NCBI RefSeq assembly: GCF_016937515.1
Contig: NZ_JAFHKM010000002.1
Coordinates: 2,227,001-2,291,000, forward strand
Reading direction: 5' to 3'
Length of the DNA stretch: 64,000 bases
Source of the DNA: Cohnella algarum
GTDB lineage: Bacteria; Bacillota; Bacilli; Paenibacillales; Paenibacillaceae
Positions within the stretch are counted from its first letter, which is position 1. Each line of letters opens with the position of its first letter. Shown piece by piece: positions 1 through 64,000 of the stretch. A program made the position numbers and the translations under genes. The notes beneath the pieces were generated by a model. It was not told where the DNA came from. It did no database searches and worked only from the letters and a program-made list of their open reading frames with translations.

Positions 1-583
1 CGATCCGCTCTTTCAGCGGGGCGCGGTACACCGGCCGATGGATCGTAAAAACGGTGTTGGAGGGACTGTACGGAAATTCCTCCATGCCGTAGTTGTGCGA
101 AGGATGAGGGGGTTCGAAAAAAGGATCGTCCTTGTTCACGGGCTGAACGTAACGGCCGTCGAGTCCCGTTCGGCCCGCTTCGCGTTTCAGATAGCCGTCG
201 ATCAGCAAATAGGACCGGTCGGCCAGCTCCGAATACAAGTAGACCTGCTGGACGTCTTTGGACGATTGTTCGATCGCGTGAAGGCCGGAATACAGCTTGT
301 TTTCGACGATGAAATCGCTTCGCCCCCTGGCCAGAATGTTGTACAGGCTGTCGGGCTCCTGGATGTTGTTATAAATGGACAAGGAGATCGCGTTCATTTG
401 CTGGAGCTGGTTCATCAGGCTCGTGGCGCCCTGCCGGACCGCGTTCGAGTTTTCCCGAACGGCGTCTTCCTTAAGAGAGTGCCGGGTGTAAAAGTAGGAG
501 ATCAGGATCGAAGCGGCAATCGGCAGTAGAATGGCGACCAGCAAAAACGCGCTCAGCTTGTTCCGTATGCTGCTGCGAAACAT
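1..583 (-). CDS. Sensor histidine kinase, YesM type, N-terminal part (cut by window edge)
   Basis: The first ~194 residues of a leftward gene whose remainder lies outside the window. It starts at ATG 583, with a GGGGGG ribosome binding site 8 nt upstream. The N-terminus (MFRSSIRNKLSAFLLVAILL...) is a short basic stretch followed by a transmembrane helix at about residues 10-32, then an extracytoplasmic sensor region rich in Gln, Asn and Tyr. This is the usual start of YesM/LytS-like kinases that pair with AraC-type response regulators and sit beside sugar ABC transporters, as here. HAMP and kinase domains are not visible, so the assignment rests on the N-terminus and on context. It is divergent from the transporter operon that begins at 777 and probably senses the same glycan. 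Confidence 0.7.
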   Translation of the reverse strand, partial: MFRSSIRNKLSAFLLVAILLPIAASILISYFYTRHSLKEDAVRENSNAVRQGATSLMNQLQQMNAISLSIYNNIQEPDSLYNILARGRSDFIVENKLYSGLHAIEQSSKDVQQVYLYSELADRSYLLIDGYLKREAGRTGLDGRYVQPVNKDDPFFEPPHPSHNYGMEEFPYSPSNTVFTIHRPVYRAPLKERI

Positions 584-721
584 GATGGATGCCCCCCGGT
601 TCCCGGAATTGGTTAACAGTCTATCACCGCGTCCGGGGAAGATCAACCTCCTTTCGAGCAGATCACAATCTTCTACATTTTTGTTCAAATCCGTTCGTAT
701 TCCGGGGCCGGGGCGGGCCAC

Positions 722-745
722 TATACTCAGCTGTAAGGGCTTACA
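722..745 (+). promoter_or_regulatory. Promoter -10 box with cre-like operator
   Basis: A TATACT -10 box (722-727) is followed at once by TGTAAGGGCTTACA (732-745). The latter matches the CcpA cre palindrome TGTAAGCGCTTACA except that the central CG is GG. The element would cover the transcription start, a typical position for catabolite repression of a sugar uptake operon. No good -35 box lies 17 nt upstream. The cre assignment is inference. Confidence 0.5.
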
Positions 746-776
746 CCACACAACGCCCAAACAGGGAGGGTTTCGC

Positions 777-2066
777 TTGAAGAAAATCGCATCCATCCTT
801 TTGACCGCCGGCTTGTCGTTATCCGTCATCCTGTCGGGCTGCTCAAGCGGGAGCTCCGGAACCGGCTCGCCGGAAACGGGCGCTTCCGCGTCGGGATCCG
901 CTTCCGCGGGGGCCGGTTCCGGCGGCGGCGACGAGATTACGCTCTACACGATTCAATCCACGAATCCGAATTTCCAGGCCTGGCTGGACGAAGCGCAGGA
1001 AAAAAGCGGCGTCAAAATCAACTGGATCGCCGCCCCGACCGATTCGGACACCCGCCAGCAGAAGGTTTCCACTATTTTGTCTTCCGGTGACGACACGGTC
1101 GACATTCTCGAGATCAACGACGAAATGGCGACCTCGTTCAAAAACTCCGGCTGGCTGGAGCCGCTGCAGGATACGGTCATGACGGACGACATCCTGTCGC
1201 AATTTCCGCAGGGCTACATGGAGGATATGCTGACCTCGGCCGACGGGGACATTATCGGCGTCCCGAGCTATTCCGGCTATCTCGCCCTGTGGGTCGACCA
1301 GAAAAAGCTGGACGCCGCCGGCATGACCTCGATCGAAACGGAAGAGGATTTCGTCAACTTCATGAAAGCGTCCACCAAGGACGGACAATACGGCTACGGC
1401 GGCTCCTGGGAAAAAACGTACGTGTTCAACGAAATCGCGACGTTCGTCAACCTGTTCGGCGGCGATTATTTCGATTGGACGAACGAAGGCAGCCGGAAGG
1501 CGGTCAAGTTCATGTACGACATGGCCAACACCTGGAAGGTGACGCCGGTCGACCAGATCGCGGACAAATACGAGCAGATGAACCAGAAATTCATCGACGG
1601 CAAATACGCGATGGTGTTCATGTGGGGAACCGGAACCGACTACAAGCAGGCGAACCGGTACGGCAAGGACCAGATCCACATGATCAACATGCCGAAGTTC
1701 GCGACGCGAAGCATCTTCACGGATTCCTGGAGCTATGTGCTGAACGCCGCCTCGCCGAACAAGGAAGCGGCCGTCAAGTTCCTGAAATACCTGGCGAGCG
1801 AGGAAGGCGAGCTGAACGGCTGGACGAACTTCGACCGGTACCCGGCCCGCGCCGACGTTGCGGCCAATCCCGCCGTCTCCGGCGACGTCAAGGAAATTTA
1901 CTCCGAAATCCAGGCGACAAACGAGGTGCACGGCCGCCCGATGCTGCCGCAGACGATGGAGTTCATCTCGGAAATCGGCACCCTGTTCCAGAACTACGTC
2001 CAGGACAAAATCACGCTGGACGAATTCTGCGAGAAAGCGCAGGAAGCCGTCGAGCGCTACAAGTAA
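777..2066 (+). CDS. Extracellular solute-binding lipoprotein, family 1 (sugar ABC transporter)
   Basis: A 429-residue binding protein that delivers a sugar or oligosaccharide to the two permeases encoded directly downstream. The start is TTG 777, with GGGAGG 8-12 nt upstream. It gives a classic lipoprotein signal (MKKIASILLTAGLSLSVILSGC) with Cys at the LSGC lipobox, then a Ser/Gly-rich linker. The reading frame is open upstream to 531, but that part precedes the ribosome binding site and is not credible as protein. Features of the UgpB/MalE class include the aromatic-rich middle (YGYGGSWEKTYVFNE) and the C-terminal helical part. No ATPase is encoded nearby, so a shared MsmK-type ATPase elsewhere is expected. 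The substrate is unknown; the GH172 neighbour suggests furanose-containing glycans. Confidence 0.9.
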   Translation: MKKIASILLTAGLSLSVILSGCSSGSSGTGSPETGASASGSASAGAGSGGGDEITLYTIQSTNPNFQAWLDEAQEKSGVKINWIAAPTDSDTRQQKVSTILSSGDDTVDILEINDEMATSFKNSGWLEPLQDTVMTDDILSQFPQGYMEDMLTSADGDIIGVPSYSGYLALWVDQKKLDAAGMTSIETEEDFVNFMKASTKDGQYGYGGSWEKTYVFNEIATFVNLFGGDYFDWTNEGSRKAVKFMYDMANTWKVTPVDQIADKYEQMNQKFIDGKYAMVFMWGTGTDYKQANRYGKDQIHMINMPKFATRSIFTDSWSYVLNAASPNKEAAVKFLKYLASEEGELNGWTNFDRYPARADVAANPAVSGDVKEIYSEIQATNEVHGRPMLPQTMEFISEIGTLFQNYVQDKITLDEFCEKAQEAVERYK

Positions 2067-2110
2067 ACCGACCGTAAGGGTCCGACAATCCACAAGAAAG
2101 GCGCGTTCCC

Positions 2111-2986
2111 ATGTATGCGAGCAAAAAATATTTGACCGTCGCGTGGATCCTTGTGCTGCCGGCCTTGCTGATTCGAATTTTTACGACGATCTATCCGATT
2201 ATCGAGACGTTCCGCATCAGTTTTTTCGACGTCAAGCTGCTGCGAGGCACGAACGAATTCGTCGGGCTGCAAAATTACATCGACCTGTTCGGCGATTCGA
2301 AAATGCTGACCTCCCTCTCGTTTACGGCGATTTTCGTCATCGGCTCGATGGCCGGCCACCTCGTCCTGGGGATCGCGCTGGCCCTCATCCTCAACATGAA
2401 ATTCGCCGGGCAGAAGATGCTGCGGACGATCGTGCTGCTGCCGTGGGCGATGCCGATGGTCGTCATCGCGATGGCTTCGAAGTGGGCGTTCAACAACGAC
2501 TACGGGCTGGTCAACGATTTTATCCGCTGGTTCGCTCCGTCCTTTCAGCTCGATTGGCTCATTCATACGAACACGGCCCGGTTCGCCGTCATCGCGGTGG
2601 ATTTGTGGAAGGACATCCCGTTTTTCGCGATTCTGATATTGGCCGGCCTTCAGTTTATTTCATCGGATATTTACGAAGCGGCCAAAATCGACGGCGCGGG
2701 GGCCGTCCGCTCCTTTTTCAGGCTGACGCTCCCGCTGCTCGCCAAAAGCATTCTCGTGCTCAGCATTTTCTTCACGATGTGGAGAATTACCTCCTTCGAC
2801 GTTGTGTACGCGATGACGAGCGGGGGGCCGGGAGAGAGCACGGCCCTGATCGCGTATCGGGTGACGACGGAGGCGTTTACGAACCTGAACACCGGCTACG
2901 CCGCTTCCATCGCCATCGTCCTGTTCCTCGTCATGGCCGTCTTGAGCGGCATCAGCATGTCCGCGACGAAGCGCGTGGATTATTAA
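2111..2986 (+). CDS. Sugar ABC transporter permease, MalF/UgpA type
   Basis: A 291-residue inner-membrane permease with six predicted helices; the first is at about residues 8-28. The EAA loop, which contacts the ATPase, is seen as YEAAKIDGAGAVRSFFRLTLPLL at about residues 187-209, with the diagnostic EAA...G spacing. The gene starts 44 nt after the binding-protein gene and is followed 13 nt later by the second permease, giving the standard binding protein-permease-permease order of the CUT1 family. The product should form the transmembrane heterodimer with the next gene. Start ATG 2111 fits the AAGAAAGGCG region upstream. Confidence 0.9.
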   Translation: MYASKKYLTVAWILVLPALLIRIFTTIYPIIETFRISFFDVKLLRGTNEFVGLQNYIDLFGDSKMLTSLSFTAIFVIGSMAGHLVLGIALALILNMKFAGQKMLRTIVLLPWAMPMVVIAMASKWAFNNDYGLVNDFIRWFAPSFQLDWLIHTNTARFAVIAVDLWKDIPFFAILILAGLQFISSDIYEAAKIDGAGAVRSFFRLTLPLLAKSILVLSIFFTMWRITSFDVVYAMTSGGPGESTALIAYRVTTEAFTNLNTGYAASIAIVLFLVMAVLSGISMSATKRVDY

Positions 2987-2999
2987 GGAGCGATCGCGT

Positions 3000-3845
3000 A
3001 TGGTACCCGGAATTTTCAAACAACGGCTTCTGAAAGGGTTGATGTGGGGGCTCGCGCTCGTCGTCGCATTTTTGATTCTGTTCCCGCTGTGGTGGATTTT
3101 CGTCTCGTCGATCACGCCGGCCGGCGAGCTGTTCTCGAAGCCGATCCGGTACTGGCCGCGGCATCCGACTCTGGAAAGCTACCGGTATTTGATCGAGCAC
3201 GCGGGACTGCTGTCCAAAATCGGAAGCACCGCCGTCATCGTCGGCTTGTCCATTCTGATCGGCATGGTCGTGTCCGTCATGGCCGCCTTCGCCTTCGCCC
3301 GCTTTCGAAGCAAGGGGCTGTCGATCGCGGTGGCGTTCCTGCTGGCGTCCATGCTCATTCCCGACGTCGTGACGGCCCGGCCGCTGTACGACTTTTTGCG
3401 GAGCGTGCATCTGTACGACACGTATACGGGGCTGATCGTCCTGTATATCAGCGGCATCTTGCCGTTTACGATCCTCATTTTGCAAAACTATTTGAACGAC
3501 ATTCCGGTTTCCATCGAGGAATCGGCTTCGATCGACGGCTGCGGATTTTTTCAGTCGCTATTCTACGTGACCTTGCCGCTGCTCAGGCCGGCGCTCGCGA
3601 CCGTCTGCATCGTGAACTTCATCACGTGCCTGAACAACTTCTTTACGCCGCTCTTTTATTCCAACGGAATCTCGGTGCTGTCGACGGCCATTACGCAGTT
3701 GCCGTTGCGGGACAACATGTACGCCGTGCCCTGGGATCTCGTCAGCGCGATGGGCTGGATCATTATTTTGCCGATCCTCGTTTTCGTCGCGATTTTTCAG
3801 AAGCAGATCATGGAAGGCATTATGGCGGGCGGCGTAAAGGGCTAA
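3000..3845 (+). CDS. Sugar ABC transporter permease, MalG/UgpE type
   Basis: The 281-residue partner permease of the preceding gene. A strong first helix (about residues 14-34) is followed by five more. The EAA loop reads IEESASIDGCGFFQSLFYVTLPLL at about residues 176-199, where EAA is replaced by ESA; this still fits the family consensus. It lies 13 nt after the previous stop and 26 nt before the GH172 gene, so all are probably on one transcript. It ends with a short basic tail. The family assignment is firm; the transported substrate is not evident from sequence. Confidence 0.9.
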   Translation: MVPGIFKQRLLKGLMWGLALVVAFLILFPLWWIFVSSITPAGELFSKPIRYWPRHPTLESYRYLIEHAGLLSKIGSTAVIVGLSILIGMVVSVMAAFAFARFRSKGLSIAVAFLLASMLIPDVVTARPLYDFLRSVHLYDTYTGLIVLYISGILPFTILILQNYLNDIPVSIEESASIDGCGFFQSLFYVTLPLLRPALATVCIVNFITCLNNFFTPLFYSNGISVLSTAITQLPLRDNMYAVPWDLVSAMGWIIILPILVFVAIFQKQIMEGIMAGGVKG

Positions 3846-3871
3846 CAAACGATTCGGGAGGAGAAAAAAGA

Positions 3872-4981
3872 ATGAATGCGAACCCGTTCATGGGAGGGCT
3901 GTCGGCCCTTCCTTTGCTCAAGCCCGGCAGCAGCCGGGCGATCACTGCGGAAAATCCCCGCGGCGAAAAGGGGAAGGGCGGCATGGCCGCGAGCCATCTC
4001 GGCCCTTCCCGCAAAGGCTCGCCCTGCATACGCGACGTGCAGCCGGGCGCGACGGCGACGCTGGCCGAGGTAGACGGGCCGGGCGTCATCGAGCATATCT
4101 GGATCACCGTAACCGACCGGACGGACGCGGACTGTTACGTGCTGCGCGACCTGGTGCTGCGCATGTACTGGGACGACGAGACGGTTCCTTCCGTCGAGAG
4201 CCCGCTGGGCGATTTCTTCTGCAACGGCTTCGCGAGAGGCTGCATCGTGAACTCCGTCCCGATCGCGGTCAACCCGACGAGAGGGTTCAACAGCTATTTT
4301 CCGATGCCGTTCCGGCGCAAGGCGAAAATCACGATCGAAAACCAGCACGAAGCGCCGATTCCCGCCTTGTTTTATCAGATCGATTACTGCCTGCACGACG
4401 AGCTTCCGGAGCATACCGCGTATTTCCACGCGTTGTGGAGGCGGCAGCGGATCACGAACAAGGCGGAGGACTACGTCATTCTGGACGGGGTGGAGGGATC
4501 GGGCCACTACGTCGGGACGTACATGGCGCTGACGACGCTGGAGCGGTATTGGTGGGGCGAAGGGGAAATCAAAATGTACATCGACGGAGACGGCGACTAT
4601 CCGACCATCTGCGGCACCGGAACCGAGGATTATTTCGGCGGGGCCTGGAGCTTCGCGACGCAAAAGGACGGGAGAACGGTCGAAAACACGTACTGCACGC
4701 CGTACATGGGCTATCCTTACTATTCGCGCCATGACGATACCGTCCATAACCCGTACCACAACGACGACGTGCCGCCGATGCGGGGGTTTTACCGGTGGCA
4801 TATCCCGGACCCGATCCGGTTCCGCCAGGACCTGAAGGTGACGATTCAGCAAATCGGAGTTTATAAAAAAGGGCTGTTCGAGCGCCAGGACGACGTGGCG
4901 TCCGTCGCGTACTGGTACCAGACCGAGCCGCACCGGCCGTTCGAGCCATTGATTGCCAAGGAAGAAAGGTGGCCGAGATAG
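3872..4981 (+). CDS. GH172 (DUF2961) family glycoside hydrolase
   Basis: A 369-residue cytoplasmic enzyme without a signal peptide. The start is ATG 3872, with GGAGGAG 9 nt upstream; the reading frame is open further upstream but without a credible start. The motif GTGTEDYFGGAW around residues 248-259 and the LGDFFCNGF motif are typical of DUF2961, now GH172. Characterised GH172 members act on difructose dianhydride I or D-arabinofuranosides. Glu252 of the GTGTED motif is the likely catalytic nucleophile by analogy. The downstream acid/base is probably the Glu in TVENTYCTPY, but I cannot confirm it. Being encoded directly after the permeases, it probably hydrolyses the imported furanosyl saccharide inside the cell. 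The enzyme is intact and slightly short for the family. Confidence 0.8.
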   Translation: MNANPFMGGLSALPLLKPGSSRAITAENPRGEKGKGGMAASHLGPSRKGSPCIRDVQPGATATLAEVDGPGVIEHIWITVTDRTDADCYVLRDLVLRMYWDDETVPSVESPLGDFFCNGFARGCIVNSVPIAVNPTRGFNSYFPMPFRRKAKITIENQHEAPIPALFYQIDYCLHDELPEHTAYFHALWRRQRITNKAEDYVILDGVEGSGHYVGTYMALTTLERYWWGEGEIKMYIDGDGDYPTICGTGTEDYFGGAWSFATQKDGRTVENTYCTPYMGYPYYSRHDDTVHNPYHNDDVPPMRGFYRWHIPDPIRFRQDLKVTIQQIGVYKKGLFERQDDVASVAYWYQTEPHRPFEPLIAKEERWPR

Positions 4982-5038
4982 CCTCGGCCCTTTATACTGA
5001 TCGTAACATCATCATGAGCCAGCGAAAGGAATGACCCT

Positions 5039-6343
5039 ATGGCGAAGCGCAAGCTCGGGAAGCTGGCCGCCGTCTGGCTTCTTCTCGCGTCGGTCGCGGC
5101 AGGCTGTCTCCCGAACGCGGGCGGATCGGCGGGCGACAGCGCGAATGCGGCGGCGACGGGCGGAGAAACGGGCCGGGCGGTCCGCATTTTCAACTTCAAA
5201 GTCGAAATGGCGGAGCAGCTGAGCGAGCTTGCGAAGCGCTATGAAACGGAAACCGGCGTGGCCGTCGAGGTGGATACGTGCGGCGGCGGCTGCGATTACA
5301 GCGCGGGGCTGAAGACGAGATTCAACTCGGGCGACAAGCCGGATATTTTTTTCGTGGCGGGTTATTCGGATCTCGAGCTGTGGCAGGAATATTTGGAGGA
5401 TTTGTCCGATCGGCCCTGGGCCGACGATATCGTCGAGCTTGCGAAGCCGGCGATCGTCAAGGACGGCAAGGTGTACGGCATGCCGCTCGCGCTGGAGGGC
5501 TGGGGCTTTATTTACAACAAGGAATTGTTCCGCAAGGCCGGCATTCCGGACGTTCCGAAAACGCTGACGCAGCTGCGCGAAGCGGCCGAAAAGCTCGAAG
5601 CGGCGGGCATTCAACCGTTCGAGAACGGCTATGCCGAGTGGTGGATCATCGGCAACCATCTGCTGAATGTCGCGTTTGCCCAGCAGCCGGATCCGTCGGC
5701 CTTCATCGACGCCGTGAAGAGCGGGGAGGAAACGCTGGTCGGCAATCCGACGCTTGCGGAATGGATCGATCTGGTCGATTTGACGGTCCGGTACGGACAG
5801 GACAACGCGCTGCAAACCGATTACAACACCCAGGTGACGAACTTCGCGGCGGGCCGCGCGGCGATGATGCAGCAGGGCGTATGGACGCAGCTGCAGCTCG
5901 ACAAGCTCAACCCGAACCTCGACATCGGATTTCTGCCGATGCCGATCAACGACGACGCCGAGGCGATGGACAAGCTGCAGATCGGCGTTGCGAACTACTG
6001 GGTCGTGCTTCGCTCCTCCCGGGTCAAGAAAGAGGCGAAAGCCTTCCTCGATTGGCTGGCCTCCTCGGAGGCCGGGAGGCGGTTTATGGAGGACGCCAAG
6101 CTGATCCCGGCGATCGAGGGCGTGCCGGTCGCCGAAGAGCGGCTCGGTCCGCTGGCGGCCGACCTGCTGAAGGCGCTGCGGGAGGGACGGACGCTTCCGT
6201 GGATGTGGCAGCGTTATCCCGGGTACGAAGCGGACACGTCGCGGATGGCGGCTCAAATTCAGGCGTATATCGGAGGCAGCATCGACAGGGAGCGCCTGGT
6301 CCGGGAGTTTCAGAGCATTTGGGACGATTGGAAAGGCGCTTGA
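5039..6343 (+). CDS. Second family-1 extracellular solute-binding lipoprotein
   Basis: A 434-residue sugar-binding lipoprotein. Its signal (MAKRKLGKLAAVWLLLASVAAGC) ends in the AAGC lipobox, then an Ala/Gly-rich linker, then a mature domain with the family-1 hallmarks GWGFIYNKELFRKAGI and AAMMQQGVW. It follows the GH172 gene by 57 nt and has an AAAGGAAT ribosome binding site. A second binding protein at the end of such an operon is unusual. It may serve the same permeases with a different ligand range, or supply a ligand sensed by the divergent kinase. It differs clearly in sequence from the first binding protein, so it is not a recent duplicate. Confidence 0.85.
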   Translation: MAKRKLGKLAAVWLLLASVAAGCLPNAGGSAGDSANAAATGGETGRAVRIFNFKVEMAEQLSELAKRYETETGVAVEVDTCGGGCDYSAGLKTRFNSGDKPDIFFVAGYSDLELWQEYLEDLSDRPWADDIVELAKPAIVKDGKVYGMPLALEGWGFIYNKELFRKAGIPDVPKTLTQLREAAEKLEAAGIQPFENGYAEWWIIGNHLLNVAFAQQPDPSAFIDAVKSGEETLVGNPTLAEWIDLVDLTVRYGQDNALQTDYNTQVTNFAAGRAAMMQQGVWTQLQLDKLNPNLDIGFLPMPINDDAEAMDKLQIGVANYWVVLRSSRVKKEAKAFLDWLASSEAGRRFMEDAKLIPAIEGVPVAEERLGPLAADLLKALREGRTLPWMWQRYPGYEADTSRMAAQIQAYIGGSIDRERLVREFQSIWDDWKGA

Positions 6344-6397
6344 CCCGCCGGGGTGCGAGACAGGCCATTAGAGCCGAATCTCCGAAAGGGCTTCGCC

Positions 6398-6416
6398 GGA
6401 TTGGGCAAAATCCAAG
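6398..6416. repeat. Single copy of the TTGG-N7-CCAA palindromic repeat
   Basis: GATTGGGCAAAATCCAAG here matches the repeat unit found four times at 17.49-17.67 kb (GATTGGACAAAATCCAAC). It lies between two convergent genes. This shows the element is dispersed and not confined to one array. Confidence 0.6.
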
Positions 6417-6446
6417 TCCCGACTCCCGCGTAGTCCTGCCTGTCCG

Positions 6447-7117
6447 TTAGGAAGCCTTCGCTGGCCGCCGATTACGCAAGGACGCCACGGATAACCACAG
6501 CGCTCCGATCAGAACGAGCTCGAACAGGTTGGCGACCGCCGAGCTTCGGACGGGAAGCCGAATGGCGCTGCCGGCCCCCATCACAATCGTGCCCCAGAAC
6601 AGCGCGGACGTGACGCGGCGCTTCCATAATACCGCTCCGGCCGCAAGCAGCGGAATCATGACGAGAACGACCATGAACGGAATTTCCGGAGACGTTCCGG
6701 CCGAAGCGTAGCGCAAAGCGCCGTACTCGTATACCGGTTTAAGCTTGACGGACCAGGTTACGGTCGCCACCTCCAGCACGATCAGGGCCGCGGCAAACAA
6801 CCAGGCCGCCCCATCGCGGCCGGCTTGCGCGCCCAGGGGCTCCCCGCCCGGCGCATCAAATCCAGCGAGACCACCGCAAGCAGCGGGGTGACGAAGGCGT
6901 GCAGCCAATAGCGCGTCCGATTCAGCCGCTCCAGCCAGTCGCCCTCCCCGATCCATCTCCCGGCTCCGAGCACGCCGTTGTCCCATAGGAGCGCCGCCGT
7001 AACGAGCAGCAGCAAATACCGGAAGCCGCGGGCGGAATCCTTTGCCCAGACCGTCATTCCGTACGCGAACAACGCTGCGTACAAAATCGCAAACAGCAAA
7101 TAAAGTGCCGAGTCCAA
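6447..7117 (-). pseudogene. Integral membrane protein of unknown function, interrupted by a frameshift
   Basis: Two overlapping leftward frames together read as one membrane protein of ~220 residues. The N-terminal part (LFAILYAALFAYGMTVWAK...) runs from TTG 7117, with GGAGG 8 nt upstream, to about 6830. The C-terminal part (WLFAAALIVLEVATVTWSV...) runs from about 6830 to 6447. Moving between them needs one base missing in the present sequence in the GC-rich stretch around 6800-6850. Six or so hydrophobic helices are apparent. I do not recognise a function. It may be a real pseudogene or a sequencing error. An isolated copy of the TTGG...CCAA repeat lies just outside, at 6398-6416. Confidence 0.6.
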
Positions 7118-7301
7118 ATGCCTCGCCTCCAATGATCCGCGGGGGTGATTTTTTCCCTTTATCCGAATTGTTCCCGTTGGAAGCGGCGCCCAACCCGAGC
7201 CGAATTCGATGAAAAATCGTTAATATTTAAAAATTTCCTTTTTGTTGGCTGTATAATATCGAACAGTGCAGTCGAATTGGACTACTTTCCGCAAAAAGGA
7301 G

Positions 7302-8246
7302 ATGAAGGCCATCAAGCGGTTCGTCGGAATGACCCTGATGACCCTCGCATTGCTGCTGACGGCGGGCGCGGGGGCTGCGTTTGCGAATACGGGCAAAGAA
7401 TCATACATAACGGATAAAATCGAACTGAACCGGGAGCTGTGGCTGTCGGGCGGGGTGACTTACGCGCCGGTCAAGGAGCTCGCGGAACGCATGGGCTGGC
7501 AGCTTGCCTACGACGGGGACGCGGGCACGATTACCGTCGGCAACGCGCTGGGCGACAAGCTTACGGTACGGACCGGAACGTCGGTCGTCACGTTTAACGG
7601 CAAAACCTACGATATCGCCGAAACGGTCAAAGTAAGGGAAGGAAGCGCTTACGTTTCGCTGCGCACGCTGGCCGACGCCATGCACGCCAGCGTGGAGTGG
7701 CAGGGAGAAGGCAAAGGATCGGTCGTTCAGGGGATCGACCGATATACCGTCCAGGCCGGCGACACCCTTGCGGAGATCGCAGAAGCTTACGGAACGACGG
7801 CGGGAGCGCTCAAAGCCCGCAACGGGCTGCCGGGCGACGCGCTTGCGGCCGGCCGGCAGCTTAAAGTGGTCGTGCCGGAGTTTTTGGACCCCGAATTGGC
7901 GGACGCCGCGCTGCTCGCCAAGCTGGTCGAGGTCGAAGCCGGATACGAATCCTATCAGGGCAAGCTCGCCGTCGCCAATGTCGTCCTCAACCGCGTCAAC
8001 AGCGGCAGGTTCCCCGACACGGTGAAAGCCGTCATCTACGCCAAGGGCCAGTTCCCTCCGGCGGGGAAAGGGATGCTGAAGACCGAGACGGCATCCGCGG
8101 AGAGCGTCCGCGCGGCCAAGGCGGCTCTTGCCGGCGAGAACAACGTGCCCGGCGCGCTCTATTTTTTCAATCCGCAGTTGGAGCCCGAGCGGGCGAAGAC
8201 GGCCGACGCGGTCAAGACGATCGGCAACCACATGTTCGTCAAATAA
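7302..8246 (+). CDS. SleB-like cell wall hydrolase with copper-amine-oxidase-N and LysM domains
   Basis: An exported protein of ~314 residues. The signal peptide (MKAIKRFVGMTLMTLALLL...AFA) precedes a copper amine oxidase N-terminal-like repeat domain (about residues 30-140; VTYAPVKELAERMGW and AYVSLRTLADAM). A LysM domain follows (about 147-195; YTVQAGDTLAEIAEAYGTT), then a C-terminal Hydrolase_2/SleB-like domain (about 205-314; LAKLVEVEAGYESYQGKLAVANVVLNR). The SleB fold degrades spore cortex or wall peptidoglycan; LysM binds peptidoglycan. The start is uncertain. ATG 7302 directly follows AAAAAGGAG with no spacer, while the next codons offer no standard start at ideal spacing. A strong terminator follows at 8255. 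Confidence 0.85.
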   Translation: MKAIKRFVGMTLMTLALLLTAGAGAAFANTGKESYITDKIELNRELWLSGGVTYAPVKELAERMGWQLAYDGDAGTITVGNALGDKLTVRTGTSVVTFNGKTYDIAETVKVREGSAYVSLRTLADAMHASVEWQGEGKGSVVQGIDRYTVQAGDTLAEIAEAYGTTAGALKARNGLPGDALAAGRQLKVVVPEFLDPELADAALLAKLVEVEAGYESYQGKLAVANVVLNRVNSGRFPDTVKAVIYAKGQFPPAGKGMLKTETASAESVRAAKAALAGENNVPGALYFFNPQLEPERAKTADAVKTIGNHMFVK

Positions 8247-8907
8247 AGGAATGCGGCCCTCTGCCTTGCGGCGGAGGGCCTTTTGCGTCCGGCAGCGGGC
8301 GCGCGGATGCTCGCGGGGCGTTTGTTTGCGCGGCCGGAGCTGCGTTACCCGGCGGAAGCCCGCCCGACGAATGGGGGGCGGCCGCGCGCTTCTGATTTTT
8401 CAGCGCGCAATAGCCGAAAGCGATGTAGCAGGCTCCCCATGCGACGGAGCCGAGGTCGGAGATCCCGGGAATGAAATAGATGAACGGAAAAACCATAAAC
8501 AAGAGGAGACTCCATAACGGATAAGCGCGCGCCCGAATCATGACGATGCCGAAGACGAGCTGGCCGGCTAAACTCAGAATGGAGTTCGCGTTGAGCAAGG
8601 GGGCGATATAAGCGTGATCCGGCTCGGTCATCCCCAGCATATTCGACCATACGAGCGCCACCGTTAACGCGCCGCCCGCAGATATGACAAGCGTAGACAA
8701 AAACCCGACGATCCCGACATTCGGCGCGGCATTCAAATAAATGCCGAGGATGCCGATTCCCATCAGCAAGCTGGCGACAAAGCCGAACGTCAGCTCCTGC
8801 ATGCTGTTGCTTCCCCAAATGTAGGCGCTTGGCGCCATGCCGATCCGGGCGACTCCGCCCAAAATCGCGATCACCGCCAAGCCGTTTATTGCCTGCCTCA
8901 TTTCCAA
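8239..8907 (-). CDS. Multi-pass membrane protein of unknown function
   Basis: About 222 residues with roughly six to seven hydrophobic helices (AINGLAVIAILGG..., FGFVASLLMGIGILGIYL, LSLAGQLVFGIVMI, WSLLLFMVFPFIYFIPGI). I choose TTG 8907 because GGAGG lies 8 nt upstream. The frame is open to 9105, but that N-terminal extension is hydrophilic and has no ribosome binding site. The C-terminal ~50 residues are Pro/Ala/Arg-rich and are encoded across the terminator of the convergent gene, with 8 bp of overlap at the end. That tail looks like read-through into non-coding DNA, suggesting loss of an earlier stop. Family not recognised. Confidence 0.55.
   Translation of the reverse strand: MEMRQAINGLAVIAILGGVARIGMAPSAYIWGSNSMQELTFGFVASLLMGIGILGIYLNAAPNVGIVGFLSTLVISAGGALTVALVWSNMLGMTEPDHAYIAPLLNANSILSLAGQLVFGIVMIRARAYPLWSLLLFMVFPFIYFIPGISDLGSVAWGACYIAFGYCALKNQKRAAAPHSSGGLPPGNAAPAAQTNAPRASARPLPDAKGPPPQGRGPHSFI
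8255..8284 (+). terminator. Intrinsic terminator of the SleB-like gene
   Basis: An 11-bp GC-rich stem, GGCCCTCTGCC (8255-8265) with GGCGGAGGGCC (8270-8280), a TTGC loop and TTTT. It overlaps the 3' end of the convergent gene. Confidence 0.85.
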
Positions 8908-9033
8908 ATCGATTTCCTCCGTATCCTTAGTTTGGCTTTCAAGACGGAGCGGCGTTTGCCCCTTCACATCGTAAGCGAGGGCGTTCCGCTCGGGTAGTGA
9001 CGCGCAGTCACGTTTTTTGTCATTTAAGTCATC

Positions 9034-9110
9034 GAGTGGAAGGAGATCGGCGCCGACTTGCAGATCAACGTAATCTCCCGCGGGGAATACACCGAGCGGA
9101 GCCAATCGGG
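9034..9110 (+). pseudogene. Remnant of a family-5 (peptide/nickel) solute-binding protein
   Basis: A short frame reads EWKEIGADLQINVISRGEYT, which resembles the conserved 'W-K-x-I-G-(I/V)-x-(V/A)-x-(I/L)...' segment of SBP_bac_5 proteins. No start, signal or flanking domain is present, and the frame decays after ~30 residues. Probably debris of a deleted peptide transporter gene. The identification rests on one motif only. Confidence 0.3.
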
Positions 9111-9289
9111 CGCAGGAAGAGGCGATCCTGCGTTCATTCCGCCGGCAGCGCGGCGTTGATCGAGTTTTATCCGACCGAGGAGAGGCGGCCCAAGCGGTTT
9201 GTTGTTGCCCCGATCGTACCGGCTTGGCCGATTTTTTTCGCTACGCACTGGATTAAACGCGAACATTCTGGCAAAATAGGAACAACGGA

Positions 9290-9318
9290 TTGACACTCAA
9301 CAAGTTCTATTATAGAAT
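9290..9318 (+). promoter_or_regulatory. SigmaA-type promoter of the tct operon
   Basis: TTGACA (9290-9295), a 17-nt spacer and TAGAAT (9313-9318). The transcript would begin near 9325, giving a leader of ~170 nt before the tctC-like start at 9494. Confidence 0.75.
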
Positions 9319-9340
9319 CGAATTCAATTCATACTATTCC

Positions 9341-9430
9341 GATGTAGTTTTCAAAAACCGTCCTGGCGAGAGTGAGCAAGCGTACATCTAGGGGGTCGAC
9401 AGAGGAACATCGCTCCGGGTAGGTTTTTTT
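9341..9430 (+). ncRNA. Candidate structured leader RNA ending in a U-tract
   Basis: The leader can fold with an outer helix AAAAACC (9353-9359) against GGTTTTT (9422-9428) and a second helix CCTGG/CCGGG inside it. An AGCG/CGCT helix follows further in. An alternative helix GATGTA (9341-9346)/TACATC (9383-9388) is mutually exclusive with part of this. The outer helix runs straight into seven T residues, so the folded form would act as an intrinsic terminator. I do not match it to any riboswitch class I know. The region 9106-9289 upstream holds no gene, only the SBP remnant and a bulged hairpin with a T-run (9187-9237). Confidence 0.4.
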
Positions 9431-9493
9431 GCGTTGCAGAGGGGAAGCCGGCATTTCAGCAATCATCACAACTAGGAGGCAACTAAGAAAGTT

Positions 9494-10555
9494 ATGAAAA
9501 CACAAAAAGCGCTATCGAAACTTGCAGTACTGATCGCGGCGATCGTCATGCTTGCAGCATGCTCGAGCAACGGGGGAAACTCGGGGACGAGCAGTCCGGA
9601 GCAAAGCGCGGGAACCGGCGGTGCGACCGCAACGGCGTCCGGATCCCCGGCGGCCGAAGAATTGAATTGGCCCACCGAAAACATTGAGATGATCGTTCCG
9701 TTCAACGCGGGCGGAGTTTCGGATATTTTGGCGCGCTCCTTCGCCGAAGCGGCTACGGGCATTATCGATAAACCGATCACGATCAAAAACGTCGGCGGCG
9801 GCTCGGGCACGGTCGGCAACTACGAGCTGGTCAAGGCGAAGCCGGACGGCTACACCTGGCTGTGGGCGGCGACCGGCCACATTTCCTCGGCGCTTCACAT
9901 AACGCCGGCCCAATATACGATGGACGATTTCACGATCGTCAACAAAGTCGGCGACATGGTCGTCACCGTTGTCGTTCCGAAGGATTCCCCGTTCCAAACG
10001 CTTGAAGATCTGGTCAATTACGCCAAGGAAAACCCGGGCAAGCTGACGGTCGGCAACCCCGGCGAAGCTACGGTCGTCGCGATGCTGGCGAACATGCTCG
10101 AGGATTCGACGGGCACCGAGATCCAGCACGTTCCGTTCCAGGGAAGCGGCACGCTCCTTCCGGCGGTCATGGGCAACCACGTCATGGCGGCGTTCATGAA
10201 CGTTCCCGAAGTGCGCGGCCAAGTGGAATCCGGCGATCTTCGCGCGCTGGCCGTCCTGAGCGAAAACCGGGTCGACCTGATGCCGGACGTTCCGACGGCC
10301 GCCGAACAAGGCGTCGAAGGCGTCGCCGGCGGAGCCGCCCACTTTATCATTATTCCGAACAACGTGCCGGAAGAGGTCGTTGCAAGAATCGACGAGCTGA
10401 CCAAGGAAGTATACGAGTCGGACAAGTTCAAGGAATTGATGGAGCAGGCGGGCTATCAGCTGGGCTACAAAAACAGCGCCGATGCGCGTGCGGAAGTCGA
10501 AGAATGGTATGAAAAGACCGGCGAAATTTATCGAAAGCTTGGACAGATCCAATGA
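9494..10555 (+). CDS. Tripartite tricarboxylate transporter binding lipoprotein (TctC/Bug family)
   Basis: A 353-residue lipoprotein with signal MKTQKALSKLAVLIAAIVMLAAC, lipobox LAAC and a Ser/Gly/Thr linker. The mature TctC/Bug domain shows the signatures MIVPFNAGGVSD (residues ~70-81), KNVGGGSGTVGNYELVKAKPDGYT and the C-terminal PDVPTAAEQGVEG. Bug proteins bind carboxylate groups of small organic acids, with the substrate held between two lobes. Directly followed by tctB and tctA (4-bp overlap with tctB), forming a secondary transporter of the TTT family. AGGAGG lies 15 nt before ATG 9494, a long but usable spacing. The ligand is unknown; the downstream enzymes suggest an amino- or acyl-dicarboxylate. 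Confidence 0.92.
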   Translation: MKTQKALSKLAVLIAAIVMLAACSSNGGNSGTSSPEQSAGTGGATATASGSPAAEELNWPTENIEMIVPFNAGGVSDILARSFAEAATGIIDKPITIKNVGGGSGTVGNYELVKAKPDGYTWLWAATGHISSALHITPAQYTMDDFTIVNKVGDMVVTVVVPKDSPFQTLEDLVNYAKENPGKLTVGNPGEATVVAMLANMLEDSTGTEIQHVPFQGSGTLLPAVMGNHVMAAFMNVPEVRGQVESGDLRALAVLSENRVDLMPDVPTAAEQGVEGVAGGAAHFIIIPNNVPEEVVARIDELTKEVYESDKFKELMEQAGYQLGYKNSADARAEVEEWYEKTGEIYRKLGQIQ

Positions 10556-11034
10556 TGAGCAAAACGGTCTACAGGGCGCGGGTCATTACCGCGCTCCTGT
10601 TCTTGCTGTTGGGGCTGGTTACCCTTTGGCAATCGCAGGACCTGAAATTCGGTTCGCTCAAAAGCATCGGCCCGGGATTTTTCCCGGTCGTTTTCGGCGG
10701 GTTGACGGCTGGGCTGAGCGTCCTCATGCTGGCAGGTCTGCTTAAGGCCCGCAAGCAAGGGGACGCCTCTCCGGAAAAAACGAACGAAGAAGCGGACGAG
10801 CCCGTCCGTCTTCGGGGAGCCCTGTCGTTCATCGGCATTTTCGTTCTTTTTCTCGTCGTTTCGCATTTTGTCGGGTTCGTAGCGGCGACCTTCGCATCCT
10901 TGGGGGTTGCAGCCTACTTATTGGGGCTCAAAGGCTGGCGGCTTGCGGCGTTGACGGTCGCGACGACGGCCGCCGTCTGGCTCATTTTCGATTTGTGGTT
11001 GGGGATTGCCTTGCCGCCCGGCATCTGGCTGTAA
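10552..11034 (+). CDS. tctB: Tripartite tricarboxylate transporter small membrane subunit TctB
   Basis: 160 residues with four predicted helices. The N-terminal helix is followed by a short loop with SIGPGFFPVVFGG, the conserved GPGFFP motif of TctB. The middle cytoplasmic segment (residues ~70-85) is highly charged. It overlaps the tctC-like gene by 4 bp (ATGA), indicating translational coupling. With TctA it forms the membrane part of the transporter, driven by an ion gradient. Poorly conserved family, but the motif, size and neighbours make the call secure. Confidence 0.88.
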   Translation: MMSKTVYRARVITALLFLLLGLVTLWQSQDLKFGSLKSIGPGFFPVVFGGLTAGLSVLMLAGLLKARKQGDASPEKTNEEADEPVRLRGALSFIGIFVLFLVVSHFVGFVAATFASLGVAAYLLGLKGWRLAALTVATTAAVWLIFDLWLGIALPPGIWL

Positions 11035-11067
11035 AACTGGAATTGAAGATGTTGGGGGAGTGCATCC

Positions 11068-12573
11068 GTGACCGGAATGGAAGATATCTTGGCGGGCATA
11101 TCGTCCGCGTTCTCGTTAACCAACTTGTTGATCTGCCTGGTCGGCGTCGCTCTCGGCACGCTGGTCGGCGTACTGCCCGGACTGGGGCCCGTCGGGGCGA
11201 TTTCGCTTCTGCTGCCGCTCACCTTCTCCATGGAGCCGACTGCCGCCCTGATTCTAGTCGCCGGCATCTATTTCGGCGGCATGTACGGAGGTTCGACGAC
11301 GTCGATCCTCGTCAACGTGCCCGGGGAAGCGGCATCGGTCGTGACGACGCTGGACGGGTATAAAATGACGCAAAAAGGACGAGCGGGCGCGGCGCTTTCC
11401 ATCGCGGCGATCGGTTCGTTCGTGGCGGGAACGATCGGCATGATTTTGCTGTCGCTGCTGGCGCCGCCGCTTGCCCGGATGGCGTTGCAGTTCGGCCCGC
11501 CCGAGTATTTCGCGATCGTTCTCGTCGGCCTGCTGGTGCTGTCGAGACTGACGGACACTTCGCTCGTCAGAAGCTATCTTTTGATCGCGTTCGGGGTCGT
11601 GCTTTCCCTGATCGGGATCGACCAGATGAGCGGTTCGCTGCGGCTGGTGTTCGATTCGCCGTATCTGATCGACGGGCTCGATTTCGTTCCGATCATTATG
11701 GGGCTTTACGGCATGTCGGAAGTGCTGGGATCGATGGAGCAGGCGTACGTGAAGCCGGTCAAAGCCGATCTTTCGCTCCGGAAGCTGCTGCCCACCAAGA
11801 CGGAAATGCGCCGCAGCTCGGGGCCGATCGTCCGCGGCGGCTTGCTCGGCTTTTTGATGGGGCTCATCCCCGGGCCCGCCAACATTCTCAGCACCTATGC
11901 GTCGTACGGGATGGAGAAGAAGCTTTCGAAGCACCCGGAGGAGTTCGGAAATGGAGCGATCGAAGGCGTCGCGGGGCCGGAATCCGCCAACAACGGGGCA
12001 AGCACCGGCGCGCTGGTGCCGCTGCTGTCGCTAGGCGTTCCGTTCTCGCCGCTGCCGGCGATTTTGCTCAGCGCGTTCATGATTCAAGGTATTACGCCGG
12101 GACCGCTCATGATGCAGGAGCATTCGACGCTATTTTGGGCGCTCATCGCGAGCATGTACATCGGAAACGTAATGCTGCTGATTCTGAATCTGCCGATGGT
12201 CGGGTTGTTTGCGAAAGTATCCAACCTTCCTCCGAAAGTATTGATGCCGATCGTCATGATTTTCTGCATTATCGGCGCTTACTCCGTAAGAAGCAGCATG
12301 TTCGACGTTATCGTGCTGATGATTTTCGGCATTCTCGGCTATTTGCTGCGGAAAGCGAAGATGGAGCCTTCGCCGCTCGTGCTTGGCGTTCTCCTCGGCC
12401 CGACGCTGGAAAATTCGCTCAGCCAATCGGCGCTGATCTTCCAAGGGGATTTGTGGCAACTGTTTGCCCGTCCGATTTCCGGGACCCTGTTGGTCATCGG
12501 GCTGATCGTGACGATCTGGCCGGTCGTCGGTCGTCTGTTCAAAGCTGTTCGGTCCCGGCGAATCAAAGCTTGA
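11068..12573 (+). CDS. tctA: Tripartite tricarboxylate transporter large membrane subunit TctA
   Basis: 501 residues, about 10-12 transmembrane helices. The family signature [20 protein letters not shown] lies near the N-terminus (about residues 35-54), and [22 protein letters not shown] follows. The second half repeats the motif as [17 protein letters not shown], reflecting the internal duplication known for TctA. GTG start 11068 has GGGGGAG upstream. The third gene of the tct operon; the product carries the transport path. Its end is 25 nt before the flavoprotein gene, so the transporter and catabolic genes are probably co-transcribed. Confidence 0.93.
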
Positions 12574-12598
12574 TCATACGAAAAGGGATGAGGCATCT

Positions 12599-14308
12599 AT
12601 GGAGATCACTCGCGAACGTTACGATGTCGTGATCATCGGAAGCGGCGGCGCCGGGCTCCGCGCAGCGCTCGCTGCGGCGGAGCAAGGGGCTCGCCCTGTC
12701 ATATTGACGAAAGGCGAGCCGCAGCGGTCGGGAGGTACTCTCTCGGCCCATTATTCATTTTGCGCGGTTTTGCCGACTGCGAAGCCGGGCGACAGTCCGG
12801 AGCTGTTCGCGGAGGATATCATCCGTTCGGGCGAAGGCATTTCGGATCCGCGGCTGGTCAAGGTGTTGGCGGAGCGGGCGGGCGAGGCGGTCGCTTTCGC
12901 CCAGCGGCTGGGCGTAATCTTCGATCCGGCGGAACCCGGCAGCAGCGAGCCTCACCTGGGCTGGCTGGCAGGCCATACGCACGCCCGGGCGGTACATGTC
13001 GGAAACGCCGTCGGGCGCGAGGTGGTCCGGGTGCTGCTGAAGGCGGTCAGAAAAGCCGGCATCCCCATCCATTCGTTTACCTATGCGACGGATTTGATCG
13101 TGGACGGCGGCCATCTCCGGGGCGTGGCCGCGTATCATTTGCCCAGCGGAGAGCTTCGGATGTACGAAGCTCCGGCAGCCATCGTGGCGACCGGCGGCGG
13201 CAGCCAAATTTACGAACTGAATACGAATCCGCTCGAGGCGACCGGAGACGGGTACGGACTCGCGCTTCGCGCCGGCATCGAATTGGCGGACATGGAATTC
13301 GTTCAGCATTACCCGACTGTCATGGTGTCCCCGCCCGGCGCAAGAGGCCTCATGTTCAATTCCGGCATTTTGATTCCCAAAGGCGCCCGGCTGCTGAATC
13401 GCGACGGCGAGGATTTCTGGGATCGGCACGGGGCGGGCCCTCTGAAGGAAGCGACGCGCGACGTGATGTCCCGCGTCATGTCCCAGGAGATTGCCGCGGG
13501 AAAAGCGACGGATGCGGGCGGCTTGTACATCAGCACCCGGGGGATGGATCCGGACGAGTTTCCGCAGATGCAGCAGAAGCTGCTGGAGGATTTGGGGGTG
13601 GCCCCGGACGCCGTGGACCGGGAAGTCGCGCCCGGAGCGCACTATTTCATGGGCGGCTTGCGGATGGAGCCGGACGCGGCGACCAGCCTGCCCGGCGTAT
13701 TCGCAGCAGGGGAATGTTCGGGCGGGATTCACGGCGCAAACCGGCTGGCCGGAAACGCGTTGTCGGAAAATCAGGTGTTCGGCGCCATCGCCGGCCGGAA
13801 CGCGGCCGCGTTCGCGCTGCGGCATCCGCTTCCGGCCGCGGCGCCCGGGAATTTTCCGGCGCTTGCGGAGGCGCTGGAGCCCGTCCGGCGGATATTAAGC
13901 CGCCGGGGCGCCGGGGCGGGCGCGGCGGAGAAGCCGCAGGAGGGATGGGCCGAGGTCCAGTCGCTCATGCAGCGCTTCGTCGGCGCGACCCGGACCGCCG
14001 AAGGCCTGGAGACGGCGAACCGGCGCTTGGCCGCGCTGCGGGAAGAGCTGCCGGAGCGCCTGGGCTTGCGGGATTCGTCGTTGGTTTACAATAGAGATGC
14101 CGGCAAAGCGCTGGATTTGCGGAATATGGTCGAGACCGGCTGGAGCGTGGCAGCTGCCGCCCTGGAACGACGGGAAAGCCGCGGGGCGCATGTGCGCCTT
14201 GATGCTCCGGATCCGGACGAAGAATGGACGTGCAGTCTCGCGCTCCGTTTGGACGGCAGGACGGCTCGATTTCGCAAGCTTTGGCATAAAGAGGTGAAGC
14301 GCCCATGA
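12599..14308 (+). CDS. Fumarate reductase/succinate dehydrogenase-like flavoprotein
   Basis: 569 residues. The N-terminal dinucleotide fold (VVIIGSGGAGLRAALAAAEQG, about residues 10-30) binds FAD. The capping domain and the C-terminal FAD segment (GVFAAGECSGGIHGANRLAGNALSE, about residues 364-388) match the SdhA/FrdA/aspartate oxidase superfamily. The C-terminal helical domain is present. No heme-anchoring partner is encoded nearby. Instead a 2Fe-2S protein overlaps its 3' end by 4 bp (ATGA), so the two likely form a soluble two-subunit oxidoreductase. The substrate is unknown; fumarate, an enoate or an imine-forming amino acid are all possible for this superfamily. Start ATG 12599. Confidence 0.85.
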   Translation: MEITRERYDVVIIGSGGAGLRAALAAAEQGARPVILTKGEPQRSGGTLSAHYSFCAVLPTAKPGDSPELFAEDIIRSGEGISDPRLVKVLAERAGEAVAFAQRLGVIFDPAEPGSSEPHLGWLAGHTHARAVHVGNAVGREVVRVLLKAVRKAGIPIHSFTYATDLIVDGGHLRGVAAYHLPSGELRMYEAPAAIVATGGGSQIYELNTNPLEATGDGYGLALRAGIELADMEFVQHYPTVMVSPPGARGLMFNSGILIPKGARLLNRDGEDFWDRHGAGPLKEATRDVMSRVMSQEIAAGKATDAGGLYISTRGMDPDEFPQMQQKLLEDLGVAPDAVDREVAPGAHYFMGGLRMEPDAATSLPGVFAAGECSGGIHGANRLAGNALSENQVFGAIAGRNAAAFALRHPLPAAAPGNFPALAEALEPVRRILSRRGAGAGAAEKPQEGWAEVQSLMQRFVGATRTAEGLETANRRLAALREELPERLGLRDSSLVYNRDAGKALDLRNMVETGWSVAAAALERRESRGAHVRLDAPDPDEEWTCSLALRLDGRTARFRKLWHKEVKRP

Positions 14309-14625
14309 CCAGGGGAACGATCGTGAATTGCGAGGTTGCGCGCAAGGCTTCCGCCGAGGGAGAGACGACTTTCGCGGCCTATGAAGTTCCTTATCGGGAA
14401 GGAATGACCGTTCTGGATCTGATGCGCCATATCGCGGACGAGTTGGACGGAACGTTCGCTTTCTACGACCATTCCTGCAAACGGGGATTTTGCGGGAGCT
14501 GTCTGGTTAAAGTCAACGGCAAAAACAGCCTTTCCTGCAGGGTGCTCGTTCCGGACGGTCCGCTGCGGCTAGAACCCGCGCTCAAAACCGCAAAAGACTT
14601 TTGGCCGGCCGATTCGCAACTATGA
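14305..14625 (+). CDS. 2Fe-2S ferredoxin subunit (SdhB/FrdB N-terminal domain-like)
   Basis: 106 residues, equal to the N-terminal plant-type ferredoxin domain of SdhB/FrdB. Cluster cysteines are seen in CKRGFCGSCLVKVNGKNSLSC (C-x4-C-x2-C-x11-C). The second domain of SdhB, with 3Fe-4S and 4Fe-4S clusters, is absent, so this is a stand-alone electron-transfer partner. It overlaps the flavoprotein gene by 4 bp and should be made in equal amounts. It probably passes electrons between the flavin and an external carrier. The shortened form is natural rather than truncated, since the frame ends cleanly. Confidence 0.85.
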   Translation: MTRGTIVNCEVARKASAEGETTFAAYEVPYREGMTVLDLMRHIADELDGTFAFYDHSCKRGFCGSCLVKVNGKNSLSCRVLVPDGPLRLEPALKTAKDFWPADSQL

Positions 14626-14646
14626 AAACCAAAGGAGCAATGCACA

Positions 14647-15813
14647 ATGACGACGATATCCGCTTTTTTCCGGGAGCAAGCCGCATCGCTCGGGTCTCGG
14701 CTTATCGAGATGCGCAGGGAACTGCATATGCATCCCGAGCTTTCGAACGAGGAGCATGATACGACGGCGCGGATCCGTTCATGGTTGACGGAAGCGGGCA
14801 TTCGCATGCTGGATTTGAAGCTGCCGACCGGCGTGCTGGCCGAGATAAAGGGAACTCATCCCGGACCGACGATCATGCTTCGCGCCGACATCGACGCCCT
14901 GCCGGTTAACGAGGAGACGGGCTTGCCGTTCGCTTCGACCGTCCCCGGGAAAATGCATGCGTGCGGCCATGATTTCCATACGGCATCGATGATCGGAGCG
15001 GCGAAGCTGCTGCAGGAGCATGCCGGCGAGCTTCATGGGACGGTACGCATCCTGTTCCAGCCGGCGGAGGAACTGGCTGTCGGCGCCCGCGCGGTCATCG
15101 AGGCGGGAGCGCTCGAAGGCGTTGCCGCGGTGTTCGGCATGCACAACAAGCCGGAGCTTCCCGTCGGGACGGTCGGCATCCGGACGGGGCCCTTGATGGC
15201 GTCGGTCGATCGCTTCGAAATCGAGGTGTTCGGCAAAGGAGGGCATGCCGGGATGCCCGACACGACGATCGATCCGGTCGTCGTCAGCAGCGCGATCGTG
15301 GGCGCGCTGCAGACGCTGGTAAGCCGGAACGCCAGCCCGCAGCATGCGGCGGTCGTCAGCGTGTGCAAGCTGCAAGCCGGATCGACCTGGAACGTGATCC
15401 CGGATACGGGCGTTCTGGAAGGAACGGTGAGAACGTTCCAGCGGGAAGCGAGAGAAAAAATTCCCGGGCAAATGAAACGGGTCGTCGAAAGCGTCGCCGC
15501 CGGATACGGGGCCGAGGCTCGCTTGAAGTGGACTTCGATGCTGCCCGCGGTGAACAACGACGCGAGAATGGCGGAAATCATGCATTCGGCCGCCGCTGCC
15601 CAAGGGCTGCAAATCGTCGAAGCCGCCCCTTCCATGGGCGGAGAGGATTTCGCCCTGTATCAGGAGCGTCTGCCGGGCTGCTTCATCTGGATGGGAACCG
15701 GCGGGACGGAGCAGTGGCATCATCCGAAGTTCACGCTGAACGAAGACGCGCTTTCGATCAGCGCTGCCTTGTTCGCCGAAGCGGCCGTACAGGCGCTTAA
15801 ATCGGTCGGATGA
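14647..15813 (+). CDS. M20 family amidohydrolase (hippurate hydrolase/N-acyl amino acid amidohydrolase type)
   Basis: 388 residues. The metal-site motif MHACGHDFHTASM (Cys106, His108) and the FQPAEELAVGAR motif with its catalytic Glu pair mark the HipO/AMA1 branch of peptidase family M20D. Such enzymes cleave an N-acyl group from an amino acid or aromatic amide. It starts 21 nt after the ferredoxin gene and overlaps the MmgE/PrpD gene by 4 bp. In this operon it could deacylate a substrate imported by TctCBA. Length and domain order are normal: catalytic domain with an inserted dimerisation domain at about residues 185-300. Confidence 0.87.
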   Translation: MTTISAFFREQAASLGSRLIEMRRELHMHPELSNEEHDTTARIRSWLTEAGIRMLDLKLPTGVLAEIKGTHPGPTIMLRADIDALPVNEETGLPFASTVPGKMHACGHDFHTASMIGAAKLLQEHAGELHGTVRILFQPAEELAVGARAVIEAGALEGVAAVFGMHNKPELPVGTVGIRTGPLMASVDRFEIEVFGKGGHAGMPDTTIDPVVVSSAIVGALQTLVSRNASPQHAAVVSVCKLQAGSTWNVIPDTGVLEGTVRTFQREAREKIPGQMKRVVESVAAGYGAEARLKWTSMLPAVNNDARMAEIMHSAAAAQGLQIVEAAPSMGGEDFALYQERLPGCFIWMGTGGTEQWHHPKFTLNEDALSISAALFAEAAVQALKSVG

Positions 15814-17177
15814 GCGCGGATTCCCTCACGCGCCGTCTCGCGGAACGGATCGTCCGTTCCGATCCGTTGCGCGACGAACGGGCGGCGGAAGCCGCCCGCG
15901 CCGCCGTACTGGACTGGCTGGCGTCGGCGCTGGCCGCCCGAGACGACGCGGGCGCGGACAAGATCGCGTCGGCGCTTGGAGTCGGCGCGGATCGGAAGGT
16001 CGCCGGCGCCGCATCCGTGCTCGGCAGGAGGTATCGCCTTGCCGCGCCCGATGCTGCGCTCGTGAACGGCTACCTCAGCCACGCGCTCGATTACGACGAC
16101 GTTCATGAGAGCGTGCGGGGCCACCCGAGCGCCGTCCTCATGCCCGCGCTGCTGGCGGAAGCGGAAGAGCGCCGCGCGACCGGCGCCGCGTTTCTGTCGG
16201 CGTACATCGTCGGGGTAGAGACGATGTGCCGGCTCGGCATGGCGCTCGGTTCCCGGCATTACGAGGCCGGCTGGCACAGCACGGCCACGCTTGGAGCGCT
16301 TGGAGCGGCTGCCGCCTGCGCGCGCCTTGCCGGGCTGGACGTCGAGTCGACGAGCCGCGCGCTCGGTTTGGCCGGCACGCAGGCCGGCGGCCTCCGGGTT
16401 CATTTCGGCAGCGACGTCAAGCCGCTTCATGCAGGCTTCGCCGCCCGTTCCGGCATGCTGGCCGCGCGACTGGCCGCCGCGGGAGTCGCGGGAGCGGCGG
16501 AACCGCTGGACGGCCCGCTCGGTTTTCTTTCGGTTTTCAGCGGGGGAACGGCAACTCCCGGCAGGGCCGTCCGGGACTGGGGACAGCCGTGGCAAATCGT
16601 CGAACCGGGCATGTGGTTCAAGCTGTATCCCTGCTGCTCCGCGGCGCACCATGCCGCGGATGCGGCGCTGGCCATCCGGGCGGCCCGCAGGCCGGCGCCG
16701 GCGGACATCGAGAGCGTGACCGTCAGCTTTCCGCCCGGCGGAGACGCCGCTCTCGTCATCCGGGAGCCGAAGACGGGAGTGGAGGGGCGGTTCAGCGTCG
16801 AATACGTCGTCGCGGCCGCGCTGACGGACGGGGACCTTGGCGTCGAGACGTTTTCGGACAAGCCGATTCGCCCCGATCTTGCGGAGCTGGCGGCCAAGGT
16901 GGAGCGCCGTTGCGACCGCGAGCTCGTCCCCGCGCCGAACGCGATGCCGAAAGGGCGATTCACGGTCGTGAGCGTTGCGCTAACCGACGGAACGACATGG
17001 ACGGAGCGGGTCGATTGCCCGCGCGGAGCGCCGGGACGCCCGCTTTCGGCGGCGGAGCGAACGGCCAAATACGAGGACGCCGTGCGCGGCCTTCCCGACG
17101 CTTGGAGAGAATTGCCGGGCCGGGTGGCCCGGTTCGAGCAGCTTGCAGATTTATCTGCGTTGATTCCCGACATCTAG
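15810..17177 (+). CDS. MmgE/PrpD family protein
   Basis: 455 residues. MmgE/PrpD hallmarks include NGYLSHALDYDDVHESVRGHPSAVLMPALLA (about residues 84-114) and the later WFKLYPCCSAAHHAADA. Characterised relatives are 2-methylcitrate dehydratase, cis-aconitate decarboxylase and iminodisuccinate epimerase. The ATGA overlap with the M20 gene shows coupling. The role here is unknown, but an epimerase or dehydratase acting on a di- or tricarboxylate would agree with the TTT transporter. A long repeat-rich gap follows, so this is probably the last gene of the first transcript. Confidence 0.8.
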   Translation: MSADSLTRRLAERIVRSDPLRDERAAEAARAAVLDWLASALAARDDAGADKIASALGVGADRKVAGAASVLGRRYRLAAPDAALVNGYLSHALDYDDVHESVRGHPSAVLMPALLAEAEERRATGAAFLSAYIVGVETMCRLGMALGSRHYEAGWHSTATLGALGAAAACARLAGLDVESTSRALGLAGTQAGGLRVHFGSDVKPLHAGFAARSGMLAARLAAAGVAGAAEPLDGPLGFLSVFSGGTATPGRAVRDWGQPWQIVEPGMWFKLYPCCSAAHHAADAALAIRAARRPAPADIESVTVSFPPGGDAALVIREPKTGVEGRFSVEYVVAAALTDGDLGVETFSDKPIRPDLAELAAKVERRCDRELVPAPNAMPKGRFTVVSVALTDGTTWTERVDCPRGAPGRPLSAAERTAKYEDAVRGLPDAWRELPGRVARFEQLADLSALIPDI

Positions 17178-17491
17178 CCGTTCGTTCGAGCGCATCCGAT
17201 TGCCGAAGCCGGCCTGACGGGAATGCGTCGCCCAGAACGTGGTTCGAGAGTCGACCGTCATATGCGATGCGATGAACCCGGCGCGCTCCGGGAGCTGAGC
17301 GCGGTTCGGAAAAGGCGGGGGGTCGCTCGAACGCCGACCTGGGCATATGGACGGGAACGGGGAATTTGATTGAAAGTCGTACAATGAGAATCGCGAAGCG
17401 GCAGATAATGGGTTTCTGTTCGCGATTCAGAAAGAATAAGCTTCATGTCGCTGGAAACCTTGTTGCAACGACCCGGGCGGTTGAGCCTATG

Positions 17492-17923
17492 TTGGATTTT
17501 ATCCAATCGACGGAGTGAGAAACGAGGAAACCTCGGTCTACAGTGGATTTTATCTAACGAGGACAGGGAATTCCGGACGCAATCTTCGAAAAAGCCTTGC
17601 CTGATTGGACAAAATCCAACGGAGCTGGCGAATTTTCGCGAAAAGGCCGCTTTCGATTGGACAAAATCCAACGAAGCCGAGCCCGCCAAATGAAATTGAA
17701 CCGGCAGAGAGCGGCAAAGCCGTCCTTCTTCGAAAATCGTACAAAATCGCGCTTGAAACCGGCAGAAGCGAGGGTTTTGTATGAAAATTCATACAAAGAC
17801 ATGCGCGAAAGCGGCAGATGCGAGACTTTTGTACGAAAAATCATACAATATCGCGCGCATAGCCGTCAGACGTGGCGACGGCGGAGCGACGGAATCGATA
17901 AATTTGTACGAGAAATCGCACAG
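17492..17923. repeat. Degenerate 52-bp-period array of imperfect palindromes (array 1)
   Basis: The 928-bp gap 17178-18105 contains no credible gene. It holds two related repeat types. TTGGAT/TTGGAC...ATCCAA palindromes start near 17492, 17543, 17603 and 17655. Palindromes of the type TTGTATGAA-AA-TTCATACAA start near 17725, 17777, 17829 and 17904. Within each type, neighbouring copies are 51-52 bp apart (17603/17655; 17725/17777/17829), apart from the last, degenerate one. Between palindromes a GCGGCAGANGCGAG-like segment also recurs. Nothing suggests protein coding. An isolated relative occurs at 6398. Confidence 0.75.
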
Positions 17924-18105
17924 AATTCATGATTTTGCCGATTACGACGAATTCGATATGGTGGGTCACGGACAAGCGGCGAAAGAAGCCGGTTGCCTCG
18001 GGCAGGACGCGATATCTTCGAAGTGCCGCTGGGAATAGGTACACCGTGAAACGTTGGAATATTTGCGATATGACTTCGAGATCGATCAACTAGGAGGAAA
18101 CCAAC

Positions 18106-19485
18106 ATGCCGTCACATGTCATCGATATGATCATGCTTCAAAACAATTTCGGCACCGCGGAAATGCGCCAGGTGTGGTCGGACGAGAGCCGGCTGCAGAA
18201 GCATCTGGACGTCGAGGCGGCGCTCGCCCTTGCGGAAGCGGAATTGGGCCTCATCCCCGCCGAAGCGGCGGCGGTCATTGCGGACAAGGCGAAGGTAGAG
18301 CTGATGAACATCCAGGAAATCGCGCTGGAAGTGCTGAAGGTCAAGCATTCCCTGATGCCGACGCTGAAGGCGCTGCAAAAGCTGTGCGGTCCCGAGCACG
18401 GGGAATGGGTGCACTACGGCGCGACGACGCAGGACATCGTAGACACCGGGATGATGCTGCAACTGAAGGAAGCCCATCGCATCATCGTGCGCGATTTGCG
18501 CGCGGTAGCCCGCGAGCTTGCCCGCTTGGCGCGCGAGCACCGGGAAACGCCGATGGCCGGACGCTCCCACGGCATGCAGGGCTTGCCGACGACGTTCGGC
18601 TTCAAAGTCGCCGTGCTGCTCGACGAGGTCATCCGCCATCTGGACCGGCTGCGCGAAGCCGAAGCCCGCGTGTTTGCCGGCGTGATGGGCGGCGGCGTCG
18701 GGACGTACGCTTCGTTCGGGCCGCAAGGTCCTGAAGTGGAGCGGCTGACGATGGAGCGACTGGGCCTCAAAGCCCCGAACATTAGCTGGCACTCGTCCCG
18801 AGACCGTTCGGCCGAATATGCCGGCCTGCTCGGCATGATCAGCGGCACCCTCGGCAAAATGGGCAACGAATTTTACAATTTGATGCGCACGGAGATCGAC
18901 GAGGTGGAGGAGCCGTTCACTTCCGGGAAAATCGGTTCCTCGACAATGCCGCACAAGCGGAATCCGGCGGCGCTGGAAGGGCTCGCGAGCCTGACCAAGC
19001 CGGTCCGCTACAATGCGGCGCTCGTGCAAGAGTCGATGATCGTGGAGCACGAGCGCGACGCGATGTCGTGGCGCGGAGAATGGATCGCGCTGCCGGAAAG
19101 CTGCATCTATCTCGCGTCGCAGCTCGCCTCCGCGAAGGCGATTCTGGCGGGACTCGTCGTGAAGCCGGAAAATATGCTGCGGAACTTGAATATGCTCGGC
19201 GGGCTGCTGCTGTCCGAGCGCGTCATGTTCGCCCTTGCGAAGCCGATGGGCAAACAGACGGCTCACGAAGTCGTGTACGAGCTGTGCATGAAGAGCGTCG
19301 AAGAAAATATCCCGTTCCGCGAGGTGCTGATGGAAGACGCCCGGGTCCGGGAGTCGGTCAGCCGGGAGGAACTGGAACGGCTGATGGATCCGTCCACCTA
19401 TTTGGGCTCAGCTCCGCAAACGGTGGACCGGGTGCTGGCGGCTGCCGAAGCGACGGGCTGGCTGAAGGAGGACGACCAAGGATGA
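18106..19485 (+). CDS. Adenylosuccinate lyase-like enzyme (fumarase/aspartase superfamily)
   Basis: 459 residues with the superfamily signature SSTMPHKRNP at about residues 278-287 and the GATTQDIVDTGMM and AGRSHGMQG motifs. Closest in style to PurB and 3-carboxymuconate cycloisomerase-like proteins. These enzymes eliminate an amine, or close a lactone, with release of fumarate or a related acid. It sits in a catabolic operon without purine genes and is overlapped by a desuccinylase-like gene, so a dedicated role is more likely than purine synthesis. One possibility is cleavage of an N-substituted aspartate into fumarate and an amine. AGGAGG lies upstream of ATG 18106. Confidence 0.85.
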   Translation: MPSHVIDMIMLQNNFGTAEMRQVWSDESRLQKHLDVEAALALAEAELGLIPAEAAAVIADKAKVELMNIQEIALEVLKVKHSLMPTLKALQKLCGPEHGEWVHYGATTQDIVDTGMMLQLKEAHRIIVRDLRAVARELARLAREHRETPMAGRSHGMQGLPTTFGFKVAVLLDEVIRHLDRLREAEARVFAGVMGGGVGTYASFGPQGPEVERLTMERLGLKAPNISWHSSRDRSAEYAGLLGMISGTLGKMGNEFYNLMRTEIDEVEEPFTSGKIGSSTMPHKRNPAALEGLASLTKPVRYNAALVQESMIVEHERDAMSWRGEWIALPESCIYLASQLASAKAILAGLVVKPENMLRNLNMLGGLLLSERVMFALAKPMGKQTAHEVVYELCMKSVEENIPFREVLMEDARVRESVSREELERLMDPSTYLGSAPQTVDRVLAAAEATGWLKEDDQG

Positions 19486-20525
19486 GCGAGAACCGGAACA
19501 TTGCATGGGGAGAGCTTGAAGCGGCGCCGGGCGAGTATGCGGCCGGCATGGTGAAGGTGGCGGAGCTGTCTCACGGCGGCTCGGTGCAAATGCCCGTCAT
19601 GATCGTGAACGGGACGAAGCCGGGGCCTCGCCTGTGGCTCAACGGGGCCATTCACGGGGACGAGCTGAACGGCCCGATGGCGATTCGCGGCCTGCTCCCG
19701 CGCCTGGATCCGCAGAAGCTGGCGGGGGCGATCATCGCCACTCCGATCTCCAACCCGCTGGCTTTTCACGCGCGCCAAAAAAATACGCCCCAGGACGGGC
19801 TGGACATGGACATGCAGTTTCCCGGAGACGCGAAAGGGACGCTTTCCCAGCGGCTTGCCCACCTTTTGTTCGAACAAATCCGGCGGCTCGCGACGCATCT
19901 GATCGATTTTCATACGCTCGGCACACCTTATGACGCGCTTCCCTACACCGTGTTCAAGCGGTTGCCGGCGGCCGAGTCGGACGTTTGCGACCAGGCGGAA
20001 CGAATGGCCAGGGTTTTCGGCGGAACCGCGCACTGCCGGGTCGATCTCGGGGGGAATCTGAACGAGCTGCCGGGCAACGTGGCCGGATTCCTGGACGTTC
20101 AGTGCCTGAAGCACGGCATTCCCGCCTTTATGACGGAGATCGGCTCCGGCGGCCACATTCAACCGGACATGGTCGCTTTCGGGGAAAGAGGCATTATGGC
20201 GGTTCTGCACGATTTGGGCATGTGGCCGGAGAAGCCGGACGCGCTTGAGACGGCCTCTGCCGCAAAACCGCTTACGCTGACGAGACGGCGGTTTCTTTAT
20301 GCGGATCATGGCGGCATCGTGACCGACAGCGCCCCGAGCGGGTCGATCGTGAAGCAAGGGGAACTGATTTGCCGCATCGTCGATATGTTCGGCACCGTGC
20401 AGGCAGTTCGCGCCGAACAGGATACGTACATTATCGCTTCCCGGAAAAACCCGCCGGTCGACACCGGCGACCGGGTGGCGTTCGTAGGCATCGAATGGCA
20501 GGAGGACGGAGGACAACATGGCTAA
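19482..20525 (+). CDS. M14 family zinc amidohydrolase (AstE/aspartoacylase-like)
   Basis: 347 residues from ATG 19482, which overlaps the previous stop (ATGA); the frame is open upstream but inside the lyase gene. The zinc ligands of the succinylglutamate desuccinylase/aspartoacylase family are visible as GAIHGDELNG (His58, Glu61) and IDFHTLG (His144). The C-terminal beta domain (RRFLYADHGGIVTDSAPSG...) is typical of the family. It should remove an acyl group from an N-acyl amino acid or amide. Neighbours are a fumarase-superfamily lyase and a GNAT enzyme whose start it overlaps by 8 bp, so the three are likely made together. Confidence 0.85.
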   Translation: MSENRNIAWGELEAAPGEYAAGMVKVAELSHGGSVQMPVMIVNGTKPGPRLWLNGAIHGDELNGPMAIRGLLPRLDPQKLAGAIIATPISNPLAFHARQKNTPQDGLDMDMQFPGDAKGTLSQRLAHLLFEQIRRLATHLIDFHTLGTPYDALPYTVFKRLPAAESDVCDQAERMARVFGGTAHCRVDLGGNLNELPGNVAGFLDVQCLKHGIPAFMTEIGSGGHIQPDMVAFGERGIMAVLHDLGMWPEKPDALETASAAKPLTLTRRRFLYADHGGIVTDSAPSGSIVKQGELICRIVDMFGTVQAVRAEQDTYIIASRKNPPVDTGDRVAFVGIEWQEDGGQHG

Positions 20526-21030
20526 CTTTCGCATGGCAACTTTGGAAGACGGACCCGCTTTGCTGGATTTGACGCTGCGCGCCTATGCGCCGATCCGCGA
20601 GCTTGGCATCAACTTCGCCGCCGCTACGGCGGATTTGGCTCTGGTGGAGAAAAACATCCGGGAGCACATGTGCTTCGTGATGGAAGAGGACGGGAAAATC
20701 GTCTCCACGATATCGGCGAGAATGCCGTGGGGACCGAACCCGGGGCCGTTCGGCGTGCCGCATCTGTGGTGGTTTGCCAGCGATCCGGAAGCGGGACGGA
20801 AAGGAATCGGCCGGGAAATGATCACGTGGTGCGAGGAGACGATGGTCCGGGATACGCTGAAATCCCCGGCCGTCTCGCTCGGCACGGCCGACCGTCATCC
20901 GTGGCTGATCGAAATGTACAAGCGGCGCAATTACGAAATCCAGGGCACCAAGGATTTGGGCAAAGGGCACATTACGATTTTCATGAAAAAAATACTCATT
21001 CCGGACATGCCGGCGCAAGGAGGACACTGA
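20518..21030 (+). CDS. GNAT family N-acetyltransferase
   Basis: 170 residues. The acetyl-CoA binding loop of GNAT enzymes appears as DPEAGRKGIGREMITWCEE (about residues 83-101), followed by GTADRHPWLIEMYKRRNYE, the usual C-terminal GNAT strand-helix. It overlaps the M14 hydrolase gene by 8 bp and is 1 nt from the nitroreductase gene. The acceptor could be an amine produced in the pathway or a toxic intermediate; the sequence does not tell. Start ATG 20518 has AGGAGG 7-8 nt upstream within the previous gene. Confidence 0.85.
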   Translation: MANFRMATLEDGPALLDLTLRAYAPIRELGINFAAATADLALVEKNIREHMCFVMEEDGKIVSTISARMPWGPNPGPFGVPHLWWFASDPEAGRKGIGREMITWCEETMVRDTLKSPAVSLGTADRHPWLIEMYKRRNYEIQGTKDLGKGHITIFMKKILIPDMPAQGGH

Positions 21031-21031
21031 A

Positions 21032-21862
21032 ATGGATCGCTTCTCGCTCGACGGCGCTCCGGTATTCGAAGCGCTGCGCAACCCGGTCATCGATCAGATG
21101 ACGCGCCACTCGTCGGTTCGCAGCTTCGATTCAGGCCGCGAGCTTCCCGAAGGGGTCGTCGAAATGATGATGGCTTCGGCCCAAAGCGCGCCCACGTCCT
21201 CCAACTTCCAATCGTGGAGCGTCGTCGTCATCCGCGACCCGGAGCGGAAAAAGCAAATGCAGGAGCTGTGCGACAATCAGGGGTTTATCGGCGAGGCGCC
21301 GCTGTTCCTTGCCTTTTGCGCGGATACGTACCGGCATCGTCAGGTAACCGCCAAGCAAGGCTATCGCTTCGGCTCCGATTATTTGGAGCTGCTGCTCGTC
21401 TCCGTGATCGACAGCGCCCTGGCCGCGCAGAACGCCGCGCTGGCTGCGGAAAGCATGGGGCTCGGCTGCTGCATGGTCGGCGCGATCCGCAATCGGGCGC
21501 GCGAGGTGGCCGAACTGCTGGAGCTTCCGCACGGCGTGTTCGCGACGGCCGGACTGGCCGTAGGCTATCCTTCCCGTCCGAGCGGCGTGAAGCCGCGCCT
21601 TCCGCAATCGGTCGTCGTACACCGGGAAAAGTATTCGGCCGAATCGATGGAGGAAGGCATCGCGGCTTACGACGAACGAATGGCGAAAACCGATATTTAC
21701 AAGGGGCGGCGGGTTCGCATTCCCGGCGTCACGCCCGAGCCCGAACAGGATACCGGGCATTACGGTTGGGCTGAGCACACCGCCCGGCGGATGGCGCGCG
21801 GCAACGAATTCCGCCGCGGCCTGGCTCCTTTTTTGAAAGAACACGGCTTTGTGCTTGAATAA
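21032..21862 (+). CDS. NAD(P)H-dependent nitroreductase (NfsA/Frp-like flavoprotein)
   Basis: 276 residues of the nitroreductase superfamily. The N-terminal FMN-binding motif is HSSVRSFDSGRELPEG (about residues 26-41), followed by SAQSAPTSSNFQSWSVVVI. The middle AESMGLGCCMVGAIRN and the long C-terminal extension with RRMARGNEFRRGLAPFLKEHGF place it in the NfsA-like group that uses NADPH. In this operon it may reduce a quinone, nitro or enone intermediate, or simply regenerate cofactor. It follows the GNAT gene by 1 nt. Confidence 0.85.
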   Translation: MDRFSLDGAPVFEALRNPVIDQMTRHSSVRSFDSGRELPEGVVEMMMASAQSAPTSSNFQSWSVVVIRDPERKKQMQELCDNQGFIGEAPLFLAFCADTYRHRQVTAKQGYRFGSDYLELLLVSVIDSALAAQNAALAAESMGLGCCMVGAIRNRAREVAELLELPHGVFATAGLAVGYPSRPSGVKPRLPQSVVVHREKYSAESMEEGIAAYDERMAKTDIYKGRRVRIPGVTPEPEQDTGHYGWAEHTARRMARGNEFRRGLAPFLKEHGFVLE

Positions 21863-21911
21863 GCGGCATGATCGGCACAACTAGAGACGAGCGAAGGAAG
21901 GAGCCAGTTCA

Positions 21912-23579
21912 ATGACCCCTGCGTTGGGAAGAGATCTGTTGTTTCAACTTCTGCAAGATTACGAAGTGGCCCACGTATTCGGCAATCCCGGAACGAGCGA
22001 ACTGCCCTTCATCGACGGGTTTCCGAATTACGCGGATATCGAATATGTCACCGCGCTGCATGAGGCGAACGCGGTCGGAATGGCGATGGGCTACGCCAGG
22101 CAATCGGGCAAGCCCGGGGTCGTCATTCTTCATGTCGCGCCGGGCCTGGCGAACGGCATGGGCAATATTTACAATGCGTATCGGGCCGGCATCCCCCTAG
22201 TCGTGATCGTCGGGCAGCACCATACCCGCATGCTGATCGAGGAGCCGATTCTGGCGGGAGATCATGTCGGGCAAGTCCGCAGCATGACCAAGTGGGCGCA
22301 CGAGGTGCGGCATGCGGAGGAGCTGCCGACCGCGCTGCATCGCGCGTTCAAGGTGGCGATGACGCCGCCGCACGGCCCGGTCTTTCTTTCGATCCCGTAC
22401 GATATTTCGCTGGCGCCGGCCGCGGTCGAGCGCCTGAGCCCTCCGACGAAGGTGGCCTCCGGCTTCTGCGCGGAGCGATCGGCTCTGGAGGAGATCGCGA
22501 AGGAGCTTTTGGACGCGAAGCGTCCCCTGATCGTGGCGGGAGACGGCGTCGGAGACGCAGATGCCCATCTCGAAGTGCAGCGGCTGGCCGAACAACTCGG
22601 CATCGGCATCATGTCCGAAGGCATGCCGACGAGGCAGAATGCGGATAACCGGCATTCCCACTTTGTCGGAACGCTGCCGATGAACGCAAGGCAAATCCGG
22701 CAAACGTTGGGCGAGTACGACCTTCTTTTCTACGTCGGCGTAGGCGCCCAGGCGCCCGTCGCGCTGTACGATAACGGCGGAAGCCTGGTACAACCCGGCA
22801 CGAAGGTCGTTTACTTGCACGACGATCCGTGGGAGATCGGCAAAAACGTGACCGGAGGAACGGGTGCCTGGGGCGAGATCAAGGCGAGTCTTGCCGCGTT
22901 AATCGGCATCGCCAGCGAATTGTCGGCTCCCCTTCGGGAGGAGATCCGGCGCAGAGGCGAAGAGGTCGCTTCCAAAGCGCAGGCTCGGCGGACGTCGTTA
23001 GAGGCGGCGCTGCTGGCGGACCGCGAAAAAGGGGCGATCTCCGCCAAAATCGTCGCCGCGGAGCTGGCGAAGCTTCTGCCGCGGGACGGCAAGTTCACGC
23101 TGGTCAACGAAGCGGTATCCAACGCGATGCCGTTCGTCGAGTACGTTCATCTCTGGGATCCGAAGCAGTATACGGCGGGCAAGGGGGGCGGTCTGGGCCA
23201 CGGCTCCGCGCAAGCCGTCGGCACGGCGATTGCCGATCGCGACCGAACCGTCGTCAGCCTGCTCGGGGACGGGACGTTTTTATATTATCCGCAAATTTTA
23301 TACAGCGCGGTGAAATCGAAGGCCCGCGTTTTGTTTCTCGTCGTGAACAACCGCGCTTACCACGTTTTGAAAACGGGTCGAAAAGCGATCGGAGCGCCGC
23401 TTGGCGATCACTACCTGGACTGCCTGGATCTTGACGGACCCGCGGATTTGCTCCCGATGGCGGAAGGATTCGGAGTGCCGGCCGAGCGCGTAACCGCGAT
23501 CGAAGCGCTGCCGGACGCCCTGCAAAGAGGCTTGAACGCCCAGGGACCCTACTTCCTGGATATCGCGGTAACAACCTGA
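21912..23579 (+). CDS. Thiamine-diphosphate enzyme, benzoylformate decarboxylase-like
   Basis: 555 residues with the three ThDP domains. The N-terminus carries FGNPGTSELPFID, the benzoylformate decarboxylase style, with the cofactor-activating Glu in ALHEANAVGMA and a His in ILHVAPGLANGMG. The C-terminal ThDP motif is LLGDGTFLYYPQ...VNNRAYH. Benzoylformate decarboxylase converts a 2-oxo acid to an aldehyde and CO2. The next gene encodes an aldehyde dehydrogenase, a pairing that fits oxidation of the resulting aldehyde. Other ThDP lyases with this N-terminus exist, so the exact 2-oxo acid is unknown. Confidence 0.82.
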   Translation: MTPALGRDLLFQLLQDYEVAHVFGNPGTSELPFIDGFPNYADIEYVTALHEANAVGMAMGYARQSGKPGVVILHVAPGLANGMGNIYNAYRAGIPLVVIVGQHHTRMLIEEPILAGDHVGQVRSMTKWAHEVRHAEELPTALHRAFKVAMTPPHGPVFLSIPYDISLAPAAVERLSPPTKVASGFCAERSALEEIAKELLDAKRPLIVAGDGVGDADAHLEVQRLAEQLGIGIMSEGMPTRQNADNRHSHFVGTLPMNARQIRQTLGEYDLLFYVGVGAQAPVALYDNGGSLVQPGTKVVYLHDDPWEIGKNVTGGTGAWGEIKASLAALIGIASELSAPLREEIRRRGEEVASKAQARRTSLEAALLADREKGAISAKIVAAELAKLLPRDGKFTLVNEAVSNAMPFVEYVHLWDPKQYTAGKGGGLGHGSAQAVGTAIADRDRTVVSLLGDGTFLYYPQILYSAVKSKARVLFLVVNNRAYHVLKTGRKAIGAPLGDHYLDCLDLDGPADLLPMAEGFGVPAERVTAIEALPDALQRGLNAQGPYFLDIAVTT

Positions 23580-23595
23580 GGAGGAGGCTGCGGCC

Positions 23596-25023
23596 ATGGA
23601 CGCGAACTTGTACATTAACGGAGAATGGGTCGAGACGGAAAAACGGATCGACGTGGAAAATCCGGCGACGCTCGAAACGGTCGGATCGATCGCTTATGCG
23701 GGGAAAGCGGAAGCGCTGCGCGCGGTCGAAGCCGCGGAGGCGGCGCTGCCCGCCTGGCGAAGCCGGACGGCGGCCGAACGGGCGGCGCTGCTCATGCGCT
23801 GGCATCGGCTGATCGACGAGCATAAAGAAGAAATCGGCCGCATCATGACGCTGGAGCAAGGCAAACCGCTGCCGGAAGCGATCGGCGAGGTGAATTACGC
23901 GAACAGCTTCCTGTCCTGGTTTGCGGAGGAGGCGAAGCGGGTTTACGGACAGACGGTGCCGGCATCCGCGCCGAACAAGCGCCTTCTCGTGTTGAAGCAG
24001 CCCGTGGGGGTCGTAGCCGCCATCACGCCGTGGAACTTTCCGGCCGCGATGATTACGCGCAAGGTGGGCCCGGCCATCGCGGCCGGCTGCACCGTCGTCG
24101 TGAAGCCTTCGGAGTTTACGCCGCTCACCGCCTACAAGCTCGTCGAGCTCGCCCATGAAGCGGGGATTCCGGCGGGAGTGATCAATGTCGTCACGGGGAA
24201 CGACAAGGAAATCGGGGAAGCCTGGATGTCCGACGAGCGCGTGCGCAAGGTGTCCTTCACCGGCTCGACTCGCGTCGGCAAGCTGCTCATGCGCCAGGCC
24301 GCGGATACGGTGAAAAATATTTCCCTCGAACTCGGGGGCCATGCTCCGTTTATCGTGACGCAAAGCGCGAACCTCGATTTGGCCGTCAGAGAGCTGATGG
24401 CCCCCAAGTTCCGCAACGCCGGTCAAACGTGCATGTGCCCGAACCGCGTATACGTGCATGAATCGATTCGGGATGAGTTCGTACGGCGGCTGACGGACGA
24501 AGTGCGGAAATTGAAGGTCGGGAACGGGCTTGAGGAGGGCGTTGCCGTCGGCCCGCTCATTAACAAGGCCGCGGTCGAAAAGGTAGACGCCCATCTAGTG
24601 GACGCTCTTGTCAAAGGGGCCAAGCTGGAGACGCCCGCAGCGGATCCTGCGGCAATCGGCAAAGGCTACTTCGTTCAGCCCGCGGTCCTGACGAACGTAA
24701 CCGACGATATGCTCTGCATGCAAGAAGAAACGTTCGGGCCGGTCGCTCCGGTTGCGACTTACCGCACGACGGAGGAAGTTGTGCGGCGCGCGAACGCTTC
24801 GCGCTACGGCCTTGCGGCGTACGTCTTCACCCAGGACCTTCAAGAGGCTTTCGCGATTTCGGAAGGGCTGGAATACGGGATCGTCGGCTTGAACGACGGC
24901 TTGCCCGCAACGGCCCAGGCGCCGTTCGGCGGCATGAAGGAGAGCGGAATCGGCCGGGAAGGCGGGCATTGGGGCATCGAGGAATTCATCGAAGTGAAAT
25001 ACGTTTCGTTAAGTTTGGGTTAA
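23596..25023 (+). CDS. NAD(P)-dependent aldehyde dehydrogenase, succinate-semialdehyde dehydrogenase type
   Basis: 475 residues, complete ALDH fold. The catalytic Cys279 lies in FRNAGQTCMCPNR and the general base Glu245 in LELGGHAPF. The CMCPNR region and overall pattern resemble GabD-like succinate-semialdehyde or glycolaldehyde dehydrogenases. It follows the decarboxylase gene by 16 nt, with GAGGAGG upstream, and should oxidise the aldehyde made by that enzyme. A strong terminator follows directly, so it closes the catabolic operon. Aldehyde chain length cannot be read from sequence. Confidence 0.88.
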   Translation: MDANLYINGEWVETEKRIDVENPATLETVGSIAYAGKAEALRAVEAAEAALPAWRSRTAAERAALLMRWHRLIDEHKEEIGRIMTLEQGKPLPEAIGEVNYANSFLSWFAEEAKRVYGQTVPASAPNKRLLVLKQPVGVVAAITPWNFPAAMITRKVGPAIAAGCTVVVKPSEFTPLTAYKLVELAHEAGIPAGVINVVTGNDKEIGEAWMSDERVRKVSFTGSTRVGKLLMRQAADTVKNISLELGGHAPFIVTQSANLDLAVRELMAPKFRNAGQTCMCPNRVYVHESIRDEFVRRLTDEVRKLKVGNGLEEGVAVGPLINKAAVEKVDAHLVDALVKGAKLETPAADPAAIGKGYFVQPAVLTNVTDDMLCMQEETFGPVAPVATYRTTEEVVRRANASRYGLAAYVFTQDLQEAFAISEGLEYGIVGLNDGLPATAQAPFGGMKESGIGREGGHWGIEEFIEVKYVSLSLG

Positions 25024-25040
25024 CGGCTAAAGGCATGGCG

Positions 25041-25100
25041 AAACCGCGAATGCCGCTTCCTTGCTCGCTTTGCGAGGGGAGCGGCATTCGCGGTTTTTTT
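25041..25100 (+). terminator. Intrinsic terminator closing the catabolic operon
   Basis: A 17-bp perfect stem (25041-25057 with 25080-25096), a 22-nt loop that contains a second small hairpin, and a run of T to 25100. It also sits 3' of the convergent oxidoreductase gene. Confidence 0.92.
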
Positions 25101-25108
25101 GGGGTCCG

Positions 25109-26359
25109 TTATTTTTTAAACGCCACGCCCTGTTCGGCCAGCCGCTCATGCAGCCGCGGAATGGAGATGTCCGCTACGGGAACGTCCGCTTCGATCGCAA
25201 GCGAGGCGGCGATGCCGGCGGCCTGGCCGAGAGCGAAGCAGGTCGCCTGCACGCGCATCGAGGACATGGCGACATGGGTGGCGGAAATGCTGCGCCCGGC
25301 GACGATCAAGCCTTCGACGCTGACCGGCAGCATGCAGCGGTACGGAATGTCGTAGCCGTCCAGCTTGCGTTCGTCCGTATTCGCGCCGCCGGTCGGGTTG
25401 TGGATGTCGATCTCGTAGTTGGTTTGGGCGACGACGTCCTCGAACCGCCTGCCGCTCGTCAAATCGTCCTCCGTCAGCGTATAACGGCCTTCGATCTGGT
25501 TCGTCTCCCGCACGCCGACCTGACCGGGCACGTGGGAGAGGATATAATTTCCATGCTCGTGGCGCTGCAGGTAGTTGGCGACGGAGAACACTTGCCGCAG
25601 CGCTTCTTTTTCCGCATAATTGACGTCTTCGATCTTCGCGCCGTTCCCCTTGACCCGCGTCATATTGACGAGCAGCGTGCCGTTGCCCATTCGGCTCCAG
25701 TACAGGTGGCGGCCTTGCGGCAAATCGGATACCGATTCATAGCGGTAACAATCCTCCGGCAAATACTGGCGCACCGGCTTGCCCGTATCCTGCATCATGA
25801 ACATCAGCGTCATCGGCTGGGTCAACCCGTCTTCGTCGCGCCCCGAGCGGATCGGCACGCCGGCGTCCGATGCCACCCTCGCGTCCCCGGTACAGTCGAT
25901 GAAGACGCGGCCTTCGAACGCCCGCAGCCCTTCCCGCGTATTGGCGATTACGCCCGCGACCCGGTTCCCGTTCATGACGGAGGCGACGAAGCTCGTGTGG
26001 TAATAGACGTACACGCCTTCTTTTTCGAGCTTTTGATTCAAGTAATGGCGCAGCTCGAAAGGCGAATACTGCGGCCAGATCGACTCGTGATGCGAATCCG
26101 GCAGCGCGTCGGGAAGAAATTCCGAAATGATCTCGCGGTAAATCCCCGTTACGTTGCCGACTCCCATGAATATGCTTACATTTCCGAGCGTGCCCATCCC
26201 GCCGAGCTGGCCGGAATGCTCCAGCAAAATCGTTTTCCGGCCGGAGCGCGCCGCGCTGATCGCCGCCGCCGTGCCCGCCGGTCCTCCCCCGATCACGACG
26301 ACGTCGGCTGAATCGTGGATCGGAACGGTTCGCTCCATCGTGACTTCCCGATTGGACAT
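25109..26359 (-). CDS. FAD-dependent oxidoreductase (FAD_oxidored family)
   Basis: 416 residues. The N-terminal FAD fold shows VVVIGGGPAGTAAAISAARSG (about residues 20-40) followed by HSGQLGGMGTLGNV. The end carries GLIVAGRSISATHVAMSSMRVQATCFALGQAAG, the pattern of the PF12831 family often found next to sugar or polyol catabolic regulators. It is divergent from the LacI regulator gene across an inverted repeat, so it is the likely target of that regulator. AAGGGAGA lies 8 nt before ATG 26359. Substrate unknown. Confidence 0.85.
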   Translation of the reverse strand: MSNREVTMERTVPIHDSADVVVIGGGPAGTAAAISAARSGRKTILLEHSGQLGGMGTLGNVSIFMGVGNVTGIYREIISEFLPDALPDSHHESIWPQYSPFELRHYLNQKLEKEGVYVYYHTSFVASVMNGNRVAGVIANTREGLRAFEGRVFIDCTGDARVASDAGVPIRSGRDEDGLTQPMTLMFMMQDTGKPVRQYLPEDCYRYESVSDLPQGRHLYWSRMGNGTLLVNMTRVKGNGAKIEDVNYAEKEALRQVFSVANYLQRHEHGNYILSHVPGQVGVRETNQIEGRYTLTEDDLTSGRRFEDVVAQTNYEIDIHNPTGGANTDERKLDGYDIPYRCMLPVSVEGLIVAGRSISATHVAMSSMRVQATCFALGQAAGIAASLAIEADVPVADISIPRLHERLAEQGVAFKK

Positions 26360-26414
26360 GTCTCAGGTCTCCCTTCGGTTTTTGCATCGTTCTCTTATTC
26401 GCCTCCATTGTAGG

Positions 26415-26446
26415 AAAAATGAAACCTCATTTATAGTTTCATTTTT
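26415..26446. promoter_or_regulatory. Perfect inverted repeat, likely operator of the LacI-type regulator
   Basis: AAAAATGAAAC (26415-26425) and its exact reverse complement GTTTCATTTTT (26436-26446) are separated by 10 nt in the gap between the divergent oxidoreductase and LacI genes. The symmetric arms and position suggest the operator that controls both genes. It is AT-rich and lacks the central CG typical of many LacI operators, so another regulator is possible. Confidence 0.6.
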
Positions 26447-26491
26447 GTTACAATTAAGGCGATTAACTTTCAGGAAGGAGCGAAGCGCCGA

Positions 26492-27535
26492 ATGCCTCGA
26501 CCGAAACCCGTGACCTTGCAAACGATCGCCGACGAGCTGGGCTTGTCGATTCATACGGTTTCCAAGGCGCTCCGGGGACTGCCGGGCATGTCGGAAACGA
26601 CGCGCAAGGAGGTCGTCGACCGGGCGCGCGAGCTCGGCTACCGGACGAAAGAACAGGAGGCCGGAATTTCCGCCGAACGCATTCCTTGGACGCATGCGAA
26701 GCCCCGGCGTTTTGCGATGCTGATCGTCGGCGACTCGGACTTTCATCATATGCAGATGGAAGGGGTGCGCCTGCGCCTGAACGAGCTTGGCCATTCGCTG
26801 TACCCGCTGCTCGTGCCCGCCGCCGTTTCCGAAGGAGCGGGGCTGGAGGAATGGCTGGAGAAAAACGGGCTGTTTTTCGCGGACGGCCTGTTTCTTACCG
26901 CGGCCATTCCGGAGCGGATGGAAGCCGAGCTGCTCGCGCTGCCGATTCCGAAGGTGCTGCTGAACTACCCTCCCGATCTGGCGGAGGTGGACAGCGTCAT
27001 TTGGGATGTGGAGCATGCGATTCACCGGTCGATGGAGGAGCTGTTCGATCACGGCCATCGCCGCATTTTGTATGTCGGCCCCATCGGGCCTACGCGGGGG
27101 TTCCGCCTGAGGTGGAGAGCCTTCGAGTCGGCGACGGCGAGGCTCGGACTGGGCGATACCCCGGACCCCCGCGACCATGCGACGTCTTCGCCGGACGACC
27201 GGGCGGCCTGGATGCAGGAGCTGGGGGACAAGCTCGGTACCGGGCGGTACACCGCCGTCATCAGCGCGATACCGGGCTTGGCCGAATGGGTATGCGTCGC
27301 GGCCGACTTCCTGAAGCTCGAGATTCCCCGCCATATCTCTCTCGTAGGGCTGGAGCACGAGGCGATCCCCCATTTTCCCGGCATGACGAGACCGCTGCTG
27401 CTCGTCCGGGAAGCCGGGGAGCGGGCGGCGGAGCTGATGCTGCGAAGGATCGCCAATCCGCAGCTGCCGTATGAGCATGTAAGGCTCAGAGGCGCGTTTT
27501 CTAGAGGCAACACGGTCGGGCGCCCGGCGCCTTGA
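26492..27535 (+). CDS. LacI family transcriptional regulator
   Basis: 347 residues. The N-terminal helix-turn-helix (VTLQTIADELGLSIHTVSKALRGLPGMSETTRKEV, about residues 7-41) is canonical, with the hinge helix around 50-62. The periplasmic-binding-protein-like sensor domain follows (FAMLIVGDSDFHHMQMEGV...). AAGGAG lies 12 nt before ATG 26492. It is divergent from the FAD oxidoreductase gene and probably represses that gene and itself through the palindrome at 26415-26446. The stop is only 3 nt from an AraC-type remnant. Confidence 0.9.
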   Translation: MPRPKPVTLQTIADELGLSIHTVSKALRGLPGMSETTRKEVVDRARELGYRTKEQEAGISAERIPWTHAKPRRFAMLIVGDSDFHHMQMEGVRLRLNELGHSLYPLLVPAAVSEGAGLEEWLEKNGLFFADGLFLTAAIPERMEAELLALPIPKVLLNYPPDLAEVDSVIWDVEHAIHRSMEELFDHGHRRILYVGPIGPTRGFRLRWRAFESATARLGLGDTPDPRDHATSSPDDRAAWMQELGDKLGTGRYTAVISAIPGLAEWVCVAADFLKLEIPRHISLVGLEHEAIPHFPGMTRPLLLVREAGERAAELMLRRIANPQLPYEHVRLRGAFSRGNTVGRPAP

Positions 27536-27538
27536 AGT

Positions 27539-27762
27539 GTGGCACTGAATTCCTCCTATTTGAGCCGCCTGTTCAAAGGGAAACGGGCGAGTCGTTTTCC
27601 GGCTATGTGCTCGCCCGGCGGATGGAAAAGGCGAAGGAGCTGCTGCTCGAAGGGAACAAAGTGTTCGATGCGGCCTGCGCTGTCGGCTACCGGGATATCA
27701 GTTATTTTGCCCGTGTGTTTCGCAAATACTGGGGCGCGGCTCCGAGCGAATTAAAGAAATGA
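27539..27762 (+). pseudogene. Remnant of an AraC-type DNA-binding domain, frameshifted
   Basis: Two frames combine to the C-terminal half of an AraC/YesN HTH domain. The first, from 27539, reads ALNSSYLSRLFK. The second continues RETGESFSGYVLARRMEKAK...YRDISYFARVFRKYWGAAPSELKK. The switch occurs at the AAAGGG near 27575-27580 and is repaired by one additional A. The first HTH, sensor and receiver parts are missing, so this is a fragment even if the frameshift is a sequencing error. It abuts the stop of the LacI gene, which suggests a deletion brought them together. Confidence 0.7.
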
Positions 27763-27862
27763 AATGACTAAACATCCGAAGGAACGGGTATACTGACATA
27801 GGGTTGTTCTCGGTCTTTAACAAAATGATTCGCGGGTAATTTCCTTTTTCGCTCGAGTGTGG

Positions 27863-27963
27863 TACAATAAGAACCATTAAGATAGCGACCTAGCGAATTC
27901 ACATATCGTAGAGGGTTATTCTTTAAAGCTTAATTAATAACCTTGTACAATATGTGATTTTTT
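27863..27963 (+). promoter_or_regulatory. Cold-shock gene leader: -10 box and long terminator-like hairpin
   Basis: TACAAT (27863-27868) is a likely -10 box. The leader then forms a two-part stem: CACATAT (27900-27906) with ATATGTG (27950-27956), enclosing GGTTATT (27914-27920) with AATAACC (27936-27942), followed by ATTTTTTATTT. It resembles an intrinsic terminator inside the ~140-nt 5' untranslated region of the csp gene. The stem is AT-rich and so likely to be temperature sensitive. Confidence 0.5.
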
Positions 27964-28015
27964 ATTTCCAAAGGAATGCGAAGATCACGTAAATTATTTA
28001 AGGTGGTAATGTGAA

Positions 28016-28216
28016 ATGGAAACAGGAACAGTAAAATGGTTTAATGGCGAGAAAGGCTACGGCTTCATCGAAGTCGAAGGCGGCAATGACGTATTCGTGC
28101 ATTTTAGCGCGATCGTTGGGGAAGGCTACAAAACGTTGGACGAGGGCCAACGCGTTGAGTTCAACATCGTGCAAGGCAATCGCGGCCCGCAAGCCGAGAA
28201 TGTCGTAAAACTGTAA
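28016..28216 (+). CDS. csp: Cold shock protein, CspA/CspB family
   Basis: 66 residues, the usual length. Nucleic-acid-binding motifs RNP1 (KGYGFIEV, about residues 13-20) and RNP2 (DVFVHFSAI, about 25-33) are intact, as is the N-terminal [11 protein letters not shown]. It binds single-stranded RNA or DNA and acts as an RNA chaperone. AAGGTGGT precedes ATG 28016. The gene has a long structured leader and its own terminator, and is followed by another cold-inducible gene (YdjO-like). Confidence 0.96.
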
Positions 28217-28233
28217 GAGCGAAACGCCAAAAA

Positions 28234-28268
28234 AGCCCCGAACTATCGTTTGGGGCTGTTTTTTTTTC
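28234..28268 (+). terminator. Intrinsic terminator of csp
   Basis: AGCCCC (28234-28239) pairs with GGGGCT (28252-28257), with extension into the loop, followed by GTTTTTTTTTT. Confidence 0.88.
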
Positions 28269-28307
28269 GCCTCCGCAGGACAAAATCGCCTAGAAAGAGG
28301 GATCGGC

Positions 28308-28520
28308 ATGTACAATTCGCGAAAAAAACCGTTGGAAGAAGTACCGACCGAATTAACCCCGATATGGTCTTGTTCGAACGAAAACTGCAACGGATGGATG
28401 AGGGAAAACTTCGTCCTTTCCCCGGTTCCGGTATGTCCCCAATGCCAGTCTGACATGCACAAGGACGAAAGAATGCTGCCCGTGATCGTAAACACGAGTT
28501 TCCCTTATCTCAGAAGCTGA
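28308..28520 (+). CDS. ydjO: Cold-inducible protein YdjO family (zinc ribbon)
   Basis: 70 residues. Four cysteines in two pairs (Cys22/Cys27 and Cys43/Cys46, in SCSNENC and CPQC) form a probable zinc ribbon. The MYNSRKKPLEEVP N-terminus, IWSCSNE core and INTSFPYLRS-like end (here VNTSFPYLRS) match Bacillus YdjO. AAAGAGGG lies upstream. Placed just after csp, as cold-responsive genes often are. The biochemical function of the family is unknown. Confidence 0.85.
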   Translation: MYNSRKKPLEEVPTELTPIWSCSNENCNGWMRENFVLSPVPVCPQCQSDMHKDERMLPVIVNTSFPYLRS

Positions 28521-28556
28521 AAAATGGCGTCGCGCGGCAAAAGACGGAGATTATCC

Positions 28557-28587
28557 GCTTTCGGCCGAGGCGGCGTTTTTTTTTTCG
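28557..28587 (+). terminator. Intrinsic terminator after the ydjO-like gene
   Basis: CCGCTTT and GAGGCGG (7 pairs including G-T wobbles) around a CGGCC loop, then CG and ten T residues. Confidence 0.75.
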
Positions 28588-28752
28588 GCATCCTCCCGAC
28601 GATCTTGGTTTCGAACCGCTTTCCGGTTGACAAAACACCATGAACCCCTATGATATCGCTTAACATTTGCCATCGTTTTTCGGCATCGGGCATATAATGG
28701 CAGAGTGTCGTCTAATGGGGTGGCATTCTCATGGAAAGAAGGAAAGCGCAAC

Positions 28753-29259
28753 ATGAACGTAATCGATCAATTGCTGGCGGAATGGCTGGGCGAGTTCGAA
28801 TGGCTGCTGCGGATCCTCGTCAGCGCGTTTCTCGGATTTTTGCTCGGGTTGAACCGCACCCACAAGCATAAGCCGGCCGGGGTCAAAACGTACATGTACG
28901 TAACGACGGCTTCCACTTTGATTACGATCGTTTCGATCCAGAGCGTAGTCAGATATTCGAACATAGAAGAGCATGCGATGATGGATCCGATGCGGCTTGC
29001 GGCGCAGATCGTGACGGGGCTTGGTTTTATCGGAGCCGGCATCATTTTGAAGGACGGGGCGCGGGTGATCGGCCTGACCTCGGCCGCGATGATCTTTTTC
29101 GCCGGGGGCGTCGGCATCGCGATCGGGGCGGGATTTTATACGGTCGTGTTATTCTCGCTGCTGGTGACGATGTTCTTTGTCAGACTCGGAGAGATGACCG
29201 AAAAGCGGAACAAGACGAAGCCGAACGCGAACGGTTCGGATTCGGAGACGCTGGAGTGA
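28753..29259 (+). CDS. MgtC/SapB family membrane protein
   Basis: 168 residues from ATG 28753 with AAGGAA 8 nt upstream. The N-terminal membrane domain contains LVSAFLGFLLGLNRTHKHKPAGVKTYMYV and QIVTGLGFIGAGIILKDGARVIGLTSAAMIF, the two diagnostic MgtC segments, with about four to five helices. It lacks the long C-terminal ACT-like domain and ends in a short charged tail. MgtC-family proteins affect magnesium or acid stress responses and ATP synthase activity in pathogens; the role in soil Bacillota is unclear. TATAAT at 28693-28698 is a possible -10 box with a weak -35. Confidence 0.88.
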   Translation: MNVIDQLLAEWLGEFEWLLRILVSAFLGFLLGLNRTHKHKPAGVKTYMYVTTASTLITIVSIQSVVRYSNIEEHAMMDPMRLAAQIVTGLGFIGAGIILKDGARVIGLTSAAMIFFAGGVGIAIGAGFYTVVLFSLLVTMFFVRLGEMTEKRNKTKPNANGSDSETLE

Positions 29260-29331
29260 GCGGCGTCATATTTCGAAAAGCGATCGGACTTCCATTGCGG
29301 CGCGGGCCGGGACGGCAAGGGGGAAAACGGA

Positions 29332-30630
29332 TTGAAAATCAGGCTCGGGTACGTCGGCGTCGAGGATACGATGGAATTCGTCACGGGCATCATCCGGCAA
29401 AACGCCGAGTTTGCGTGCGTTCCCTTTCTTCATGAACGATTCGAGGACATCGGAACGATCCTGTCGAAGCACGAACGCGACGTCGACATGTGGCTTTTCT
29501 CCGGCCCGCTTCCGTACCGAATCGCGCGTGAGCAAGCTCCGCATGTCCGGCAGCCGATGTTTTACGTTTCCTTTAACGGAACGGCCCTATACCGGACGCT
29601 GTGCCGGCTTTTCTACCGGGAGCGGATCGACATCGGCCGGTTGAGCTTCGATATGTATGCCGAGGAAGAGCTGGCGAAGGTCGTCGGCGAGCTGATGCTG
29701 GGCGAAGTCGGCCGGCTGCGCGTCAAGCCGTACGGCGGATCGTATCGCGAGCTGATCGATTTTCATCATGAGCTGTGGCGGCAAGGGAAGACGGATTACG
29801 CGATCACGTGCGTCTGGTACGTGCAGGAGCGGCTCAAAGAGCTCGGCGTTCCCGTGCTGAGGGTCGTTCCGACGGAATCGTCGGTACAGACGGCGCTGTC
29901 GGAGGCTTCCCGGACGTGGGAGGCGCTCCGTTACATGGATTCGCAAATCGCCGTGCAAATCGCGGAAACGGACCCCTACGCCGGAATCGCGAAGGACAGG
30001 CACGGCTCCGACGAGCTGCTCCGCATGGACCTTGCCGTGAGCGAATCGCTGCTGGATTATTCCAGGCGGGTGCAGGGATCGCTGAAGACGATCTCGCCGG
30101 GGCGGTACGCGATTTTTACGACGAGGGGCATTCTGAAGGAGGTCACGCGGCATTTTACGCAAGTGCCGGATTTTCCGGAGCTTCAAAACCTGGGGGCGGG
30201 GCTGACCTGCGGCATCGGAATCGGCCGGACCGCGTACGAAGCGGAATTGATGGCCGGACACGCGCTGATGCAGACCCGTCATTACGGCAAAGGCTCGTGG
30301 ACGGTCGCGTTCGACGACAACACGGTAACCGGTCCGCTCGGCCGGGCGGAGCAGCTCTCCTATGCGTATTCTGCCGACGGGCTGCGGGAGTTGAGCGGGC
30401 AAACGGGACTGAGCGCGGCGACGCTGGGGAAAATCGAAGCGATTTTGAAGAAGCTGCAAACCGATGTCATCCATTCGAACCAGTTGGCGCAACAAATGCG
30501 CATTATGCCGCGGAGCGCCAGACGCATTCTCATTCAGCTGGAAGCGAGCGGCCGTGCGGTCGTGGTCGGGGAAGAGACGCCGAGCGCGAGGGGGAGGCCG
30601 CTGAAGCTGTACAAGGTGACGTTGACATAG
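29332..30630 (+). CDS. Unusual multidomain regulator: sensor-like N-terminus, cyclase-like middle, winged-helix C-terminus
   Basis: 432 residues from TTG 29332, with AAGGGGG 8 nt upstream. The N-terminus (MKIRLGYVGVEDTMEFVTG..., about 1-190) resembles a PrpR_N-like ligand-sensing fold. The middle (about 240-340) contains YAIFTTRGILKEVT and LTCGIGIGRTAYEAELMAGHALMQ, a pattern like GGDEF or GTP-cyclohydrolase-III-type nucleotide domains but without a GGDEF motif. The C-terminus (about 360-432) contains LSAATLGKIEAILKK and an HTH-like end that fits a winged helix. I infer a transcription factor controlled by a small molecule or nucleotide. I do not know a characterised homologue; the domain calls are by pattern only. 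Confidence 0.5.
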   Translation: MKIRLGYVGVEDTMEFVTGIIRQNAEFACVPFLHERFEDIGTILSKHERDVDMWLFSGPLPYRIAREQAPHVRQPMFYVSFNGTALYRTLCRLFYRERIDIGRLSFDMYAEEELAKVVGELMLGEVGRLRVKPYGGSYRELIDFHHELWRQGKTDYAITCVWYVQERLKELGVPVLRVVPTESSVQTALSEASRTWEALRYMDSQIAVQIAETDPYAGIAKDRHGSDELLRMDLAVSESLLDYSRRVQGSLKTISPGRYAIFTTRGILKEVTRHFTQVPDFPELQNLGAGLTCGIGIGRTAYEAELMAGHALMQTRHYGKGSWTVAFDDNTVTGPLGRAEQLSYAYSADGLRELSGQTGLSAATLGKIEAILKKLQTDVIHSNQLAQQMRIMPRSARRILIQLEASGRAVVVGEETPSARGRPLKLYKVTLT

Positions 30631-30663
30631 GATGCCGGATATTCGTTCGTTTTGGGAGGTTAG

Positions 30664-30692
30664 TTGACATCGGTCCGTTTTTGTCCTAATAT
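30664..30692 (+). promoter_or_regulatory. SigmaA promoter of the amidotransferase-amtB operon
   Basis: TTGACA (30664-30669), a 17-nt spacer, TAATAT (30687-30692). It leaves a ~95-nt leader before ATG 30794. Confidence 0.8.
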
Positions 30693-30755
30693 ACGGTCAT
30701 GACCTTTAATCAGCCGAAAATAAAAGCTGACAAACGAACCGTTTGGCCGTCAGCG

Positions 30756-30772
30756 TGTCATTCTATTTTACG
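30756..30772 (+). promoter_or_regulatory. GlnR/TnrA-like box
   Basis: TGTCA-N7-TTACG matches the GlnR/TnrA consensus TGTNA-N7-TNACA except for the last base. It lies in the leader about 65 nt downstream of the -10 box, before an operon that contains an ammonium transporter. A nitrogen-control role is inference. Confidence 0.4.
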
Positions 30773-30793
30773 CCGCAAAGAAGGGAAGCCCTT

Positions 30794-31483
30794 ATGAATA
30801 TTCTCGCGCTCAAGCATTTCTCGTTTGACGACGAAAGCGCCATTGCCGGCTGGGCGGCCCGGAACCGCCACCGGCTGCAGGTGCTCGACCCTTCCGATGC
30901 GGCGGAGTTCCCGCCCGGGACGGATTTCGGCATGCTGATCGTTTTGGGCGGTCCGATGAGCGTGTACGAGGAGGATCGGCATCCCTGGCTCATCCGCGAA
31001 AAGCGGTTCGTCCGGCAATGCGTCGAGGACGGCAAACCCGTTCTCGGCATTTGCCTCGGCGCGCAGATGCTGGCGGAGGCGCTGGGCGGAACCGTGCGCC
31101 GGAACGACCAAAAGGAAATCGGCTGGCATCCCGTCCGGCGAACGGCGGAGAAGCATCCGATCTTTGACGGCATGCCGGAGACGTTCGTCAGCTTCCAGTG
31201 GCACGGCGATACGTTCACGCTGCCGGAAGGAGCGAGGCGGCTGGCATACTCGGAAGCCTGCGGCAATCAGGCTTTCGCGTACGGCGATCGCGTGCTCGGG
31301 CTGCAGTTTCACCTGGAGACGACGCCGGCCTGCATCGGAACGATGCTCGACGTCTGGGCGGACGAGCTGGCGGCTAAAGCGCCGTACGTTCAGGCGCCCG
31401 GCGACATCGCCGCGCAGACGGGGCGGAGCCGGGCTTCGCATGCGATGCTGAGCGGCATTTTGGATCGGCTGACGGCGGTTTAA
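30794..31483 (+). CDS. Class I glutamine amidotransferase
   Basis: 229 residues from ATG 30794, with GAAGGGAAG upstream. The catalytic triad of GATase1 is visible: Cys87 in PVLGICLGAQM, His173 and Glu175 in GLQFHLETT. The SFQWHGDTF motif is also present. Stand-alone GATases of this kind (GuaA-N-like, gamma-glutamyl-GABA or gamma-glutamyl-amine hydrolases) remove amide nitrogen or glutamyl groups. Co-transcription with amtB 50 nt downstream suggests a nitrogen-scavenging role. Confidence 0.87.
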   Translation: MNILALKHFSFDDESAIAGWAARNRHRLQVLDPSDAAEFPPGTDFGMLIVLGGPMSVYEEDRHPWLIREKRFVRQCVEDGKPVLGICLGAQMLAEALGGTVRRNDQKEIGWHPVRRTAEKHPIFDGMPETFVSFQWHGDTFTLPEGARRLAYSEACGNQAFAYGDRVLGLQFHLETTPACIGTMLDVWADELAAKAPYVQAPGDIAAQTGRSRASHAMLSGILDRLTAV

Positions 31484-31533
31484 CCTTCGATATAGCGAAC
31501 GGGTACAGTCATCATGAGGAGAGGTTAGCGCAA

Positions 31534-32799
31534 ATGGAACTCGGTTTGAACGGTATTTGGACGATGCTCGGCGCGATTTTGGTGTTGTTCATGCAGTGCG
31601 GATTTATTTTGCTGGAAGCGGGCTCGACCCGCATGAAAAACGCTGGCCACATCGCGGGCAAGACGATTTTTACGGTCGGCATCGTTTCGATCGTGTTTTG
31701 GGCGGTCGGCTACGCGTTCATCTTCGGCTCCCAAGGCAACGGCTTTTTGGGGTGGGGCGATTATTTCGGGTTCGACGCGACGAGCGTGCCCGATGGGTCG
31801 ACGGTGGCGCCGACGGTGCTGTTTATTTTCCAGCTGTCGTTCGCCGCCATCTCGATGTCCATCGCGTGGGGCGGCTTTGCCGAGCGGGCGAAGCTGTCGG
31901 TCTATTTGATTTTCGCGATTTTGTTTTCCGCTCTCGTCTATCCCGTCGTCGCGCACTGGATTTGGGGCGGCGGCTGGCTGGCGGAGCACGGCAAGCAGGA
32001 TTACGCCGGCTCGACCGTCGTGCACCTGACGGGAGCGATGGCGGCGCTCGCGGCCACGCTGCTGTTGAAGCCCCGCATCGGCAAGTATAACAAAAACGGT
32101 ACGGCCAACGGCATGCCGGGCCACAATCAAGTGTTCACCACGCTTGGCGTCATGATTTTGTGGATCGGCTGGTTCGGCTTCAATGCGGGCAGCACGCTTT
32201 CGGCGGGCGACGGAAGCTTCTTCGGCTTCATCGCGATCAACACGCAGCTCGGCGCGGCCGGCGGAGCGGTCGCGGCGCTGATCGCGAGCTGGGTTCTGCT
32301 CGGCAAGTCCGATATCGGCGCGATGCTGAACGGCGCGCTGGCCGGCCTGGTCGCGATCACGGCGTCTTGCGCGTTCGTCGAGTCGTGGGCGGCGATCGCG
32401 ATCGGCCTCGCAGCGGGCGTCCTCGTCGTGCTGAGCATCCGGTTTTTCGAAAAGCGGCGCGTCGACGATCCGATCGCCGCCCTGTCCGCGCACGGCACGG
32501 CCGGCGTATGGGGCACGCTGTCCAACGGGCTGTTCGCCACGCCGGAGCTGGCGGAACGAGTCGGCGTCGGCCGGCCGGGGCTGTTTTACGGCGGGGGCCT
32601 TGAGCAGCTGGGCGTTCAGGCGCTCGGCATCGTCGCTTGCGGTGCGTTCGCGTTCGCCGTATCGTACGTCATCCTGTTCGCGCTGAAGAAGACGATCGGC
32701 CTTCGCGTGACGGAGGAGCAGGAAATCGTCGGTCTGGATTTGAGCGAGCATGGCTCCTACGGTTACCCGGAGCAGATGAAAGAGATGGCGAGAAACTGA
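31534..32799 (+). CDS. amtB: Ammonium transporter, Amt family
   Basis: 421 residues, about 11 helices, no cleaved signal. Family hallmarks: FMQCGFILLEAGSTRMKN near the N-terminus, the twin histidines of the pore in VVHLTGAMAAL and LSAHGTAGVWGTLSNG, and NGMPGHNQVFTTLG. The GAGGAGAG site lies ahead of ATG 31534. No PII (glnK) gene follows; amtB and glnK are often linked, so its absence is notable. The partner is an amidotransferase upstream. A terminator closes the operon. Confidence 0.95.
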   Translation: MELGLNGIWTMLGAILVLFMQCGFILLEAGSTRMKNAGHIAGKTIFTVGIVSIVFWAVGYAFIFGSQGNGFLGWGDYFGFDATSVPDGSTVAPTVLFIFQLSFAAISMSIAWGGFAERAKLSVYLIFAILFSALVYPVVAHWIWGGGWLAEHGKQDYAGSTVVHLTGAMAALAATLLLKPRIGKYNKNGTANGMPGHNQVFTTLGVMILWIGWFGFNAGSTLSAGDGSFFGFIAINTQLGAAGGAVAALIASWVLLGKSDIGAMLNGALAGLVAITASCAFVESWAAIAIGLAAGVLVVLSIRFFEKRRVDDPIAALSAHGTAGVWGTLSNGLFATPELAERVGVGRPGLFYGGGLEQLGVQALGIVACGAFAFAVSYVILFALKKTIGLRVTEEQEIVGLDLSEHGSYGYPEQMKEMARN

Positions 32800-32832
32800 C
32801 TTCTGGCCCGAGCGCTTCATTTTTGTCCAAAA

Positions 32833-32870
32833 CCTCCGCTCCCGCGGTTTCGCCGGGCGGAGGTTTTTTT
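32833..32870 (+). terminator. Intrinsic terminator of amtB
   Basis: CCTCCGC (32833-32839) pairs with GCGGAGG (32857-32863), with a smaller inner stem, then eight T residues. Confidence 0.9.
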
Positions 32871-32925
32871 TCTGCGGGGGCATCTCCCTATCCGCTCCGG
32901 ATGTCGGCTCGGCTCTCCGCGACTC

Positions 32926-33262
32926 GGTTGAGTCGTGGCGACTCATCTCGTCCCGCCAACCGCAACATGCAGCCCTCAGTTGAGTAAATATTACCCATCT
33001 CACCGCCTCCGCCCGCCCGCTGACGCTCCGGTTGAGTCGTGGCGACTCATCTCGTCCCGCCAAGCGCAACATGCAGGCCTCAGTTGAGTAAATATTACCC
33101 ATCTCACCGCCGCCGCCTGCTCGCGAACGCTTCGGTTGAGTCGTGGCGACTCATCTCGGCCCGCCAAGCGCAACATGCAGGCCTCAGTTGAGTAAATATT
33201 ACTCGTTTCGCCGCCTCTGCCCGCCCGCGAACGCTCCGGTTGAGTCGTGGCGACTCATCTCA
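32926..33262. repeat. 52-bp-period array, seven hairpin units in ABABABA order (array 2)
   Basis: The 656-bp gap 32800-33455 has no credible gene before the small ORF. Units start (at GTTGAG) at 32927, 32979, 33031, 33083, 33135, 33187 and 33239, exactly 52 bp apart. Type A contains GAGTCG-TGG-CGACTC, a perfect palindrome. Type B contains GAGTAA-ATA-TTACYC. Both are followed by ATCTC or a close variant. A and B alternate, so the array can also be read as three and a half copies of a 104-bp repeat. The sequence is unrelated to arrays 1 and 3. Confidence 0.9.
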
Positions 33263-33455
33263 CCTCCAGCGATACGCCGATGAAAGGCGCCTTTTTCCGA
33301 GTCCTGGATTATGCAGAATGTAATTCAAATTACTGAAACGCAGGCCTTCGTTTGATACGATGAAGTCGCCAGCCGTTTTGTTTCTTTACAGGCGAAAGCC
33401 GGCGAAAAACGCGAAGGAAGAAGGTTGCAGCGTGCATAGAGAAGAAGAAAGGAAC

Positions 33456-33551
33456 ATGTCGGGAGGAAGACGTGATCTCGGCGTTGCCATTCTGCTGGTC
33501 GGATTCATGACTTTGGTGTTCGCCGCGTTGGGCGCGTTCGGGGGAGAATAG
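33456..33551 (+). CDS. Small single-helix membrane peptide (31 residues)
   Basis: ATG 33456 follows GAAAGGAAC at good spacing and encodes a short basic N-terminus (MSGGRRDLG) and one hydrophobic helix (VAILLVGFMTLVFAALGAF). The frame is open further upstream, but only this start has a ribosome binding site. Small one-helix proteins are common in spore formers. I cannot assign a family; moderate confidence that it is expressed. Confidence 0.45.
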   Translation: MSGGRRDLGVAILLVGFMTLVFAALGAFGGE

Positions 33552-33604
33552 GGGCGGCCTTCCTCTAGTTCCCCCGAACGGGCACGACCGACCCGAAACC
33601 GGAC

Positions 33605-34585
33605 TCACTCCGACTCCGGCTCCGTCAGCATTTTGACCGCCCGGATGACGGCTTCCGGATGGTTTTGCGGGATCATGTGCGCGACGTCCGGCAGAACGAG
33701 CAGCTTCGAATCCGGCAGTTGCCGGTGCAGTCGGAAGCTGTGCTCCTTGGTTTCGAAGGGGTCGTCGTCTCCAACCGCGATCACGAGTGGCGCGCGGATT
33801 TCGGAATAGCGGCCCATGATTTCTTTTGCGGCGGGAACGAAGGCGAGGACGTCTTCGCGATTGGCTTTGAACTGCGAAGGACGAAGCCAGTACGCATGCG
33901 TCGCCTGGCGATACCCTTCGGGAACGGGCTCGGGCTTGAAGGTTTCTTTTAAAATGTTGTCCGCCAGCGGGGGGCCCAGCACGGCGAGCAGCATGTTCAT
34001 CGCGACATCCCCCAGCACCGGCGTCGTGACCAGCGTTGAGATCGGATCGCCTTTCTCCGCCGGATAGCCTTCCGGATACAAGCCGGCGCCCAAGGTGACG
34101 ATTCCCGACAGGTCGTCCGGGTAATCGAGCGCATACGCGAGCACGAGGACGCCGCTCCAGGAATGCCCGACCAAAATCGGCTTTTCCACGCCGAGAGCTT
34201 TCAGCGCTTCATGCAGCAGCCTTGCTTGCGTTCGCGGGGTGACGTTTTCGTCGCGCGGCCTTTCGCTATAGCCGTAGCCGGGGCGATCGAAGGCGATGCC
34301 GCGATAACCGGCGGACGCCGCCAAATCGATCGTTTCCCGAAAATCATTCCCCGTCAGCACCCCGCCGTGGAGGAATACGACCGGTTTCCCCTCTCCCTTG
34401 CTAATATAATGAAGCTTTATTCCTTCTGCGGTTACGAACTGTCCGGTCGGAGGATAACCCGCCTCGGCTTTCCGAAACTTGTATTGGCCGTACAAATAAA
34501 GGGCTGCAAATAAAACGATAACGGCCGACAGAACGATCATCGCTCTTTTCCTCCTTCGTTTGGCTGTCGCGGCGTGTTTTTTCAT
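33605..34585 (-). CDS. Membrane-anchored alpha/beta hydrolase
   Basis: About 326 residues. The second of two adjacent ATGs (34585) has the better spacing to GAGG. A basic N-terminus precedes one transmembrane helix (AMIVLSAVIVLFAALYLYG). The alpha/beta hydrolase domain follows, with oxyanion motif VVFLHGGVLTG, nucleophile elbow VGHSWSGVL, Asp in AVGDDDPFE and His in PDVAHMIPQNHPE. It is probably exported-side facing, anchored by the helix. It lies downstream of the TetR gene on the same strand and has its own TetR-type operator (34633-34648). Substrate unknown. Confidence 0.85.
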   Translation of the reverse strand: MKKHAATAKRRRKRAMIVLSAVIVLFAALYLYGQYKFRKAEAGYPPTGQFVTAEGIKLHYISKGEGKPVVFLHGGVLTGNDFRETIDLAASAGYRGIAFDRPGYGYSERPRDENVTPRTQARLLHEALKALGVEKPILVGHSWSGVLVLAYALDYPDDLSGIVTLGAGLYPEGYPAEKGDPISTLVTTPVLGDVAMNMLLAVLGPPLADNILKETFKPEPVPEGYRQATHAYWLRPSQFKANREDVLAFVPAAKEIMGRYSEIRAPLVIAVGDDDPFETKEHSFRLHRQLPDSKLLVLPDVAHMIPQNHPEAVIRAVKMLTEPESE

Positions 34586-34632
34586 CATGCACCTCATATG
34601 TTGGAATGGCATAACATGAATACACTATTAAC

Positions 34633-34648
34633 ATACCAAATAGTATGT
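34633..34648. promoter_or_regulatory. Operator of the TetR-type regulator, hydrolase copy
   Basis: ATACCA-N4-GTATGT, embedded in the inverted repeat AACATAC...GTATGTT (34630-34649), directly upstream of the hydrolase gene. The identical 12 defined bases with the same spacing recur at 35511-35526 ahead of the TetR gene. Confidence 0.75.
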
Positions 34649-34690
34649 TGTGGCTGTAAAAATTCCCGCAGTCTCCCTGCGAGAACGGCT

Positions 34691-35470
34691 TCAGGGCTTT
34701 GCGGCCGCCACCCCCGGCCAAAGCGTTCTGGAAATCGTACGAATAAGCGCACGCAAGCGGTCCGGACTCGGATCGATCATCCATTCGACGAGAACGCCTT
34801 TTAACAGCGCATCGAACATCAGGGCGACCGATTCGGGATCGACATCGTCCGCCACGTATCCTCTCCGCTGCATCTCGCCAAGGAGGACCCCGACTTGACC
34901 GATCAGGCGGCGATGCAGCTTCTGCAGCCGTTCGCGCACTTCCGGTTCGCGGCTGGACGCGACGAATTCCAAAAACAGCCCGGAATTCTCTTCCCCCGGC
35001 ACCAAACAGACGAACTGCGATTCCAGCCAGCCCTCGAGTTCCGCCATCGGATCGGCCGACGACAGGATGCGTTCGACCTGTCCCGGAAGCCATCGGGCTT
35101 GCTGCTCGAAATTGCGCTCCAGCAGCGCTAGGAACAGATCCTGCTTGCTCGAGAAATGCCAGTATACCGCGCCTTTGCTCAGCCCGGCGTGTTCGGCCAC
35201 CTTGTCCAGGGAGGAGTTCGCATAGCCGCTGGCAGCGAAAACGCGGGCCGCCGCCTCCAGCACGCGGGATTTCGTATCCGCCGGTCCGCTATCGGAGGCC
35301 TGCCTTGATTTAAACCACTGCCGCATCTCTTCCTTATTCCCTAGATGCCGGCGAACGGCCGTCCAATGCACGCCGGCGGCTTGCGCGATTTCGGCGAAGG
35401 TGATCCGGTCGAACGGCTTCGTGCCTGCCAGCCGCCCGGCCGCTTCGTAAATTTTGTCCCGAACCGTCAA
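34691..35470 (-). CDS. TetR family regulator with two tandem HTH domains
   Basis: 259 residues from TTG 35470, which has GAGGTG 7 nt upstream; the longer frame has no ribosome binding site. The first HTH lies at about residues 1-55 (RITFAEIAQAAGVHWTAVRRHLGNKEEM). The second, at about 65-120 (SSLDKVAEHAGLSKGAVYWHFSSKQDLF), is a full TetR_N domain. The C-terminal ligand domain follows (EGWLESQFVCLVPGEENSGLFLEFV). Two N-terminal HTH units in one TetR protein are unusual. It probably represses itself and the hydrolase gene via the two ATACCA-N4-GTATGT sites. Confidence 0.85.
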   Translation of the reverse strand: MTVRDKIYEAAGRLAGTKPFDRITFAEIAQAAGVHWTAVRRHLGNKEEMRQWFKSRQASDSGPADTKSRVLEAAARVFAASGYANSSLDKVAEHAGLSKGAVYWHFSSKQDLFLALLERNFEQQARWLPGQVERILSSADPMAELEGWLESQFVCLVPGEENSGLFLEFVASSREPEVRERLQKLHRRLIGQVGVLLGEMQRRGYVADDVDPESVALMFDALLKGVLVEWMIDPSPDRLRALIRTISRTLWPGVAAAKP

Positions 35471-35510
35471 TAGATTCACCTCGCAATGTCCGTATTTTTG
35501 TAACATATAA

Positions 35511-35526
35511 ATACCACTCGGTATGT
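35511..35526. promoter_or_regulatory. Operator of the TetR-type regulator, autoregulatory copy
   Basis: ATACCA-N4-GTATGT upstream of the TetR gene start (35470), the same motif as at 34633-34648. It suggests autoregulation. Confidence 0.75.
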
Positions 35527-35681
35527 AAATAATATAATGCATCTTTCCTCCAGGTTCAAGCGGGGAGGGAGCGGTCAACGGAGCAAGCCGCAATAGAATT
35601 GGAACAACCCCGTTAACAACGCCGAAAAAATGATAAACTGTAACTATGCGCTAACGACGTTAACGGAAAGGCGGAAACGAA

Positions 35682-36506
35682 ATGCTATACTCGTTTGTCA
35701 TCGAGCCTCTGCTGTTTGTCGAGTTTGAAAACGAAGAGGAACAGCTGGACAAATGCAAGGACTGGGGCCTGATTTCGGAAAAAGCGACGAAAACAAAATC
35801 GTTCTATTATCGGGGCAACGGCTTGAATGAGAGCTGCCGGATCGTCGGATACGCCGACAGGACGGTCGCCGTCATCGAATTCGACAACATGCAGCGGCAT
35901 TGCATTCACGCGGCATACTTGAAGGAGATGCAGGCGGCGAATTTCGGCCAGCGCTATGCGGGCAAAGCGGAAACGGAATCCGGCGAATCGCAGGACATCG
36001 AAGACGGCGGAGCGGAGGCGGTGTCCGGGGAGTCGCTGACGCAGGCTCCGGAGAGCCCGACCGAGGCAGCGGCGGCCATGGTCGAGACGTCCCCGGTCGC
36101 GGCGGAGCGCCCTTCCGGGGAGCCTTCTCAAGCCGGGCGGCCGAAGGAGGAAGAATCCGCGGCGGAGAAGCCGGTCAAAGGGAAGGCTCCCGCCAAACGA
36201 AAGAAGGTCGAGCTGCCGGAGGAAAAGGTGAAGTTGGTCGCGACTGTCAAGGAGTTTGCGTCGGTGCCGAACTATTTTGCCGATAATGACGACGAAGTGA
36301 TCGTGTACGAAGCGGTGGCGATCGTCGATCCGGAAATCGAGCTGGGCGAGGCCTGGTCCAGCTACAGCGCCACGCTGAAAAAGCTGGAGCTTGCCGAAGG
36401 AGACCGACTGACGTTCGAAGCGAAAGTGATCGCCAAAAAATTGACCAAGCACCCGGTGCCTTACAAAATCAACAATCCTTCAAAGATTCAAAAGGTCGGC
36501 CCCTAA
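35682..36506 (+). CDS. Conserved hypothetical protein with a C-terminal OB-like domain
   Basis: 274 residues in three parts. The N-terminal domain (about 1-88; LYSFVIEPLLFVEFENEEEQLDKCKDW) is compact. The linker (about 90-185) is rich in Glu, Pro, Ala and Ser, then basic (KGKAPAKRKK). The C-terminal domain (about 186-274; VKLVATVKEFASVPNYFADND...LTFEAKVIAKKL) has alternating strands like an OB fold. I do not recognise the family. A degenerate partial copy of its C-terminus with the same terminator occurs at 60026-60314. Confidence 0.6.
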   Translation: MLYSFVIEPLLFVEFENEEEQLDKCKDWGLISEKATKTKSFYYRGNGLNESCRIVGYADRTVAVIEFDNMQRHCIHAAYLKEMQAANFGQRYAGKAETESGESQDIEDGGAEAVSGESLTQAPESPTEAAAAMVETSPVAAERPSGEPSQAGRPKEEESAAEKPVKGKAPAKRKKVELPEEKVKLVATVKEFASVPNYFADNDDEVIVYEAVAIVDPEIELGEAWSSYSATLKKLELAEGDRLTFEAKVIAKKLTKHPVPYKINNPSKIQKVGP

Positions 36507-36529
36507 GCGCCCCTGAGCGGGGCCTTTTT
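36498..36529 (+). terminator. Intrinsic terminator of the OB-like protein gene
   Basis: GGCCCC (36498-36503) with GGGGCC (36519-36524), or the alternative inner stem GCCCC/GGGGC, followed by TTTTT. The same terminator is duplicated at 60293-60314. Confidence 0.8.
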
Positions 36530-36745
36530 GCTGCGATAAAGGCCCCCGTACTTCGGAGCTGAAGCGGATGAAACTTCGCGGCGCTTCTCCCGGGTTCGAA
36601 GCCGGCGCCATAGCGCCTTTCCTTATCATGTTATAATAATTTACACAAAATCGGTCGAGAGAACCGGATTTGTCCGGATTTTCGCGTTTAAGACGATTGA
36701 ACGCGCGATTTCCCCTGAAAATGTTATGAAAGGTAACGCGATTTA

Positions 36746-36774
36746 TTGACAACGGGAAGACGGAGGGTTACAGT
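36746..36774 (+). promoter_or_regulatory. SigmaA promoter of the NitT/TauT-hutP-hisD operon
   Basis: TTGACA (36746-36751), a 17-nt spacer, TACAGT (36769-36774). Start expected near 36781, so the transcript begins about 10 nt before the NAG triplets of the HutP-type antiterminator. The preceding stretch 36530-36745 shows no gene. Confidence 0.75.
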
Positions 36775-36791
36775 AAGAAATAAGTACAATA

Positions 36792-36866
36792 TAGTTGTTA
36801 GTTTATAGGATGTGCTTTAGAATTACAGGGAATTTGTCTCTGTTTTCTGGCACATTTTTATTTTTT
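36792..36866 (+). promoter_or_regulatory. HutP-type antiterminator A: UAG-N4-UAG-N4-UAG next to an intrinsic terminator
   Basis: Three TAG triplets at 36792-36794, 36799-36801 and 36806-36808 are separated by exactly 4 nt, as in the known HutP RNA target. The terminator stem starts 2 nt later: ATGTGC (36810-36815) pairs with GCACAT (36850-36855), with inner AGAA/TTCT and ACAG/CTGT helices, then TTTTTATTTTTT. HutP with histidine bound should block this terminator and let the transcript reach the binding-protein gene and hutP itself. The remaining leader, 36867-36982, holds no gene. Confidence 0.75.
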
Positions 36867-36982
36867 GTTAGGGGGGGATTTGTCGGAAGCTGTCGGCTTG
36901 GCCTGAAGGAAGTTGAACGCAACGAACAAACCGGAAACGAGACCCGAACTCAACTAAAAAACGATTGGAGTGGAGTACGCTG

Positions 36983-37999
36983 ATGAAGAAAAAGTGGTCG
37001 CTGCTTGCCGTAACGGGAATCGCTCTCGCCATGCTGTCCGCATGCGGCGGAGGAAATCAGGAGAATGCCTCCTCGTCGGGAACGGGCGAGAGCCCGAGCG
37101 CGAGCGCAGCGGCATCCGAAGAGACATTGACGTTCCAGATGGGCGTCGAGCCATGGGTCGGCTACGCTCCCTGGTGGATCGCGCAGGAGCAAGGCATTTT
37201 TGAAAAATACGGCCTGGACGTAACGGTCGTCAACTTCAACCAGGACTCCGACATCAACGCCGCCTTCGCGTCCGACAAAATCAAAGTCGCGAACATCGCC
37301 ACCCATACGGCAATCAAGATGGTGGGCAACAACAACCTCGCGCTGAACGGCATCATTCTGCTGGATGAATCGAATGAGGCGGACGCGATTCTCGCCGCCG
37401 GCAACGCCCAGAGCATCGCCGACTTGAAAGGGAAGAAGGTCGCCTTCGAGGAAGGGACGACTTCCGATCTGCTGCTTCGCCAGGCGTTGTCCGACAACAA
37501 TATGACGATCGACGATGTGGAGGTCGTCTACATGCCGGCCTCCGACGCGGGACTTGCGCTTCTGTCCGGCAATGTCGACGCCGCCGTCACGTACGAGCCT
37601 TACATCTCCACGGTCAAAGCCAAAGGCGACGTGCAAATGCTGTACTCTGGCGAGAACGCCCCGGGGCTGATCAGCGACTTGACCGTCATTAAATCCGAGT
37701 ACATGTCCGAGCACCCCGAGGTCAAAGACAAGCTGCGGCAAGTATGGGACGAGACGATGGCTTACTGGGAGAGCAACCCCGACGAAGGCAACCGGATCAT
37801 TGGCGAAAAGACGGGCGTCGACGTCGCCGAGCTTCCGGTCATCCTCGAAGGCCTGCGCTACTTTACGTCGGAGGATCAACTGCAGATGGCCGATTCCGGC
37901 GAGTTCCTGGAGACGGCCGCCAACATTCAAACCATCCTCACGAATCAGAAAGTGCTGGATCAGCAAGTAGATTTGAACCAGATGTTCCAGTTAAAATAA
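36983..37999 (+). CDS. NitT/TauT family ABC transporter substrate-binding lipoprotein
   Basis: 338 residues from ATG 36983 (GGAGTGGAG upstream). The signal MKKKWSLLAVTGIALAMLSAC ends in the LSAC lipobox. The mature part matches SsuA/ThiY-like proteins: WVGYAPWWIAQEQGIFEKYGLDV (about residues 59-81) and VKVANIATH..., LKGKKVAFEEGTTSDLLL. Relatives bind sulfonates, taurine, pyrimidine precursors and other small ring compounds. It opens an operon that contains hutP, the permease, the ATPase and hisD, behind a HutP-type terminator. I infer an imidazole compound as ligand. Confidence 0.88.
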   Translation: MKKKWSLLAVTGIALAMLSACGGGNQENASSSGTGESPSASAAASEETLTFQMGVEPWVGYAPWWIAQEQGIFEKYGLDVTVVNFNQDSDINAAFASDKIKVANIATHTAIKMVGNNNLALNGIILLDESNEADAILAAGNAQSIADLKGKKVAFEEGTTSDLLLRQALSDNNMTIDDVEVVYMPASDAGLALLSGNVDAAVTYEPYISTVKAKGDVQMLYSGENAPGLISDLTVIKSEYMSEHPEVKDKLRQVWDETMAYWESNPDEGNRIIGEKTGVDVAELPVILEGLRYFTSEDQLQMADSGEFLETAANIQTILTNQKVLDQQVDLNQMFQLK

Positions 38000-38006
38000 G
38001 AAAAAC

Positions 38007-38042
38007 GCCGTCTTCCGGCCGGGCCCTCGGAAGGAAGACGGC
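38007..38042 (+). promoter_or_regulatory. Intercistronic hairpin between the binding-protein gene and hutP
   Basis: GCCGTCTTCC (38007-38016) pairs perfectly with GGAAGACGGC (38033-38042). There is no T-run after it, so it is not an efficient terminator. Such hairpins often protect the 3' end of binding-protein mRNA and lower expression of the genes behind. Confidence 0.55.
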
Positions 38043-38063
38043 TATCGAGAGGGGATCAGGCCC

Positions 38064-38522
38064 ATGCACAGCGGATCGAGTACCTTCCCCGTCGGCAAGC
38101 TGGCGATATTGCTCGCGGTTCTCCAGGATCACGAATGGCGGAAGAGCGTCGAGCAGGAATTAATCGCGGGCGGCTATAAATTCACGATCGGTCGGGTCGG
38201 CGCGATGGATATGATGAAGGTCATTGCCGCCATCGAGACGGCGGCCAAGAACAACCGAATTATCGACAGCGAATCGTACCGCGAAGTGCATGCGGTCTAC
38301 CACGCCATTATCGAAGCTCTGCAGGGCGTGGGAAGGGGAGAGGTGCAGTTCGGCAATATTCTCCGTACGGTCGGCCTCACCTTCTCGATCGTCCGGGGCA
38401 AGTTCGCAAGCACCGTTCAGCATGAGGGAGAATGGGTGGCGGTCGCGGTTTACGGTACGATCGGAGCGCCCATCAAAGGCTTCGAACACGAAACCATCGG
38501 TTTTGGTTTTAATCATATTTAA
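38064..38522 (+). CDS. hutP: HutP, histidine-responsive RNA-binding antiterminator
   Basis: 152 residues, close to the 148-151 of Bacillus HutP. Conserved segments: GRVGAMDMMKVIAAIETAAK, SYREVHAVYHAIIEALQGV (His76 and His80, equivalent to the metal/histidine ligands His73 and His77) and the C-terminal YGTIGAPIKGFEHETIGFGFNHI (His142, cf. His138). HutP hexamers bind NAG-N4 repeats in RNA with L-histidine and Mg2+ and prevent terminator formation. GAGAGGGGAT lies upstream of ATG 38064. It is placed inside the transporter operon behind its own candidate target, so it should be autoactivated. In B. subtilis it precedes hutH directly. Confidence 0.95.
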   Translation: MHSGSSTFPVGKLAILLAVLQDHEWRKSVEQELIAGGYKFTIGRVGAMDMMKVIAAIETAAKNNRIIDSESYREVHAVYHAIIEALQGVGRGEVQFGNILRTVGLTFSIVRGKFASTVQHEGEWVAVAVYGTIGAPIKGFEHETIGFGFNHI

Positions 38523-38540
38523 TTTAATTGGGGGATGCCC

Positions 38541-39305
38541 GTGCGCAAATATACGCTGCTCTCCATCGCAAGCATCCTCGTCGTGCTCGCGGTATGGTCC
38601 ATCGTAACCTATTCCAAAATGATCGATCCGCTGTTCCTTCCTACGCCGGGCGCGACCCTGAACGCCCTGCGCGAAGAGATCGACGAAGGCATCTTCTTCA
38701 CGGACGTCGGCGTCAGCTTCTATCGCATTCTGATGGGCTTCGTCATCTCGACGATTTTCGCGGTCCCGATCGGCATGATGATGGCGACTTCGAAAACGTG
38801 GCAAGCGATTTGGGAGCCGCTGATCGGCCTCATCCGCTACATGCCGGCTGTCGCCTTCATTCCGCTGTCGATCCTGTGGTTCGGCACGAGCGATTTGCAA
38901 AAGTTTTTCATCTTGTTCCTCGGCGTCTTCTTCCAGGAAGTCATCATGATCGCCGACAACTGCAAAACCGTCAACAAGTCTCTCGTCGAAGTCGGCCATA
39001 CGCTCGGGTTCAGCAAGAGCGAGGTTACCCGCAGCATCGTTTTCCGCGCCGCCCTGCCCGGCATGGTCGACACGTTCCGGACGACATGGGGATGGGCCTG
39101 GACTTACCTGGTCGTGGCCGAGCTGGTCGCCGCCTCCGAAGGCCTCGGCTTCCGGATCATTCAGGCGCAACGCTACCTGAGCACCGACCGGATCGTCCTC
39201 GGCATTCTCGTCATCGGTCTGTTCGGCTTGATTACGGATCAGCTGTTTGCTTGGCTGTACCGCAAAATGTTCCCGTGGAAAATGTTGGAGAAAGCAAAGG
39301 GGTGA
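38541..39305 (+). CDS. NitT/TauT ABC transporter permease
   Basis: About 254 residues. I prefer GTG 38541, because GGGGG lies 6 nt upstream, while ATG 38535 directly touches that sequence. Six helices. The EAA loop appears as VEVGHTLGFSKSEVTRSIVFRAALPGM (about residues 151-177), the usual form in SsuC/TauC-type permeases. It follows hutP by 18 nt and precedes the ATPase by 6 nt, so these form the membrane and energising parts for the binding protein at 36983. Confidence 0.9.
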   Translation: MRKYTLLSIASILVVLAVWSIVTYSKMIDPLFLPTPGATLNALREEIDEGIFFTDVGVSFYRILMGFVISTIFAVPIGMMMATSKTWQAIWEPLIGLIRYMPAVAFIPLSILWFGTSDLQKFFILFLGVFFQEVIMIADNCKTVNKSLVEVGHTLGFSKSEVTRSIVFRAALPGMVDTFRTTWGWAWTYLVVAELVAASEGLGFRIIQAQRYLSTDRIVLGILVIGLFGLITDQLFAWLYRKMFPWKMLEKAKG

Positions 39306-39311
39306 CCGAAG

Positions 39312-40151
39312 ATGGCCTTGCAATTGGTTCAAGAGCACACCGCGGACAAGGAAACGATGCTGTACGCTGAAAACGTATCCAAGACGTTCGCGAGCAACAA
39401 GAAGGAGATCGTCGCCCTCGAGAGCGTTCATATCACGATCAAACGGGAAGAATTCGTCTCCTTGCTCGGCCCGTCCGGCTGCGGCAAATCGACCTTCCTT
39501 CGGCTGGTCGCCGGGCTGGACGAAAAGACCGACGGCGTTTTGACGCTGAACGGAACGCCGATCGTCGGCTCGGGACGGGATCGCGGCGTCGTGTTTCAGC
39601 AATACAGCTTGCTTCCGTGGATGCATGCCTGGGAGAATGTCGCGTTCGCCTTGAAGAAGTCGAAGGGGCTGAGCGCCGCCCAGAAGAAGGAAATGGCGCA
39701 TCACTTTCTGGAGCTGGTCGGCCTGAAGGGCTTCGAGAACCATTATCCGGCCCAGATGTCGGGCGGCATGCAGCAGCGCGTCGCGATCGCCCGGGCGCTT
39801 GTCTATCGGCCGAAGCTGCTGCTGATGGATGAGCCGTTCGGCGCGCTGGACGCTCAGACCCGCCGCGATATGCAGGATTTGCTCATGCGCATCCGGCAGG
39901 AGGAGAAGTGCAGCGTGCTGTTCGTCACTCACGACGTGGATGAGGCCATTTACCTGTCGGACCGCGTTTATATGATGAGCGCGCATCCGGGCCGGATCGC
40001 GAAGGAATTGACGATCGACATCCGCAAGCCGCGCGACTGGAACGACATGCTCTCCGACCGGTTCGTCCATTACAAGCGGGAAATCGTATCTGAACTGGAA
40101 CGGCAGAAATCGCTCAAGCACCAAGCCCTTCAGGCTAAGACTTCAACGTGA
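39312..40151 (+). CDS. NitT/TauT ABC transporter ATP-binding protein
   Basis: 279 residues. Walker A GPSGCGKST (about residues 54-62), Q-loop FQQYSLLPW, signature MSGGMQQRVAIARAL, Walker B LLLMDEPFGALD and the H-loop FVTHDVDEAIYLSDR are all intact. SsuB/TauB-like, with a C-terminal tail of ~25 charged residues. It follows the permease by 6 nt and is 14 nt from hisD. It powers uptake by the transporter whose binding protein and permease share this operon. Confidence 0.93.
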   Translation: MALQLVQEHTADKETMLYAENVSKTFASNKKEIVALESVHITIKREEFVSLLGPSGCGKSTFLRLVAGLDEKTDGVLTLNGTPIVGSGRDRGVVFQQYSLLPWMHAWENVAFALKKSKGLSAAQKKEMAHHFLELVGLKGFENHYPAQMSGGMQQRVAIARALVYRPKLLLMDEPFGALDAQTRRDMQDLLMRIRQEEKCSVLFVTHDVDEAIYLSDRVYMMSAHPGRIAKELTIDIRKPRDWNDMLSDRFVHYKREIVSELERQKSLKHQALQAKTST

Positions 40152-40165
40152 CGAGGTGAATGAAG

Positions 40166-41440
40166 ATGTTGAAGATCGTGGGAAGACACGAACTGAACGC
40201 CGCCCAGGCCGAGGCCGGAGCGGCCGGGCAGGAACGCCGGGAGGCCGTCCTGCACATAATAGAAGAAGTCAGGCGCGACGGCGATGCGGCCCTGCTCCGG
40301 CTGACCGAGAAGTACGACCGGGTGGCGTTGCCGCGGCTGGCGGTGACGGAGGAAGAATTCGCGGAGGCGTACCGGGCGCTCGATCCGGACGTGCTGGACG
40401 CGCTTCGGCAAGCGATCGCCAACGTTCGCGACTACCATGAGCGCCAGATGCGGGAGTCGTGGATGACGACGAAGGAGAGCGGCACGATCATGGGGCAGCT
40501 TATTCTTCCGCTGGAGCGGGTCGGGCTGTACGTGCCGGGAGGAACGGCGGCTTATCCGACCTCCGTCATGATGAACGCCGTTCCCGCGCTCGCGGCCGGC
40601 GTGAAGGAGATTGTCATGACGACGCCGCCCGGCAAGGACGGCAAGGTGAACCCGGCCGTGCTGGCCGCCGCCGCGGAGCTCGGCATCCGCGAGGTGTTCA
40701 AGGTCGGGGGAGCGCAGGCGATCGCCGCTCTCGCGTACGGCACGGAAACGATCCGCAGAGTCGACAAAATCACGGGCCCGGGGAACGCGTTCGTCGCGGC
40801 GGCCAAGCGGGAAGTGTTCGGGCAAGTGGCGATCGACATGATCGCGGGGCCGAGCGAAGTCGTCGTGCTGGCCGACGAAACGGCCGACGCCGCCTACGTC
40901 GCCGCCGATCTGCTCGCCCAGGCGGAGCACGATCCGCTCGCTTCCGTGACGCTCGTGACGACGTCCCGGTCTCTGGCCGAAGAAGTGCGGCGGGAGGCCG
41001 CGACCCAGCTCGAGGGGCTGGACCGGCGGGAGATCGCCGCGAAGGCGCTGGAGAGCTACGGCGCGATCTGCGTCGCGGCGAGCCTCGAGGAGGCGATCGA
41101 GATCGTCAACGAGCTGGCGACGGAACATCTTCAGATCCAGATTCGGGATCCGTTCGCGCATCTCGGCGCCATCAAGCATGCGGGAGCGATCTTCATCGGC
41201 GACGACAGTCCCGTCGCGATCGGAGATTACTTCGCAGGCACGAATCACGTGCTGCCGACGGGCCGGACGGCGCGGTTCTCTTCGGGGCTGTCCGTCGACG
41301 ACTTCCTGAAGAAAACGAGCTTCGTCCGCTACAGCCGCCGGGACATGCTCGAGAACGGGCGCCAAATAGCGGCCCTGGCCCGATTCGAGGGCTTGCAGGC
41401 GCACGCCCGGTCGGTCGAGCTCCGGCTGGAGCGCTCCTGA
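40166..41440 (+). CDS. hisD: Histidinol dehydrogenase
   Basis: 424 residues from ATG 40166, preferred over ATG 40160 because GAGGTG is then 7 nt upstream. HisD converts L-histidinol to L-histidine with 2 NAD+. Active-site residues are present: His255 in AQAEHDPLA, Glu320-His321 in ATEHLQI and His361 in GTNHVLPTG; the zinc-site and [14 protein letters not shown] motifs are intact. It is last in the transporter-hutP operon and followed by a terminator, with no other biosynthetic his gene nearby except hisC, hisB and a hisJ-like gene further on. A catabolic role (histidinol to histidine for Hut) is therefore likely. Confidence 0.93.
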
Positions 41441-41524
41441 GGCCGCGAAGCTTGCGTTTCTCTGTTCCGTTCTCTCGCTTCGTTAGCGGCGCGCAACCGA
41501 GCAGTCTTTCGCCGGGCGGCCGAG

Positions 41525-41560
41525 CGGAACGCAAGACACCGAAAGTCTCTTCCGTTTTTT
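41525..41560 (+). terminator. Intrinsic terminator after hisD
   Basis: CGGAA (41525-41529) pairs with TTCCG (41550-41554) and AGAC (41534-41537) with GTCT (41545-41548), then TTTTTT. It separates the transporter operon from hutH. Confidence 0.75.
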
Positions 41561-41565
41561 ATCGT

Positions 41566-41594
41566 TTGACAGGCCCTTCCCTTTAGCTTCTAGT
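41566..41594 (+). promoter_or_regulatory. Candidate promoter of hutH
   Basis: TTGACA (41566-41571), 17 nt, TCTAGT (41589-41594; 4 of 6 consensus). The TAG pair at 41584-41586 and 41591-41593 overlaps it and is part of the DNA promoter, so it would not be in the transcript. The leader runs ~180 nt to ATG 41779. Confidence 0.5.
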
Positions 41595-41701
41595 TGCTTT
41601 CGGCCTTCCTTGGCCCAACTTGATTCTTTGCCGCTTGGTCGGGCAGCGGCCCGACAGGCGATTCCCCAACGACTGACAGACGGACAACAGCATCGGCCAT
41701 T

Positions 41702-41754
41702 TAGCGATTAGTGATTTAGAAAGCCGGTACCTCGGTTAGGTATGGGCTTTTTTT
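41702..41754 (+). promoter_or_regulatory. HutP-type antiterminator B upstream of hutH
   Basis: TAG at 41702-41704 and 41709-41711 (4-nt gap) and at 41717-41719 (5-nt gap) directly precede an intrinsic terminator. Its AAGCC arm (41721-41725) pairs with GGCTT (41745-41749) and GTACCT (41727-41732) with AGGTAT (41738-41743), followed by seven T residues. A further TAG sits in the loop side. It is equivalent to the B. subtilis hut terminator, though one gap is 5 rather than 4 nt. Confidence 0.7.
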
Positions 41755-41778
41755 CATTATCGTAAAGCAGGTGATCCA

Positions 41779-43338
41779 ATGCTCACAACGGCCGAACTTG
41801 CCATACGCATCGACGGACGGTCCTTGACGGTCGAGGACGTCGTCCGCGTCGCCCGACACGGGTGGAAGGTGATTCTCGACGAAGGCAGCATGCAAGCGAT
41901 GCGGCGCACGCGGGATTACGTAGAGAAGCTCCTGCGGGAGAAAAGAGTGGTGTACGGTCTGACGACCGGCTTCGGCAAATTCAGCGACACCTATATATCG
42001 GCGGAGGATGCCAAAGCGCTTCAGCTGAACCTGATCCGCAGCCATGCGTGCGGCATCGGCCGTCCGTTTGCGGTCGAGATCGTCCGCGCCATTATGCTGC
42101 TGCGCATCAACGCGCTCGCGCTCGGCTACTCCGGCATTCGCCCCGAGGTCGCGGCGCTGATGGCGGAGATGCTCAATCGCGGCGTCACGCCCGTCATTCC
42201 CGAGCAGGGCTCGCTGGGCGCGAGCGGCGATCTGGCGCCGCTGTCCCATCTGGCGCTCGTGCTCGTCGGCGAGGGCGAAGCCTATTTCGAAGGCGCGCGG
42301 CGCTCCGGGGCGGAAGCGCTGGCCAAGGCCGGGCTGGTCCCGATCTCGCTGGAGGCGAAGGAGGGACTCGCGCTGATCAACGGCACGCAGGTGATGACGG
42401 CCGTGGGGGCGCTTGCCTGCTGGGACGCGAAGCGTCTTGCCGAATGGGCCGATTGCGCGGTGTCGCTAACGAGCGAAGTGCTGCACGGCGTGAGGGACGC
42501 GTTCGACGACGCGACCCACGCCATTCGTCCGCATCGCGGGCAGCGGCAGTCGGCCGCGCGAATACGCAGCATCACGGCGGGAAGCAAGCTGATGACGCAC
42601 CAGGGAGAGCGACGCGTCCAGGACGCGTACTCGCTGCGCTGCGCCCCGCAAGTGCACGGGGCGAGCCGCGACGCGATCGCCTACGTGGAGGAGAAGCTGG
42701 AGATCGAGATCAATTCGGCGACCGACAACCCGCTCATTTTCGCGGACGAGGATCGCGTCATCTCCGGCGGCAACTTCCACGGACAGCCGATCGCGCTGGC
42801 GATGGACCATCTGGCCATCGGCGTTTCCGAGCTGGCGAACATCTCCGAACGCCGGATCGAGCGGATGGTGAATCCGCATCTGAACGAGAACCTGCCTCCT
42901 TTTCTGACGAACAACGGAGGCGTCGAATCCGGCTTTATGATCGCCCAGTACGCGGCCGCTTCGGTCGTCTCGGAGAACAAGTCGCTCGCTCACCCGGCCA
43001 GCGTCGACTCCATTCCGTCCTCGGGCAACCAGGAGGACCACGTCAGCATGGGCACGATCGGGGCGAGGAAGGCGAGGCAGATCGTCGACAACGCGTACAA
43101 CGTGCTGGCCATCGAGCTGCTGTGCGGGTCCCAGGCGGCCGATTTCCGCGATCCGGCGTCGCTGGGCGCGGGAACGGCGTGGCTGTACCGGCAGGTGCGC
43201 GACCGGGTTTCGTTCGTGGATCGCGACCGCGTCCTGTCGGGCGACTTCAAAACGATCTCCGATTGGATGAGAAGCGAGAGCTCGCTCGACGGGCTGTTCG
43301 AACGGCTCGGGCCGCAAGGCGCACAGCCGCCGGAATGA
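41779..43338 (+). CDS. hutH: Histidine ammonia-lyase
   Basis: 519 residues (508 in B. subtilis). It deaminates L-histidine to urocanate. The autocatalytic MIO cofactor forms from Ala148-Ser149-Gly150 in SLGASGDLAPLSH. Other conserved parts: YGLTTGFGKF at about 59-68 and VHGASRDAIAYVEEKLEIEINSATDNPL with the substrate-binding residues. It is preceded by a HutP-type antiterminator and a terminator, and separated from hutU by a 318-bp GC-rich spacer. Start ATG 41779 follows AGCAGGTGAT. Confidence 0.97.
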   Translation: MLTTAELAIRIDGRSLTVEDVVRVARHGWKVILDEGSMQAMRRTRDYVEKLLREKRVVYGLTTGFGKFSDTYISAEDAKALQLNLIRSHACGIGRPFAVEIVRAIMLLRINALALGYSGIRPEVAALMAEMLNRGVTPVIPEQGSLGASGDLAPLSHLALVLVGEGEAYFEGARRSGAEALAKAGLVPISLEAKEGLALINGTQVMTAVGALACWDAKRLAEWADCAVSLTSEVLHGVRDAFDDATHAIRPHRGQRQSAARIRSITAGSKLMTHQGERRVQDAYSLRCAPQVHGASRDAIAYVEEKLEIEINSATDNPLIFADEDRVISGGNFHGQPIALAMDHLAIGVSELANISERRIERMVNPHLNENLPPFLTNNGGVESGFMIAQYAAASVVSENKSLAHPASVDSIPSSGNQEDHVSMGTIGARKARQIVDNAYNVLAIELLCGSQAADFRDPASLGAGTAWLYRQVRDRVSFVDRDRVLSGDFKTISDWMRSESSLDGLFERLGPQGAQPPE

Positions 43339-43656
43339 CCGTTTGGCCGATCCCGCGGATCGGCCGGAGTTCCGGGGACGGCCGAGGCTCCGGAGCTCCG
43401 GGCAACCGGGTGGCCGGACTCCGGGCCGGACTCCGGGCCGGCCGAGGCTGCCGGATCCCCGGGTCGGCAAAGGTTGCCGGCGTGACAGCCGGGTGGCCAA
43501 GGGCTGCCGGGTTGACCAGGTTGCCGGGACGGCCGACACTTGCCGGGTCGAACGGGGCAGCCGGGACGCCGAGACGTCGGCCGGCCAAGGCTGCCGCCTA
43601 AGGGCGGAGCCCAACCCATTCGGCAATCATTTTATAATCTAGGGAGGAAGATCAAG
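43339..43656. repeat. GC-rich, degenerate repeat spacer between hutH and hutU
   Basis: No gene is supported here. The stretch is very G+C-rich and built from variants of TTGCCGGG and GGACTCCGGGCC (the latter twice in tandem near 43417-43440), so it is low in complexity and likely to fold strongly. It ends in AGGGAGGA, the hutU ribosome binding site. TATAAT at 43633-43638 is too close to that site to be a useful promoter. Confidence 0.6.
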
Positions 43657-45321
<1,665 letters not shown>

Positions 45322-45341
45322 CGGAAAGGAGAGAACTCGGA

Positions 45342-46613
45342 ATGATCTATATACGGAACGCGGCACAGGTCGTAACGATGGCGGGTCCGAACGGCAAGCC
45401 GCGAACGGGCGCGGCGATGAGCGAGCTGGGCCTCGTCGAAAACGGGGGCGTCGTCCTCGAAGGCGAGAACGTCGCGTTCGTCGGACCGGACGACGAAGCG
45501 CGCCGCTTCGTCGAGCGGCGCGGCGCGGTTCCCGAAGTGATCGACGCTTCGGGCAAGCTCGTCGCTCCGGGGCTTGTCGATCCGCACACGCACGTCGTCT
45601 TCGCCGGCTCTCGCGAGCAGGAACTGAACATGCGGCTTTCGGGAGCGACCTACATGGAAATTATGAACGCCGGCGGCGGGATCCACTCCTCGACGGAGAG
45701 GACCCGCGAGGCGAGCGAAGAGCGGCTGCTGCGGGAGACGGCGAAGCGGCTCGACCGCTTCCTCGAGCACGGCGTCACGACGATCGAGGCGAAGAGCGGC
45801 TACGGCCTCCGTCTCGAGGACGAGCTGAAGCAGCTTCGCGTCGCAAGGCGCCTGAACGACGAGCATCCCGTCGACCTGGTGTCGACTTTCATGGGCGCCC
45901 ACGCGGTGCCCAAGGAGTACAAGGCGGATCCCGAGGGATACGTCCGGCTCGTGACGGACGCGATGATTCCCGCCGTCGCTTCGCAGGGGTTGGCGGAATA
46001 TTGCGACGTGTTCTGCGAGAAGGGCGTCTTTACGCCCGAGCAGTCGCGCGCGATTTTGGAGGCCGGCATGAAGCGGGGGCTGAAGCCGAAAATCCATGCG
46101 GACGAAATCGAGCCCTACGGCGGCGGGGAGCTGGCGGCCGAGATCGGAGCCGTGTCCGCGGAGCACCTGCTGCGGGTATCGGACGCAGGCATCCGAGCTA
46201 TGGCGGAGAAGGGCGTCATCGCCGTCCTGTTGCCGGGCACGGCGTTCTTCCTGATGACGAAGCCGGCGGAAGCAAGGCGAATGATCGAGGCGGGCGTGCC
46301 CGTCGCGCTGTCGACCGACCGCAACCCGGGCTCCTGCCCTACGGAATCGCTGCCCTTCGTCATGAACCTCGCCTGCCTGACGATGAAGATGACGCCCGCC
46401 GAGGTGCTGACGGCCTGCACGATCAACGCCGCGCATGCCATCGGGCGGGCCGGCCGGATCGGCAGCCTGGAGGCGGGCAAGCAGGCGGACGTTGTCGTCT
46501 TCGACGCTCCGAATTACTTGTACTTGCAGTATCACTACGCCGTCAACCTGGTCGACACCGTCGTCAAGAAGGGGCGCGTCGTGATCTCGGATCGCCGGAG
46601 GACGGACCGATGA
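45342..46613 (+). CDS. hutI: Imidazolonepropionase
   Basis: 423 residues (421 in B. subtilis). It hydrolyses imidazolonepropionate to N-formimino-L-glutamate. The amidohydrolase metal site begins with VAPGLVDPHTHVVFAG (His82, His84); SGYGLRLEDELKQLR, IHADEIEPYGG and STDRNPGSCPTESL are family motifs. GGAAAGGAGAG precedes ATG 45342. The stop overlaps the start of a 27-residue reading frame, then the M20 gene follows. Confidence 0.96.
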   Translation: MIYIRNAAQVVTMAGPNGKPRTGAAMSELGLVENGGVVLEGENVAFVGPDDEARRFVERRGAVPEVIDASGKLVAPGLVDPHTHVVFAGSREQELNMRLSGATYMEIMNAGGGIHSSTERTREASEERLLRETAKRLDRFLEHGVTTIEAKSGYGLRLEDELKQLRVARRLNDEHPVDLVSTFMGAHAVPKEYKADPEGYVRLVTDAMIPAVASQGLAEYCDVFCEKGVFTPEQSRAILEAGMKRGLKPKIHADEIEPYGGGELAAEIGAVSAEHLLRVSDAGIRAMAEKGVIAVLLPGTAFFLMTKPAEARRMIEAGVPVALSTDRNPGSCPTESLPFVMNLACLTMKMTPAEVLTACTINAAHAIGRAGRIGSLEAGKQADVVVFDAPNYLYLQYHYAVNLVDTVVKKGRVVISDRRRTDR

Positions 46614-46693
46614 GCGCCCGGCGGGAGAAGAAGCGGAATTCGCCGCCGGCCGGCAAAGCGCGAACGGGGCCGCGAAGGGAGGCGCCGCGATGA
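46610..46693 (+). CDS. Tiny basic reading frame bridging hutI and the M20 gene
   Basis: 27 codons, ATG 46610 overlapping the hutI stop (ATGA) and its own stop overlapping the M20 start. GGAGG lies 8 nt before it. The peptide (MSARREKKRNSPPAGKARTG...) is very basic and has no recognisable fold. It may serve only to carry ribosomes from hutI to the next start. Expression is unproven. Confidence 0.3.
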   Translation: MSARREKKRNSPPAGKARTGPRREAPR

Positions 46694-47946
46694 TGGAGCT
46701 TCAGGTCGATCCCCGCCGCATCGCGCGGCGCATCGAGGAGCTGGGCCGGATCGGCCGCAACGCCGAAGGCGGCATGGACCGCACGACGTTTACGCCGGCG
46801 GAGCTGGAAGCCCGCGAGTGGCTGAAGGCGCGCCTGCGGGAGCTGGGTCTCGCGGTGCGCGTCGACGCGGCGGCCAACGTCTGGGCGCGCCGGGAAGGCG
46901 GCGATGCGGAGCTGCCGGTCATCGCCTTCGGCTCGCACGTCGATTCGGTGCCGAACGGCGGCATCTACGACGGAGCGCTCGGCGTGCTGCTGGCGCTGGA
47001 GGCGATGGAGGTGCTGAAGGAAAACGGGACGCCGACGCGCCATCCGTTCGAGCTCGTCTCCTTCAGCGCGGAGGAACCGAACCCGTTCGGCCTTTCGACG
47101 TTCGGCAGCCGGACGGTCGCCGGCAAGCTGCGCCGCGAGCACCTGGACGGCGTGCGCGACGACAACGGAACGCCGCTCGTCGACGCGCTTCGCTCGGCCG
47201 GCGGCGATCCCGACCGGTTCGAGTCGGCTCGGCGCGGGCCGGAGGAGATGGCGGCGTTTCTGGAGGTGCATATCGAGCAGGGGCTGCGGCTGCTCGATCG
47301 CGGCGTCCCGATCGGCATCGTTACGGCCATCACGGGCATTTACCGCGAGGAAGCGACCGTACGGGGAGAAGCGAACCACGCCGGCACGACGCTGATGGCG
47401 AACCGGACGGACGCGCTCATGGCGGCGTCGGAGCTGATGCTCGCCTTCGAGGCCGTCTGCCGGGAGCATCCCGCAGACGAGACGGTCGGCACGATCGGCC
47501 GCATCGCCAACTTCCCTAACGCCGCCAACATCATTCCGGGCAAGGTGCAGTTCCACCTGGAGCTGCGGGGCAAGTCGCGGGAGGAGATCGGCGAAGCGCT
47601 TGGCGAATGGGCGAGGCGGGCCGACGAGATCGCGTCCAGGCGCGGGGTTCGGCTGGAGCGCAAGCTGCTGTTGGACCAGCATCCGGTGGCGATGGATCGG
47701 ATCGTCGCGGACGTCTGCGCGCGGGAGGCGGAGAAGCTGGGCTATCCGTGGATGCCGCTCGGAAGCATGGCCGGCCACGACGCGGCGCATATGGCGTCGC
47801 TGACCCGGTCCTGCATGCTTTTCGTGCCGAGCGTCGGGGGCAAGAGCCATTGCCCGGAAGAAGAAAGCCGGATCGGCGACATCGAGAAGGCGGGCAACGT
47901 GCTGCTGCGGTCGCTGCTGGCGTTGGACGAACAATTGAACCGATAG
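46690..47946 (+). CDS. M20 family Zn-dependent amidohydrolase (N-carbamoyl-amino acid hydrolase/allantoate amidohydrolase type)
   Basis: 418 residues from ATG 46690, AAGGGAGG 7 nt upstream. Metal-site motifs: FGSHVDSVPNGGIYDGALGV, FSAEEPNPFGLSTFGSR, FLEVHIEQG and GHDAAHMA. The hydantoinase/carbamoylase branch (AllC, HyuC) cleaves N-carbamoyl or related N-C groups from amino acids. It sits between hutI and a deaminase, where other hut clusters carry hutG. I infer that it may hydrolyse the N-formyl or N-formimino group of glutamate derivatives, as a non-homologous substitute for HutG. Confidence 0.85.
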   Translation: MMELQVDPRRIARRIEELGRIGRNAEGGMDRTTFTPAELEAREWLKARLRELGLAVRVDAAANVWARREGGDAELPVIAFGSHVDSVPNGGIYDGALGVLLALEAMEVLKENGTPTRHPFELVSFSAEEPNPFGLSTFGSRTVAGKLRREHLDGVRDDNGTPLVDALRSAGGDPDRFESARRGPEEMAAFLEVHIEQGLRLLDRGVPIGIVTAITGIYREEATVRGEANHAGTTLMANRTDALMAASELMLAFEAVCREHPADETVGTIGRIANFPNAANIIPGKVQFHLELRGKSREEIGEALGEWARRADEIASRRGVRLERKLLLDQHPVAMDRIVADVCAREAEKLGYPWMPLGSMAGHDAAHMASLTRSCMLFVPSVGGKSHCPEEESRIGDIEKAGNVLLRSLLALDEQLNR

Positions 47947-47959
47947 GGGGAGCATGCCG

Positions 47960-49287
47960 ATGCAGAAGCTGTATACGGCGGATTACGTTTACTTGAACGG
48001 AGAGTTCCGCGAGCGGGGGGCGCTGCTGGTCGAAGGCGGCGTCATCCGGGCGTGCGGAGATTCGGAGGAACTTGCGCGCCAATATCCGGGCGCGGAACGG
48101 ATCCGGTGGGACGGCCAGGCGATCGTGCCCGGCACCGTCAACGCGCACAACCATTCGTTTCAAAGCCTGCTGCGGGGGATCGCCATCGACAAGCCGTTCC
48201 TCGAATGGCGCGACCAGGCGCTGTACAAGTACACGCCGCATCTGGACGAAGAGGCGATTTACGCCGGCGCGCTGCTGGCGTTCGGGGAGATGCTGAGGTA
48301 CGGCGTGACGACCGTGTGCGACTTTTTCTACGTGCATAACGGCGGCACGGCGTACGACGAAGCGGTCATCCGGGCGGCGAGGGATCTCGGCATCCGCCTC
48401 GTGTTTGCCCGGACCCTGTACGACTGGGACGGGGCGCCGCTTTCGTACCGCGAATCGATCCCGGAAGCCGTGGAACGCACGCGGGCGCTTGCAGTCAAAT
48501 ACCAGGGCGACCCGATGGTGACCGTTCACCCGGCCCCGCACAGCCCTCACGCCGCCTCCCCGAGATGATTCGGGCCGGCCACCGACTTGCGGTCGAGCTC
48601 GATACGCCGTACCATATCCATGTAGCGGAAGAAATGTTCGAGGTGGAGGAGATTCTCCGCGATTACGGCAAGCGGCCGATTCATTATCTGGATTCGCTCG
48701 GGGTGCTGGACGAGCGAATGATCGCGATTCATCTCGTCTGGCTGGACGATACGGAAATCGAGCTTGTCGGGAAGCGGCGCGGCTCGCTCGCTTATTGCCC
48801 GTCCAGCAACATGTTCCTTGCGGACGGCGTGACGCGCATCCCGGATCTCGTCAAGGCCGGCGTCACCGTCTCGCTCGGCACCGACGGCGCCTGCAGCAAC
48901 AACAGAATCAGCGTTTACGAGGAGATGCGCATGGCGGCGATGCTGCAGAAGGTCGCCCGGCTGGATGGCACCTGCATCACGGCGAGCCAGGCATATCGGA
49001 TGGGCACCGTGAACGGAGGCAAGGCGCTCCGCCTTCCGGTCGGGACGCTGGAGCCCGGCCATCATGCCGATTTCGCGGCGATCGACGTATTCGACCTGTC
49101 GCTTGCGCCGCGGCACGAGCTGTTCGCGAACATGGTGTACGCGATGCAGCCCTCGGCCGTGAAGCGGGTGGTCGTCGCCGGGCGCACCGTGTACGAGGCG
49201 GCGTCGGGCGTTCTGACCGTGCCGGAGCGGGAAATCGGCGGCCGCGTCGACGCTCTGTTCGAGAAGCTGGCCCGGCTCGTGCCGTGA
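47960..49287 (+). pseudogene. HutF/ATZ-TRZ-like aminohydrolase, split by one-base frameshift
   Basis: Two frames make one amidohydrolase of ~442 residues. The first runs from ATG 47960 (GGGGAG upstream) to about 48562 and holds the metal motif GTVNAHNHSFQSLLRG. The second runs from ~48562 to 49287 and holds YHIHVAEE, IHLVWLDD and VSLGTDGACSNN. The break is in TCCCCGAG at 48557-48564; a fifth C would restore ...HAASPEMIRAG. The family includes formiminoglutamate deiminase (HutF), which turns formimino-glutamate into formyl-glutamate. In this position that is the best guess. Both halves are otherwise well conserved, so a sequence error is as likely as decay. Confidence 0.7.
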
Positions 49288-49391
49288 GGCCCGATGCCGG
49301 AGACCGCCATAGGGATCATCCTAGAGATCGTCATGATCCATGACCGCAGCAGCCATGCTGACAACAAGTCGGAACACAAGGGGGAGCAGCG

Positions 49392-50489
49392 ATGACCGCA
49401 TCCTTATGGCGCCAAGAGGTATCGAAGCTGGAAAAATACGTGCCCGGCAAATCGATCGAGGAAGTCAAACAACAATACGGCTTGACCGAAATTACGCGTC
49501 TCGCGTCGAACGAAAACCCGTTCGGCCCTTCGCCCAAAGCGATTGCGGCGATGAGCGCGGCGGCGGCCGAAAGCCATCTGTACCCCGAGCCGACGAGCGC
49601 GGAGTTGCGGCGCAAGCTCGGGGAGCTGTACGAAGTCGATCCGTCCCGAATTCTCGTGTCCAACGGCGCGGACAACGTGCTTATGCTGATCGGCCAAGCC
49701 TACGTCAATCCCGGCGACGAAGTCGTCTATTGCGTGCCGACGTTCTCGGTGTACCGCACTTCGACGGTCGTGATGGGCGGGGTGCCGGTGGAAATTCCCC
49801 TGACCGACGATTACAAATTCGATCTGGACCGGATCTTGGCCAGCGTGAACGAGAAGACGAAGCTGATCTATGTGTGCAATCCGAACAACCCGACGGGCAC
49901 CGTCGTCGATTCGGACGCGCTCGAAGCTTTCCTTGCCCGCGTGCCGCCGCACGTCGTCGTCGTGCTCGACGAGGCGTACGGCGAGTTCATCGACATCGAA
50001 GGCTACAAGACGGGGGCGGACTACGTGCGCGAGGGCTATCCCGTCATCTCGGTGCATACGTTCTCGAAGCTGTACGGGCTTGCCGCCATGCGGATCGGTT
50101 ACGCGATCGCGGCCGAGAACGTACTGGAACCGGTGCTCTCCGTGCGGGAGCCGTTCCCGGTCAGCCGCATGGCGAACGCGGCCGCGCTCGCCAGCCTGGA
50201 GGACGTCGAATACCGGGATTTCGTGCTTGCCGCGAACCGGGAGGGCATCCGATATTTGAGCGCCGAGCTGAATCGGATGGGCATCGGCGTGACGGATTCC
50301 TATTCCAATTTTCTGTTCGCGCATTTGCGCCGGGACGCCGTTCCGGTCGTCGAGGCGCTTCTGCGCGCGGGCTTTATCGTACGGCCCTGCCGGTCGTGGG
50401 GCTATCCGGAGCATATTCGAATCACGGTCGGCAGTCCGGAGCAGAATCGCCGGTTTATCGAGGCGCTGCGGCCGTTGACGGGTCGCTGA
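49392..50489 (+). CDS. hisC: Histidinol-phosphate aminotransferase
   Basis: 365 residues (360 in B. subtilis). Class I/II PLP fold with LASNENPFGPSPKA at the N-terminus, CNPNNPTGTVV, LDEAYGEF and the PLP lysine in HTFSKLYGLAAMRIGYA (Lys226). HisC interconverts imidazole-acetol phosphate and histidinol phosphate; relatives also accept aromatic amino acids. GGGGGAG precedes ATG 49392. Being inside a hut cluster, it may instead transaminate a histidine-derived keto acid, but together with hisB, hisJ-like and hisD the phosphate route is more attractive. Confidence 0.87.
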   Translation: MTASLWRQEVSKLEKYVPGKSIEEVKQQYGLTEITRLASNENPFGPSPKAIAAMSAAAAESHLYPEPTSAELRRKLGELYEVDPSRILVSNGADNVLMLIGQAYVNPGDEVVYCVPTFSVYRTSTVVMGGVPVEIPLTDDYKFDLDRILASVNEKTKLIYVCNPNNPTGTVVDSDALEAFLARVPPHVVVVLDEAYGEFIDIEGYKTGADYVREGYPVISVHTFSKLYGLAAMRIGYAIAAENVLEPVLSVREPFPVSRMANAAALASLEDVEYRDFVLAANREGIRYLSAELNRMGIGVTDSYSNFLFAHLRRDAVPVVEALLRAGFIVRPCRSWGYPEHIRITVGSPEQNRRFIEALRPLTGR

Positions 50490-50524
50490 GCCGTCTGGAC
50501 CAAGAAGAGAGGGGACGGAAGAAA

Positions 50525-51673
50525 ATGGCCGAAACGGAACGCCGAACGGCGACGATCGCGATGCCGCTGCGCTACCGGCAAGGACCGGGGGTCATTCGGG
50601 AGCTGCCGGACATCGTCGCCGGCTTCGGGAAGAGCCCGCGGGCGCTTCTCGCGGCGACGGCCGGAGGCTTGAGGCGAATCGAAGAGCACGGTTTCCGTCT
50701 GGACGATCGGCGGCTGCGGGCGGAGCTCGTCGAATTCGGCGGCGAATGCTCGGAAGCGGAAATCGAGCGGCTGAAGCGGGAAGCGGAACGCGCCGGCGCG
50801 GACGTCGTCGTCGGCATCGGCGGCGGCAAGCTGCTGGACGCCGCCAAGTCGGCCGCGTACCGCCTGAACCTGCCCGTCGTCATCGTTCCGACGATCGCCG
50901 CCAGCGACGCGCCATGCTCGGCGTTGTCCGTCATTTACGACGAGAATGGCCGGGTCGTCAAGCTGGAGACGCATCCGAGAAATCCGGACGTCGTGCTCGT
51001 CGACACCGAGATCATCGTTCGGGCGCCGATCCGCTACCTGGCCGCGGGCATGGGCGACGCGCTGGCGACCGCCCCCGAAGCGCTCGCCTGCTTGCGGGGA
51101 GGCGGACGGACGATTCTCGGCGCGTATCCGTCCCGCCTCGGGACGGCGGCAGCCGAGCTGTGCGGGCGCATCCTGGCCGAGGACGGCGTGCGCGCCTATC
51201 GGGACGCGGAGCGGGGGGAGCTGACGGACGCGTTCGAACGCGTCGTCGAAGCCAACACGCTGCTCAGCGGCATCGGCTTCGAAAGCGGAGGCCTGGCGGC
51301 CGCTCACTCGCTGCATGACGGGCTGACGGAGCTCCCTGAATGCCACGGACTGCTTCACGGCGAGAAGGTCGGCTTCTGCACGGCGGTTCAAGCCGTCCTG
51401 CTCGGCGAGCCGGACGAAGCCGTCCGGTTTCTGCGGTTCTGCCGCGAGATCCGGCTGCCGGCCTCGCTGGCGGACATCGGTCTCGCCGCAGGGCCGAACG
51501 GCGGCGGGATTCGCTCCCGGCTGCTGCTCGCCGGGGAGCGGGCGATCGCTCCGGAAGAGACGATCCACAGCGTCGGGCGGCCGTTCACGGCGGCCGAAAT
51601 CGCGGACGCCTTCGAGGAGACGGATCGCCTGGCGCGGCTGGTGATATCGCCCGCCGAACGGACGGAGGCATGA
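50525..51673 (+). CDS. Glycerol dehydrogenase-like metal-dependent alcohol dehydrogenase
   Basis: 382 residues from ATG 50525. NAD-binding VVGIGGGKLLDAAKSAA (about residues 97-113), TIAASDAPCSALSV and the metal-ligand segments AAHSLHDGLTELP and CHGLLHGEKVGF are as in GldA. GldA-like enzymes oxidise a secondary hydroxyl of a vicinal polyol. It starts 35 nt after hisC, and its last codons overlap a possible start of the FGGY gene. In the pathway I propose, it could oxidise or epimerise the side chain of an imidazole polyol. The frame upstream of 50525 is open but lies within hisC. Confidence 0.85.
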   Translation: MAETERRTATIAMPLRYRQGPGVIRELPDIVAGFGKSPRALLAATAGGLRRIEEHGFRLDDRRLRAELVEFGGECSEAEIERLKREAERAGADVVVGIGGGKLLDAAKSAAYRLNLPVVIVPTIAASDAPCSALSVIYDENGRVVKLETHPRNPDVVLVDTEIIVRAPIRYLAAGMGDALATAPEALACLRGGGRTILGAYPSRLGTAAAELCGRILAEDGVRAYRDAERGELTDAFERVVEANTLLSGIGFESGGLAAAHSLHDGLTELPECHGLLHGEKVGFCTAVQAVLLGEPDEAVRFLRFCREIRLPASLADIGLAAGPNGGGIRSRLLLAGERAIAPEETIHSVGRPFTAAEIADAFEETDRLARLVISPAERTEA

Positions 51674-51711
51674 GCGCCGTCCGCGTTTTGGGGAAGGGGG
51701 CAGGGAAAACC

Positions 51712-53249
51712 GTGAGCCGCGCGATCATAGTCGACGCAAGCACAAGCGCGATCAAAAGCTATTTGTACGACCTGGACGCGGGCATGGCGCTCGCGCACGC
51801 CCAGACGGACGTTCCGATGAGCGTGCCGGAACCCGGAGCCGCCGAGGTCGATGCGGAGCTGTGGTGGGACGGCCTGTGCCGGACGGTGTCGGAGCTGACG
51901 GCGCGGAATCCGGACGCGGCTTCCGGTCTGGCGGCCGTCGCCGTGACGAACCAGCAAATCTCCTGCGTCTTCCTTGACGGGGAGGGAAAGCCGGTCGCTC
52001 CGGCTTATTTGTGGATGGATACCCGCTGCACGGAAGAGATCGACCGACTGCGGATGCGGTGCGAGCTGGAGGGCCTGGGCACGGACTGGATTTTCGAGAC
52101 GACGGGCATCCCCCCTTCCGACAGCTGGGGACTGGCGAAGCTGCTCTGGTTCCGGTCCCGCTTACCGGAAGCGTACGGGCGCATCCGGCGCGTCGCTTCG
52201 GTGGACGCCTTCCTGCTAGGCCGGCTGAGCGGCCGGTTCGTCACCGACGAGACGAACGCCTGCTTCTTCCATATGGATATTCGAAGCCGGCAGCCCGCTT
52301 GCGAGCTGCTTCGCTTTCTGGAGACAGACCCCGGCCTGTTCCCGGATATCGTGGCGCCCGGAACCGTCGTCGGCGTCGTAACGCGGGAGGCGGCGGCGCG
52401 AACCGGTCTGCCGGAAGGGCTGCCGGTCATCGCCGCCGCTTCGGATCAGCCGTGCGCGCTACTGGGCATGGGAGCCGTCGTCCCCGGCGAAGCAGTCGTC
52501 AACCTGGGGACCGGGACGTTCTTTATGACGCCGCTTGCGTCGCCCATCGTCGACGCCCGGATGATGACGAACATCTCGGCCGCCCCGAATTCGTGGCTGA
52601 TGATGGGCACCCATTATCTGACCGGAGGGGCGATGAGCTGGCTGCGCGGCCTGCTCGGGCCCCGGGCGCCGGAGGAGCCGGGTCCGAGCGGGCGCCCGCG
52701 GTCTCGTTCGACGAGCTGAGCCGGCTGGCCGCGGACACGGAGCCGGGCGCGAACGGGCTTGTGTTCCTGCCGGGCCTCAGCGGCACCGGAACGCCGCGCT
52801 GGGATCCCGAGGCCCGCGGCCTGTTCGCGGGCCTCGGGCTCGGCCATACCGCCGGCCATCTGGCGCGGGCGGTCATGGAAAGCACGGGCTACGGCGTCCG
52901 CAGCATCCTGAACGCCTTCGCGGAGATTGGCATCTCCTTCGACAAGCTGATCATCTCGGGCGGGCCGACTTCGTCGGATGTCTGGCGGCAGGCGCTGGCC
53001 GACGTTTTGCAGCGTCCGCTGACGCTGTCGACCGTGCGCGAGGCGACTCCGCTCGGAGCCGCCATGCTGGCCGCGGTCGCCTGCGGCCGGTTCGCGGAGC
53101 CGGCGGAGGCGGTGCGCCGCTGGGCGGGCGAACAGACGGCCGTCCTGCCGAGGGCGGAGTACCGGGAGACGTACGACCGCCTGTACGCCGCGTACGAGGC
53201 CTGGTCCGACGCGGAGGCGGCCGTGCGTCGCCTGGTTCGTCCGCAATGA
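51712..53249 (+). pseudogene. FGGY family carbohydrate kinase, split by one-base frameshift
   Basis: A kinase of ~512 residues in two frames. The first, from GTG 51712 (alternatively ATG 51670, which overlaps the previous stop), holds IVDASTSAIKSYLYD, AVAVTNQQISC, WMDTR and VVNLGTGTFFMTPL. The second, from ~52683, holds FLPGLSGTGTPRWDPEARG, IISGGPTSSDVW and the ATPase end. One base is missing near 52681. FGGY kinases phosphorylate a hydroxyl on polyols or sugars, such as glycerol or xylulose. Here it would supply the phosphate required by HisB. Homology is good on both sides of the break, so a sequencing error is plausible. Confidence 0.75.
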
Positions 53250-53289
53250 CGAACGGTTGATTCGCATAATGAAAGGGAAGGAAGCCGCC

Positions 53290-54402
53290 ATGGAGAAAAA
53301 ACCGAAAATCGTCGTCGTCGGGGACGAGTTGTTGTCCCCCGAATTTCTGGCCGAAAGCTTTTTGCCTTTCGCAAGCGCCGGGTGGGAGGTCGTCCCGTTC
53401 CGGTTCGGCCCGCCCACGCTTCACGAGTTGGACGAGCTGCTGCTCGTGCTGGAGCGGGACGGCCCCGACGCCGTTCAGGCGCCCGAGGGGCTGGAGCCGC
53501 TGCTTTCCGACGCCGAGCTGCTCGTCGTTCATATGTGCCCGGTCGGCGCTTCTCTGCTCGAGCGCAACCCGCAGTTGCTCGCGGTCGGCGTGCTGCGCGG
53601 CGGCTACGAGAACGTCGATGCGGCGGCTGCCGAAGCGCTCGGCATTCCGGTCGTCCATACGCTCGGCCGCACGTCGGAGGCCGTCTCCGACTTTGCCGTC
53701 GGGCTGATGCTGGCGGAGATGCGCAACATCGCCCGGTGCCACGCGCAGATTCGCGCCGGCGGCTGGCCGAAGGAGTTCCCGAATTCCGGACGCATTCCGG
53801 AGATGAGGGAGCTTGCGGTCGGCATCGCCGGCTTCGGCGAGATCGGCCGGCTCGTCGCGAAGAAGCTGGGCGGCTTCGGCTGCCGCGTTCTCGCGCATGA
53901 TCCGTACGTGCCGGAAGCCGCGATCCGCGGAGCCGGCGCCGAGCCGGCGAGCTGGGAGGCGCTGCTCGCCGAGAGCGACGCGCTGACCTTGCATACGCGC
54001 CATTCCGCGGGCAGCCCGCCGCTGCTCGGCGCGGACGAACTGGCCCGGATGAAGCCGGGCGCGTATTTGGTCAATACGGCGCGGGCGGGGCTGGTCGACA
54101 TGGAGGCGCTGGCCGCCGCGCTGCGGGACGGACGTCTCGCGGGCGCCGCGCTCGACGTTTTCGACGCGGAGCCTCTTCCGCCCGGGCATCCGCTGCTCGC
54201 CCTGGAAAACGTCACGTTGACGAGCCATATCGCCTTCGACACCGAGGCGTTCTACAAGCGTTCCCCCATCCTGTGGCGGGAAGGCATGAACCGGCTGCTG
54301 GCCGGCTCCGACCGGCGCGTCTGGATCAATCAGACGGCGCTTGCCGGCGAGCGGCTTGCGATGCTGGAGCGGCTCTGGATGCCGTCGGCGGCCGCGAAGT
54401 AA
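53290..54402 (+). CDS. D-isomer-specific 2-hydroxyacid dehydrogenase (first of two)
   Basis: 370 residues from ATG 53290 (AAGGAAG upstream). NAD-binding GIAGFGEIGRLVAKKL (about residues 178-193). Catalytic Arg in NTARAGLVD, Glu in FDAEPLPPGHP and His in TSHIAFD are present. Family substrates include lactate, phosphoglycerate, glyoxylate and erythronate-type acids. The unusually long N-terminal part (~120 residues) and C-terminal extension distinguish it from the second copy at 58874. It may interconvert an imidazole-lactate/pyruvate pair or a polyol acid. Confidence 0.85.
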   Translation: MEKKPKIVVVGDELLSPEFLAESFLPFASAGWEVVPFRFGPPTLHELDELLLVLERDGPDAVQAPEGLEPLLSDAELLVVHMCPVGASLLERNPQLLAVGVLRGGYENVDAAAAEALGIPVVHTLGRTSEAVSDFAVGLMLAEMRNIARCHAQIRAGGWPKEFPNSGRIPEMRELAVGIAGFGEIGRLVAKKLGGFGCRVLAHDPYVPEAAIRGAGAEPASWEALLAESDALTLHTRHSAGSPPLLGADELARMKPGAYLVNTARAGLVDMEALAAALRDGRLAGAALDVFDAEPLPPGHPLLALENVTLTSHIAFDTEAFYKRSPILWREGMNRLLAGSDRRVWINQTALAGERLAMLERLWMPSAAAK

Positions 54403-54404
54403 GG

Positions 54405-54475
54405 CCTCCGCAATCCGGTAAGCCGGCTCGCGGAGGAAGAAAGGGTTAGGCCGGGGCGCCCTTTGGGCTCCCGGC
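54405..54475 (+). promoter_or_regulatory. Two intercistronic hairpins
   Basis: CCTCCGC (54405-54411) with GCGGAGG (54430-54436), then GCCGGG (54450-54455) with CCCGGC (54470-54475). No T-run follows, so these look like mRNA processing or stability elements rather than terminators. Confidence 0.4.
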
Positions 54476-54498
54476 TAAGAAGGAGGGCGACGGCCGCG

Positions 54499-56064
54499 AT
54501 GAAAAAGGTGGCGATCATAGGCAGCAGCGGCGGCAACCTCTTCCATTCGGGAGGAGGCGATCCGGCCCGCTTGCTCGGCGAGATCGCCGAACAATGCCGA
54601 TCGGCGGACATCGCCGTCGAAGCCGCCCTGTTTATCGCCGCATCGGGCTCCATGGACTACCGGGGAGCGGCGTCGGCCAGGGCCGAGCTGTACGAATGGG
54701 ACGAGGGCTCCCGGGCTTTCCGGCGGGCCATGGAGGGCAGCCTGGGCGAGGCGAACCGGCAGGCCGCGATCGCGGACGCGGAGATCGCCGGGCGCATCGA
54801 GGAGGGCCGAATCGACGGCCTGATCCTGATGAGCTGCGATCCCCTCGGCGTCAATCGCGCGTCCGTCGAGGCGGCGGTCCGGCGCAAGCTCCCGATCGTC
54901 GGGACCGGGGGCACCTCGATGGGCCGGATCAAAGCGATGGGCGCGAACGTCGTTTCATTGTCCGGCACGACCGGCACGACCAACCTGACCCGGGCGGTCT
55001 CGTTCGTCATCGCCTTGAGCCGCCATTGGAAGCTGCCTTATCGGATGGCGGGAACGAAGACGCTTGGGCAAGCCCGGATCAGCGGCGTGCTGTCCTCGGC
55101 GATGCCCGCCTTCATCGCCGTTCTGCTGCTGATGTCCGCCGCCAGGCTGCCGGCGCTGTCGGGCTTGGAGGAGGCGGCCGCGGCGCTGTCCGCGCTTCCC
55201 GGCGTCGTGCTTGCCATTTTCGCGGCCCGCCGGCTCTCGGATCTGGGGGAAGCGACGCTGATCGCGGGCGCCGTCTGCGGCTTGCTTTGCGTCAGCGCCG
55301 GCATTATCGGCGCCGCACTCGGAGGCTTGGCGGCGGGCTGGCTCGTGCCGCGGCTGTTTCAGCTCTTCGTGCGGAGCGGCTTTCCGGCGACGACGGTCAA
55401 CATCGCCGCGGGCGCGCTTTCCGGACTGGCACCGGGGCTGCTGCTCTTCTTCGCCGCGGGGACGTATACGTCCGCCGCAGGCGACGCCGTCCGGCATGCG
55501 CTCGAATGGACCGTCGGGCTGAGCCCCGTTGCCGTCGGCGCCGTTTTCGGCCTCGCCATGTGGCCTCTCATCCTGAAAGGCTGGTACCATGTCGCGGTTT
55601 TGCCGCTTATTCTGATCGAGATGGAGCGTTACGGCAACAGCTTGATCGGAGCGCTCGATATGGCCGGGCTGGTGATGGTGTCCGCCGGCATCCTGCTGGC
55701 GCAGCTGGCGGTTCCGCCGAATCCCGGCGAGCGCCGCGTCGTGCTCAAGCCGCTGTGGCTGAACGTCGGCTTCGGCACCTTCATCGAGGCTTCCTACGTT
55801 TACATGCGCAAGAGCAGGGCGGTCTACGCCGGGGCGGTCGTCGCATCGGGACTGGCCGGGGCCGTCGTCGGCGGGCTGCATTTGCGGTCGACCGCCTACG
55901 TTCCGTCGTATCTGGCGGTGCTCTTCAGCAACGATGCCGCCGGATTTCTCGTCGCCATGTTGACCGGGCTGCTGGCGGCTTTCATCGTAGGGACATGCGT
56001 CAATTGGGCAAGCAGAAGAACCGCTCCGGAATCCGGGCCGAGCAACCGCAAAGGGGACATGTAA
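54499..56064 (+). CDS. Fusion of an N-terminal soluble domain and a PTS EIIC-like membrane domain
   Basis: 521 residues from ATG 54499. Residues ~1-195 form a Rossmann-like soluble domain (KKVAIIGSSGGNLFHSGGGDP..., LILMSCDPLGVNR, PIVGTGGTSMG). Residues ~215-510 contain 9-10 helices (FIAVLLLMSAA..., GLAPGLLLFFAAGTY, FGLAMWPLILKGWYHVAVLPLILIEME). The membrane half resembles fructose-family PTS EIIC proteins in pattern, but no EIIA or EIIB motif with a phosphorylatable Cys or His is apparent. I infer a transporter or sensor for the pathway substrate. Low certainty on family; the two-part structure is clear. Confidence 0.55.
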   Translation: MKKVAIIGSSGGNLFHSGGGDPARLLGEIAEQCRSADIAVEAALFIAASGSMDYRGAASARAELYEWDEGSRAFRRAMEGSLGEANRQAAIADAEIAGRIEEGRIDGLILMSCDPLGVNRASVEAAVRRKLPIVGTGGTSMGRIKAMGANVVSLSGTTGTTNLTRAVSFVIALSRHWKLPYRMAGTKTLGQARISGVLSSAMPAFIAVLLLMSAARLPALSGLEEAAAALSALPGVVLAIFAARRLSDLGEATLIAGAVCGLLCVSAGIIGAALGGLAAGWLVPRLFQLFVRSGFPATTVNIAAGALSGLAPGLLLFFAAGTYTSAAGDAVRHALEWTVGLSPVAVGAVFGLAMWPLILKGWYHVAVLPLILIEMERYGNSLIGALDMAGLVMVSAGILLAQLAVPPNPGERRVVLKPLWLNVGFGTFIEASYVYMRKSRAVYAGAVVASGLAGAVVGGLHLRSTAYVPSYLAVLFSNDAAGFLVAMLTGLLAAFIVGTCVNWASRRTAPESGPSNRKGDM

Positions 56065-56065
56065 G

Positions 56066-56908
56066 ATGACGCTTAAATGGGACGGCCATACGCATACGCG
56101 ATTCTGCTATCACGGCAATCCGGCCGAGCTGACCGAATACGTGGACCGGGCCGTCGCGCTCGGCTTCGAACGCTACTCGGTGACGGAGCATCCGCCGCTG
56201 CCCGACCGCTGGGTTCGCGACGAGAAGCTGATGGCGGAGCTGGCCATGCCGCCGGAAGAGCTTCCGGCGTATATCGAATACGCGCTGCGGACGAAAGACC
56301 GCTACGCGGGGAAAATCGAGCTCGCGGTCGGACTGGAGATGGACTATCTGGACGGCAGCGAAGCGTTCTCCGACCGGCTGCTGGAGCCGTATCTCGACGT
56401 TCTCGAGGACGCCGTCGTTTCCGTGCACTTTCTTCCCGGGCGGGATGGCATGCACTGCGTCGATTTCACGGCGGAGGACTTCCGCACCAATCTGCTCAGC
56501 TACTACGGCACGATGGACAAGGCGGCGGAGGAATACTTCGATCACATCGAGAAATCGATCGCCTGGGCCGCCGGGCTGCCGATGCGCAAACGAATCGGCC
56601 ACCCGCTGCTCATCGAGAAGTTTTCGCGCGAGCTGCCCCCGATCGACCCGGCGCTGATCCGCCGTCGGCTGGAGCGGATCGCCCGCCGGCTCGCCGAGTT
56701 CGGCGTCGGCGTCGACGTCAATACGGCGGGGCTGCGCGTCGCAACCTGCGGGAAGCCTTACGCTCCCGCTTGGTTCGTCCGCGAGTGCCTTGCCCGCGGC
56801 GTCGAGGTCGTCTACGGCTCGGATTCGCACAAGCCGGAGCAGGTCGGCTTCGGGTACGACTACTTCCGCCAGGTCATAGAGGGGGGCGCTTCGGATGAGG
56901 CTGACTGA
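56066..56908 (+). CDS. hisJ: Histidinol-phosphatase, PHP family (HisJ/HisK-like)
   Basis: 280 residues. PHP metal motifs: KWDGHTHTRFCYHG at the N-terminus, SVTEHPPLP (about 50-58), VGLEMDYLDG (about 93-102), VVSVHFLPG, and YGSDSHKPEQVG at the C-terminus. All are typical of the HisJ family, which hydrolyses L-histidinol phosphate to L-histidinol. AAAGGGGA lies 8 nt before ATG 56066. The gene starts 1 nt after the membrane protein stop and overlaps the next gene by 14 bp. Other PHP phosphatases have different substrates, so the specific call relies on the hisB/hisC/hisD context. Confidence 0.8.
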   Translation: MTLKWDGHTHTRFCYHGNPAELTEYVDRAVALGFERYSVTEHPPLPDRWVRDEKLMAELAMPPEELPAYIEYALRTKDRYAGKIELAVGLEMDYLDGSEAFSDRLLEPYLDVLEDAVVSVHFLPGRDGMHCVDFTAEDFRTNLLSYYGTMDKAAEEYFDHIEKSIAWAAGLPMRKRIGHPLLIEKFSRELPPIDPALIRRRLERIARRLAEFGVGVDVNTAGLRVATCGKPYAPAWFVRECLARGVEVVYGSDSHKPEQVGFGYDYFRQVIEGGASDEAD

Positions 56909-58091
56909 AGCCGAACGACGGCTGCTGGACGGCATCGAGGGGGAGCGGCTGACCGATCTGCTGAAACGGCTGGTGCAGGCAAACAGCGAAAATCCGACGG
57001 GCACCGAGCGGGCCGTCGCGGAGATCGTCGCGGCGGAATTGGAAGCGGCGGGGCTGCGGGTCGAGCGGCAGCCGGTGGAGCGGGATCGCTTCAACGTGAT
57101 CGCCGGGCTCGAGGGCAGCCGGCCGGAACGGCTGCTGTTCAACGGCCATATGGATACGGTGCCGGCCGGCGATCTCGGCCTGTGGACGGACGATCCGTGG
57201 GCGGCTGCCGTCCGGGACGGCAAGCTGTTCGGCCTCGGATCGGCGGACATGAAAGCAGGCGTGGCGGCGATGATCGAGGCCATCCGGGCGCTGAGCCTTA
57301 GCGGCGCTTCGTTCGAGCGGGGGCTGCTGTTTACGGCCGTCGTCGACGAGGAGGTCGGCTTCAAGGGGACGAAGGCGCTGCTGGCGGAGGGCAAGCTGGC
57401 GAATTGCGAGATGGCGTGCGTCTCGGAGCCGACCGGCCTGCGGATCGGCAACCGGCTGAAGGGCGCTCTGGAGTTTTCCGCCCGAACATCCGGGCGCAGC
57501 GCGCATACGGGCATCGCCTTCGCGGGCGACAACGCGATCTACAAGATGGGCAGGTATCTGGAGGAGCTTCGCAGGTATAACGACGCGCTGAAGGAGCGGG
57601 CGGACGACGCCGACCTGCGCTACCCGACCGTCAACGTCGGCAAGGTGTCCGGAGGCGTCGGCGTTACGCTCGTGCCCGACCGCTGCGAGCTGGAGTTCGA
57701 CCGGCAGGTATTGCCGGGCGAGACGATGGAGGCGGCCGAGAGGGAAATCCGCGAGCTGACCGAAGCGTTCTCGCGGCGGGAAGGCTTAGACGTCGAGCTG
57801 ATCCTGCGCCAGAAGTTCGACAACTGGTCGGTTGCGGATTCCGAGGCCGTCGTGCGCGGACTGGCCGGCGCGCTTCGCGACCTGCACGGCGCGGAGCCGG
57901 AATACGCCGGCTTCAACGGGTACGCGGAAGTCGAGCTGCTGGCCGCGGCGGGCATCCCGTCGGTGCTGTACGGTCCGGGCACGCTCGACACGGCTCACGC
58001 TCCGAACGAGTTCGTCCCGCTGGACGAAGCGCTGGCGGCCGCCAAGGCTTACGCCCTGTGGGCGTACCGTTTTATGACGGCGGCCGTCTGA
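56895..58091 (+). CDS. M20 family peptidase/deacylase (ArgE/DapE/ACY1 type)
   Basis: 398 residues. Metal-site motifs: LLFNGHMDTVPAGDLGLW (about residues 80-97), FGLGSADMKAGVAAM and VVDEEVGFKGTKALL with the catalytic Glu pair; a dimerisation domain is inserted at about 195-310. Enzymes of this branch remove N-acyl groups from amino acids or hydrolyse dipeptides. It overlaps the PHP gene by 14 bp. It might release histidine, histidinol or glutamate from an acylated or peptidic form. The next element is a HutP-type terminator. Confidence 0.85.
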   Translation: MRLTEAERRLLDGIEGERLTDLLKRLVQANSENPTGTERAVAEIVAAELEAAGLRVERQPVERDRFNVIAGLEGSRPERLLFNGHMDTVPAGDLGLWTDDPWAAAVRDGKLFGLGSADMKAGVAAMIEAIRALSLSGASFERGLLFTAVVDEEVGFKGTKALLAEGKLANCEMACVSEPTGLRIGNRLKGALEFSARTSGRSAHTGIAFAGDNAIYKMGRYLEELRRYNDALKERADDADLRYPTVNVGKVSGGVGVTLVPDRCELEFDRQVLPGETMEAAEREIRELTEAFSRREGLDVELILRQKFDNWSVADSEAVVRGLAGALRDLHGAEPEYAGFNGYAEVELLAAAGIPSVLYGPGTLDTAHAPNEFVPLDEALAAAKAYALWAYRFMTAAV

Positions 58092-58125
58092 CCGTTTTCA
58101 TTTTCGTCATACCGGAAAAGCTTGT

Positions 58126-58204
58126 TAGCCATAAGCGATTAGAAGAAAGCTTTTCAAAGGGCAAGCCCGCCGGCGCGCGGGTCCCTTTAGGCTTTCTTTT
58201 TTTT
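58126..58204 (+). promoter_or_regulatory. HutP-type antiterminator C upstream of hisB
   Basis: Four NAG triplets at 58126-58128 (TAG), 58133-58135 (AAG), 58140-58142 (TAG) and 58147-58149 (AAG) have perfect 4-nt spacing. The last overlaps the 5' arm of a long terminator: AAGAAAGC (58143-58150) pairs with GCTTTCTT (58191-58198), AAAGGG (58156-58161) with CCCTTT (58183-58188) and CCCGC with GCGGG, followed by eight T residues. HutP bound to the triplets would block pairing and allow hisB expression. This is the clearest of the three sites. Confidence 0.8.
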
Positions 58205-58245
58205 GCGTTTTCATCCGGCAATCAACCATAAGGGAGAGATTCGAA

Positions 58246-58845
58246 TTGAGCGATGCGAGAGCAAGGGAAGCCTCCCGCCGCAGGCAGACGGGAGAGACCG
58301 ACGTATCGGTCGCGTTCAACCTGGACGGAGAGGGCGCCTGCGACATCGAATCCGGCGTTCCGTTTCTGGACCATATGCTGCACCTGTTCGCGGTTCACGG
58401 AAGGTTCGATCTGTCGGTTCGGGCGAACGGGGACACGGAGATCGACGACCATCATACGGTGGAGGACATCGCGATCGTGCTTGGCGGCTGCCTGCTGGAG
58501 GCGCTTGGCGACAAACGGGGCATTCGGCGCTACGGCAACGCGTTCGTTCCGATGGACGAGACGCTTGCCCAGGTCGTCGTCGACGTCAGCAACCGCCCGC
58601 ATCTCGAATACCGCGCCGCCTATCCGTCCCGGGAGACGGGCCGCTTTCAAACGGAGCTCGTGCACGAATTTCTGGCGAAGCTGGCGGCCGAAGGGCGCAT
58701 CGCGCTGCACGTCATCGTCCATTACGGGCGCAATACGCATCATATGATCGAGGCGGTGTTCAAGGCGCTCGGACGGGCGCTGAACGAAGCGGCAAGCCGC
58801 GAGCCGGGGCGGACGGACGTCCCTTCCTCCAAAGGCTTGCTCTGA
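58246..58845 (+). CDS. hisB: Imidazoleglycerol-phosphate dehydratase
   Basis: 199 residues from TTG 58246 with GGGAG about 8 nt upstream. Both manganese-binding motifs are intact: DDHHTVED (His69, His70, Glu73) and NTHHMIEAVFKALGRAL (His165, His166, Glu169), and FLDHMLHLFAVHG is conserved. It dehydrates imidazole-glycerol phosphate to imidazole-acetol phosphate. It is monofunctional, without the E. coli phosphatase domain. Placed behind a HutP-type antiterminator and next to a 2-hydroxyacid dehydrogenase rather than in a his biosynthetic operon. Confidence 0.94.
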   Translation: MSDARAREASRRRQTGETDVSVAFNLDGEGACDIESGVPFLDHMLHLFAVHGRFDLSVRANGDTEIDDHHTVEDIAIVLGGCLLEALGDKRGIRRYGNAFVPMDETLAQVVVDVSNRPHLEYRAAYPSRETGRFQTELVHEFLAKLAAEGRIALHVIVHYGRNTHHMIEAVFKALGRALNEAASREPGRTDVPSSKGLL

Positions 58846-58873
58846 CCAACGGGACAACAAGGGGGAACCTGCG

Positions 58874-59851
58874 ATGCTGAACGGTAAAAAGCTGGTCTGG
58901 ATTTTGGATGACGAATGGACCGACCATTCGGTGGAAAAAGCCATATACGAGGCTAACGGGTTCGCGGTCAAGGTGACGACCTCCGGGACGCTGGCCGAGG
59001 ATACGGCGCTGTACGCGCCCCATGCGGACGGCGTCGTCGCGCAGGTCGGCTTCCCGTGCGGGGCGGAGCTGATCGGGCGGCTGAGCTGCTGCAAATCGAT
59101 CGCCGTCTCGGGGGTCGGCTTTAACCACGTCGATCTGGAGGCGGCGACCCGGCAAGGCATCATCGTCGCGAACGTTCCGGATTATTGCCTTGAGGAGGTG
59201 TCGGATCATGCGGTGGCGCTGATGCTCGCCCTGTCCAAGCGGCTTGTTGCCTACCACAACCAGGTTCGCGCCGGGGACTGGGATCCGCTCGACACGCTGC
59301 CGATCTATCGGTTCAGGGATCGGACGGTCGGCCTGCTCGGCTTCGGACGCATCTCCCGCAGGGTGGCCGAGAAGCTGAAGGGCTTCGGCGTCAGGATCGT
59401 CGCGCATGACGCCTATGTGGAAAGCGGCGTTTTCGCCGCTTACGGCGTCGAACCGCTCTCGTTCGAGGAACTGCTGCAACGTTCGGACATTCTGAGCCTG
59501 CACGTGCCGCTGACGCCGGAGACGAAGGAATTGCTGACGTACGAGCGGATGAAGACGATGCCGCGGGGAGCGATTCTGGTGAACACGTGCCGCGGAGGCG
59601 TCGTGCGGGAGGCGGATTTGCGCAGGCTGCTGGTGGAGGGCCATCTGGCTGGAGCCGGTCTGGACGTGCTGACGGAGGAACCCCCGCGACCGAACCACCC
59701 GCTGATCGGGCTGGAGCAGACGCTGGTAACGCCGCATTCGTCCTACGTGTCCGTCGAATCGGTGCTAGAGTTGAAGCGGCGGACGTGCCAAATCGTCATC
59801 GAAGCGGCCGCGGGCAAGGAGCCGGCCAATTCGCTCAATCGTCCGGCATGA
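58874..59851 (+). CDS. D-isomer-specific 2-hydroxyacid dehydrogenase (second)
   Basis: 325 residues. NAD-binding GLLGFGRISRRVAEKLKGFG (about residues 155-174); catalytic Arg in NTCRGGVVREADL, Glu in LTEEPPRPNHP and His in TPHSSYVSVES. More like phosphoglycerate dehydrogenase/CtBP proteins than the copy at 53290. GGGGGAAC precedes ATG 58874. It shares a transcript with hisB, so its expression would also require HutP. Substrate unknown. Confidence 0.87.
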   Translation: MLNGKKLVWILDDEWTDHSVEKAIYEANGFAVKVTTSGTLAEDTALYAPHADGVVAQVGFPCGAELIGRLSCCKSIAVSGVGFNHVDLEAATRQGIIVANVPDYCLEEVSDHAVALMLALSKRLVAYHNQVRAGDWDPLDTLPIYRFRDRTVGLLGFGRISRRVAEKLKGFGVRIVAHDAYVESGVFAAYGVEPLSFEELLQRSDILSLHVPLTPETKELLTYERMKTMPRGAILVNTCRGGVVREADLRRLLVEGHLAGAGLDVLTEEPPRPNHPLIGLEQTLVTPHSSYVSVESVLELKRRTCQIVIEAAAGKEPANSLNRPA

Positions 59852-60025
59852 GAGTTTGCGGAGGAGAGGAGGCGGATCCAACGAGCCGGATCGAACGGGA
59901 GGTTTCCGGCAAGGATGGCTTAGCGTAGAGGTTGTTCAGGCGGAACGGCGGCGGAGACCGCCTTCCAACCCGCAGCTTCCGCAGTATGCGGCGCGGAACT
60001 GCGCCTGGCGCGCGAGCACGGCACG

Positions 60026-60301
60026 GTGGAGGTAGAGACGACCGAATTCACGCTGCTGAACGGGGATGCTCTACCCTTCCGGGGCGGAATTCGGCATGCT
60101 ATGTCGGTGCCGGACTATTTTCCCGGTAATGACGGAGAAGTGATCGCGTACGAAGCGGTGGCGATCGTCGCTCCGGAAATCGTGCTGGCCGAAGAAGGCC
60201 AACTGACGTTCGAAGCGAAGATGATCACCCCAAAATTGACCATGTACCCGGTACCATACAAAATCAACAATCCTTCGAGGATTCAAAAGGTCGGCCCCTG
60301 A
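60026..60301 (+). pseudogene. Degenerate partial copy of the OB-like protein gene at 35682
   Basis: From about 60095 the sequence closely follows the 3' part of the gene at 35682-36506: VPDYFPGNDGEVIAYEAVAIVAPEIVLAEE... then LTFEAKMITPKLTMYPVPYKINNPSRIQKVGP. About 16 codons are missing between two similar GAGCTGGGCGAG/GAGCTTGCCGAA-like stretches, as if lost by slippage. Similarity continues through the terminator. The N-terminal domain and linker are absent. The stretch 59852-60094 upstream shows only weak traces and no gene. Confidence 0.7.
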
Positions 60302-60314
60302 GCGGGGCCTTTTT
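60293..60314 (+). terminator. Intrinsic terminator, duplicated copy
   Basis: GGCCCC (60293-60298), loop TGAGC, GGGGCC (60304-60309) and TTTTT. It is the same element as at 36498-36529 and is the first terminator after hisB and its partner. Confidence 0.85.
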
Positions 60315-60381
60315 GCTGCGATAAAGGCTCCCTTACCCGTTCCCGAAGCCGAAGCGCATGAAACTTCGCGGCGGGAGCGGG

Positions 60382-61545
60382 TCAGAAAGCCGAACCGGCC
60401 CCCGAGGACTTGCCGGTTCTCGCGCACGCTTGGATGACTTTCATGATCTCTCCGGCCGTCCGGTACAGATTCGGCTCCGCTTCCCGCAGGCAGGTTTCCA
60501 GATCGGCAGGCCCGTTCACGATCGAGAAGCAGCCGTCAAACCGCTTGCGCAGCTCGCCAGACGGCTCGCCGATGCTTCCAGACAGGAGGAGGCACGGCAC
60601 GCCGGCACGGTGGGCCGCTTCGGAAACAAAGCTCGGCAGCTTGCCCTGCAGCGTCTGCCCGTCGCTCCGCCCTTCGCCGGTGACGGCCCAGTCGGCGCCG
60701 CTCAGCTTCTCTTCCAGCCCGACCGCCTCCGCCACGATTTCGGCCCCGGACCGGACGGCGGCTCCGATCGCGCGCAGCGCGAAGCCGAGGCCGCCGGCCG
60801 CGCCGCTCCCGGGCTCGTTCCTGACCCGAACATCCAGCGCAAGTTCGACCGCATCCGCGTAGTTCGCCATGGCCGCGTCCAGCTTCGGCACGTCCTCGGG
60901 GCGAACCCCTTTCTGCGGGCCGAACACCGCGGTCGCACCATTTGCGCCGGTCAGCGGATTCCGCACGTCGGATGCGGCTATCAGCTCGCACTCGGCAAGC
61001 CGCGGATCCAGCCCGGCGAAATCCGCGCTTCGGACGTTCTTAAGCTCGCCGCCGCACCCCCGAAGCGCCTTTCCTTCTGCGTCGCGAAAGGTTGCGCCAA
61101 GCGCCCCCAAAAAGCCCATCCCGCCGTCGTTGACCGCGCTCCCGCCGAGCCCGATCACGATCCGCCGCATGCCGGCATCCAGCGCGGCGAGCAGCGCTTC
61201 GCCGAGCCCGGCGGACGTGGCGCGAAGCGGATTCCGCTGCCGCTCCGGCACCATCGTGAGCCCGGCGGTATTCGCCGTCTCCAAGACGGCCGTCCGGCCG
61301 TCTCCGGCGATCGCCCACAACGCTTCCGCCCGTTCGCCCAAAGGTCCCGTTACGGTTGCGGGAACCAGGCGCCCGCCGGTGGCGGAAGCGATGGCGGCGA
61401 CCGTGCCCTCGCCGCCATCGGCCATGGGAACGCTTACGACCTCCGCCCCGGGAAATTCGTCCGCGACCGCCCTGGCGACGATCCGGCAAATCTCCTCCGA
61501 CGACAGGCTGCCTTTGTAAGAATCCGGAGCGACGACAATTTTCAT
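60382..61545 (-). CDS. glxK: Glycerate kinase (GlxK/GarK family)
   Basis: 387 residues from ATG 61545 with AGGTGG 9 nt upstream. Family motifs: MKIVVAPDSYKGSLSSEEIC at the N-terminus, VPMADGGEGT, GLGGSAVNDGGMGFLGALGA, NPLTGANGATAVFGPQKG and GAAGGLGFAL. It phosphorylates D-glycerate at O-2 with ATP. Leftward, convergent with the hisB operon, and probably independent. The frame is open further upstream, but without a ribosome binding site. Glycerate could come from polyol catabolism, but no direct link is shown. Confidence 0.92.
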   Translation of the reverse strand: MKIVVAPDSYKGSLSSEEICRIVARAVADEFPGAEVVSVPMADGGEGTVAAIASATGGRLVPATVTGPLGERAEALWAIAGDGRTAVLETANTAGLTMVPERQRNPLRATSAGLGEALLAALDAGMRRIVIGLGGSAVNDGGMGFLGALGATFRDAEGKALRGCGGELKNVRSADFAGLDPRLAECELIAASDVRNPLTGANGATAVFGPQKGVRPEDVPKLDAAMANYADAVELALDVRVRNEPGSGAAGGLGFALRAIGAAVRSGAEIVAEAVGLEEKLSGADWAVTGEGRSDGQTLQGKLPSFVSEAAHRAGVPCLLLSGSIGEPSGELRKRFDGCFSIVNGPADLETCLREAEPNLYRTAGEIMKVIQACARTGKSSGAGSAF

Positions 61546-61689
61546 GGCGATTTTCCACCTCGTGTTCGGATGTATCGTTACCGTTATATTACCATTCTTC
61601 GCCCTGTAGTAAGATATCCTCTTTGGCGCGTCTTCATATAGCGGGCGTAATTTTAAAGGCGCATAAGGTGGATGCTCGCGGCAAAGACG

Positions 61690-62186
61690 CGCAAGTGGTG
61701 CACCCAGCGCACTACATAGAGGAGATCTGGCGGCAGAGGCGCGGATGTAGTGCACCCCGTGCGCTACATGGAGGAAATCCGGCGGCAGAAACGCGAAAGT
61801 AGTGCACCCCGTGCGCTACATAGAGGAAATCCGGCGGCAGAGGCGCGGATGTAGTGCACCCCGTGCGCTACATGGAGGAAATCCGGCGGCAGAGGCGCGA
61901 AAGTAGTGCACCCCGTGCGCTACATGGAGGAAATCCGGCGGCAGAGGCGCGGATGTAGTGCACCCCGTGCGCTACATGGAGGAAATCCGGCGGCAGAGGC
62001 GCGGATGTAGTGCACCCCGTGCGCTACATGGAGGAAATCCGGCGGCAGAGGCGCGGATGTAGTGCACCCCGTGCGCTACATGGAGGAAATCCGGCGGCAG
62101 AGGCGCGGATGTAGTGCACCCCGTGCGCTACATGGGGGAAGTCCGGCGACAAAAAAGCAAAAGTAGTGCACCCCGTGCACTACTTG
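61690..62186. repeat. 52-bp tandem array, ten units, each with a hairpin (array 3)
   Basis: The 859-bp gap 61546-62404 has no credible gene. TGCACCC recurs at 61699, 61751, 61803, 61855, 61907, 61959, 62011, 62063, 62115 and 62167, exactly 52 bp apart. Units are nearly identical in the middle and diverge at the ends. Each contains GTAGTGCAC-CCC-GTGCGCTAC, a 9-bp stem with one G-T pair; the last copy is fully symmetric. The strand-independent palindrome is followed by GGCGGCAGAGGCGC-like spacer. The stretch 62187-62404 shows nothing else. Confidence 0.93.
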
Positions 62187-62404
62187 AGAAGAACCTGACG
62201 ATAGCCGGAGAATGTCAAGCCCCCGGGGGCTTGACTTGCGCGCCGCTAAATCGAACGAAGCCGGGCAAGACGGCGCTAATGGAAGGGGTTCGCCGTCCGC
62301 CGTCCGCCGTCGGTATCGTTCGCCAAGCCCGCATCCCCCGCACCCAGAGATATTCGGCTGTCTCGCTTTTCGCGCGAACGCATCGGCTTCCTCTCGCCTT
62401 TCAA

Positions 62405-64000
62405 TCACAGCGACTCCTTGATCACCCGTTTCGAATAGAGAACGGACAACAGCCCGAACACGGAGTAGAGCGCCGTATACAAGAGCATGACCAGAACCAT
62501 CGGCGCCCACAGCTCGGTACCGAAGAAGAACCAGCCGGATTTGACGGCGAAATAGCTGTGGGCCAAGCCGACCGCGAGCGGAATGCCGAAGTTGAACAGC
62601 TGCTTGATCCGGATGCCGCCCAGCAGATCTTGCCTGGTAAAGCCGAGCTTGCGCAAGATCGTATAGCTCGGACGCTCCTCTTCGCTTTCGTCCATTTGCT
62701 TGAAGTACAGGATGCAGCCGGACGTTATCAGGAACGTCAATCCGAGGAAGCCGACGATAAACATCATGAGGCCCATGCTGCTTTTCTGGTTCGCGGCCAG
62801 ATCCGGCTGCGATTCCCGGTAAGAATCGCCGGAACCGTCCAGACGGTGGAACGCCTCGTTGGCCTTGCCCAGCTCGGCAGAGTCGACGATGTCGATACCG
62901 AGATACGTCGAGTATTGCAATTGCAGCTCCGGTTTCGGATCGGCCGCCAGACGCTCGTAAACCGCATGATCGACGACCGCCGTCGGCATGCTGGCCGTAA
63001 AATATATCGACAGGACGGGGTCTTTTCGCAATCCGTCGATGTCCAGCTCGAACGTCTCCGAATTCCCTTGTATGCCAATCGTTCCGGAGCTTTTTAACGA
63101 CAAGAACTGCATCATGGCGTCGTTGTAGCCCGCGAGCAGCACCTTGTCCGGCTTGACGTCGAGTCCCGGCAAGGAATGTTCGCTGACGACCGGGAACACG
63201 GCCGTTTCGTCCTGCTGCCCCGTCAGGAAGCTCGAGCCGATCAGGTCGGCCGCGTTCGTTTCGGCGATGACCGCGTCCCGGCGAACTTCCTCATATTCGA
63301 TGCCGGCTTCCGCCAGAGCCGCGGCAAATTCGGCGAAACCGGCTTCATCCAGGATGGCGAAGTGGTTCGGAACGCTTTGCCGGGCCGATTTTTCCGCCGA
63401 ATAATACGAGATATAGCTGAGCGAGAGCAGCCCGATCGCGAGCGCCGATACCGTCGTAATGACGGTAAGCAGCAGCGCGTTGGATTTCATCCGGAACATG
63501 ATCGACGACAGCGACAGCACGCCTTTGACGGATAGGTACCCGCCTTTGCTTTTGCGGATCAGGTTGAAAACGAAGCTGACCGAGCCTTTATACAGCAAAT
63601 ACGTGCCGACGATGACCGACCCCAGAATGGAGACCATGGCCAAATACAGCTCGGTCAACGTGACGAAATCGCCGCCGAACAGCTTGGTCGATACGTAGTA
63701 TCCCGCCCCGATCGCCCCGATGCCGAGCAGGCCGATCAGAATCTCGAAGAAGGACAGCTTCTTCACCCGGGTCTGGGCGGTCGAAACGACGCGGAAGAGC
63801 GACAGAATGCTTTGCCGCGCGATAAACATGAAATTCATGACCATGATCAAAACATAGATGGCCGTAAACACGGCGACGGTCTGAATGAGCGCGTCGGTCG
63901 AGAAGTTCAGCTCGGCCTCGGCCTCCGCGCCGACGATTTTGAACAGGATCATCAGGATGAGACGCGAAATGGAAAAGCCGAACAAAATGCCGAGCAGCAG
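62405..64000 (-). CDS. FtsX-type ABC transporter permease, BceB-like (cut by window edge)
   Basis: At least 531 residues of a larger leftward protein; the N-terminus lies beyond the window, as the frame stays open to its end. Helices near the start of the visible part (TVAVFTAIYVLIMVMNFMFI, LIGLLGIGAIGAGYY, MVSILGSVIVGTYLLY) are followed by a large extracellular domain of ~210 residues and then three C-terminal helices. This layout is that of BceB/VraG permeases, which with a BceA ATPase and a BceRS system sense and resist cell-wall-active peptides. The partner genes must lie outside, to the right. Confidence 0.82.
   Translation of the reverse strand: MLLGILFGFSISRLILMILFKIVGAEAEAELNFSTDALIQTVAVFTAIYVLIMVMNFMFIARQSILSLFRVVSTAQTRVKKLSFFEILIGLLGIGAIGAGYYVSTKLFGGDFVTLTELYLAMVSILGSVIVGTYLLYKGSVSFVFNLIRKSKGGYLSVKGVLSLSSIMFRMKSNALLLTVITTVSALAIGLLSLSYISYYSAEKSARQSVPNHFAILDEAGFAEFAAALAEAGIEYEEVRRDAVIAETNAADLIGSSFLTGQQDETAVFPVVSEHSLPGLDVKPDKVLLAGYNDAMMQFLSLKSSGTIGIQGNSETFELDIDGLRKDPVLSIYFTASMPTAVVDHAVYERLAADPKPELQLQYSTYLGIDIVDSAELGKANEAFHRLDGSGDSYRESQPDLAANQKSSMGLMMFIVGFLGLTFLITSGCILYFKQMDESEEERPSYTILRKLGFTRQDLLGGIRIKQLFNFGIPLAVGLAHSYFAVKSGWFFFGTELWAPMVLVMLLYTALYSVFGLLSVLYSKRVIKESL

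Follow-up and report, generated by a model that had tools for sequence, protein, structure and literature searches.

Analysis of a 64,000-nt stretch of Cohnella algarum DNA (hereafter, the window) points to a histidine-inducible catabolic island that probably channels imidazole compounds into L-histidine and then to glutamate, with imidazole glycerol as the source of the main route. The gene content suggests that half of a biosynthetic pathway is used to eat imidazole compounds. On balance, we favor the view that the island encodes an undescribed imidazole-polyol catabolism, in which a dedicated FGGY imidazole-glycerol kinase would feed duplicated HisB, HisC, HisJ and HisD leading into the Hut pathway, with hisB under HutP antitermination. 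A literature search found no paper on imidazole glycerol catabolism.

The island spans window positions 36792–59851, with all features on the forward strand, in the order ABC transporter, hutP, hisD, hutH-hutU-hutI, M20 hydrolase, HutF-like amidohydrolase, hisC, GldA-type dehydrogenase, FGGY kinase, 2-hydroxyacid dehydrogenase HADH1, membrane protein, hisJ, M20 deacylase, hisB and 2-hydroxyacid dehydrogenase HADH2. The host is a soil bacterium. All genes named in the original prediction (hutH, hutU, hutI, hisD, hisC, a hisJ-like PHP phosphatase, hisB, an FGGY kinase, a glycerol-dehydrogenase-like enzyme and a transporter) were recovered within 36746–60314 by Pfam and NCBIfam searches. Absent from that prediction were hutP, the two M20 hydrolases, the HutF-like amidohydrolase, the two 2-hydroxyacid dehydrogenases, three attenuators and two frameshifts. 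The transporter genes (36965–40151) encode an NMT1/SsuA-type substrate-binding protein (36965–37999; PF09084, 5.3e-21; TIGR01728, 137.7 bits, below the cut-off of 163.5), a permease (38535–39305; PF00528) that is TauC-like yet under the TauC cut-off, and an ATPase (39312–40151; PF00005).

The Hut core is that of a HutP-type hut operon. The gene for the L-histidine-dependent antiterminator HutP (38064–38522; PF09021, 1e-31; PDB HutP 4ok9, 2.3e-46) and a NAG-triplet/terminator element before hutH are both present, and histidine ammonia-lyase (hutH, 41779–43338; TIGR01225, 721.7 bits, cut-off 539.15), urocanate hydratase (hutU, 43657–45321, start approximate; TIGR01228, 1013.2 bits, cut-off 375) and imidazolonepropionase (hutI, 45342–46613; TIGR01224, 496.4 bits, cut-off 298.15) all exceed their equivalog cut-offs. 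Formimidoylglutamase (hutG) is a member of the Bacillus subtilis hut operon; a Pfam scan of the island ORFs found none of this family, its place being taken by an amidohydrolase and an M20 hydrolase. The M20 enzyme (46690–47946) is of the hydantoinase/carbamoylase type (TIGR01879, 373.8 against 204; NF006771, the allantoate-amidohydrolase subfamily, 431.5 against 399) and adjoins the amidohydrolase at hut loci that carry no his genes (G011, G289b); it may carry out the last Hut step, from N-formylglutamate to glutamate. The HutF-like amidohydrolase gene (47954–49287) is split by a frameshift near 48565 into two parts (47954–48568 and 48565–49287), each matching PF01979; its intact counterpart in genome G035 falls under both equivalog cut-offs for HutF, formimidoylglutamate deiminase (255 of 362 and 198 of 413.05). 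The second frameshift lies in the kinase gene near 52.7 kb. In four relatives each of the two genes reads through as one open frame, and the window frameshifts reflect either error or decay.

The four histidine-biosynthesis enzymes of the island can all be aligned to solved enzymes and, like HutH, HutU and HutI, each scores above the NCBIfam cut-off for its named function. Histidinol dehydrogenase (hisD, 40160–41440; TIGR00069, 557.6 bits, cut-off 243.8) matches HisD chains better than sulfopropanediol 3-dehydrogenases. Histidinol-phosphate aminotransferase (hisC) lies at 49392–50489 (TIGR01141, 332.1 bits, cut-off 276.55) and the PHP histidinol phosphatase (hisJ) at 56066–56908 (NF005996, 243.2 against 133; PDB 3dcp, 3.5e-46). 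Imidazoleglycerol-phosphate (IGP) dehydratase (hisB, 58246–58845; NF002115, 309.6 against 289) aligns full-length over residues 3–199 with PDB 8qav and 4qnk and contains the DHML, DDHH..ED, DE, N-HH and PSSKG stretches, which we take to be active-site motifs.

A complete his operon, hisZ-G-D-B-H-A-F-IE, is located elsewhere in the genome, as are further HisC and PHP candidates; the island hisD, hisC and hisB are therefore second copies rather than the only ones. Island HisD and HisB are 57% and 68% identical, respectively, to their his-operon counterparts. When the HisZ, G, D, B, H, A, F and IE proteins encoded in this genome served as tblastn queries against the window (E 1e-3), they matched only HisD, HisB and, weakly, a HisH-like segment, so that the region lacks hisG, hisE, hisI, hisA, hisH and hisF, as originally predicted. 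The weak HisH match (31010–31324) lies outside the island within a class-I amidotransferase and is not an island hisH. In phylogenetic trees, the five island HisB sequences form one fork (support 97/100), as do six hut-linked HisC sequences (100/100) and, weakly, seven hut-linked HisD sequences (85/77), the HisC and HisD trees carrying long-branch warnings. Island HisB and hut-linked HisC are thus separated from the ordinary copies as clades with good support, and HisD with weak support.

We scanned for HutP-type attenuators, defined as NAG triplets followed by a terminator, with fixed NAG spacing in the strict version. Across both strands of the window, the strict scan gave only three matches. 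The first (36792–36866), upstream of the transporter, consists of TAG-N4-TAG-N4-TAG, a hairpin and a T run (fold of 36780–36872, −22.1 kcal/mol, z −3.4). The second (41702–41754) precedes hutH (fold of 41695–41758, −21.6, z −3.3) and an element of this kind is seen before hutH in all nine hut loci with a HutP match. The third (58126–58204) lies directly upstream of hisB (fold of 58108–58202, −35.1 kcal/mol, z −2.3). Over ten hut loci (335,468 nt) there were 17 strict matches (seven before the transporter, seven before hutH, two before hisB and one before hutI), against three in total across 20 Markov-background copies of the same set and none in control loci (381,726 nt, five ordinary his operons included). 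The strict scan misses the G034 transporter element and the G010 and G011 hutH elements, all visible by eye. Before hisB, strict spacing is found in two of five islands (the window and G289); in the three others the triplet pattern departs from it through a 6-nt spacer or a degenerate middle triplet, and a similar terminator follows.

HutP binds NAG repeats and depends on both L-histidine and Mg2+ (PMC7430163). The island transporter, hut genes and hisB apparently share one histidine-sensing switch. Because hisB has a HutP-type attenuator of its own, it is probably histidine-induced, a sign of catabolism: histidine-loaded HutP would bind the NAG triplets and allow transcription past the terminators, so that hisB would be expressed under histidine excess, the reverse of biosynthetic need. 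The same sign weighs against a salvage or back-up role, in which the island would supply histidine from imported imidazole glycerol or histidinol, or in which the second hisB would resist triazole-type HisB inhibitors. The chain does end at histidine, an extra copy of a drug target can confer resistance, and the sole HisC-like match of G289 at 1e-50 is its island HisC, which may therefore also serve biosynthesis there. Against this stand the company of hutH-hutU-hutI and the complete his operon elsewhere, and we regard a salvage or back-up role as improbable. The complete his operon elsewhere, the HisB and HisC clades, the synteny and the hisB attenuator all support the catabolic assignment of the original prediction.

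The GldA-type polyol dehydrogenase (50519–51673, start approximate; PDB 1kq3, 1.2e-86) exceeds the cut-off of the glycerol dehydrogenase subfamily (NF006941, 378.1 against 336). The FGGY kinase gene (about 51670–53249; PF00370/PF02782) is the frameshifted one; its intact G035 counterpart is under every NCBIfam equivalog cut-off listed for FGGY kinases of known substrate (XylB, 289.4 of 380.25; GlpK, 206 of 590.35). HADH1 (53257–54402; PF02826, 5.1e-54) is followed by a membrane protein (54463–56064) whose N-terminal part is soluble; it matches no Pfam family and gives a weak PTS-IIC-like match (TIGR01996, 8.8e-05, 21.3 bits against a cut-off of 559.3). The M20 deacylase (56895–58091; TIGR01910, 260.6 against 217.6) is of the ArgE/DapE type. 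HADH2 (58874–59851; PF02826, 2.6e-56), which adjoins hisC in the G030 hut locus, is a candidate imidazole-lactate dehydrogenase.

The proposed route starts with the uptake of imidazole glycerol, or else of a similar imidazole polyol that the GldA-type and 2-hydroxyacid dehydrogenases would adjust. The FGGY kinase would convert imidazole glycerol to imidazole-glycerol phosphate, which HisB and HisC, a phosphatase (HisJ or a different one) and finally HisD would turn into histidine, and the Hut enzymes would take histidine to glutamate. Side entries may exist for histidinol through HisD, for imidazole lactate or pyruvate through HADH2 and HisC, and for N-acylated forms through the ArgE/DapE-type deacylase.

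The clustering, which the original prediction proposed checking in relatives, is conserved. Nearly complete islands with the same gene order are present in 4 of 393 other family genomes (G035, G034, G025 and G289), and since the order recurs the island is more than a product of chance. A kinase orthologue (1e-80) occurs in 5 of 394 family genomes, and these are also the five with island HisB among the 20 genomes that have two PF00475 matches. In a class-level set it occurs in 1 of 398, the C. algarum genome itself. A passive pile-up, in which duplicated his genes landed beside hut and are now decaying, would accommodate the two frameshifted window genes, the truncated deacylase of G034, the missing hisJ of G025 (where HADH2 is only a fragment) and a possible island remnant in G023. 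It fits poorly with a gene order shared across two genera, with conserved regulatory elements and with dN/dS values of 0.07–0.32 (26 comparisons of 14 gene pieces against G035 or G025), and we consider it the least credible of the explanations weighed here.

Among the hut loci examined, the parts seen nowhere but in full islands are the kinase, GldA, HADH1, the membrane protein, HisJ and HisB; hisB, kinase, GldA and HADH1 occur together in all five (hisJ in four; G289 lacks HADH2) and in none of eight other hut loci, counts that come from few genomes of a single family and are not independent. In the stretches examined, G301 and G010 have hut with hisD (and, in G010, the deacylase) without hisB or kinase, and G030 has hut with hisC and HADH2 without hisB or hisD. 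Because they accompany hut without hisB, hisD and hisC look like separate entries, for histidinol and probably for imidazole lactate/pyruvate, and the full chain need not be used. The single linear route originally predicted is thus only partly supported; in addition, G025 is a full island without HisJ, and the island HisC of G289 stands alone at 1e-50. A less probable alternative is a multi-entry scavenging island for which the imidazole-polyol route is not the main job: HisD would take histidinol, HisC with HADH2 imidazole lactate/pyruvate and the deacylase N-acyl derivatives, the kinase and GldA would serve an unrelated polyol, and HisB would be minor or a bystander. These parts do occur without hisB or kinase, and the GldA and FGGY families are ordinary polyol and sugar enzymes. 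The co-occurrence in full islands, the attenuator dedicated to hisB and the high specificity of IGP dehydratase, too narrow to be of use with a plain polyol, favor the imidazole-glycerol route instead.

Histidine biosynthesis and degradation enzymes are usually opposed, with opposite regulation. If the imidazole-glycerol route is real, hisB behind a histidine-activated terminator would be a clear case of a biosynthetic half-pathway recruited to catabolism, and imidazole polyols would be indicated as natural nutrients. The kinase, island hisB and HutP attenuator together form a genome marker for locating such islands elsewhere, and annotating all hisB, hisC, hisD and hisJ copies as biosynthetic may be wrong.

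Among the closest known systems is the B. subtilis hut operon, a HutP-controlled hutH-U-I-G unit with which the island shares HutP, the NAG-repeat element with its terminator, and HutH, HutU and HutI. The island differs in having the transporter and hisD before hutH, the amidohydrolase and M20 hydrolase in place of hutG, hisC, kinase, hisJ and hisB downstream, and additional attenuators ahead of both the transporter and hisB. HisB, HisC, HisJ and HisD resemble the second half of the histidine biosynthetic operon, all four families being above cut-off, but the island has a hut context, its own HisB and HisC clades and HutP-type elements that the five ordinary his operons scanned lack, and is without hisG/E/I/A/H/F. 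Histidinol utilization through HisD is known, for example in Arthrobacter histidinolovorans, and the hut-adjacent hisD of G301 and G010 would allow it, whereas the full island adds HisB, HisC, HisJ and kinase, superfluous for histidinol. Finally, the island M20 hydrolase resembles ErtE of ergothioneine degradation, and HutU is related to thiourocanate hydratase (by NCBIfam names), but the scores are under the respective cut-offs (430.5 of 520 and 717 of 930), whereas the cut-offs for ordinary Hut enzymes are exceeded by both HutH and HutU.

The island occupies 36792–59851 on the + strand of the window, opening with an attenuator and closing with a 2-hydroxyacid dehydrogenase gene. Its genes encode, in order, a substrate-binding protein, HutP, a permease, an ATPase, HisD, HutH, HutU and HutI (genes 1–8); an M20 hydrolase, a HutF-like amidohydrolase, HisC, a GldA-type polyol dehydrogenase (GldA) and an FGGY kinase (genes 9–13); and a 2-hydroxyacid dehydrogenase (HADH1, 53257..54402), a membrane protein, HisJ, an ArgE/DapE-type deacylase, HisB and a second 2-hydroxyacid dehydrogenase (HADH2, 58874..59851; genes 14–19). 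The His and Hut enzymes exceed curated functional cut-offs, and HisB, HisJ, HisD and HisC align with solved enzymes across most of their length. The first M20 hydrolase scores over the allantoate-amidohydrolase subfamily cut-off (431.5/399), so its role in the last Hut step is suggested by the place of its gene. Ergothioneine degradation as the island's function was rejected on scores. The amidohydrolase (at 48565) and kinase (at about 52700) genes each contain a frameshift in the window and are single open frames in four relatives; the frameshifts reflect either sequencing error or early decay. Immediately past the island, a glycerate kinase gene occupies the opposite strand (60382-61755, -).

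The original prediction read these genes as a catabolic route from an imidazole polyol through HisB, HisC, HisJ and HisD into Hut, and their clustering proved to be conserved within the Paenibacillaceae. tblastn with 21 window queries recovered the same gene order in four other family genomes, G035, G034, G025 and G289, the last from a genus other than Cohnella. The G025 island lacks HisJ and retains only a fragment of HADH2, the G289 island lacks HADH2, and the deacylase is truncated in G034. A kinase orthologue (1e-80) is present in 5 of 394 family genomes and in 1 of 398 class genomes, that of C. algarum itself. A profile search of genome contigs with the kinase alignment returned three Cohnella contigs (Cohnella xylanilytica DSM 25239, C. 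thermotolerans DSM 17683 and Cohnella sp. AR92) and two Clostridiales kinases at 29–30% identity. Of 27 dN/dS comparisons (14 gene pieces tested with G035, 13 of them also with G025), 26 gave 0.07–0.32; the 27th value, 0.62 for HADH2 against G025, was dropped, the matched gene there being HADH1, a paralogue. In G023, of the same genus, a HisJ gene (70%) adjoins a stretch encoding only 75 residues of the island membrane protein (L053:6666-7807), perhaps the remnant of a lost island.

The 6.2 Mb C. algarum genome (two contigs) holds a complete his operon elsewhere, read from ORFs as hisZ-hisG-hisD-hisB-hisH-hisA-hisF-hisIE, as well as two more HisC-like proteins (43–44% identity), another HisJ-family phosphatase and one HutH at 1e-60. 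The island and his-operon copies are 68% identical for HisB and 56–57% identical for HisD. Phylogenetic separation of the island enzymes from ordinary copies held firmly for HisB, whose five island rows form one fork (support 97/100), and for HisC, whose six hut-linked rows form their own (100/100; long-branch warning); it held less firmly for HisD, where the fork of seven hut-linked rows has weaker support (85/77) in a tree that also carries long-branch warnings. The C. algarum genome has two more HisD paralogues (G000:C2:2680485-2681681 and 5027157-5028365; L035 and L036; 46% and 37% identity), which form very long branches and may be something other than HisD, in a superfamily that includes sulfopropanediol dehydrogenases.

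Two PF00475 matches occur in 20 of the 394 family genomes, namely the five with islands and 15 others. Thirteen of these 15 carry a full divergent HisB copy (45–50% identity to the window HisB), one a HisB fragment (G348), and one no second copy (G313). tblastn of 21 island queries against the 13 neighbourhoods (L158-L164 and L165-L177, two being short contigs, 4.7 and 13.4 kb long) detected HisB and generic ABC ATPases only, with no hut or other island genes nearby; Pfam naming of neighbours covered one of the 13. These divergent copies therefore look like unrelated orphans, and we rejected them as parallels to the island. The membrane protein, found in 39 of 394 genomes, was likewise rejected as a guide to the substrate: at seven non-hut loci its neighbours differ from those in the island, and at one of these they include an FGGY kinase and a GntP permease.

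The case for catabolism rests most strongly on the predicted HutP-type control of hisB, which lay beyond the evidence of the original prediction. Each of the nine loci with a HutP match shows TAG-N4-TAG-N4/5-TAG and then a terminator upstream of hutH, and this element is absent from four HutP-less hut loci, G289b (the second hut locus of G289; by eye and scan) and those of G315, G272 and G001 (by scan). A strict scan required NAG triplets at that spacing, at least two of them TAG, followed by a hairpin of at most -8 kcal/mol and a run of T. On both strands of the whole window it matched just three times, each time upstream of a gene: at 36792 (transporter), 41702 (hutH) and 58126 (hisB). Applied to one strand of ten loci (335,468 nt), the scan matched 17 times, 7 upstream of the transporter, 7 of hutH, 2 of hisB and 1 of hutI (in G010, 1.1 kb distant), whereas 20 first-order Markov copies of these loci yielded 3 matches altogether; some elements that can be seen by eye escape it (the hutH elements of G010 and G011). 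No match came from the control loci (381,726 nt, both strands), among them five ordinary his operons and the 13 orphan-hisB neighbourhoods. Upstream of hisB, the window and G289 keep the strict spacing; in G034 and G035 one of the spacers between the three NAG triplets is 6 nt long, and in G025 the middle triplet is degenerate. All five islands share a hisB terminator with a GGCTTTC-like closing arm and T run. The hisB leader has a predicted fold of -35.1 kcal/mol, with weak covariation (5 sequences; 4 of 24 predicted pairs changed on both sides). Neither a T-box nor any other Rfam element reached gathering scores in the window or the C. algarum his operon. The window HutP matches solved HutP across most of its length. 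In PMC7430163, HutP is described as requiring L-histidine and Mg2+, binding NAG repeats and thereby preventing termination; given this mechanism, the HutP match and the attenuator, island hisB is predicted to be histidine-induced.

Eight other HutH loci were compared with the island, further HutH-like loci at 32–38% identity being set aside. G011 and G289b carry hutH-U-I with the amidohydrolase and M20 hydrolase and no his gene, so both enzymes belong to the hut core. The G301 locus comprises transporter, HutP, HisD and hut core; that of G010 comprises transporter, HisD, HutH, HutU and deacylase, with HutI and HutP close by. The G030 locus (20 kb seen; genome 78% complete) comprises transporter, HutP, hut core, HisC and HADH2; its hisC and 2-hydroxyacid dehydrogenase genes (L208 11510-13593) end the hut operon, with hisB and hisD absent from the 20 kb seen, and are candidates for imidazole-lactate utilisation. 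G315 and G272 have HutH, HutU and HutI, and G001 HutH alone. From these contents, histidinol would account for HisD, and imidazole lactate or pyruvate perhaps for HisC with HADH2. Only GldA, the kinase, HADH1, the membrane protein, HisJ and HisB are confined to full islands among the loci compared; beyond these loci, the exceptions are the G023 pair and distant membrane-protein relatives.

HisB enzymes act on imidazole-glycerol phosphate, which in the absence of hisG-hisF must come from some other source. Within the island, only the FGGY kinase is a candidate for making a polyol phosphate, and it would catalyse that step. Possible roles for GldA and HADH1 are the correction of stereochemistry or the opening of longer side chains. 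Since G025 lacks an island HisJ, other enzymes may contribute to the phosphatase step. G289 has no second HisC at 1e-50, so its island HisC may also serve biosynthesis. Confidence in the route is limited by its rarity (five genomes, one family) and by the two frameshifts in the window genome.

Among the matches listed in a search of open-access full text, with subscription journals mostly outside its reach, none dealt with the catabolism of imidazole glycerol or with hisB linked to hut. What appears new is the combination of genes and the predicted HutP-type control of hisB, the hut core and the individual enzyme families being known already.
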